A stretch of DNA of 41,343 nt from Ectocarpus siliculosus (Eukaryota > Sar > Phaeophyceae > Ectocarpales > Ectocarpaceae). Location: the NCBI GenBank assembly GCA_000310025.1, contig FN649747.1:255397-296739 (forward strand), written 5' to 3'. Shown piece by piece: positions 1-41,343 of this stretch (position 1 is its first letter; each line of letters starts with the position of its first letter). Position numbers and translations under genes: made by a program. Below the pieces are notes generated by a model that worked only from the letters and a program-made list of their open reading frames with translations, had not been told where the DNA came from and did no database searches.

Positions 1-224
1 CCGCGCAACGGGGGATGATCGCACCACGTTGTGTTAAAATGGTCAAGCATCCTCGAGGCTGTTACACAGTGCTTACAACTGTCTCTGGAAGTGAAAGCAC
101 CAGAAAATAAATTAAGTCATACGTAGCTGTCATCCGTACGCAAGGAAGTAAGCACAAGATGCCGAACACCCTTAGCAGGATGCAGCTCACCCTTCATGCG
201 ACTCGCCAAATACCTCACGGTGCT

Positions 225-365
225 TCGCGCTTGGTGATGTGAGAGCCTGGTCCGGTGAGAACCCGGCGTGCTCCGTCCCGGCGTTGTAGGGATGCGAGGT
301 CAATGGTCTAATGACTACGGCATGCACGACTATGAGTACACCCCCCCCCCCCTGGACCGGACTGC
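225..365 (-). repeat. G-run dispersed repeat, copy A (minus orientation)
   Basis: Read on the minus strand this segment has a run of G, then TGTACTCA, then TTAGACCATTGACCTCGCAT, then an ACGGAGC / GCCGGGTT / CCGG block. The same order of blocks is found at 18148-18275 and 18325-18455 on the plus strand. It lies in the presumed intron upstream of the exon at 434. The remainder of 1-433 holds nothing else I recognise. Confidence 0.65.
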
Positions 366-433
366 CACTATTCAACCACCCCCCAAACTCCTGAGCCTCA
401 ATATTTGTCTCCCCCACGTCTTAACAGACACAG

Positions 434-1482
434 GAGCCAAGAAGAAGTTCGTGGCCATACTCTCCTCAGGTGCGGACGATTCCGCGGCCGAGGAAGGTTT
501 CGATGATGATTGTTTGGATGATATTAAGCGGGTCGCGGGATCTGGGGGGGGCAAGGGCACTGAGGGGGGACAAGCCGAGCCGGTGAGCGCGAAGGTGTCT
601 GCGGCATCCCCTGTGCGATACACCTCGACCGAGGGCGATGCTGGCAAGCCGCCTGCGGTTGGCGCTCCGGCACCGGCAGCGGCGGCAGCGGGCAGCCCTA
701 TAGAAGCCGAGGAAGAGGAAGAGGAGGAACAAGAGCAGGAGCAAGAGCAGGAGCAAGAGCAGGAGCAGGAGCAAGAGCAGGAGGAGGAGGGGGAGGTGGA
801 GGAGCAGGAGCAGGAGCAGGAGCAGGAAGAAGAGCTCAGCATGGAAGGAGAAGAGGGCGACGACGCTACGTCGGAGGATGCAAGCGAAGACCACGATGAC
901 GACCACGACGATGACGACGACGACGAGGACAGATACGGCTACACGAACGGGGCGTCGTACGGCAGCCCCGAGGCGAGCAGCCAGGTGCGCAGCGCTCGAC
1001 TCAACAAGCAAAGCCTATTCTTGGCAGATTATAGTTGCTGCCCCGCCCAGGCCGATTGCCGCGCGGAGAACCTCCTCCCGTTCTTACGTTGGATCACGGT
1101 GTCAGGTTGTCCTTGTTGACTGTTTGTTTCATTTGCCTCTTACCGCCCAGACCTTCTCCCGTGCTTTTGTTGGAGTGAGGGTCGTCATTGCCCCCAGGAC
1201 CGGTGCGAGCAGTCCACGACACATTTGACTTGATTTTTTTTTTTTTTATCCGTTGCCATGCCGCCTCGCTCCACGCTCGGACGTCGCGCCCGCTCCGAAC
1301 TACAACAACTGAAAACACGAATTGACATCTCCATTCGCCCCCGCCGCCACCAACATCCCCGCCACTCGTCTCGACTGGCGGCGGGATTGGTTCTCTCGCC
1401 AAATCAGACGAGCCGCTCGCTGGAAGACTTCGACAGGGCCCAGCGCGAGATCGCAGAAAAAATGAAGAACCTCGGGCTGTAG
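434..1482 (+). CDS. 3' end of an acidic Glu/Gln-repeat protein (unrecognised, 5' partial)
   Basis: I propose two exons, 434-984 and 1408-1482, ending in TAG. The first starts after acceptor acacag|GA with two bases of a split codon and ends at CAG|GTGCGC in phase 0. The second starts after aaatcag|ACG, also phase 0. The visible protein begins AKKKFVAILSS, passes through an acidic stretch, then a Pro/Ala-rich stretch, then a long Glu/Gln run (about 715-835, hexamers of the GAGCAG or GAGCAA type), then an Asp-rich stretch, and ends in a likely helix, SLEDFDRAQREIAEKMKNLGL minus its first residue. No catalytic domain is visible and I do not recognise the family. Low complexity suggests a disordered tail, possibly of a nuclear or scaffold protein, but that is a guess. 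The reading frame is open through the repeat, and the C-terminal helix is not repetitive, which supports real coding. The gene starts left of the window. Confidence 0.55.
715..838 (+). repeat. Coding hexamer microsatellite (Glu-Gln repeat)
   Basis: Imperfect GAGCAG/GAGCAA/GAGGAG hexamers encode alternating Glu and Gln inside the acidic gene. All units are multiples of three, so length changes would keep the frame. The opposite strand gives long Ser/Cys or Leu open frames here that are artefacts of the repeat. Confidence 0.85.
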
Positions 1483-4323
1483 AAGGGAGCGTCACTGATA
1501 GATTTTTGAGCAGAAGGAGAGGCAGAGGGAGGATGCTGCTGCCGTGTGTTGGGTTTTGGGATAGTATGGTTGGGTGCAGTTTTGGCAGGTTTTAGTATCC
1601 GGTTGGTCTCTTTTTTGAGTAGGAGGGGGGAAAGTTTTGTTTTTTCCTCCCGATCTTTATCTTCGTGCTACCCACTGCTGTGCCAAGGTTCCTTGTTTGG
1701 GTGGGTAGGTGGTCAAGGGGGTGACGTGGTGGTGGTGGTGCGGGGGGGGATAGGGACGTCCCCCGAGTGGGGAGCATTCGATTCAGAATGGGGGCGCCGT
1801 GTTTCATTCGGACTGGGGTGCACGTACCGATCAGAATGAGGGGAATGAATGGATCCCGTGTATTGTGCTGTGGGGACGTGTTCGAACCGCGGGCGTCGTC
1901 AGCGTCTGTTACGTGGCAGGAATTTCACTATCAATATCGAGCTCTGGATGTAATATTTTGATGTTCGGCTGGCAAGCGATACGACGCTTGGCCCAAGGCG
2001 CTACTAGCAGCGGTTTTTTCTCTAGCCGTTGGTTGCGTTGCTGCTGCTGACGCCGCTGCCGCCTCAGCCGCAGCAGTGAGAGTCGCTGGATCTATTTGAA
2101 CGGCATCGGATGTTTGTTATGCCCACCTTTGGACCGATTTGCCTCTGTTTCTAGAAACCCGAGCTACGACACTTGGTGGGTGTTTGCGTACGGGAATACA
2201 TTACATTGTCCACGTCTGTGTTTGTCTTGGGCCTTCGGTAGGTAAGGAAAGGGTGTGTTGGCCGGACGGCTGGTAGGTTAGGGTGGGGGTCGCGACTTGG
2301 TCCCGGTGTTCACTTTTAGTGATTCTCTGTGTTTTTATCGTTGAACGTTCTTTCTCGGCTGGCGTGGCTGTGGGTGCGCGTGTCGTTTTTTTTCCAGCCT
2401 CTGCAGGGGCCTTTCGCTGTTGCAAGCAGGTTGGTTTTGCTCATAAAGGGTATGCTTCTTATGTTTCGGAGGCTGAGCAGAGACCTGAACGAGAGGGGGG
2501 AGGGGGGGAGAGAGAAACAGACTAGGGAGGGAAGGAAAAGAGAAATCAGAGACTGACTGCTTCCCACCCTTGTCTTGGTCGATACTTTCTTTCCTGACTA
2601 GTAGCATGACGGAAGCGCTGTGGGCTGTCAGAAAACATGAACCAACTTATTCGGCACAAGCCCCAACAGCGTTATTGCCTTGTTTGGTGGGGTGTCGTTA
2701 TCGATACGGCGAGGGAGAGCGTGTCTGTCCGGCTACGAAATGATGCTACCCACCGGAAGCGGTGGCTTGTGAACGTGGGAAGGGGGGGGAGGAGGAGGTG
2801 CAATATATGCTCCAGAAAAGAGCAGATTGCTCCATGTTTGTTTCGGTGCCCGCCTGTACGTTTAATAACTTCTTGGTGTTGTTCCCTTCGTTCTTGTGTC
2901 ACCTCGCGGCTACATGTAGCTATTTCGTTTTTGGGGGGCGCCCTTCTTTTCCTACCGGTTCCTCGGTTTTTCATAGAAGCTGTGCAATTTGTTTGGCACT
3001 CTCCGCGCGGGAGCGTGCATGTGCAGCTCGCGGAGAGGAAGTGCGTTGTCGTGGAGGGCAGGATGATTTTTCGCGGTCGCTTTGCGACGACGCCGGCAGC
3101 ACCGGGGGTGTCGTGGATACAGGGGTGGAGGGAGTAGGGCACGCGGGGGGTATATATGTAGACCCTTTTGCGCCTGCCATGTCTTGTTGTCTTTTGCAGT
3201 GGCCAGGCCCGGCTTTTTTTCTCTTTTGTGTATTTTTTGGTAGCGTGTATGAACGATGCACCGCATGGAGCAGGTTGACGTTTAGAGAGTCCCATCGAAC
3301 CGCAACTTGTGTTTCGGCGGGCAAGTCTCGCCGCGTTTGTGGCAACAAGATATGATTGTGTTGTGCGATCGGCAACGGACGTCGACTGCTGTTTTCTTGC
3401 CGCTCGTTGGACTGCCTTCGATTCTGTCTAAAAGTGGTACGCGCTGTGTATCAGTGCACCTCCCATATCGCACGCAAGGTGTGGTACAACATGGTTGCGC
3501 TGGCAAGAGCCGCTTTGGCCGGGGGGGTGCGTTCGCCTTCGAATTCCGCGCAACCCGGCGGCGTCCGGTGTATAGGGGTGTGAAAAACCTTGATGACATA
3601 GCAAACAGCAGTTGTCACCTCGATATCGCAACGAAGTACACTACGGTCCAACTGTTTGCGGTGGGTTATTGGTGGAAGCGTCTGCTGTACTGAGTCATCA
3701 ACAAACATATGTTCAAGACGAGTACGTGGGCGGTGTGGGGACCTAGTAGTGAGCAGATATGTATAAGTCTGCCCCCGGTCGTGGACCAACACTCGTATAA
3801 CTCTTGCCGGAAATGTGGAAGATGGAATCGAAACCGTAGACGTGGTGGAGGGGTACCCTTACCCTTCGAAAGAGGGGCATGCGTCCCCCGAGGAGGCTTA
3901 CTGCCTTGGGCTGCCGAAGCCAGCCACTTTGGCCCCAAACCGCACTGTGAGCGTGACGCTCGGTTGCTGCCGTATTTTTCTCCTTCGCGACGGCCACCAC
4001 CATCGCCATCATCTCCACGTCGGTCCCGGGAAAAGTAGTATCTCCCATTCTCCCCCACAGCGTGGGGCCGCAGTCGAGAAAAATGCCGTTCATAAAAAAA
4101 GGCTAAAATGTCCACGAAATAAAAGGGGGGGGAGGGGGGGTATGAAACACAGCTCACCCGAGGCTCGACACTAAATAGAATATACCCAACTGTACAATAT
4201 CCTGTACACGACGTTGGCGACGGAATAAGAAATTGAGCCTAGATTGGTGTTCTTATCTCCGGGCACCTTGCCGTACTTAAAACCAATCGCTTCTTTCACT
4301 TTTTTCCTCCGCCAGCGACGATG
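1483..4323. other. Convergent intergenic region, probably two opposed 3' UTRs
   Basis: No exon with recognisable protein similarity or good splice continuity is visible. The plus strand is clearly T/G-rich from about 1500 to 3750, then becomes A/C-rich up to the stop codon of the minus-strand HNH gene at 4324. The same T/G-rich character follows the CRT-like gene. I therefore read this as long 3' untranslated sequence from the plus-strand gene on the left and the minus-strand gene on the right. Many open frames exist here but they are arginine- or cysteine-rich and unconvincing. Confidence 0.45.
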
Positions 4324-6342
4324 CTACCGTCTATAGCGGAGCAAGTTGTTGCGCGAGTCTTGCACGCTCGTGGTGCGCTGTTTCCGGGCCCAGGCGACGA
4401 AGCGGCCGATTGTTTCGTCCGCCAGCAGCTCTTCCACCGTGGTGAAGCGCTCCGCCAGCGCCAGGGCGTCGTGCGCGCGGTGGACGGCGCTGTGGCAGGG
4501 GCGGCAGATGGCGATGGTGCGGTTCAGGACCGCGTCGGAGTAGCCCTTCTTTCGGTAGCGCTTGTGGGTGCTCCTGGTGTTTTGTGTCGCCGCGAATGGG
4601 TTTTCCACGCCAAATACAAGAGGATGTCAGCGTGTTTGAAGTGGGGGGAGCGGGGTGTTGTGGGCGCGTTGATAGTGAACACGCTGTTGCGTGGATCATT
4701 GTTGCACAATGGTGTAGAAGTACAAAACTGAAACGCAAGGGCGCTGGCGGCGCAAGGGGACAACAAACCGGTGGCAGAGTGGTTGACCGCCGGCGGTTAG
4801 CGATTTTACCCGCTGTATTATACCTACAGCATTTGCATGCGAGTGCATTGTGACGGTGGAGGTGCGCGAGGAGAGTGGCAGCAGCACGTCCAGCAGCTGT
4901 ACGATGCTACGCGTACCCGTGCGGTGACCACTATCAAGGTACAACCAGGAAATGTTTATTAACCAACACACACACCCGCCCCAAGCTCACTAAATAGATT
5001 TAGTTGGCTGGCAAAGGTGGGGAAGCGCTCGACGGGTATGCTCTACAACACTGGGGTCATTCCCCTTCCAAAGGGCACAAGAAAACGACAACAGGGCACT
5101 GTTTGGTGACGACGGTTGACCTGTCGATTACTCACTTGGGCATAACGTGGTGGCGCGTCAGCGGCATTAGCCTCTCGCACAGCGAACAGCACCCTGGTTC
5201 GGACACGCTGTCGTCTTCTCCGCTACCGCTGCCTTCCTCTTCCGGGTTCGAAGGGGCTAGCGGGAAATGCTTCAACGCGTCCCTGCAGGTAAAAGCGAAT
5301 TGGTTGACAAGGTCGTCCGGAAAAACGAAGAGGACGCCAGAGGTGTGTCAAACGTGATGGCGTGTGTTGAATGGTGTCTACCCCTCCAGTCGGCTCACCA
5401 ATACAAGTACTTCAGTCTTATTGCAGGACCAACATGCAAGCACACTCTGTGCGGGTTGGTTGTTGAATCGTCGCGTTCGAGTTGAAAATACACTGGCACC
5501 GCTCAGTCGCACCCGGGAGGGTTTGGCGTACCACGGGGGGCTCTGAAAGCCCTTGAATGTCTCCCCGTTAGATGCGGCGTGTGCAAACCTTTGGCATCAT
5601 CCATCGGCATGTTCATGCAACAGGTTCTTGCTGGTACACTGAACGTCGGAGGAGCTGCGAAAGTTTAGTTTGTGACTCAATTACGACAAATTCGCGTGTT
5701 TCAATGCTGTTCCCCAATCTCAACCTTGCGCCCATGGGAGGGCATTTTGTTAGGAAAGGGTCAACAAAAAAGCCCCCAACAGATGCAATCCCGAACGGGC
5801 CCAGTGGCAAACCGACGCAGGCAGGCATGTTACTTCTGCTGTTTTATCATAGATCAGATATAAAGTCTGGTACATTGTAATCCATGAGACTACTCAGTCG
5901 GCGCTGTCTGAGTATTCGAATGAATTAGCGTTTGTCTGACATGTTCACCTACATTTGTACAATCAAAAAGTACATTACTCTACTTTTTTTAGCAGGGATG
6001 TGCCGACAGTAGAAGGCAACTGCGACAAATAGGCCGCCGTTGTCAAGGCTTTCTGCGCACGAACCTCAAGACATCCTCGTACAGCTCCACCTCCTCCTCC
6101 TTCTGCTCAGACGACGGGGAAGACAGCGAGCTTTTGCTACTCGCGGCACAAGCAACATTGGGAAGGTAGTTGTCGAACTCACGACCGACCGCCGCGCTGT
6201 CCATCAGCTTTCCCTCCTCGGCGCTGTCGAGAAGGGCCGATACCAGCACCTCCCCGTCGTCACCTGCCACATCCGCTCCGAGGTGAAAACCGAGGGTTCT
6301 CCTAAGGGCCGTTTCGAGATCCTCTCGTCTTCTAGCGCTCAT
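4324..6342 (-). CDS. HNH-type zinc/nuclease-fold protein, 3 exons, 224 aa
   Basis: Minus-strand exons are 6342-6065, 5282-5136 and 4573-4324; the lengths sum to 675 nt (224 codons plus stop) and every junction keeps phase. Exon 1 starts at ATG 6342 (MSARRREDLE) and ends with donor AG|GTTCGT, the weakest site in the model. Exon 2 enters after ctgcag and ends at CCCAA|GTGAGT. Exon 3 enters after acaccag. The joined protein has a degenerate HNH fold: C125 and C128 (CSLC), the pair H137-H138 (TRHHVMPK), N159, then C165-C168-H169 with H173 (CRPCHSAVH). Two CxxC knuckles and HH...N...H are the hallmarks of HNH endonuclease-like domains; the T-H-K-x-Y-x-K-K-G-Y segment after the HH fits a small HNH subfamily seen in fungi, protists and bacteria. 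Catalysis is not shown. The N-terminal third is an acidic helical region of no known family. The domain exons are secure; exon 1 is less so. Confidence 0.72.
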
Positions 6343-6737
6343 CGCTCTATTGACCACGATGATATGTTCGTCACGTGCAGCGTGGATGATGTGCGCCCCT
6401 TACTTGGCATCGACTGCCGTAACGGGTCAGGCGTAATGTCTCTCGTGTTGCCCTGCACTGGCGCAGCCAGCAGCGGCGAGGCTGGTGATGCAGAACGGCG
6501 AGGGTTTTCTTCACGCTGGTATGATAAGAACGAAACAAGACTTCGTAACTTGGCAGAGTGCAGTCTTGTGCTGTTGTGTGAGTCCGTATCCCGTAACCCT
6601 CCCCTCCGGCAGGAGGAAGAGCAGGTGCAACCAGCCAAACGCGGCGGAATCACGTGCTGGTGCATTTAGCCGAAAAGGTACACAAGGGGGTTCAGCCTGC
6701 GGCGTAACCCGCGCCGTTCGGTCCTCGGCAGCACAAG

Positions 6738-6747
6738 TACTGCTGTA
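6738..6747 (+). other. Dispersed 10-mer TACTGCTGTA, copy 1
   Basis: Exact match to the 10-mer found nine times in the window. It lies about 400 bp upstream of the HNH start codon. Flanks are not shared with other copies beyond a few bases. Confidence 0.7.
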
Positions 6748-6972
6748 AACATCGCTCACCTCATCCGTCCTCGCGTGAGTCCTACCTAATAGCAAGGTGC
6801 AGCAAGCACGCTGTCCCACATCAGATAAAAGAACCCGAAAGACATGTACATACCGAAATAGCGTGTAGTCTAGCTTCGCAGAGTTGGGGGGTGACAATGA
6901 AACCGGCTAACCGTTTTCGTCTGCAGGCTGTCCACGATGATTATTGACGACGGTAAGAGATTCTATAGTAGA

Positions 6973-6982
6973 TACTGCTGTA
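6973..6982 (+). other. Dispersed 10-mer TACTGCTGTA, copy 2
   Basis: Exact match, flanked by short TAG-rich sequence, about 630 bp upstream of the HNH start codon. Confidence 0.7.
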
Positions 6983-7464
6983 GATCGGAGGACTCTTAAC
7001 CTCTCTCTGCTCTGTAGCTTCCGAGCGGTCACCCCGTACAGATCTTCCTGTGATAGTACATTCCGCAAGAGTGCGAGAGACGGCACCAGGAGTGCAAGAA
7101 TAAGAATAGTCTAGACTAAATGAAGCATAGGCCGATCGGTATGTCCGAAGCGGGGTCGTTGAGATCGCACAGATTATGAGTGCCCCGGAGATCCATACAG
7201 TAGGCCGCGGGCAAACTGTTTAGTTTACATATTGCTTCGTAAAAAGTAGTGACGACACATGCTTTGCCGCACGGGCTCATCGTTCACATTGCCTTTAGAG
7301 GGTAGCATGTGTCCACCACACAGGAACGCGACCGACCATTTTACGCAGCAGGCGTTTCGAAACGTCGCTGGTACATCTCTGTAGGAGTACAATACGTGCA
7401 TACCTCTTTTCTCGGGTGCATTTTTATTAAAAAATTTCGCTTCAAAAAAGGTGTACTCCTCTTT

Positions 7465-7569
7465 GGGTAGTTGGCTTATGACTACGGAAGGCGCCAATTA
7501 GACGAGTACGGATTAGAAGGTACTGAGCGGAGACCTGGAACGGTTTATTGTCATGTGAAGACAGCAACA
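7465..7569 (+). mobile_element. Short retroposon-like repeat (SINE-like), copy 1
   Basis: The segment runs from GTAGTTGGCTTATGACTACGG through GATTAGAAGGTACTGAGCGG to ATGTGAAGACAGCAACA. It aligns along its length with the minus strand of 30283-30485 and with 40430-40562, sharing the GTTGGCTTRTGACYACGG start, the AGAAGGTACTG core and the ATGTGAAGAC end. The (AAC)n tail is very short here. The family name is unknown to me. Confidence 0.65.
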
Positions 7570-8395
7570 TGTGTTCACCCGAAGGTATCGCTTCCCACAA
7601 AGTTTGTTGCACATCTTGTGAGATTCGTGGTGTATTTCATGATAAAAGGTAGTTAGAATGCGTTCGTTTCGAAAACGCGTGGGCGTTGTTGTTGCACACC
7701 AATATTTTTCATTTCGAGCAATTGTCCAATTTACTGTAGAGCCGTCTACAACATACAGCAACAACAACGTGTTCGTCTCGAAGTACGAGAGTGCCATGTC
7801 TCGAACAGGGCATTGCAGGCCCAAGCAAGCAGGTGACACATGCAGAGGACACACTGGTGGCCAGAGGTAAATCAGGTTGTGGGTAAGTTGAGCACCGACC
7901 ACATTCTGTCTATTCCCGCATCTCGGAAAGTGGCGAGATTCCAGCTGACACGGTGGGCTAGCGCAACAAAGGCAGAGATATAATAGGCTCAAAGTCGTTC
8001 CCGTTCTCTCAACCTCCACATCCAACCCTTGTCAGGTTGTCGTCGGTGCACAACCTTCACCTCTGGGCGCCAGTGCAGGCGTCGCGACAAAAAGACCCAA
8101 TCACAAAAATACTTCAAATTCCTAAGGACTTGGATACCATTCCGAAAACGTATAAACACATGGTATCGATGTAGTCTACCCTCCCACAACCGGCTGAATT
8201 TGGAATCAATTACACTAGTGCCGAAATACTTTTCAAACAGGGTTGTCTGGTTTCGTCGCTCATTCCCTCGAGCAGACAAAGACTGGTAGCCACACGATGT
8301 ACGAGCGAGGACTACCTCTCTGGGAAAGAGCGAAATCCTTTCTTTGAGCCTATTCCATTCTGTCCAGCTATGTCCGTCTCTCTCTCTCTTGTGCA

Positions 8396-10578
8396 TCACT
8401 GCCAAGAGAGGGCGATGCCGCTGTCAGGCACGTGGGAAGCGCAAGGCTCGGCGTTCGTGGACGGGGGGCGGTACGGAATAAACTCGACGCCCGACTCGAC
8501 GGTGCCCTTGCCCTTGCTCACATTGCCTCGTCCTGCATCATTGACTCTGCCGGCATTGATCCGGTCGTCGCGTTCCAGGAGGCCGATGATGCTGGGGACG
8601 TCTCGCAACCCGACGGGGATCTCTGGCATTGTTCCCTGTGGTTTGTGGGATCAAGCCGGGAGCAGCAGAGGGCGGGTACGGTCTTGTTTTGTTACTGGTC
8701 CTCGATTTTGCATCCATTTCCGCACAAATTAATTCAGCAAATGTATCATACCCGGCCCCCCCTACGTACCTTGCCTTCAATATTGTCTTGTGTTCAACAG
8801 GCCCCGGGGAAAACATGAACGAAGAGGACGGCACGCTCGGATATCATGCTGCAAGCCAAGATCGTTTTAGGAAAGGGAGCACATAGCCAACACTAACCCC
8901 GGCCTTGCGCCGCATGTTACTATAATTTGTATGTATTCACATGCAAATACTCACCGCCCAGAGCGCCTGCTCGATTACCTCCTCCATGGCGATCGCTCGC
9001 TGGTGCAACAACGCAGCGAAGTGGGTCTGGCGCCCCCGGCTCATCCCATCGTACCTGAGCCCGGATTCATTGAAGGACGAGCAAGGGCAAAAAGAACAAT
9101 AACTTGTATTGAACCATAAAATGGCAGACCGAAAAACAATTCAGATTGCGAGGGACTATGTGCTCAATACCAAAGGAAACGTCTCTTGTATTTTCGGTGT
9201 GAGTTTTCACTCTCCAAGGTTCTCAGCTTGTTCTAGAATGCAAGCCATCGCGCAAAGTAGGCGCCCTGCTTCGAATGCGCTCACCCGTTTCTCTTGGCGC
9301 GGTCGGAGAACAAGTCCGTCACATCCTTGGCGGGATTGACCAGAGAAATGACAGCCGTTGAGGCGTCCCAACTCACAAGGGTGGCAACCGTTCTGGCCAC
9401 TAAGGAGCATGCGTCGTTCATGCTGTCCATCGGACCTTTGGACGAAGAGGAAGCGGGTCCGAGGAGCGTCTGGTCGAGCATCACGTACATGCTCTTGACG
9501 GTGCGGATCATCCTTAACTCCACGCGACGGAGTTGGGGAGACAGGCGTTTGAAGGTCAACTGGATGACCCTCAGAGGGGGAAAAGAAATACCCTGCGAAG
9601 AGCAAAGACAACAGCATAGCGATATGCCATGTGGGCAGACGCACACGCGCACAGCAGAGAGAGACGTATGGAGAGGGAGAAGCTGGAGGAGTCAATTTTA
9701 TAAACTCTGAGGGAGAAAGTGACCGGCATACAGTAGGGGGACATAAAAAAAGGAGATCAGAGAGTCAGTAATAAAGAAGCAGAGAGAAAACGAGCGGCAG
9801 CTGAGGGAAAGAGAGCAGTCCCTTACTTCGGCATACTGTCTGAGATCGTTGGGACGGGATGCAACACTTTAGAAAGAGATGGAAGGTCAGCAGGAGATGC
9901 AGCATGAGACGTACATGTTCTGATTGACAAGTCGAGAACGTGTCACGTGGCAAATACAGCGAAGGTTGTTGACAAGGTGTTAGACCGACTACAGTAGTTG
10001 GCTCGATTATGACTACTGGTAAATCGTGTTGTGCCGAACGCTGGAGGTTAGTGCCCGAAGGGTTCTTGATAGACAATGCCCCACCAACGTATGAACAATC
10101 TACCACATTGGTTGGCGAGTTCAAGGTTGTACGACATCAAGCTGCGAAGTTAAGAGACCAACGCTTCGACGTGGACACTGCGTATCCAGTTTCCTTCTGT
10201 TAACCTCGTGTGTTGAACTGGGAGATTGTACACAACGACCAACTTCTCTCGGCCAAATATTGAGCTCTGGGGCTTCTGCCAAACGAAGTATCGCACCAAT
10301 GCATCCGGGCCTACTTGACTCACCTCTTCCATAATCTCCATTGGGTTGCGAGGTTCTCTAATGGCAGAAAGGCCAGGTGCAAGACGGCGCAGGTTGGCCA
10401 AGATTCTGCTCATGATGCCGCCCTCTTGGCAGGCGTGTCGGAAAGCCTTAACGGAAAAGTACAGAACGGGAACGGAGACGACGACCGCCGATACGCTTGC
10501 GACAACCATCGCGAGGTTCGCAACGATCCACGCCCACACGAAAGCCCAGACGGCGAATAAGTCGTTGAAGGAAAACAT
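8396..10578 (-). CDS. Hypothetical membrane-anchored protein, 4 exons, 287 aa
   Basis: Minus-strand exons are 10578-10324, 9592-9285, 9054-8979 and 8620-8396. Donors are GAG|GTGAGT, CGG|GTGAGC and GAG|GTAATC; acceptors are ttcgcag, gctcag and gccagag. Phases 0, 2 and 0 all match and the total is 864 nt. The protein starts MFSFNDLFAVW and has one long hydrophobic stretch at about residues 7-43, either a long signal-anchor or a re-entrant hairpin. Residues 90-187 look helical and amphipathic (LRVIQLTFKRLSPQLRR, then SLVARTVATLVSWDAS). Residues 200-240 contain FAALLHQRAIAMEE and DVPSIIGLLERDDR, and the C-terminal 40 residues are Gly/Ser/Pro-rich. I do not recognise the family. The clean splice frame and start ATG argue for a real gene; function is open. 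A role at an internal membrane with a cytosolic helical domain is the most that the sequence suggests. Confidence 0.62.
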
Positions 10579-13091
10579 GGTGATTCACAGGCATTGAAGT
10601 TGTCGGTGGAAGGTTCTGGTGGTAGAAGGAGCTTTCTGGTAGCTAGAGCTGTGAATAGTGGAATGAGAGGTCGGGGGAAGTCGTGCTCGTTCTTCACTCC
10701 CATGAACACAATCGGATCTTCAAACGTTTGAGTTCGGTTGAAGTTGTGTGTGGCCAATGGGTGATCTGCAAACAGATGGAAGGCCGAGGAGTTGACCCGA
10801 CTAGCCTTTGACGAAGAGATGAGTTCACACATTTTTTTTGTCTTCCTGCGGGAAAGGTAATTGCATCGTTAAAGAGAAGATACTCGCTGCCATGTTCTCC
10901 AATCACTCTGCATCGATGCGAAGTTGGGTACATCCCTCTTTTCTTGCTCTGTCATACAATAGGTAGAGTATTTCGTTGCCGCCCGCGACGGTAGGCATGA
11001 CTTGAGAGTGCCCACTCATAGTCTCACTCTTCCATTCAAGGACTATTAGAGCACATTGACTACAGTACACTGGGTGATAGAGCATGCACCGGGTTGACTT
11101 AGAGTGACCTGGGATCGTTCCCCTGCTTGTACTGCATTGTAGGAACAATAACCCACACTAGCACCACCGGCCCTTTTTTGCCATCCTGTTCCACCGAGTT
11201 TGGTCTGTGATGGGGCCAACCTCGCCATGCGGAGTTGCTGGCGAAAGGTCGAACGTGCGCGATCCTCAAAGGGCTGGTGTGGGGTCCGACCGAACCGGTC
11301 ATCTGTTGTACACACTCCGCCATCCGATGTCCTAGGCTACTTGCTGCACAGCAGCGCGTTCTTTTCGTAGCTCTACACATCCCCGCCCGCGGTGCAGCTG
11401 ACCAGCAGGTAGGGACCATATAGAGACTGAGACATGAAAGCGGAATATCGGAACCTCAATCTCGGTCATGTGAAGGCAAACGGGGGGGGACCGACATCCC
11501 ATGTGATAATCGTTGAGCATGAGTCTACGTAGGCACATATTACTCGCCGTGCTGATGGCCTTACATGCAGGCACCCGAAAAAATATTTCGAAGCTCCGAG
11601 AGGAAAAGGTGAGCGCACCGAACGTGTCAATGAATGTGGTTGTGGGTTGTGGGAGACAGACAAAGACAACATATGGAGTTCAAGGGCATGGGGTGAATGA
11701 CGGAGGAATCGGGGAGTAAGAAACCCGTTCGAGGAACTCGGCAAGACTTTTTTTGCAGCAAAAATGAATTCGGTTTGGCCTTCGGGTTCAAATGCCTGTT
11801 ATGGACACCCTCGGCAAATCAAAGTTGGTCGCGGATTCGTGTCCCTGGTGATCTCCGTTTCTGATCCATGCGAACAAAGTAACGCACGCACCTTAAACTA
11901 TTCCAATATGTTTGGCACTCGTCTCTCTCCCAGAAGTGAGCGACGAAAAAGTTTCGAAAGCGAACGGGAGGCCAGTAGTGCACAATCCGAGCTTGTGGCT
12001 TCTTCTCCCCCATTGCAACAAGGAGGAGAAGGATCTCCACGCGTTTTGGGCAGTCATCGTGACGTGAGTGTACTCGCGAACTAGAGGCGGAAGCCAAAAT
12101 CGCGCAGGGTAGGCAGGGCTCGACCGCGTGTGGTCTACCTGAGACCGACCAAAGTTCGGGGCACTAGTCTACAGCTGTAGGCCGTTGACGCGTTAGATGA
12201 TTCGCTGTGGGTGGGGGGGGCAGTGCCCGGCGCAAGCCTGCTGTACCTGGACACATACCCCCAGCAAGTAAGGTAGGCGTTTCGTTCTGATTTTTTGTTT
12301 CCTAGGGGAAAAGAGAGTTATAATGAAAAGGATGCCTGGACACGATTTGCTAGAGTACGAAGAAGGAATGCTTGGGGGAGCGTGGAATGAGAAGTGGGGG
12401 GGGGCACATTCTTCTCCCTGGGGTGCATATTGACTTGTTGGCGAAAACCTCCAGAAAGGGTCCCCGGAGACCAAAAGCGGCAAGTGCACGCATCACGGCG
12501 GCTGCGACCCTACGTAAGTGAGAGGCATCTCATGCTGAGACAACATAGGTCTCATGGACGCTGAGCAAAAACATTGCTCCGAACAAGCGACGCGGGCCTT
12601 TACAAGATGGCCTCAAAAGGCAAAAGACCTATGAACAGCCCGTCTTGCCAGCTGCGGCTGCACATGGCCAACCGGCAGCTGCGTAGATCTTGGTCCTTCG
12701 ACTTTTCATTCGTTTGCCCGCGAGTAATCCCATGCCTAACACCGTTGCCAAGGAGCATACAACGATACACCAACCGAAATCGGTGTCATCATCCTGAGGA
12801 AACCGCTACACAGTCCATGCATGTTTCCCGCCAACAGAAACGAACGCAGACGAACAATCAACCTCCTTTTTCTCCCGCATTTCTCATGAGGATTCGGGGA
12901 AGCCAGACTCTTCCGCGCGTTGTGGACTCACCACCGCCCTGCGAGACGACGGCAATGATCCAATCACACACTCCACACCGAGGCAGCGAGTGCAGATAAA
13001 AAAAGACAAACTGTCGAAATCCAACACGAGCTGTAGTCGAAGAGAAGGGAACAGCATTGCGACAACGGAAGAACCCATCTACGCAAGCAAG
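10579..13091. other. Intergenic region, no gene recognised
   Basis: This spans the promoter of the membrane-protein gene and the 3' UTR of the bL9 gene. The sequence nearest 13091 is A/C-rich on the plus strand, as expected for a minus-strand 3' UTR. An open frame at 11764-12084 (plus) is serine-rich and not supported by splice or family evidence. No repeat stands out. Confidence 0.45.
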
Positions 13092-16000
13092 CTAAGCGCT
13101 AGACTGAACCGACATGTCACCAGTCTTCTTCTCCTCCTCCTCCCCGGCCTCTTCCTCCTTCCCAACAACTTGGCGGTTCCCCTTGCCTCCGACGCTCATC
13201 TGCTCCACCACTAACTCCACCTGCACCCACGCCTTCTCCTCGAGTTCCTTGGCGCCGAGCTCCCCCGCGAGGATGGCCGTTTCAGACTCGGACAGCTTCG
13301 TGCGCACCAGCACCGTGTGCTGTCCGACCGTCGTGATCGGCTTCCCGCTCCCCGGGAGCCGTACCTCTTCCTCCGTCACCTCGAACGGTGAGTTCTTTCG
13401 CAGGTAGCCGCTGACATCCTTGGCCCTGGGTTCGCAAGCACGGGGTTGAAACGGCGCGTTCGTGCGTGAGCACCCTGGCTTCACCAATCGGCTGGCCCCA
13501 AGGTAAAAAAAAATGCGAGTACCGTATGTGACACAAGATGTCACAGCCCCTGGACCGATTTTCAGAGCCCAACTACTCCACCGATGTTGAGAGGCAAGGG
13601 TGGGTTTGGAGAGGCTGTGAATGCGCGGTCGAGACTTTTCATTTTCCACTCGGTTGTGATGAGACGATTTCGTGCTAAACGGCCGTGCTTGTTTCGCGCA
13701 TGCAGTCGCTGACATCTTTGGGTTGTTGCTTGTGTGGGCCAGGGTAAAATAGAAAGTCGGGGTACTCTTTTGGTTGTATGCTTGTTTTCCTCATATGATA
13801 TTTGGTGGTGTCGTAAAGGACGCTAGAGTTCTCTTCTTTGCGAAAGACATGCCGTCGGGCGTTTGCGAACAAGTTCCGGTACAAAGGCACAAAAAAGTAG
13901 CTGGTTACGAAGGCAGAGCCTGGACACGAAGCAACGCAAGATGAGCAATCATGCGACCTGTGCTCGGTTTACAAATGACGCAAGATGAGCAATCATGCGA
14001 CCTGTGCTCGGTTTACAAATGATGCATGTTCTTGTTCACCCAATTTTTCACCCAATATGAACACGAAGCTACGCATGGTATCCACCCCTGGATGCATTTG
14101 AGGGCAGCACAAAGAATAAGCAGAGAAGGCGCCACCCTCTCGGCAAGAGATGCAGACGAAATACAACAAAAAATCCGAAAACAGCCGGAATACCAAAGAA
14201 AACGCTCGTGCATGCATTCAAAAAGAGAGCGTTGTCCGGGAGCAGCGAAATTCGGTATGCTTGCCGTTGCGCACTGAACCGCTGAAGCCTACACTCATAC
14301 AGTGCGCCGCACGGGACTGTCAGCTAGGACAAACAGGATCTGTGTCATGCTCAGGGTGAACAGTGCACTCGGCAGCAGTGGCAGAGGCAGCGGCGGAGGC
14401 TGCCGCGCGCGGGCGGGACAACAGAGCCTGCGCCTATATGAAAATGAGGCCGAGAGGAGAGCCTTTCGGATGGCGCGCTAGGTTTTTGGTATTTTTGCAG
14501 CGTCACCTTTGAGACCCCTCACGAGTTGGGGAGGTTTTCGGTGAATACCGCCAGAGCCACATGGTCACCGAAACGTAGTCCCAGAAAGAACGGGAGCATG
14601 CACATGCTGGCAGATCGTTATTGTCAACTGGTCACTCGCAACGCGGGGCGTTCGTACCTTACAGCCTGACCAGGCGTCATCCCTCCTTTCCCCCCTGCCG
14701 GCATGTTTCGCTTCAAGACTATCGTAATGCCCGAGAGCTCCTGTCGGCCTCGCTTCAACGCCTTCAAGGCCGCGGCTCTCTCCTTCTCCGCTGTCTGGAA
14801 TTTGTGCAACACGCAAAACGCGTGAATACCAGCAGGTCGCCAACGACCGTGGTTCACCAAGAACGGCGAAAGGGGGAACCATAAAAAACTCATCGGGCGG
14901 AGGGGAGGTCAACATGTCTGTCAGGTGGTGACTAAGAGACAACGATCAGACAACCAAGCGAGAGGGCTTGATCAACTCGAAGGCATGTACACGCCTTGCC
15001 CTTTCGGCACTACACCACGACTACTGCTGTAGTGGCGTACAACCGGCCTGCGCATTCGAGCGCCTCCTCGCTTCTCTCACCCGATCGACGGCCTCGTACG
15101 CCAGCCTGTTGTCATCGGTGGCGTATATTGCTCTCTTGGAGGGGAACAAGAAGTTTCTCATGAAGCCCCCGCGGATGTCCACGTACTCGCCCCTGTAGCC
15201 CGTCCCGCTGACGTCGTCAGTGAGGATCACCTTGACGGTACTACGGGTGACGGACGCAACGTACAAGCAGTTTTCCAAATCATGTGTGCTTTCTTGTTGG
15301 AGGCACAAAACAGCAGCAGTAGCTCTTTTCAACAACATTTACAGTTTGGGAGAACGTTGAAGACACGTGCGCGCTTGTTTTGCCAAGTCCACGTGCTACA
15401 AACGGGACGCACTACTGCTAGTTTATATGCCCTCTTTCAAAACGGTAGGGGGGCCCGCGGCTCGCTGCAAATGCCCGTGTCGAAGTACAGCGGCAGTACA
15501 CCCCGGCCAGCACGCATACTGCTGTAGTGGACACGGGAGGTAGCCGTTGGGACTCGAGCCACCCGCACAACAGTACCGGAGGAGGCGGAGAGATGGCACC
15601 GTCCTTAACTGTCTTTCAAAGCTAGATTGCTCCACAACCAATTGGGCGTGGAAAGAACCCGATAGGTCTACGAAAGCCCTCGACGAGATGTTTCCAGAGC
15701 CACCATCGAGCTTTGAAAGTCGGTCTACAGCAGCCTCCCTCTACGCACGCCCACGGACGGTGTATGTAATGATTAACTCTGCTTCTTTACACTGCTGCCT
15801 GTAGCGAGACCTCTCGAACCAGGTGTACGTCCATAGGCTCGAAAGGTTTGCTGGAATTTCGCGTCCCCTTTGGGGGGTGTTTCACGGGATACATCACCAT
15901 ACCACCATGCCATGCAAGAACGACTACAGCAGTAGACCTACAGGCGCGGGTGAACTCACAGGCGTGGAGGACCGCAGAATGAAAAAAATGCGGCACAACC

Positions 16001-16286
16001 TCTACAGGAGAGGAGCAGCGAGCGGAGAGCTGCAAAGGCTGCCTTCCTTTAAAGGAACACTCAACCCGGACCAACATATCCACCCTTGCAAGTCCCATGC
16101 TGTAGGCGCATGGTGGTGTATGGTACCAGCCGCGAGTGTCTCATGCGACATCAAAGTTGTAGTGTACAGCAGTACCGCAGTAGCAGTCATGTACATGGCT
16201 GTGTGCGAAAGACTCACCCTAGCTGACGACGTCCTCGAGCGCTTGTTGGCAACAACGCGGTTCGCCGCTCTGCTGACTTCACCCAT
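13092..16286 (-). CDS. bL9 family ribosomal protein, probably mitochondrial, 4 exons
   Basis: Minus-strand exons: 14794-14658 and 13425-13092 are secure, and an exon ending at 15081 (donor CGG|GTGAGA) is secure in its coding part. Its protein, VILTDDVSGTGYRGEYVDIR and onward, has the bL9 N-terminal domain, with the basic GGFMRNFLFPSKRAIYAT segment that binds 23S rRNA. A helical linker (TAEKERAAALKAL) follows, then the bL9 C-terminal domain (AKDVSGYLRKN, VRLPGSGKPITTVGQHTVLV). A charged tail of about 30 residues is extra. The 5' end is uncertain. One option is exon 16286-16218 (MGEVSRAANRVVANKRSR, donor AGG|GTGAGT) spliced in phase 0 to 15230, giving 229 aa with an Arg/Ser-rich, mitochondrial-looking leader. 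The other is an unspliced start at ATG 15338 (MLLKRATAAV). Red-lineage plastid genomes usually keep their own rpl9, so a nuclear copy is more likely mitochondrial; that is an inference. Confidence 0.82.
13495..13585 (-). repeat. Dispersed repeat related to 22850-22925
   Basis: On the minus strand GAAAATCGGTCCAGGGG is followed by a TGNGATNNCT block and then ACATACGGTA. The plus strand at 22870 has the same 17-mer followed by similar spacing and ACATATGGTA. Similarity covers about 60 bp. It lies in the last bL9 intron, just upstream of the last exon. Confidence 0.6.
13936..14023. repeat. Tandem duplication, 44 bp x 2
   Basis: GCAAGATGAGCAATCATGCG begins at 13936 and again at 13980, and both copies continue through GACCTGTGCTCGG to TTACAAATGA. 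The copies are almost identical, so the duplication is recent. It lies in the last bL9 intron (13426-14657). Confidence 0.9.
15022..15031 (+). other. Dispersed 10-mer TACTGCTGTA, copy 3
   Basis: Exact match, in the bL9 intron just downstream of the exon that ends at 15081 on the minus strand. Confidence 0.7.
15517..15526 (+). other. Dispersed 10-mer TACTGCTGTA, copy 4
   Basis: Exact match. A related interrupted form, TACAGCGGCAGTA, sits at 15486-15498. Confidence 0.7.
15925..15934 (-). other. Dispersed 10-mer TACTGCTGTA, copy 5 (complement)
   Basis: TACAGCAGTA on the plus strand, within CTACAGCAGTAG. Confidence 0.7.
16165..16174 (-). other. Dispersed 10-mer TACTGCTGTA, copy 6 (complement)
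   Basis: TACAGCAGTA on the plus strand, just downstream of the candidate first bL9 exon and followed by further GCAGTAGCAG. Confidence 0.7.
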
Positions 16287-17168
16287 GACAAGGGCCGCGC
16301 TCTTCGTAGCAGCATAGACATGATGCCTTCCTGTTAGCAGCCGTGTAGGTGTGGCTCGAGTGCAGCAGGCAGTGTAGTGCACCACTTGACATCTCAAGGG
16401 GTTCTGCGAAGGAGAGGATTCTGGGGGGGGCTCGGCAGATATGGACATATGGACACTGCCGTCCGTGTCCTTGCGGCAGCAGCGACATCAGCTACAACAC
16501 GCAGTCGGCCAGGTGCACCGCGGGAAGAGCGGCGTTTTACCATGTGAGTTATCCGCGGCTTGGTTGATAGGCTTTGGTGTAACAGCCCTGCGGCTTGTTG
16601 GCGGAGCTCTCGAAGTACTGCGGCATGTACTCGAAAAGTCGGATATATTGCAGCAGTGACATTTGGAAATCTTCGCTGAAAGACCCATGCAATTGTACGT
16701 GTCAGCTGTGCACGCAGCAGCAGGCAGGAGCTTATGTAGCAGGAGGGGCACTCGTTACTTCACCAGCTACGACGAAAAACTGCTTCCTCGGGTTCGCAAT
16801 AGCTCGTTCAATCTCTGGGACTGCTGTGCAATGTCTGTGACCCGTCAACTTAAGCATAATAAAGCCCTGCTGCTGCCCCTGCAGATCCTCTCAACAAGTT
16901 ATTTGCTTACACCAACAGCCGGGAGAGTACAGCAGAAAATAGTATAGGAACCATGCAGCAAAGATGTAGTGATGAAGTACTCGGATGCGGGCGCGCCCGC
17001 CTTTGATCTAAATCAGCCAGGCGTAGAAGTCGACTTCCAATCGAGCGAAGCCCGCATGTCTCTGTTTCGCGACAATGCATAGTCTAGACTACGCTACCTA
17101 AAGAGGCTACAGTTCACCTGCTCCTCTTCTCGTTCCTCCCCTGTGTTTCGCGTGTCTTGAAACACATG

Positions 17169-17178
17169 TACAGCAGTA
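17169..17178 (-). other. Dispersed 10-mer TACTGCTGTA, copy 7 (complement)
   Basis: TACAGCAGTA on the plus strand, preceded by CATG, in the bL9/CSN2 divergent interval. Confidence 0.7.
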
Positions 17179-17501
17179 ATCCTATGTCTGTTTTGATACC
17201 GGTATGCGCATGCATAGCGGTCTACAAGATTAAAGGTGGCGCAGCAACGTGTCGGTGCACAACAGCAGCAAGCAGAGGTGCCTGCCACATGGTCGATCGA
17301 AACTAGAGGGAGTCAATTACATAGTGGGTCGCGGAATACAATAATGCCGGTGCGATCCAGCCGATTTCACCAGCATCAATATAATTGTAGCGGGCAACGG
17401 GCACTATTCAGAGTATGAAACGACTTGAAGATTCCATCCGTGCCAGACTATTTCACCGGCTCAATTGTTCCGGGCGACCGACATCGAGCCGGGACCACTA
17501 C

Positions 17502-17511
17502 TACTGCTGTA
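17502..17511 (+). other. Dispersed 10-mer TACTGCTGTA, copy 8
   Basis: Exact match in the context CTACTACTGCTGTAGCGG, about 470 bp upstream of the first visible CSN2 exon. Confidence 0.7.
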
Positions 17512-17979
17512 GCGGGTCTCCATCATGTGTGAACGAAGACGATGCACCACCCTACCCTGCCGTGGGCAACGCACCCGTTGCACACCAATCCAGCACCTAC
17601 CCATCCACGGACAGCGGTCGCGCACGCACCAACCCACTCAACCGGCATACATGCCGTTTTGTGAGCTTGTGCCACAAGTGCAGGTTGTCTACTCATCTTT
17701 GCCGGTTGGTTTTATCAGCAGCAAGAGCTACAGCAGTGGGAGTCGCCGAACATGGCGGTGATGGGGCAGCTGATAACACATGGCCGCCCTTTTGCGGGGC
17801 AGCCGCCTCAATTCAATGTGCAGAACCAACCTGATTTTTCCGTCTATGCCGTTCAAGTTCACCCGCCTTATGTCGGGGCGACCGCCTTATTCAGACAGCC
17901 TTGTTCGGGGACCTCCGCTGCTGTAATGTAGATCGTCGTCTATCTGACGTGAGATAAAAAAAAACGCTGCCAACTTCAG

Positions 17980-20900
17980 GAGCGACGAGGAGGAGGACTA
18001 CGACTTCGAGTACTCGGAAGAGGAACAGGAGGAGACGGACGTCGGGCTCGAGAACAGCTACTACTCAGCCAAGGCGCTCAAGGCGGAAGACCCCAAGGCT
18101 GCGGTGGAAGCCTTTCGAGAGGCAAGAAGAAAAAAACAAGGGCCACAAACGGCGGGGGGGGGGGGGGGAGGGGAGTGTACTCATGTAAAGGCATGTCGTA
18201 GCCGTTGGACCATTGACCTCGCATCTGGGACGGAGCGAAATGCCGGGTTTTCGCCGGCCCAAGCTACAATTCACAAAGATAGAAGCTACTTGTCGTCCTT
18301 GCATTTGCTGCGCCAAACCAGATAGGGACCACGGGGGGGGGGGGTGTACTCAGGAATATAGGCGCCCGCCGCAGTCGTCGTTAGACCATTGACCTCGCAT
18401 CCGGCACGGAACGATATGCTGTTGTTTCGCCGGCCCAGGCTACGTTCACAACAGAAGCTGGTCATGATCCTTGCGTTTGCTGTTCGCGGGATGTAAAGGC
18501 TGTCTGTGTGGCACGTCTCCGGGGACGGGACGGAGAGTGGGGTGTGCCCGTTGTTTTCGATCAGGTCTCCTTTTTTCCCGTCTGGCCAGACTGCCCGGGC
18601 CCGTGTCGGAGCAGTGTCCCTACACTTTTTCCCTATGCAATTTTAGTACACTATTTCCGATACAATTGTAGTACACTATTCCTATACATTTGTAGTGCAC
18701 TATCCTATACAATTGTAGTACACTATTCCCTATACAATTGTAGTACACTACTCCCTATACAATTGTAGTACACTACGCCCTATGCAATTGTAGTACACTA
18801 TTCCCTATAAAATTGCAGTACACTATTCCCTATATTATTGTCGATGCTGGGACGGGGGGGCTGGTGATCTCGCCTTGTCTTGCGTGGATTACAACGTAGA
18901 TTGGTCACATCCCGACCGATCCCCGGACAGACCAAATTCGGGTTGTTTCCCCAAGTGGCAGGGACGTGGTCACGCCACGCGCGAACTTAGCGCTTCGACG
19001 GACAGGTTTTGGGTGGCGTAACAACAGGGGGAGGAGGAGGAGGATAGAGGACCCTCGGGAATCAACATGGAAGCATAAGAGAAGATAACGGTTGTCTCAC
19101 TAGCCGGCGAAAAATTATAAAGTATACGGCCGTTTGCCATACAACATTCCTTTTTTTATCTCTAGGTCGGGAATCTTGCATATCTCATTTGACGCAAGCA
19201 ACTTGCGATCATATCCACGCCGAGACTGTCTGCTCCTAACCTTGGAAGGGCGACCCTTTCTTTTTTGTTTGGTCTCTGCTTTTTGACGCCCAACGATTAT
19301 GGATTGTGTTTAGCGATTGTGCAGATTTCAGTATGCGTAGCGCAGCTCGATTTTTCGTTTTGTTTTCCTGATTTCTTGCGTTCCTTCTCGTCTTCTACGG
19401 GGCAGGTCATGGCGCAGGAGGAGGAGCAAGGGATCTGGGGGTTCAAGGCACTGAAGCAGATGATGAAGCTGCTCTTCAAGATGTCGGCATTCCAAGAGTT
19501 CACGGACTGCTACACGCAGCTGTTGGGTGAGTCGACGAAGAGGCCACCGCGAAAGGTTCTGCTACTTCCGACACTTTTGGCGGTTGTGGTCGTGGTTTCG
19601 TGCCAATCGTCTCTGATTCCCCCATGTACAACTTTTCACCCTTCGACCGTGTCTGGAGCGGTGCTACTCCGGCGGAGATTGATTGCCTTCACGTCTACGA
19701 CAGATCTACGGCAGATCTACGACACACTTATACAGGGAGCAAACGCTCCACCCCCCGACCGGCCGAACAATGGTTTCATGACGCAATTCTTGTTTGGGAC
19801 GCCGACCTTTTCGTTTCACTTAACGCCAACTAAAACCGACGGAAAAATATATAAGGGTATACGAAGGGAGCCGTCTCGCAGAACGTGGGGGAGAAGGGCG
19901 TGAACAGCGTGTTGGACTACGTGTCCTCCTCCAACGACTGGGGCCTTCTCAAGGGCTTCTACGAGCAGACGCTGGATACGCTCAGGCGAGTCTTGCTTCA
20001 TGTTTACATTGCTTCGTGATTGCGATTCGATCTTGGCATGCGTGTTGGGATTTCATGGTCGTGTCGGCCACGTTTTTCGCACCGTTGCGCCTCGTAGGAA
20101 CAACTTGCACCCTCGATCAGTTAACTCCGCAGGTGCAGTCAAACCTCGGCTAAGGACATAACTGGTTATTCGTTTAAACAGGTGTCTTTAAGCCAGGGAA
20201 GTGTCCGTAAGGTTGACACACTCCGCAGGTACAGTGCAGTCAAACCTCGATTAAGGACATAAATGGTTCTTCGTTTAAACAGGTGTCCTTAAGCCGGGGT
20301 GGTTGACACACTCCGCAGGTACAGTCAAACCTCGGTTAAGGGCATAAATGGTTCTTCGTTTAAACAGGTGTCCTTAAGCCGGGGAAGTGTCCTTAAGGTT
20401 GATTCCCTTCGTTGAGTTGGGCATTCTGCGAGCCACCATGCCTGTGAAAAAAAAAAGTTGTCCTTAGCCGGGAGAGTGCCCTTAAAAATGGTGTCCTCAA
20501 CTGGGGGATGACTGTATCGTCGATGGCCCAGCTCTAACTATTTGCCCGCTCTAGCCCCGTCGGTCGCCTTACTGCTACCGCCCTCCCGGCCGTCTCCGCC
20601 TCGTCTCTGTTTGTGTCTGGGTCTCGCGTGACCCAGGGAGCACAAGAACAACAGGCTGTGGTTCAAATGTAACCTGAAGCTGGGACACTTGATGTACGAT
20701 GTGGGGGAGATGGGCAGGCTCCAGAGGATAATCAAGGAATTACTGAAGTGAGAACGATAGAAGGCAGCAGGCGTCGGGGGGGGTACGCGTTGTAAAGCGA
20801 GGTTTGAATCTTAGCCGAACAGGGCACACACCTGTGTCATGCCTACGTGTGATTTTTTTTTACGGGCCGCGACCCTCGTGCATTGGCCATATCTGCCTGT

Positions 20901-22142
20901 TGTTCGCATGCCGATTCAACCAACCGCACTGAGCCGCTCTCCTTATTTACCCGCTGGTATTCATACAGCAATGGAAGGTCTTCATTTTTGATTGAGATTT
21001 TTGTCCGCATCATCCGTGACGTTCATTGTCGTAATGTCTTGTGAGTCGTTGTTCGTGGTCATAGTATTATTAGTGGCGGAGTCCTGGATGTCGTGCGATG
21101 GGACCAGGGACAACCGGCATGCAAGAGGACTTTTTTTTTGCGGCTTCAGGTCCACATGTTGTGCTTACACATTGCGACCCACGCCGCAAAACACGTGTCT
21201 CGTAGCATTAATACCCATGTCGTGTTTTACACGAGTGTGCCGGTTCCACGCAACGTGGATCCTTGGCAAATATTGAGTGTCATGTGAAGGGTAAGAATGG
21301 CGCGGTGCCGAGCGGACGGATGGACGGACCCCTGCAAGACGACGTAGTACTTTCCTGGGACGAACGCGTTGGTTATGTTCCACCCATTTCAGCGGGAGCG
21401 GACGCTTACATTTCCTTTCACGTGTCGTCGTCATCGCTTCTTTTCGCGTTAATTCTCTTGTTTTCGTTTGACGTCGACCGCGATCGATGATGCAGGGCTT
21501 GCAAGGGTTGGAGTTGTCCTCATCTCCTCACCATCGATACGTTACATGTTTGTTTTTGTGATTCGTTGGACGGTGATACATGCAGCGATGATGCAGGGCT
21601 TGCAAGGTTTAGGGTTAGAGTTGTCCTCACCATCGATACGCTTTATGTTTGTTTTGTGTTTCGTTGGATGGTGATACATACGGCGATGATGCAGGGCTTG
21701 CAAGAACGAGGGGAACGGGGACGACGACGACACCAACGCCGTCAAGCGGGGGACGCAGCTGCTCGAGATATTCTCCTTGCAGATCCTCATGCACTCGAGA
21801 CAAAGGGACCAGAAGAAACTGAGGTGTGTTGTCATGCGTGTGGCGCGTGTGCGGGGAGGTTGCGGGGGGTGCCGTGCCGACATGCGCATTGTTCGGGTGT
21901 ATCCCGATCAGGCGCTCTTCATCAGCACATGTTTTGAGCCGTTGATGATGTCCTCCATGAACCCCGCCGTTTCCTCTTTCCCTCCCCACTCCTGTTCGTG
22001 TTCTGCATGTTGGCACCCCGCTTCCGATTCCCGCGGCCGTTTTCTAGTTCGGTCTTTCCCCCTAACACCCTGCGCACGACCTGTCTACCATCTTTGAGCT
22101 TAGCTTCCAAATCATGCTGTAATCGTCGTTGTTTGTTGTTGT

Positions 22143-22188
<46 letters not shown>

Positions 22189-22317
22189 CCTTGGTGTTGT
22201 TGTTGGTGATGGTAGTGGTGACGTTGTCGTTGTTGCTGTTGTTGTTGTCCTTGGTGTTGTTGTTGGTGATGGTGGTGGTGACGTTGTCGTTGTTGCTGTT
22301 GTTGTTGTCGTTGCTGC

Positions 22318-22357
<40 letters not shown>

Positions 22358-25300
22358 ATCGTAGCTGTTTCTGTGTCGTACCTACATTGTTGCCATTGCC
22401 GTCGTGTCCAGGCGTCCCTCTACAATAGTTGTATGATCGCCTCCGCGTATTTCTCCTCGGCACACACCCAATTCATTTTTTTTTTTTTTTTGCTGCCAGG
22501 GAAGTCTACGAGCGAGCGCGAAAGATCACCTCCGCTGTGCCGCATCCCAGAGTTGTGGCCACCATTCTTGAGTGCGGGGGGAAGATGCATATGCAGGTGC
22601 GGGGTGCGCAAAAAAAACGCGGCCGCGATTTGAAGCTGTGTTGCAGTAAGGGTGGGGAACTGGGACAGACACAGCAGTTTCTTCACGAAACAACGACAGC
22701 ACCGTAGGACCACAAACCCTTGCACCGATGTTCAAGGCTCGAGTACACTCCGCGACGACGAGGATGCCGAATCAAGACTTTACACGGTTTCGAACAGCTC
22801 TCGACGAAACGTTTTTAACGCCGCCATTGTCGTCGCCGTCATTGTTTTGCTGTGGAGAACTCGAGGCTTGAAAATCGGTCCAGGGGGTGCGATGCCTCGT
22901 GCAACATATGGTATATATTCATGAGCAGCCGAGGCGCATTCCCCTCTCCACTTCGTGTGCAAAGGCTGTGGCACTGGTGCCACCTCTCATCCCGTTCATT
23001 GCCCGTCACCCGCAGTCCCGATCTACCTTATTGGGCTTGGCCTAGCATTCGCAAGTGGACAACTCCCCAATCAGGGGTCACGCAGAAACGAATTTTCTCG
23101 AGAGCGTGTCCAGGGGTTTCAAGGAGCGAGAAGCTTGCAGCAAGTTGCTTTTCTCACAATGAGCGCGCGAAATTGAGTACCACACCTCCTCGTCACGACG
23201 CGGACCGGCGTCACATTGTGACGTATTCACAGCTCTTGTGTGACATGTCGGGGCTGCGGTCCATTTTACGCCGATATTTCCCCAACATCAAAACTAAGAA
23301 AAATACACCTACGACAGGAAATTGGCTGCATGGGTTGCGTCCATTTCGGTAGCAGAACGCACAGTAGCAGTTGGCACACACCCCTCGTCCCCTTGTTTGC
23401 CATCCGCGCGTCCCCCGTCGTGCAACCCCTGCACCTTCCTCAAAACCTCCGCCGTAGTTGGTGGCGTGATGGACCCAAGGCCACAGCCTGGACGTTCGCT
23501 GATCGCACGGCCTGCAACTTAAAGCATGGATAGCTTGACGTGATCTTAATAACATGGATGGCTACTTCTTATCGTTATTGCTCCAATATTTGCTTGGGTT
23601 GTCTCGCGTAACCGATGTGTGTGAGCGCTGGTTTAAAGCTATGGAAAAAAAAAACTACAAACGATGCCACCTGCGGGCTGATCTCGTTGGCCCCTTTCTA
23701 TCGTCTTGGCAACGTTCCCGTCGTGCCAAAACCAACAAAATAAACATCGGAGAGGGCAGGAGAGGGAGTGGGACCAAGCCTGCACGGCTTTTTTCCAGAG
23801 CTTCAAGAACTACGACGAGGCGGGCGATCCAGAGCGGTTGCAGGTAAGTGTGCAGCGCACGCGCGTTTGTGCCCTTCCGTCAGCGCGAAACGGCCTGTGG
23901 ATTCTAATTTTTTTTTGCGATGCGTTGCATCCGGCTCTGGTAACTGCTGGTGATGGTGCCGCTGGTACCGCCGCCGCTGCCTGATACGTCTTTGTTCGCC
24001 TGGCCGCTCTTCCCCTTCCCTTTTTTGCGACTATCCTTAACCTTAGTCAACCCGTTGATAAACGCTGCGCTCTGCCTGCTTTTCTCCGCCTACACGACGC
24101 CCATCCCTCCCTCCCTCAATAACTGTGCACTCTGAAAGGTTCTCAAGTACTTGGTGATGGCGTCGATCCTGCACAAGAGCGAAATAGACCCGTTCGACAG
24201 CCAGGAGGCCAAGCCGTACAAGCAGGACCCCGAGATCGTTGCGATGACCAACCTCGTCGAAGCCTTCCGAAATAAACAGATCAAGGTGTGCCAACGAACA
24301 GGCCAAGGTGTGCAGTAAGCAGATTGAGGTGTGCCGAAAACAGATCGAGCCGTAAAAGCGGGACCCCGAAATCGTTGCTATGACCAAACTTGTCGAAGCC
24401 TTTTTCGAAATGAACAAGCGAAGGGTGTGCAATAAACAGATCGAGGTGTGCGGCGTAAACACAACGACAGCAACAGCCAGTAGACGGGTGTGGCCTGTTT
24501 CCGGATCCGACCAGATGAAGGTGCTAACATGCGGCATAATAGTCCGTAGGTGCGATCAAAGTGTTCCTTCTTCAGCCATGCGGCGGTAGAAGTGAACGTA
24601 TTTTTATCCTTGTTGGCTTCCAAAATGTAGGGACTCGACTCGATCGAGCTGTCTTGCACTTAATTGCTAGAGACTGGTGCAGATTCTGGCATCACGGGGG
24701 GGAGGTACATCTGATATGGGATTGTATTGCACACTGTCAGAATGCTGACCGAAACAATGGGTCGGGACACCGCAGCAGCAGCAGCAGCAGCAAGCCGGCA
24801 CGACCTCTCTTCGCTGGGATCTGAAGGCTGGCTACGATGTGGTTTTGGGTATCGATTTTTCGCACTTGACACGCCATCTGGGAAGGAGGATGTGCTAACG
24901 GTGTCGCCGTGAATACTTGAGCGCGCGCGTCTGAACGTGGAATTAAATTGGGTGGGGTCGGTAGATCACAGGATTCGTGTCGTGTAGTCGCCCTCTGCCG
25001 CTGCCCTGAGTGGATGTAGGTTCGACGGAGGCCTTGCGATAGCAAATCCATGCCCAAGAGCGTTGGTGTTGTTGATCGAACGACTGAAACCTACCTCTGC
25101 GGTAACGCCGTGAACTTATTTCGGCGATTGCGACGCTTTTTTTGCTTTTTCGTTCTTGTGGATGCTGCCAAAAACGCGTAGGACTTCGAACGCATCCTGA
25201 AGACACACCGCGCCTCCCTGATGGGAGACCCGTTCATCAAGCTCTACATCGACGACATCTTGAGGACGATGCGCACGCAGGTGGGTCGTCGAATCTCGCT

Positions 25301-26747
25301 CTCTCTGGCGTTGAGGCAGAGGAGGCACACACACCGACCAACCCCCAATATCGGTTTTTCCCTGAGCACTGCCGAAAATGAATTGAGCTACTGTACCGTC
25401 ACCGCACCGCACGTGTGCGCCATCTCTGTCGGGGGGGTGGGCGTGCTATTTAACCAGACCTGCAGTTGGTGCATTTACATTTTCCAGCGATTGGGCGTTG
25501 AGCCTTTGAGGGTCTGCATCGGTGTTTGTGGTTGGTCGGGGAGGAGAATCTCGGGAAGTTGAAAAATGAAAATCTTTTCGCGGGCAGGCTAGAGGAAATA
25601 TATGTAGATAGGGATATCTCGACAAGGTTTGATCGTGACTGAATGTACCCACGTGTGCTTGTGCAAATGCACCCACGTGTGTAAGACAGCGCTATTGCGG
25701 GTGCCGTTGAATCGTACAGCCCCTTGTCGGCGCGAGGCAGAGAAGTTTAACTTTCGGCAAATGTTCCTGTCTACGTAGAGTAGTTTCGACCATTTTTTCT
25801 GGTTGAGTCATGGTACCACCGTCACAATATGCACCCGTAGCATTGCGTAGCATAGAAGCTTGCTGGCGTTGAATGCACAGACTGTTGGATGCCAATGTCA
25901 CACATTAACGGTCGTATGCACTTGTTGGACCAAAGAAAGTCAGCATCATGAGCAACAACACGCACTTCCAGGTGTTGCTCAAGGCAATCGCCCCCTACAC
26001 GCGGGTGAAGCTTCCCTACCTCGCGGGGGAGCTGAACGACATCCCCGTGACGGACGTTGAGGACCTCTTAGTTTCGTGTATCCTTGACGGGAAGGTTGAC
26101 GGGAAGATCGACCAGGTGCGTGGCGTGATGCTGCTGCGTAGTCCTGGTACCGATCGACGTGCTCGGTAAACTGTGTTTATCGCCCTGTGTACCTATGCCT
26201 TTGTTAACGTGTGTGCTGATGATGTGCCTGGCGCGCCTCCGGAGTGGACTCGTGAGAGCTTGTAGTGGTAGTGGTAATAGTGTCATGAAGGCGTGATGCA
26301 GGATGAAATTAAAGTACTGCTGTGTCAGTGGGAATCAGCTGCCACCAGTGACGTTTCCCAAGCTCGAACAGCTCACACAGCTGACGCGTTTTGGACTCGA
26401 AGAGCCCAGCGAACCCCAACGAACCAATCAGACAAACGTGTATACAGTCTTAAATGGCAAAGAGGAGCGTTTACTGCTGGCACCGTCCCGGTTCCCCTCC
26501 GTACTGTACTTTCGCAAAATACCTGCGTCCCCCCTTACTGATGAACCAGGTGAATCAGGTAGTTCTGTGCGGGAAAGTGTGCCCGGCCGCGGGAGGCCCG
26601 GCAAGCTCCGAGGCTGGCGCTGCCGCTGCGGTGGGGTCGGGATCGGGATCAAGAGCGCAGACGCGAACGGCCGTAGCGCTGGAACGGTGGGCGGAGTCCC
26701 TACGATCGCTCAACACCAACATTGCCGCGAAGGTCGACTACCGATGA
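17980..26747 (+). CDS. CSN2: COP9 signalosome subunit 2 (CSN2), 11 visible exons, start exon missing
   Basis: Exons: 17980-18121, 19406-19526, 19856-19985, 20637-20747, 21695-21823, 22500-22596, 23760-23843, 24139-24285, 25182-25280, 25972-26115, 26550-26747. All phases match and give 466 codons plus TGA; the animal protein has about 443. The chain follows CSN2 from end to end: acidic start [79 protein letters not shown]...[56 protein letters not shown], then the PCI/winged-helix part ([29 protein letters not shown]) and the final helix. CSN2 is the helical-repeat scaffold that presents neddylated cullins to the CSN5 protease. Introns after 18121 and 19985 begin with GC. The last exon carries an Ala/Gly/Ser-rich insert of about 20 residues absent from animals. 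The first base completes a codon (possibly the ATG), so a short upstream exon is needed; I could not place it. Confidence 0.95.
18148..18310 (+). repeat. G-run dispersed repeat, copy B
   Basis: A long G run is followed by TGTACTCATG, GGACCATTGACCTCGCAT, GGACGGAGCGAAATGCCGGG and CGCCGGCCCAAGCTAC. It lies in the first visible CSN2 intron and is arranged in tandem with copy C. Confidence 0.75.
18325..18480 (+). repeat. G-run dispersed repeat, copy C
   Basis: Same block order as copy B: G run, TGTACTCA, TTAGACCATTGACCTCGCAT, ACGGAACGATATGC, CGCCGGCCCAGGCTAC, then TTCACA and CCTTGC. The two copies are diverged, so the tandem is not recent. Confidence 0.75.
18633..18841. repeat. Minisatellite, 24-25 bp unit, about 8.5 copies
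   Basis: Units of the type CTATACAATTGTAGTACACTA followed by TTCC. The unit contains the palindrome CAATTG and the near-palindrome TAGTACACTA. Units in the middle are nearly identical; the first and last are degenerate. It lies in the first visible CSN2 intron, the one with a GC donor. Confidence 0.93.
20131..20516. mobile_element. pogo/Tigger-like MITE with internal tandem units
   Basis: The left part has three tandem units beginning CAGTCAAACCTCG at 20136, 20237 and 20322, each followed by TTAAGGACATAAATGGTTCT-like sequence and CAGGTGTCCTTAAGCCGGGG. The right end, read in reverse, is TACAGTCATCCCCCAGTTGA then GGACA, an inverted match to TACAGTCAAACCTCGGTTAA then GGACA. Inverted repeats beginning CAGTC next to a TA target are typical of pogo/Tigger-type Tc1-mariner elements. 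No transposase frame is present, so it is non-autonomous. It sits in the CSN2 intron 19986-20636. Confidence 0.75.
21485..21705 (+). repeat. Threefold tandem repeat across a CSN2 splice acceptor
   Basis: GATGATGCAGGGCTTGCAAG occurs three times, with the possible exon start after the CAG at 21496, 21597 and 21695 (periods 101 and 98 bp). Between copies the sequence GAGTTGTCCTCAYC...CACCATCGATACG...TTCGTTGGAYGGTGATACAT is shared. Only the third copy continues into the CSN2 reading frame ([13 protein letters not shown]). The first two copies are decoy acceptors carrying the first ten exon bases. Confidence 0.9.
22126..22356. repeat. Compound (GTT)n / (CTG)n microsatellite and minisatellite
   Basis: A pure GTT run is followed by two near-identical units of about 60 bp (GTCCTTGGTGTTGTTGTTGG and so on) and then CTG/TTG triplets. 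It lies in the CSN2 intron before the exon at 22500. The long Leu/Val open frames across it are artefacts. Confidence 0.9.
22850..22925 (+). repeat. Dispersed repeat related to 13495-13585
   Basis: Contains GAAAATCGGTCCAGGGG followed by a GCGATGCCTCGTG block and ACATATGGTA, matching the minus strand of the bL9 intron copy. It lies in a CSN2 intron. Confidence 0.6.
24286..24453 (+). pseudogene. Broken duplicate of a CSN2 exon inside the next intron
   Basis: Directly after the exon 24139-24285, the intron carries a second copy of its 3' half. GCGGGACCCCGAAATCGTTG and CTATGACCAAACTTGTCGAA at 24358-24397 copy the exon segment encoding [13 protein letters not shown]. The copy has TAA where the exon has the tyrosine codon TAC, and about 24 extra bases after GAAGCCTTT. 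The exon end plus donor, AAACAGATCAAG|GTGTGC, recurs in variants near 24318 and 24434. The duplicate cannot be read in frame and the next exon (25182) joins properly to the original. Confidence 0.85.
24772..24793. repeat. (GCA)n microsatellite
   Basis: About seven GCA triplets within a CSN2 intron. Confidence 0.8.
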
Positions 26748-26794
26748 CCAGCAAGCGACCGGTCGAGGGTGATTTTTCGTACTCGCCGCTCTCT

Positions 26795-26796
<2 letters not shown>

Positions 26797-26853
<57 letters not shown>
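26797..26853. repeat. (CTG)19 in the CSN2 3' untranslated region
   Basis: A pure run of 19 CTG triplets begins 49 bases after the CSN2 stop codon, followed by impure CTG/CCG triplets to about 26910. In the mRNA it would be a CUG tract. Confidence 0.92.
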
Positions 26854-26854
<1 letters not shown>

Positions 26855-27413
26855 CTGCTGCCGCTGTGGCTGCCGCTGCGACTGCCGCTGCCGCTGCCGC
26901 CGCTGCTCTCTCTCGTTTGGGGTATAAACGGACGAGCTGATGTTGTCCAAAAAGACAAGTACCGATTTGACGAGGGTGTTTCGCCTTTTCCGAGCGTAGG
27001 TGAAGCGGAAGAAGGCAGTTTGGTTCACTCTCTCTCTCGCAGCAGCAGCTTACGTGCGGTAGTTTGGAGGGGGCGACGGAGTGGTTGTCGGGGGATATAA
27101 CCGCCTGCATCGAGTTCACTGCAAAATGTTGCGCTCGTTCTTGCTGTGTTTTGAAGATGCTGATGACATCTTGTCGCTGGTGTGTGTCCTTGAGATTTTT
27201 TCCGTGCTCTGTGAGTTCAGAGCACGAGAGGGACAGCGAGAAGTTGCTTGAAGCGTCGGAATCAAACCATCGCACACGAAGAGGCCCCAAGCTGGGCCCG
27301 AACGTTGGTGTAACGGTGATGCTAGAGATTTTTTTGTTTTGTTTCTTGGCAGAAATCAAAATATTCGATCAAGGGAGTGCACTTTTTCAACTTTCAGCGG
27401 TTTCGCTGTCCCC

Positions 27414-27495
27414 ATGTGACCACGAACAGCGTCTTTGCTACATTTTGGGGTTAGCAACTGACACGAGTTTAATGTGAAGACAGCAACAAACAACA
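27414..27495 (+). mobile_element. SINE-like repeat, copy 2 (degenerate)
   Basis: Shares the start CATGTGACCACG and the end TTTAATGTGAAGACAGCAAC with short AAC-type tail; the middle is diverged from the other copies. Confidence 0.5.
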
Positions 27496-29596
27496 TTGTA
27501 GATCCCTGTGCTATGTTAGCCCGGACCGCGAATGATCGATCGTCGGGCGGATGCAAGTGAGTCGCGGAATGGAGGCGTTTTTCGTGTTTGCACCGGGAGT
27601 TGTTGCCGCCGAATATCAGCCAGGGAGGGTGGGAGACCGCCGAACGCAAGCCAAGGGAGGTGTGGGGATGACGGTAGTGAACTTCATTCTTTATTACTCT
27701 TGTACAATCATGCACGATGATGGAATATTCCCGTTTGGGTTTTACGCACATGAAGGTGAAAAGTAGTTTTCGTTCTTGTGCACGGTCTGTTAGCGTGTGT
27801 TGCATAATTGTAAATGGATTCTTGTCTTGGGAAAGTGTTCGATTTGTAGAGTAGCTTGCTTGTTCGTGATGCCCCGGAAACGACGAATGGGGTCGTTTAT
27901 TAACACCAGAGACCAGTCGTTATTTTTCTTTCATGCAGTCTTACCCCTCAAGAAGCTGTTTTTTTTTTGTGTGTACCGGTGTCGATTGTGGGGTTGTTTT
28001 CTGTTGTGTACCTCGGCTATCCTCGAGATAAGTTAATTAGTCTTCACCTACGGATGTTTTCACAATTTAGTACGGACGCGCCTATTTGGCCGTGCATGTG
28101 TTGTAGACGTGCGCCAAAAGCGTCTATCTGGTCTCTGCTCGCTGTGGGCAGTGGGCAACGAATATAGCTGCAAAGCCGTCGCAGAGTCGTATGTAATACG
28201 AAGGCAGTCCCGCTCACGTCTAGTTTCATGCAACTGCTGTGGCAGGGCTGGTTGTACGGCACCGCCGGGCAGAACGTGTTCGTACGACGTCGTTGGCGAG
28301 CTTTGGAAAAGGTGGTGAGCTGCAGGAGGATCTGTTTCAAGTCCCAAAGTATCGTCACCAGCCTCTGCCTCTGCCTCTGAGACTGATGATTTGGGAGCTC
28401 TCGATCAAGATGTGGTTCATAGTTCCACAGGAAACATGCGTGCAAGACTTAAAGGAATAATACATGCACACACAGAAAGACTCGTGCAAGACACGATAAT
28501 CATCTGCGGTATCCACTTCGTGTCCGTGGAGCTACTATGTACGCGGAGAGAGTTCCCACTTTGGGAGCGGCCCAGTTTGCGCTTATTATGGTCTGGGTGC
28601 AATAACAACCTGATGCCCCCTCTTCCCCAGATAGCAGCAGCGAGAACATTAGCATTCACGCGCTGCTGGACGCAGCTCGGTGTGTGATGGCATAAAGCGG
28701 TTTGATACCTGCTGCGTCGAGCCCCGCACCTGCTGTATCATCGCCATACTGCAGTAATATAAAAATATTCTCGGTAACAACAGGCAGAGAGAGGTGGCTG
28801 CCTCTATGCCATTATATACCCGAGGCTGACAGTTGCCCCCGCTGTGTTGATTGAACATGATATTGGGATCTTGAGACGATTATCTTATATATCGGCAGTC
28901 AGTCAGTGTCAGTGACCAGGTGGCCGGGGAGCAGGTGGTGAACATGCAGCAGCAGCAACAACAACAACATCAACCAACACGCGGTTTCTGCCCTGGCTCA
29001 AATGGCTCTCGCTTCTGTCGTATTTTGGGGTGTGCCAATCGTCCCGATCGAAAGGAGCGTTGCTCTGTACGCTCCGTGGAACCAAGAAATTACTATTTCC
29101 TCGTGCCGTTCATTCAGCCAGCCTCGAGGCCGCTGTTGCGGTGGAGGCTAACACCGGCGGGGGTATCTCGAGAGAGGTATATCTAGACTATAATAAGCCG
29201 ACGAATGTCGTACGTACATGCACGCACGCTTCATCATTTTTCGTTGCGTATCCTACGGTGTCAGACGAATTCCCAGCTTGTCTGACCGCACGGAGCTTCC
29301 AACTCACATCCCCAGATGCCAGAAAGTCGCGAGATTACGAGCTGTGGCCTGGGGAAGCACGACACGTGACGAGGCACAGACAGGCATCACAGGACACGAT
29401 CAAACAAAGTAGTAAAGATCAAGATCTTGGCCAGGGGCCCCGCCCGTTAGGAAAAATTTAGTTATTGGGGTGGTTCAAAGGTACAGGGTGTGTGGCCCCG
29501 AGGTTCTTGCCTTGCTTCGGCGGGGAGCCTTCCAACCAGCAGGCAATAAGAGTCAGAACTTTGCTCACAGACTGCTGTGTGTAAAGCTGGCAGAGG

Positions 29597-32500
29597 ATGG
29601 AGGAAGGTCAGCTTCTCTTAGAGAACAACCACCCAGGAGCAGGATTCCGGCGCTTGTTCTCAAAGGTAACACTGGTTTCACCAACCCAGGGCGAACATTT
29701 TACGGACTTTATTTCCAGTTCAGAACTTTTTTCCTTCAACTCTGCTCCGATTAGACTAAAAATGACTCGTTTGAATTCTCGCTGAAGAGACCGGGCTCTC
29801 TCTCTTCTCTCCCCTCTGCCGTGTGCTGTGTGCGCCGTGCCTCTCTCTGCTCTGCACCCGCCCTGTGACGGCCTCTACTGCTACTGCTACTTGGCAATCT
29901 CTCTGCTCACAGAATGCGACGGCCATCTACAGCAGTTGCCTCATGGCCCTGATCGCCCTGGAGAGATTGACGTTCAAGCTCATGGTCGACAGAATGGCCC
30001 CCTTCAGGTAAGGTCAAGGTGTCAAGGTCAAGCGACGCGCTCGCCGACAGACCAGCTCGGCGTATCGGCGTCCAACACGAGGGGGTTTGTGTGTGTGTTT
30101 TATGCCCTGTGGGTGGCAGGCAGTAGCAGAGATGTCAACGCGAGGGAGCTATATTGGCAGCAGAAAGGACTCCTCTCTTTTGAGGTTCCGTGTTGTTGTT
30201 GCCGGAAATGCGCGGGTGTGCCTCTTGGCCCGCATGGTCGCACTTTGGTTCATGTCGTCACGGATACAAAAACTGCCGTTGTTGTTGTTGTTGTTTGTTG
30301 TTGTTGTTTGTTGTTGTTGTTGTTGTTGCTGCTGTTGTTGCTGCTGTTGTTGTTGCTGTTGTTGCTGTTGTTGCTGTTGTCTTCACATTAAACACCGTTC
30401 CGGTCTCCGCTCAGTACCTTCTAATGTCCGTACTGGTCCAACTGACGCGGGCGCTTCCGTGGTCACAAGCCAACTGCCCCCAAATCTGCGAGCTAAAACA
30501 TGAACCGGCGGTAAGCCAAATACGTAGTCATGGCACATCGTCTCGCATGTTGTTCCCCGATACATGAAACCCGATCATGGTTGCCTACAAATTACAAGCC
30601 GCCGACAATGATGTCGCACCTGATTCTGAGTACTGCTACAGCAGTGAAGTTTCTGTGCATGAGGTTGTATGCTGCTGTACCATGCGGCAGCAGGTGACAA
30701 CTCTACACACAGAGCAGTGTGGTGTGATGCGGAAAGAACGGCGTTCGGTCAGTCCTTCACGACCCTTTTCTTTTTGTTCGGGGGGGTCTTCGTTAAGTCT
30801 ACAAACACTTTTCAGCGAGTTGATGGCATTGTTAGCTTCGGGCGAAGGTTTGGCAGTTACGCATAAAGCACTTGTAGGATGGAAACATATACATATACAC
30901 CCTTTCCTCTCTCCTCGGCATAAAGCACTTGTAGGACGGAAACGTATATACCCTTTCCTCTCTCCCTCGGGTTTCCGGAATTCACCAACCTGTCTAAGCA
31001 AGAATTCCTCTTGATGGACTTTAAGGGCGTTGACGAACAAGAGAGCACCCGAGGATTGGTGGCACCATCCATGTCAGGAGTAGAGACACGAGTGCTCCGT
31101 CTCGAGTGCCCCCTCCCCCCTCCCCCCCGGCGTGCGAGGTCAATGGTCAACCTGCTGCGGCTGCACGGCAATAATCACACCACCACCACCACCACCACCA
31201 CCCCCGTAGCCTGTTTTCTCAGCACTCTGCACTCGGTGGCAAACAAGCAGCGAGATAGAGTCGATGTCCAAGTCCAAGCTCCGCCCCGACCACCCCTCAT
31301 CCCGACCAAAATATGCCTAACCAATGCAAACACAAGGCAACCACACCCAAAACCATTAGTCTAGTTGAAAATGCTACTCGTCAGCCCCACACGACACACA
31401 TGCAACCAAAAGGCGAAGGCAAAATCCTGACCCACCCCTAAAAAACAACAACAAAAATTGTAAAAAAAACGCCTCCTCCAGGTTTGTCCTGGCGCAAGCG
31501 GTGGCCGCGTGCTACGCCGTCGCCGTCGGGGTCGTCGTCCTCAGACGCGTCAACTTATCCGGGGAGAGGGGCAGCATGCAGGGATTCCCGGTCTGGAGGC
31601 TCGCGATGATGGCCGTGCTGGACATGCTGCACCTGGTGCCGATGATCGTCGCGGCCGCGGACGTGGCCCCGACGCTGACGGTGCTATTGCTGCAGTGCTC
31701 GGCGCCCTTCTGCCTCGCTGTCTCGGGTGGATTTTGCTCGAGGTACATATGCTAGCTGTTGTACGGCAGTGCTGTGGTGTCCCGATGTCCCAGGTATCGC
31801 GGTGCAGTGTGACAAAGACAAGAATAGCTGCGTTGTATTGCGACCGGCGCTATTGGAGGAGGAGGGCTCCTGAAAAGTAGCAGGCTAGAGTAGTAGGCTG
31901 TTGTGCGAAGGATTTTTTGTTCGGATGTATCGGGAACCGCGCTGTTCGCGACCGCGATATATCGGGACCACTACCACGGCGTGTATCCCGTGTAGATTGG
32001 TGGTTGTTTTTGATCGGAGTATATAAAAACTAAGGCAAGCAACGCAAGGGGAAAGGTGGGGAAATAATAATAAAAAGAAAAAATGAAGAAACCCTCCCGT
32101 GTGCCCGTCCTCTTGTGTCACCCCGGTTGATACATCAGGTATATACAATACGCCGAAAGGCCTGTACTGTGTAAACCGGCGCCAGAATAGATGGGACGAA
32201 CACACACACGCATGCGCAAGGTTTTGAGTCTTTTTAGAGAATATACCTGTGTATAATCACAGAAATATCCATACCACCACCGTTCGAGATAACACCACAG
32301 CAGTAGTCGAACGGCCATGTGTTGAAGTCTTTGCAGTGAACGGCAGGAAACCAGCTGGACACTGGGCGTATATAAGTCTATTAAGCACTTAGCAAGCCAA
32401 ACACTGAATTTGTAACGGTGATGCGAGCTATTGCTAAAGGGCAAGAGCATGTGTATAGGTACAACCGTTTGTTCGTTTTTTGTTGCTTCATGATTGGTCG

Positions 32501-35482
32501 GGGGCAGGTTGTCGTAGCGCGCTGAGAACGTCTTGACATGTTGCTTGAACTTGGGGATTCTCTGCTGTGTTCCCCGTCTTTGCTGGCAGGAAGGTAAGAC
32601 ATAACCAGATGCGTAGACTTGCGCCTCCGGCGGCCTGCGCAGCCGAGCACGACACCGCACGTGCTTTCTTTGGATGCACTCAAGTCACTTTGTTCGCTTC
32701 TCGTCGTGTTTTGTGGCTCTTGACAATGGTTGGAGCTTGGGGATACGAAGCAACGTTGTCGAAGTCGACGCTGGTGAACTGTGAAACCCTGAAGACATTT
32801 GGTATCCAGCATTTGCGGTACCCGAACATGTTTTTGCCTTTCAGTGTCCCGAATGTTGACAATATTTGTCTTGTCACCGCCAGTTCCTCCCCCTGGTTGC
32901 TGAGGGAATTGGTGCAGGCAATTGGTCTCTTGTGATGGAATTGTCAGCTTCGGTGCATGTATCGCCGGCTTTGCCCCTTTCCAAGCCCTTTCCCATTTCT
33001 CTGCAGGGATGCTACTTTGGTAGTGCAGGCCACCGCTTGGCCGCCTCCGATCGACCAACCTAATAGTAAATGAGGTCTGCACATCCGATGGTTGATGGTT
33101 GCGGTATGAACTGACGCTGTTTTCCCGTCCCCCTTCTCTTGTTACTCCCCCTCTTCCCTCGTTTCTCTTTCTCTTTGTCCCTCCCGTCACTGCTCGCTGA
33201 GAAGGCGATACCCCCGAAAGTCGGTGCTGGGGGCGGCGGTAATATTCTTGGGCGCGTGCGTGGCGATATATCTACCGATCTCTCGGCTGATCAACGCGAG
33301 GGCCACGTTGCACGACGATGCCAGGAGCCACGAGTACGACCCGGTGCACCTGCGGGGGGATAGCGGCGACTACGCCATCGTAGAAGGTAGGGGGGGGGGT
33401 AGGGGGGGGGGCAGCCTTCTTGATCGTGGGTTTGTGTTCCGGCTACGGGACTCCTCCTTCCCGTGCCCTGGATACGATGCGAGCGTACGTCGGGTTGTCT
33501 CATCGCTTGCCAATTCCTTGCTTCACGGAGGGATGTTTTTTTTTTTTTTTTGGCTGCGCGGTTTTCCCGTTGAGTCTTGGCGTTGTGTGTGTGCTCTACA
33601 GCGGTTTTCGCGCCCTTCTCGGAGCAGTCTGACCGCATCCTTTCTCGGTGCACACGTGCGGGCTAGTGCCGCCAATGCTTGGGTGCCTGAGTGGGCGGCG
33701 GTGGCGGTGGCAAGAAGTGAACCATCGTTTGGTGGATGGCGGGAGGGATTGGAGATGGACCGGAGACTGCGGGAACAGCGAGTTCGGTTGTTCTGTTGCG
33801 TGTTTAGCGTCGCAGTCCTTGCCTTCGATGTCCACGCGAAGGCAGAGGTCTGACTAGGTCTCGGGGCGACGAGGGGAATTTGGTTTGATACGGTACTAGG
33901 GAAGAGGGGGGATTGAGAACATGGTTTTCTAGAAAGCCCGGGCGAGTACGTGGACATGAAGGCTTTCGTCGATGGTCTTTTAGCGGAGACCGGATCGAAG
34001 CGCGCACTCCGTCCTGACCACCGCCGCCATGGTGCCTGGACTTTGTTCGGCCCGCTCTGAGACAAAGTTGCACGGGTCAACGACACGGAGGACAAACTAA
34101 ATAGGCTAATCCGCGCTCTGTCTTTGTCTTGTTTCTTATTTTGCAAGCAGGGTACAACACCATCCTGTACGTGCTGGCGTGCCTGCCGGCGGCCGTCTCC
34201 ACGGTGTACAAGCAGTACGCCCTGGAGCAGCACGGACGGCCGGTGGACGCGCACCAGCTGAGCCTCGGTGTGACCGCGTTCGAGGTGGTGTTCATCGCGC
34301 TAGCGGCGCCGGCGGCGTACCAGCTCCAGGTATGTAAATTGCGGAGCCCCCGTATGAGGTACATGCGTGCGACTGTTTGTTTGTTCGGGTTGGACGCCGC
34401 GCCCACACCTCAGGGTCGTTTTTGGTTGCGTCCACTTTTAAGGTTGTTTGGTCATGCTGTTGGCAGACTGGTCGACGTCAAACTGCCTTTTCTTCGGTAC
34501 GGCTCCGTCTTGCGGACCCAAGAATTTGCCGTACGTTATCCTTCCACCGCCGCCCCCACCCGCCCACCCACCCGCCCCGCCACACTGCTGTCCACTCTGA
34601 CGACAACCGCGTTTGTTTTTTTCCAGTTCTTGGGTAGACACGGAGACGGGAACACGCACGTTGGACAGGCGTTGAGAGACGGCTGGCGTTGTCTCGTGCT
34701 CATGAGGGATGTCGTCGACATCGACGGGTAAGGTTCGTGTTCTGTCGGCCTTGTCAGTTAAGCGTTTGCTTCTTCTGACAACCTTTTGTGCTCCTCCGCC
34801 TAGTACCCATGTCTATGCCACCCTCCGGTCGTCACAAAGACAAAGCGGCGTGGGCGGGAATGCGAAGGGTCTGCGCGACGTTGCGCTTCAGCAACCAACA
34901 CACCGTACGTCCTGTTTAGCGCGTTAGAAGCACGGCTGCCTCCCCGTGTGCACCGGTGGGAACGTGGCGTGCGCGTCCTCGACACGCTCGGTGCTGTTGT
35001 GCAGGGGGCCCCGGCTTGTATGTGTTCTGTCCACGCTATTCCCGAGCAGTCTTGGTCACCGTCCCCGCTTTTCTAGGCGTTTCGCGCCCCGAACCCGGCA
35101 CCTTTCCCCCGAAGTCTCTTGCGAAACTCGGCCGATCGTTCTTGCGGTGTGTTCTGTTGCGCCAGCTTTTACCCTCGTGTGCCGCTGACCTTGTCAGTGC
35201 CCGTTTTTTTTTTTTTTTATCTTGTTTTGTGTCTTGTCTTTTCTTTGTTCGTCGGATGTATTTGGCAATGCTTGCAGCTATCCCGTCGACGCGGAGTGCT
35301 GGGCAGGGCTGCCGCTGGTGTTTTCCTACGTCGTGGCTACTCTTCTGGTCAACACTCTGGTCCAGAAGGTCGTCGACCAGGCCGAGTGAGTTTTTTTTTT
35401 TTTTCCTATTAACGCGACTGGGTGGTGGTTCCTGTTGGAATTCGAACGCACCCATAGGCCGCCCATTTCTGACCCAGAGGGA

Positions 35483-35568
<86 letters not shown>

Positions 35569-36052
35569 AGGGAGAGAGAGAGAGATTGTGTGTGTGTTTC
35601 TTGAAGCGGAATCGACCGCGCGCTAGCCCGGCGGAGCAATAAAAAATGTATGCCAGTCTCGTAGGAATTAGCCTACAATACTTAATAACCTCGCGTGGAG
35701 GAGTGTGTGCCGTGTTCCTTGCTGAGATTGTCAGCGCTACTGCTGTACATTTCAAGTTATCGACGGGTCGAAACGAGTATCCTTCTACCTCGACTGTTGC
35801 CCTCTTGAGGGTGGGGCCCAGTTCCCGGAGTTTTAACCTCGGCGGAACACTGCTGCGCGGCTTTTAGCGCTGCTTCCGCCGTCGATGACAGCACCGCTTC
35901 TATGTTGCCGTTCGGGTGTGATAATCTTGTGTACTTTGTTGTATTTTTTCGTGCGTATTTCTTGTGCGATGCGCGTCGTTTTTCGCATGTCTCTCCCGGG
36001 TGAAGCCATGCCCTATTGCTGCTGCTGCTTTTGCTGCTGCTGCTCTTGCTGC

Positions 36053-36085
<33 letters not shown>

Positions 36086-37072
36086 GGCTATTGCTTGCCA
36101 CCGTTGATGATGTTGCTGTTGCTATTGTCGTTGCTGGGGTTTGTGCAGGGGTTGATTGTCTCCCGCTCGTGGTGCATCTAGTTGAGTCACGTTTGCAGTC
36201 CGCTTCTCCTCGGCCGACCATCTGCTGCTGCCGCCTCGACCTCTCTTTCTGCCGCGCAGGTCGGCGTCGGTGTACCACCGTGCCATGGCGTTTTCTGTGC
36301 CAACGGCCTTCGTAGCCCTGTGCTTCTACAACGAAGCCGTGAGTTTTCTACTAGTAGTTGTTTTTGCGCTTGTCGGAAGTGATTTTGCGGAAGCAAGGAG
36401 CAGTCGACGTTGTGGTGTAGCGCTGTGTGTGTGGCTGATGGGTTGGTGTGTCCGTCCGTCGCTCTGCCATTGTTGTTGTTGTTGTAACGGCCGTATTGTG
36501 TTCGATGGTTGTGTTGATTCATGACGTGGCATCTTCGTGCTGATGGTTGGATGCCTGTGTCGTTTGGTCGTTTTACCTCCTTGCAGTCCTTCCGAAAACA
36601 CCGAAGATATCTTGTTAAAATCGAAACGATATTTCAATAGTTGGAAGTCGTTGTTGTTTTGATAGTGGGGTGTTGTTGCATTCTGTTCCCTTTTTTTTGC
36701 GTTGATGTCGAAATGAAATGTTTCTCGTGCTTGGATGGTGGATGCTAGCCTCTTTGCTTCCACCTCCTCCTCCTTCTATCTCCTCCGTTTTGTTTCAATC
36801 GGTCTCTACCCAAGACTTTCGCTTCCTGTTGCTCAAGCACCCCCTGTCTGCTTCCCTCACTTGACCATGCTTCTCCACGTGCGCTCTGCTTTTCCGCCTG
36901 TCTTCTCGCCCCGCAGGAGTGGCTGCACGATAGCTTCAACGTGTTCACCGTGTCGGGCCTCATTGTGATCATGATCGGCCTCCGGCTGTACCACTCCGTG
37001 CCCGAGCCGGAGGACCCCCGGGATAGCTTCGATCCACCGTCACCCCCTGACGGCAAGCGCTACGGCGGCTGA
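29597..37072 (+). CDS. CRT-like transporter (chloroquine resistance transporter-like, DMT superfamily), 9 exons, 410 aa
   Basis: Exons: 29597-29665, 29913-30007, 31482-31742, 33202-33386, 34151-34329, 34627-34727, 35278-35385, 36260-36338, 36917-37072. All donors are GT, all phases match, total 1233 nt. I count ten hydrophobic helices, as in the CRT family (about 424 residues in Plasmodium): near residues 27-48, 57-76, 86-107, 112-133, 150-170, 206-226, 242-262, 305-327, 340-355 and 370-392. Family features include the ER.TFK segment at the end of helix 1, [14 protein letters not shown] in helix 4, [12 protein letters not shown] before helix 5, and a long loop between helices 7 and 8 with two cysteines, C285 (GWRCL) and C304 (AECWAG), where CRT proteins form disulfides. 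CRT-like proteins move drugs, peptides or thiols across vacuolar or plastid membranes. Exon 1 ([11 protein letters not shown]) has no transit peptide but has an acidic dileucine motif (E2-x3-L6-L7), which favours a vacuolar location. Exon 1 is inferred from phase and donor only. Confidence 0.88.
30283..30485 (-). mobile_element. SINE-like repeat, copy 3, with long (AAC)n-type tail
   Basis: Minus strand: GGCAGTTGGCTTGTGACCAC, GTACGGACATTAGAAGGTAC, TGAGCGGAGACCGGAACGG, TTTAATGTGAAGAC, then about 100 bp of AAC/AGC triplets. It lies in the second intron of the CRT-like gene, antisense to it. The triplet run at the 3' end fits a retroposon tail that later expanded as a microsatellite. Confidence 0.75.
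30862..30975. repeat. Tandem duplication, 57 bp x 2
   Basis: CATAAAGCACTTGTAGGA starts at 30862 and at 30919; both copies continue with CGGAAAC/TGGAAAC, a TATA-rich segment and CCCTTTCCTCTCTCC. It lies in an intron of the CRT-like gene. Confidence 0.9.
31181..31202. repeat. (CAC)n microsatellite
   Basis: About seven CAC triplets in an intron of the CRT-like gene, close to a GACCATTGACCTCGCA match (minus strand, about 31127-31147) that may be a fragment of the G-run repeat. Confidence 0.75.
35482..35585. repeat. Long (GA)n microsatellite
   Basis: Nearly pure GA dinucleotides for about 100 bp in the intron 35386-36259 of the CRT-like gene. The Glu/Arg open frames across it are artefacts. Confidence 0.93.
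35738..35747 (+). other. Dispersed 10-mer TACTGCTGTA, copy 9
   Basis: Exact match in an intron of the CRT-like gene, isolated from the cluster at 15-17.5 kb. Confidence 0.65.
36016..36090. repeat. (CTG)n / (TTG) microsatellite
   Basis: Imperfect CTG triplets with some TTG in the same intron as the GA tract. Confidence 0.88.
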
Positions 37073-37178
37073 ACGGAGTCTTCTGTAGGTATGCAGGCGG
37101 CTACCCTGGTCGTTTTTTTTCGTTCGTTTTTTTTTTAATTGGATTGCTTCAATCAGCGCCCACAGCTAACAGCAGCTT

Positions 37179-37256
37179 AGAAGCTCCAGTCCGTGGTCAG
37201 CTTGGAAGCTCCAATCCGTGGTCACACAGAAGCTCCAATCCGTGGTCACACAGAAG
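37179..37256. repeat. Short tandem repeat, three units of about 22-26 bp
   Basis: GAAGCTCCARTCCGTGGTCA occurs three times in succession about 110 bp after the CRT-like stop codon, in the probable 3' UTR. Confidence 0.9.
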
Positions 37257-39033
37257 GGTGCCTTTCTCTCCACCCCCTCCTCCTGCGATACTTGCCTTCG
37301 AATTTTATCGCGAGAAGGTTGGATTTACTTACCGGCTTGATCCTACGTCTAGACGTTTGTTGTTCTTTGCGTAATGTGGCTTGATCTGATCGATCTCCTT
37401 CGTTATTTTCCCTGGAAAAGGCTACATATAATTTCGAGCAAGAATCACTTTGAGTTTTGCATACTCCATGTGTGGCCTTTTCCTCCTGTGTTACCCCGCC
37501 TGGTGCGTCCAGAAAAGTGTTTCGAAAGGTGAAAAAAAGGCCGATGTCAAGAGTATCCATGGGATGTCATATTCGAAACAGATGGGTCGATTCCTTTGTG
37601 CCCCCGACTGAGCAACGGCCTGTGTTTTACGCCCCTGTGTCCACTGCCCCCCTCCAAGGACACAGCTGTGTGTGTCGACTCAGGTGGAAGGGGAAGAAAG
37701 CCGTGGTTCATGGCATAGCTGCTCGGGTCCGGGATGGATAGGGGTCGTTGGTTGAAGGTGACAACAAGGTGCCTTCGTGTGCCATTCGTGTTTTTCTATT
37801 TTTTACCATGGTTGATTTGCCAGTTGCGGCGCAAGAACGACAGGCTATAAGGCAATCTCTTTTTTGTGTGGTGTGTGTAGAGGGACGAAGGCGTTTTGCG
37901 TGTCTACGCCCACCTCGAGGAGTCGGGAAGTTTCAGAACTCTTTGCCGCGCGGAGCCGAACGGGATCTAAAGGCATTTTTTATGCCTCGAAAGGCGTATT
38001 TTGCCCGAAGTATTCGCGGCGTTGTGGGAGGGCTCTGGGTGATTCCCGTGACATGGCGGTCAGTTTAGTCCGGAAACCACGCACCCCGAAAGGCCCTTAG
38101 GGGTGGTGCACGTTTTGTGTCTGGACTTGGTTCGCTGGAGTGCAGCATCTTGCCGGTGTGTGTTGTGTAAGCAGCTCGCGCTTCTGTGCCTGATTGATGA
38201 CATCGATTTTTTTTTCTTTTTTTCGACGCCCTTGTCTTTTTTCTTTTTCTTTGTTTGGTGTTCCTGTTTTTTTTATTATTATTATTGTAGACCGACCGGC
38301 CTGTGCATATGGGTCGGAAATTGTTCATTTTCACACCATGGTTTCTTTTCGCTGCCCCCATGTTTTTTAAAGGGGGCCCAAGTGGGATTTCCCTGCTTCA
38401 AGGCTTGATTTGTTTGACTTTCCGGGGGGGGGGGGGGGTAGCCGGGGTGGAAGCAGCAGTAGACGGTGTGCGTGATTAACAAATATAATCAAACTAGTTT
38501 TTATACTGAGAGGTACAAAGCTTATGGCGAGTTTTTCGGTGGATGCCGGGGCTAGAATGGGGATTGGTTGTAGTGTTTTCGTGGTGTTCTTGTATTTTTC
38601 TCAGCCATTTCGTGTGTCATGTACAGTAGTTGGCTCTTTTTATTATTCTCTCGACTTTCTGGATGAACCACGCACCTCCCTTTTTTTTTGTCGTTCCTTG
38701 CTTCATCGTTTTTCTTGAAGAAAGTGAGCGTTTTTTTGTCCATAGCGCCAGGCTGTTTTTGCGCCATGCCGTTTTGTGTAGTGCTGTGTGGTACTGGTTG
38801 CGTGGAGGTGGCGATTTTTTTTTTTTTTTTGCGCCAACAAGCGGTGCCAAACAATTGCCAGCCGGACATGTTCTGTAGTGTTGCAGTTTTTTCAGGGCGG
38901 GGGAGGGAAGGGATGATTTAGCGTTTGAAAGCTTTCTTTGCATGTGGTATTGCAAATGACCCATATCACACTACCCACCATGTCTTTTGTATGTGTGGGT
39001 TTCTCTGACGCTGGTCCCGTGTTGTACATATTC

Positions 39034-39067
39034 GGTACGGTACGGTACGGTACGGTACGGTACGGTA
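39034..39067. repeat. (GGTAC)n pentanucleotide microsatellite
   Basis: Six and a half perfect GGTAC units. Each unit junction contains GTAC, so the tract is a string of short palindromes. Confidence 0.93.
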
Positions 39068-40429
39068 GTCTTAACGGAAAACACGGATGTATCTCTTCGT
39101 GTACCTGCAGGGCTTGGTTGCTCGATAATGCACGAGGTGTGTTTTTTTCCTTTGTTCTTCCGGTGAAAAATGGCGCTTTGGGTTGCGTTTGAGTCGAAAC
39201 ATAAAAAAAAAAAATCGGTCTCGTAAGAGGCTTGAGAAGGGTTTCGTTTTATCCGAATCGCAACAAGCCGCAGTTGGCGCAAAAACAGTTTTATCATCAC
39301 AGCAGCAGCAAAAATAGTTTAATGATTAGAATGAAGGAGAGGGCTTCGTTGCTCAGCGCTCGCTCCTCAGAGAAAGGCTTAAGGCTTCGCTGTAGTTGAA
39401 GTGCATAATGCCTGGTTTCTTGGAGCGGCGTGTCGTGTGCGGATGAACCATTGAAGGAGTGGATGCCGCAAATGTTGTGCATCCAACAGAGATGCGCGTA
39501 CGGGGTTCCGATAACAAGTACGTCAGGGAGAGCATACCCAGCCCACAACGTCGTGACACGCTTTGTTTAGGTGACGACGGGATGCTTTTGACGGCTCGTC
39601 CCCATCTGCAGACAAAGTGGCTTGAAGTTGCAATTGCTCTGTATTGTTTCCCGCGGGGTTTTTACGTAGCGCGTGAGAGGAGACATGGCATCTTGCGTGC
39701 GGGAGGTACCCGTCGGGGGTGCGGGTGCAACAAAAAAAGACATCCCTCAACATTGGAGAGCTTGTTGACTGTGTGGCGATGGCGATAACCTTGCCACCTG
39801 AGGTGTTGGCTGGTTCCTTTGCTGGTGTGATGTCGCGAGGAATGCAAAGAGGGACCCAGCGAACTCCGTTCGAGCTGGGGTGCCGTGGAGGTAGACGGGG
39901 CGGTGTCCCGTTGGTCGACATCGGTGCCGCCGAATTCCGATTGGCCGACGACAACCCTTGGCCGGTCGGTTTTTGTCGGACCGACGTCTGTTTCGTTAAA
40001 AAAAAAAACACTCCAGCCTCCGTCGTGGCCGGTTGCGGCGTGCGTTGTTGTTACTTTCGAAACGGCAAACAAATTTTTCTTTATTGTTCATAAAAATGGG
40101 GGCAGTTCTGGGGCAGTCCTGCCTCCTCAAATGATTCAGCGTTGATACAACAGTACTCCCAAGACTCCTTTTGACCCCTCCATAAACTTAATCCACTCGC
40201 GACACTCGACTATGGACAACATGCAGGGGGCTTTTTTCACTGCTCCTCTATGGAAACGTCTACACACTCCCCCCCACCGATCCGATCGTTCGAGCGAGCG
40301 AGTCTCTCCTCCTCCTCTCGCGCCTTCGACTTGCAACTCTGAACCTGACTAGACCACGGGGCCTGTTGTATACAATGTACCTAACCCTCGGGGCCATTTT
40401 GTTTCAGCGTACCTTTTTAGGGTAACTTA

Positions 40430-40527
40430 GCATGTGACCACGGGAATCGACCGCGTCAAGTGTTGGATCAGTACGGACATATGAAGGTACTGGGTAGAGA
40501 GAGATCGCAACGATTTTTAATGTGAAG

Positions 40528-40561
<34 letters not shown>

Positions 40562-40562
40562 C
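40430..40562 (+). mobile_element. SINE-like repeat, copy 4, with (AAC)n tail
   Basis: Contains CATGTGACCACGGGAATCG, CAGTACGGACATATGAAGGT, ACTGGGTAGAGAGAGATCG, TTTTTAATGTGAAGAC, then about eleven AAC triplets ending at 40562. It aligns with the minus strand of 30283-30485 and with 7465-7569. Confidence 0.75.
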
Positions 40563-40977
40563 TCTTATCCGCATGAGTAGTGAACGGTGGGCTACGGGCA
40601 CGAGCATGAATTATTTCTCGCTACGAGGAACGAGATGCTGCTTCGCCAGAAGGCACCTATCTTCCAAAAAGAGCACCACGCGCAGCGGTGCCTGTTTCGT
40701 TGACGGCTGACGCCACCTCCAACGCGCTTCACTCCTCGTGACATCAGCCTCATGCACCCCGACTTTTCTCTCTTGGCACACGCACACAGTAATAAGACAA
40801 ACACACGCACACACACCTGCAGAAACTTTCACCTAAAAAGAAAACTTGCCACCACGAACAAGTTCAACACTATTCTACTTTTTTAGACACACTTGAAAGT
40901 GACTTCCTCCGCCTGCCCGCGGGAATTGGGCATCCCATGAATTCCAACACCACAAGAGATGAACCGACGCACGACGA

Positions 40978-41073
40978 AGATGACAAAACAAACAGCAAGC
41001 ACTCCAAGGTTCGTTCGATCGACAAGCAACAAAGATGACAAAAAAAAAAAAAAACAGCAAGTACTCCAAGGCA
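40978..41073. repeat. Imperfect direct repeat, about 56 bp period
   Basis: GATGACAAA, an A-rich spacer, CAGCAAG and ACTCCAAGG recur in the same order in two adjacent copies; a third, weaker version with GTTCCAAGG lies near 41190. Confidence 0.75.
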
Positions 41074-41343
41074 CTATGGGGTGAATCGTCAAACAAACGC
41101 AGACAACCCCTCAAAAGAACTAAAAACAGCGTGCATTTCCCAAGAAAGACGAAGTGACAAGCAAATAAAGACGACGAGGAGGAGGCGTTCCAAGGTTCAA
41201 GGGTGGATGATCCACAAACAAAGACGGGGACGGCAGCAAGAAAGGTTACAAGTCACACGCACACAGGAACATGGGAGGGGACGACGCCCGGCCCATCAGT
41301 CGCGCCAGCAGCTGTACAGCAGAAACAGAGCACGGACAGCGGT

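Follow-up and report, generated by a model that had tools for sequence, protein, structure and literature searches.

A ten-base word abundant in the Ectocarpus siliculosus genome: probable excision footprints of TA-inserting transposons

Most copies of the ten-base word TACTGCTGTA in the genome of Ectocarpus siliculosus are very probably footprints left by the excision of Tc1/mariner-like DNA transposons that insert at TA and are largely miniature and non-autonomous. Insertion of such an element would duplicate the TA, giving the occupied site TA-CAG...CTG-TA. At excision, the transposase would cut the non-transferred strand within the element, a few bases from the end. The single-stranded CAG ends that stay behind would then pair at all but the middle base, and after repair terminal transposon bases (CAGCAG or CTGCTG in the doubled form) would remain between two TAs. 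Elements ending in a single CAG would give TACAGTA or TACTGTA, and those with doubled CAGCAG ends would give the ten-base scar, read as TACAGCAGTA or TACTGCTGTA. Judged from sequence, the enzyme behind the scars would belong to the Tc1/mariner family. Footprints as such are known; what is new is their number and the doubled form.

Abundance of the word and coupling of its outer bases

The word was counted in a window of 41,343 nucleotides (contig FN649747.1), in the genome, and in an unmasked sample of 212,801 bases made up of twenty 10-kb stretches and the window. The initial annotation had reported nine clustered, strongly over-represented copies. All nine were recovered, on the plus strand at 6738..6747, 6973..6982, 15022..15031, 15517..15526, 17502..17511 and 35738..35747, and on the minus strand at 15925..15934, 16165..16174 and 17169..17178; the six said to lie within 2.5 kb fall between 15022 and 17511. 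Their over-representation was borne out by dinucleotide shuffles of the window, which predict 0.07 copies (at least nine in 0 of 100 shuffles), and simulated windows held on average 0.07 copies (maximum 1) under an order-3 and 0.69 (maximum 4) under an order-5 Markov model, with 200 runs each. A one-mismatch search of the window gave 23 matches including the nine exact ones, against 1.69 expected; in this total, two palindromic places count once per strand. The genome-wide count that had been proposed as a check came out far above its control, with 12,540 copies (6,248 + 6,292) against 364 (176 + 188) for the reversed word. The trinucleotide-type control, an order-3 model restricted to the sample, predicts 0.67 occurrences of TA-CAGCAG-TA where 29 were found (a second expectation being 0.31). 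At the genome rate the window would hold 2.74 copies, so that the nine seen are a local excess (P about 0.002, for a window itself chosen for its copies), and the copies are clustered, with nine gaps under 600 bp versus 2.1 at random, a value matched by 0 of 500 random sets. Among the matches listed by a literature search on the word and its complement, all were by title on unrelated subjects and none reported such a genome-wide word, which does not prove that such a report is absent.

The sequences around the copies are not related. In 38 distinct copies of TACTGCTGTA, an identity of at least 12 of 20 bases was reached in 3 of 703 comparisons of left flanks, in none of 703 comparisons of right flanks and in 2 of 1,406 comparisons of left with inverted right flanks; random stretches reached it in 2 of 703. 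The flanks are therefore no more alike than random stretches, in line with the initial annotation, and the extended flank similarity that it had named as evidence against its reading is absent among these copies. Only the copy at 17502 lies at a known element end, and it alone has a core of the element families 2 or 3 described below within 40 bases.

The outer T and A of the word exceed the expectation from marginal base frequencies only jointly, and this is true of the ten-mer core and of TACWGTA alike. For the core ACTGCTGT, the outer pair T..A was found 29 times against 5.1 expected from marginals; for the 15 remaining flank pairs combined, 63 occurrences compare with about 87 expected, all expectations being scaled to the total of 92. 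For ACWGT, T..A gave 126 strand counts and each of the remaining 15 pairs 26-50. Flanking by a duplicated TA target is thus reflected in the coupling of T with A, the other flank pairs as a group not rising above marginals. Before this correction the outer positions had seemed soft: one-step variants of the ten-mer numbered 64 in the sample against 16.9 expected, with the outer positions varying more than the six inner ones. The marginal-corrected table brought the T..A coupling back. A point against it is an excess of TACAGCAGTG, the word without one outer A, which occurs 3,347 times against 343 for its control (about tenfold; the pattern ends in a non-A base). Few of 100 listed places of TACAGCAGTG run on into known element ends, and part of the excess may come from scar decay. 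Outside TA..TA, the 63 occurrences of ACTGCTGT also exceed the expectation from marginals, about 28, roughly twofold.

Resident elements and the states of one repeat site

Elements flanked by TA and carrying CAG or CAGCAG inverted ends were found in the window and among fetched copies, so that the bases between the two TAs of the proposed scars equal terminal bases of elements. The family 2 element (17318..17511, plus strand, with its flanking TAs) was delimited by genome matches, alignment and an end survey (94 matches versus 10 in the control); its left end is diverged and its right end reads CCGGGACCACTACTACTGCTG followed by TA. From this sequence, the copy of TACTGCTGTA at 17502..17511 is the right terminus of the element plus TA, not a scar. 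The family 3 element (17729..17925; TA on both sides, inverted ends matching at 16 of 20 positions, alignment, genome matches) has doubled ends, running from TA-CAGCAGTGGGAG to CCTCCGCTGCTG-TA. The initial annotation had listed one-base variants of the word nearby; the one at 17729 is real, but it is explained by the family 3 element, whose end it is. Doubled ends flanked by TA at either side are present in two family 3 copies, that of the window and L041; the end survey of this family (63 matches versus 25 in the control) was too mixed for counting. The number of triplets at element ends varies. A third dispersed repeat, the fold-back family 1 (15574..15706; genome matches at about query 673-807, alignment), starts with TA-CCG and appears incomplete in the window, and at 20320..20516 lies a further candidate element, flanked by TA and inverted at its ends (TA-CAGTCAAACCTCGGTTAAGG; 15/20 end match). 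When the sample and the window were scanned for inverted ends flanked by TA, nine matches came up, with no exact copy of the word besides 17502. The elements found include no abundant CAGCAG-ended family, a point against the footprint reading.

The remaining eight window copies fit scars. Those at 6738, 6973 and 35738 are exact words with flanks unlike the other copies; those at 15517, 15925, 16165 and 17169 likewise have dissimilar flanks and lie outside dispersed repeats, as does the copy at 15022, which adjoins the bL9 exon region. This region is marked by a 57-residue minus-strand match to Ribosomal_L9_N near 15055-15240 (E 1.1e-17), and the other side of the interval by a plus-strand match to COP9 signalosome subunit 2 at 17948-18127 (E 6.8e-13); the bL9/CSN2 interval contains three dispersed elements and six copies of TACTGCTGTA. 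Candidate single-CAG footprints of the form TACWGTA are found at 7196..7202, 7732..7738, 9729..9735, 9990..9996, 11061..11067, 25389..25395, 26502..26508 and 38622..38628, and chance may account for some of these eight. The related class TACSGTA is inflated in the window, where a CGGTA tandem array supplies 6 of the 8 matches. Scans of the window for Rfam families (gathering threshold) and tRNAs gave no matches.

Empty, occupied and scarred states were all seen at one site of a high-copy repeat, the doubled scar once. The empty state is CCG-TA-GTCG, and six copies have the plain TA (CCG-TA-GYC), the single-TA empty site expected for a Tc1/mariner footprint. In 34 copies, 1-9 bases stand between two TAs. 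Twelve of these inserts have three bases, four being CAG and one CTG; two have six bases, one being CAGCAG (C11) and the other a local duplication. With two further CAG scars read from fetched copies (L061, L064), the site shows seven TA-CWG-TA scars and one TA-CAGCAG-TA. The single occurrence of the doubled scar at a paralogue of the empty site weighs against the footprint reading. An occupied copy (L066) has the left junction TA-CAGTGGGGGCTACGG, with the element start TA-CAGTGGGG; only this junction lies within the fetched sequence, the right end falling outside it. T rarely precedes the scar TA (3 of 38 copies). At the second TA of the repeat (TTAG), none of 13 inserts was CWG. A catalogue of 475 indels among repeat copies has 82 of 3 bp, one of these being a CAG at ACAGT; a few TA-x-TA cases were seen, CAGCAG in none of them.

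Triplet rules and alternative explanations

In the sample, TA-CAG-TA occurs 63 times against about 16-17.7 expected, the doubled form 29 times and a tripled form once; genome-wide, TACWGTA (34,036) exceeds its reversed control (17,017) only twofold. Triplets with pairable outer bases are enriched 2.9-fold between TAs (201 versus 69.4), other triplets 1.24-fold (286 versus 230.5), and pairable triplets with nine other flanking pairs gave ratios of 0.80-1.29. Both triplets of the ten-mer carry the same middle base, the mixed forms being few: TACTGCAGTA has 423 sites genome-wide (reversed control 463) and TACAGCTGTA 394 (reversed control 190), both words being palindromic, which halves the chance sites relative to a non-palindrome. 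Fill-in joining of both overhangs, which predicts TACAGCTGTA, was rejected, its 394 sites being far below 12,540, as was a combination of doubled ends with a 3-base stagger cut, which predicts TACAGCWGCTGTA (0 in the sample). A general palindrome TAC-NNNN-GTA was also discarded: in the window the spacer AGCA/TGCT accounts for nine copies, AATT for four and others for one or two. An overhang of 2-3 bases is compatible with TACWGTA, whereas the ten-base word needs six bases or a further doubling step. Doubled CAGCAG element ends best explain the ten-base form, and we infer an overhang of six bases at excision, the doubling being made by the doubled end rather than by a repair step. Tentatively, the scars with two identical triplets may be the product of an unusual kind of Tc1/mariner excision, in which the doubled element end sets a CAGCAG overhang of 6 bases and this overhang is joined. 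The genome would then preserve over ten thousand such excisions, each at its own site, to be counted directly and compared with insertions.

The doubling could instead come from replication slippage or repair duplication of single-CAG scars, which we consider unlikely. The identical triplet stands twice, single scars exceed doubled ones by 7 to 1 at the repeat site, element ends likewise vary in triplet number, and CAG/CTG tracts are frequent in the window; however, longer tracts should slip on more readily, and the tripled form is nearly missing beside the 29 doubled and 63 single ones, and neither GAC nor CCG words are doubled anywhere in the sample (0 and 0). Duplication in a single repair event may still account for the doubling. 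The same-base rule would also follow directly from a transposon that duplicates a 3-bp CWG target on insertion, in the style of NuwaI of the PHIS group (PMC4482050, whose available part describes CWG duplications), that inserted at TACWGTA and left while keeping both copies. The genome has 75 matches to DDE_Tnp_4 (Harbinger type), at loci whose fetched flanks stop short of the element ends, and two repeat copies (L030 and L032) differ by exactly one CAG at ACAGT. This origin is nevertheless very improbable: it predicts an empty TACWGTA, and at the one repeat site the empty state is plain TA; elements with direct CWG flanks and inverted ends numbered 0 versus 2 for a mixed-base control (L001-L028 and the window); and Harbinger duplications in Ectocarpus are given as ANT or TNA in the available part of PMC12477816.

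A regulatory or protein binding site had been among the suggestions of the initial annotation. That TACTGCTGTA is a regulatory or structural DNA-binding site (for a transcription factor, an insulator or a transposase-binding cluster) kept genome-wide by selection is improbable, although a subset of copies may be of this kind. The clustering of the copies, the six in the bL9/CSN2 interval, the leftover core excess outside TA..TA, and three to five ACWGCWGT words 0.84-1.3 kb upstream of a DDE_Tnp_4 match (L034, L039, L040) would suit such a site. However, the independent, graded base preferences of a transcription factor do not give an enrichment of T and A that is only joint, enrichment extends to other TA-NNN-TA words whose arms can pair, and one repeat copy carries the word as an insertion of 8 bp at a TA. 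The clustering also fits insertion hotspots, three dispersed elements lying together in the bL9/CSN2 interval. It is extremely unlikely that the copies are in general ends of resident miniature elements. This is true of 17502 and of the variant at 17729, but the 38 copies share no flanks and the scan for inverted ends added no other exact copy, although unfamiliar or one-sided ends could escape it. The suggestion of the initial annotation that comes closest to excision footprints is a remnant of many tiny insertions; most copies would, however, be insertions that departed again.

Relation to known systems and implications

The Sleeping Beauty transposon (Tc1/mariner) leaves the footprint TAC(A/T)GTA according to the available part of PMC3432063; overhangs of 3 bases and the joining of its ends are treated in that of PMC7827188. 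The Ectocarpus words share with this type the TA on both sides, the terminal CAG/CTG triplet between them and the middle base resolved either way, and TACWGTA stands here at a site that reads plain TA when empty. They differ in that the two triplets of the ten-base form agree in their middle base, that more than twelve thousand copies are found in one genome and that the system is known from scars and ends, not from a transposase; the proposed 6-base overhang is also longer than the 3-base overhangs of Sleeping Beauty and mariner. The footprints of Stowaway MITEs in grasses (Tc1/mariner-type), as far as the available part of PMC1925063 describes them, are mostly 1-4 bp fragments of the terminal inverted repeats at single loci. 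They likewise lie between TA duplications at empty MITE sites, one of which was reused, whereas in Ectocarpus a single fixed word is repeated across the genome. The available part of PMC12477816 gives 17 families and 11,912 copies for the Mariner-Tc1 elements of this genus, and the present families resemble them as abundant miniature TA-type elements of a brown alga, a comparison made by description and not by sequence. A word search of the main text of that report, within the part available, gave no occurrence of 'excision' or 'MITE'.

The ten-mer may thus tally past departures of cut-and-paste jumping genes. Insertions of DNA transposons are easily counted, whereas excisions mostly escape counting; in this genome the probable scars are numerous enough for one ten-base word to stand out in the word counts. 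The scar words look like a strongly enriched regulatory motif and should be masked in motif searches in this lineage. Provided that related strains bear the reading out, the counts, decay and positions of the scars would show how many excisions took place, how old they are and where insertions concentrate, the bL9/CSN2 interval being one such hotspot.

Abundance and flanks of the ten-mer

The initial annotation had pointed to a strong and clustered excess of TACTGCTGTA in the window. All nine copies were recovered (starting at 6738, 6973, 15022, 15517, 15925, 16165, 17169, 17502 and 35738), where 0.07 would be expected by chance; over 200 runs an order-5 Markov model averaged 0.69 copies, with at most 4 in any one run. 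In the assembly containing the window (189,456,909 bases, 492 contigs), 6,248 + 6,292 copies were counted, far over the control of 176 + 188 for the reversed word. The excess is a genome-wide feature and no peculiarity of the window, which would carry 2.74 copies at the genome-average rate. The clustering was likewise borne out: nine gaps were shorter than 600 bp, compared with 2.1 at random, and none of 500 random sets matched this figure, the window being among the data.

We compared the flanks of 38 distinct copies from the window, genome-search loci and twenty 10-kb genome stretches (some masked). The 20-base flanks were no more alike than random stretches, in agreement with the annotation's statement that they are not conserved, and extended flank similarity was absent. 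Per-position base counts of these copies revealed no conserved position beyond a shortage of T directly before (3/38) and of A directly after the word (3/38). A genome search with 14900-17940, a span outside which the copies at 6738, 6973 and 35738 lie, was carried out with 40 of 436 candidates scored and very common words skipped; among the 58 matches listed, self included, matches were confined to three short dispersed repeats. The ten-mer at 17502 is the end of one of them and a one-base variant at 17729 the start of another, while the remaining five ten-mers in the interval fall within none of the three. Only the 17502 copy, among the 38, adjoins a family 2 or 3 core.

TA-flanked elements and their ends

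Alignment of fetched copies showed that the three repeats, family 1 (15574..15706; n=5), family 2 (17318..17511; n=8) and family 3 (17729..17925; n=7), have inverted ends flanked by TA, which is followed by CCGTAAGAGGCGG.., CAGTAGTGGTCCCGG.. and CAGTGGGGGTCCCCG.., respectively. The number of CAG triplets differs among these ends. The family 3 copies of the window and of genome stretch L041 read CAGCAG..CTGCTG, bounded by TA at both sides, and among the 94 matches listed in a family 2 end survey (control 10), most were single-CAG ends and a minority carried an additional CAG or TAG. Nine TA-flanked inverted-end hits, some of them low complexity, were found in the sample and window, CAG-, GAC- and GAG-ended ones included. 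Stretch L017 holds a 2,467-bp candidate element (3983-6451) that is bounded by TA and whose inverted ends, CAGTTGGCGCCCGCAGGTAA, match almost perfectly (19/20), and a GAC-ended, TA-flanked candidate (6778-9250; end match 15/20). Since TAGWCTA is enriched 5.4-fold in the sample (36 vs 6.6) and this GAC-ended candidate exists, TAGTCTAGACTA, the palindromic double of TAGWCTA present at 7107-7118 and 17080-17091 of the window, may be a scar of a second transposon family.

Two other observations concern related words. Three to five ACWGCWGT words lie 0.84-1.3 kb upstream of a DDE_Tnp_4 match (Harbinger-type transposase) in L034, L039 and L040, for which the scar model gives no account; L037, which belongs to the family of these three, and the L031 group have none upstream. 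TAC/GTA arms are also plentiful in a 25-bp minisatellite, TACACTATTCCCTATACAATTGTAG (18621-18841, ~9 copies).

Probable excision footprints and the doubled form

We consider it likely that most ten-mers are excision footprints of TA-inserting Tc1/mariner-like transposons. The transposases of Sleeping Beauty and mariner cut at a nick three bases within the element, and end joining of the resulting 3-base overhangs leaves a footprint (PMC7827188); that of Sleeping Beauty is given as TAC(A/T)GTA (PMC3432063), the form matched here by TACWGTA (34,036 genomic sites, some of which must be due to chance, vs 17,017 for the reversed control). Between two TAs, CAGCAG was observed 29 times vs 0.31 expected, CAG 63 vs 16 and GAC 36 vs 6.6. 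ACTGCTGT and ACWGT exceeded their marginals with the T..A flank pair only, the expected product of a duplicated TA. Triplets with pairable outer bases were enriched 2.9-fold between TAs, although a tandem array accounts for part of the CCG class and low complexity may raise AT-rich triplets, and showed no enrichment with nine other flank pairs; this is expected if 3-base overhangs from a pair of inverted ends anneal and leave their middle bases mismatched. TA-bounded footprints are established as a kind, and the terminal remnants between TAs resemble the short TIR remnants of grass MITEs (PMC1925063). The new part, as far as the literature matches listed go, is the footprint number and the doubled same-base form, for neither of which an earlier report was found among them.

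Our confidence is slightly reduced because TACAGCAGTG, the ten-mer minus one outer A, is ~10-fold over its control and the flank repeat search was limited to 14900-17940. Of the 100 TACAGCAGTG places listed, most do not run on into a known element end, the outer positions of the ten-mer are more variable than the inner ones, and a ~2-fold excess of ACTGCTGT remains outside TA..TA. As one-step variants are chiefly transitions, decay of old scars would yield some, though perhaps not all, of this pattern.

The triplets of the ten-mer share their middle base, mixed-base forms occurring at 423 and 394 genomic sites. We favour an origin from elements with doubled CAGCAG ends, whose entire terminal run would be left behind through a 6-base overhang by a putative enzyme acting on these ends. 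Slippage could also double a triplet, but the rarity of the tripled form (1 vs 29 doubled) makes it less likely; a single duplication event during repair is possible. Two repeat copies, in L030 and L032, are 98% identical over 562 bases, and one of the two has an extra CAG at ACAGT; among 82 3-bp indels this was the sole such case.

States of one paralogous site

A high-copy repeat of the form GGGTGTACTCATAGTCGTGCATGCCGTAGTCGTTAGACC lies at 18164-18443 of the window and near 41035 on the minus strand. Its empty site reads ..CATGCCG-TA-GYCRTT.. in six fetched copies, and 34 copies carry 1-9 bases between two TAs. The 3-base inserts (n=12) are CAG in four and CTG, CCG, CTC, TTA, TAA, CAT, TAG and CCA in one each; the 6-base inserts (n=2) are CAGCAG and a local duplication; all four 1-base inserts are G; and those of 4, 5, 7 or 8 bases (n=7) are mostly local duplications. 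The 2-base inserts (n=9) comprise CG (4), TT (3) and AA (2), no others, which may hint at a further transposon family whose footprints are two bases long. Another TA within this repeat had 13 inserts, none of them containing CWG.

A search with TGCATGCCGTACWG returned 12 places, four of them among the 34, and the other eight (L061-L068) were fetched. L061 and L064 are two additional CAG scars, and L066 is an occupied site with TA followed by CAGTGGGGGCTACGG at its left junction, its right end lying beyond the fetched stretch; L065 gives an ambiguous reading, and L062, L063, L067 and L068, the last an unrelated TACTGCTGTA, are not within the repeat. Empty, occupied and scarred states are therefore all witnessed at a single paralogous site, the doubled scar only once. 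The repeat lends itself to use as a trap in which insertions and scars can be counted.
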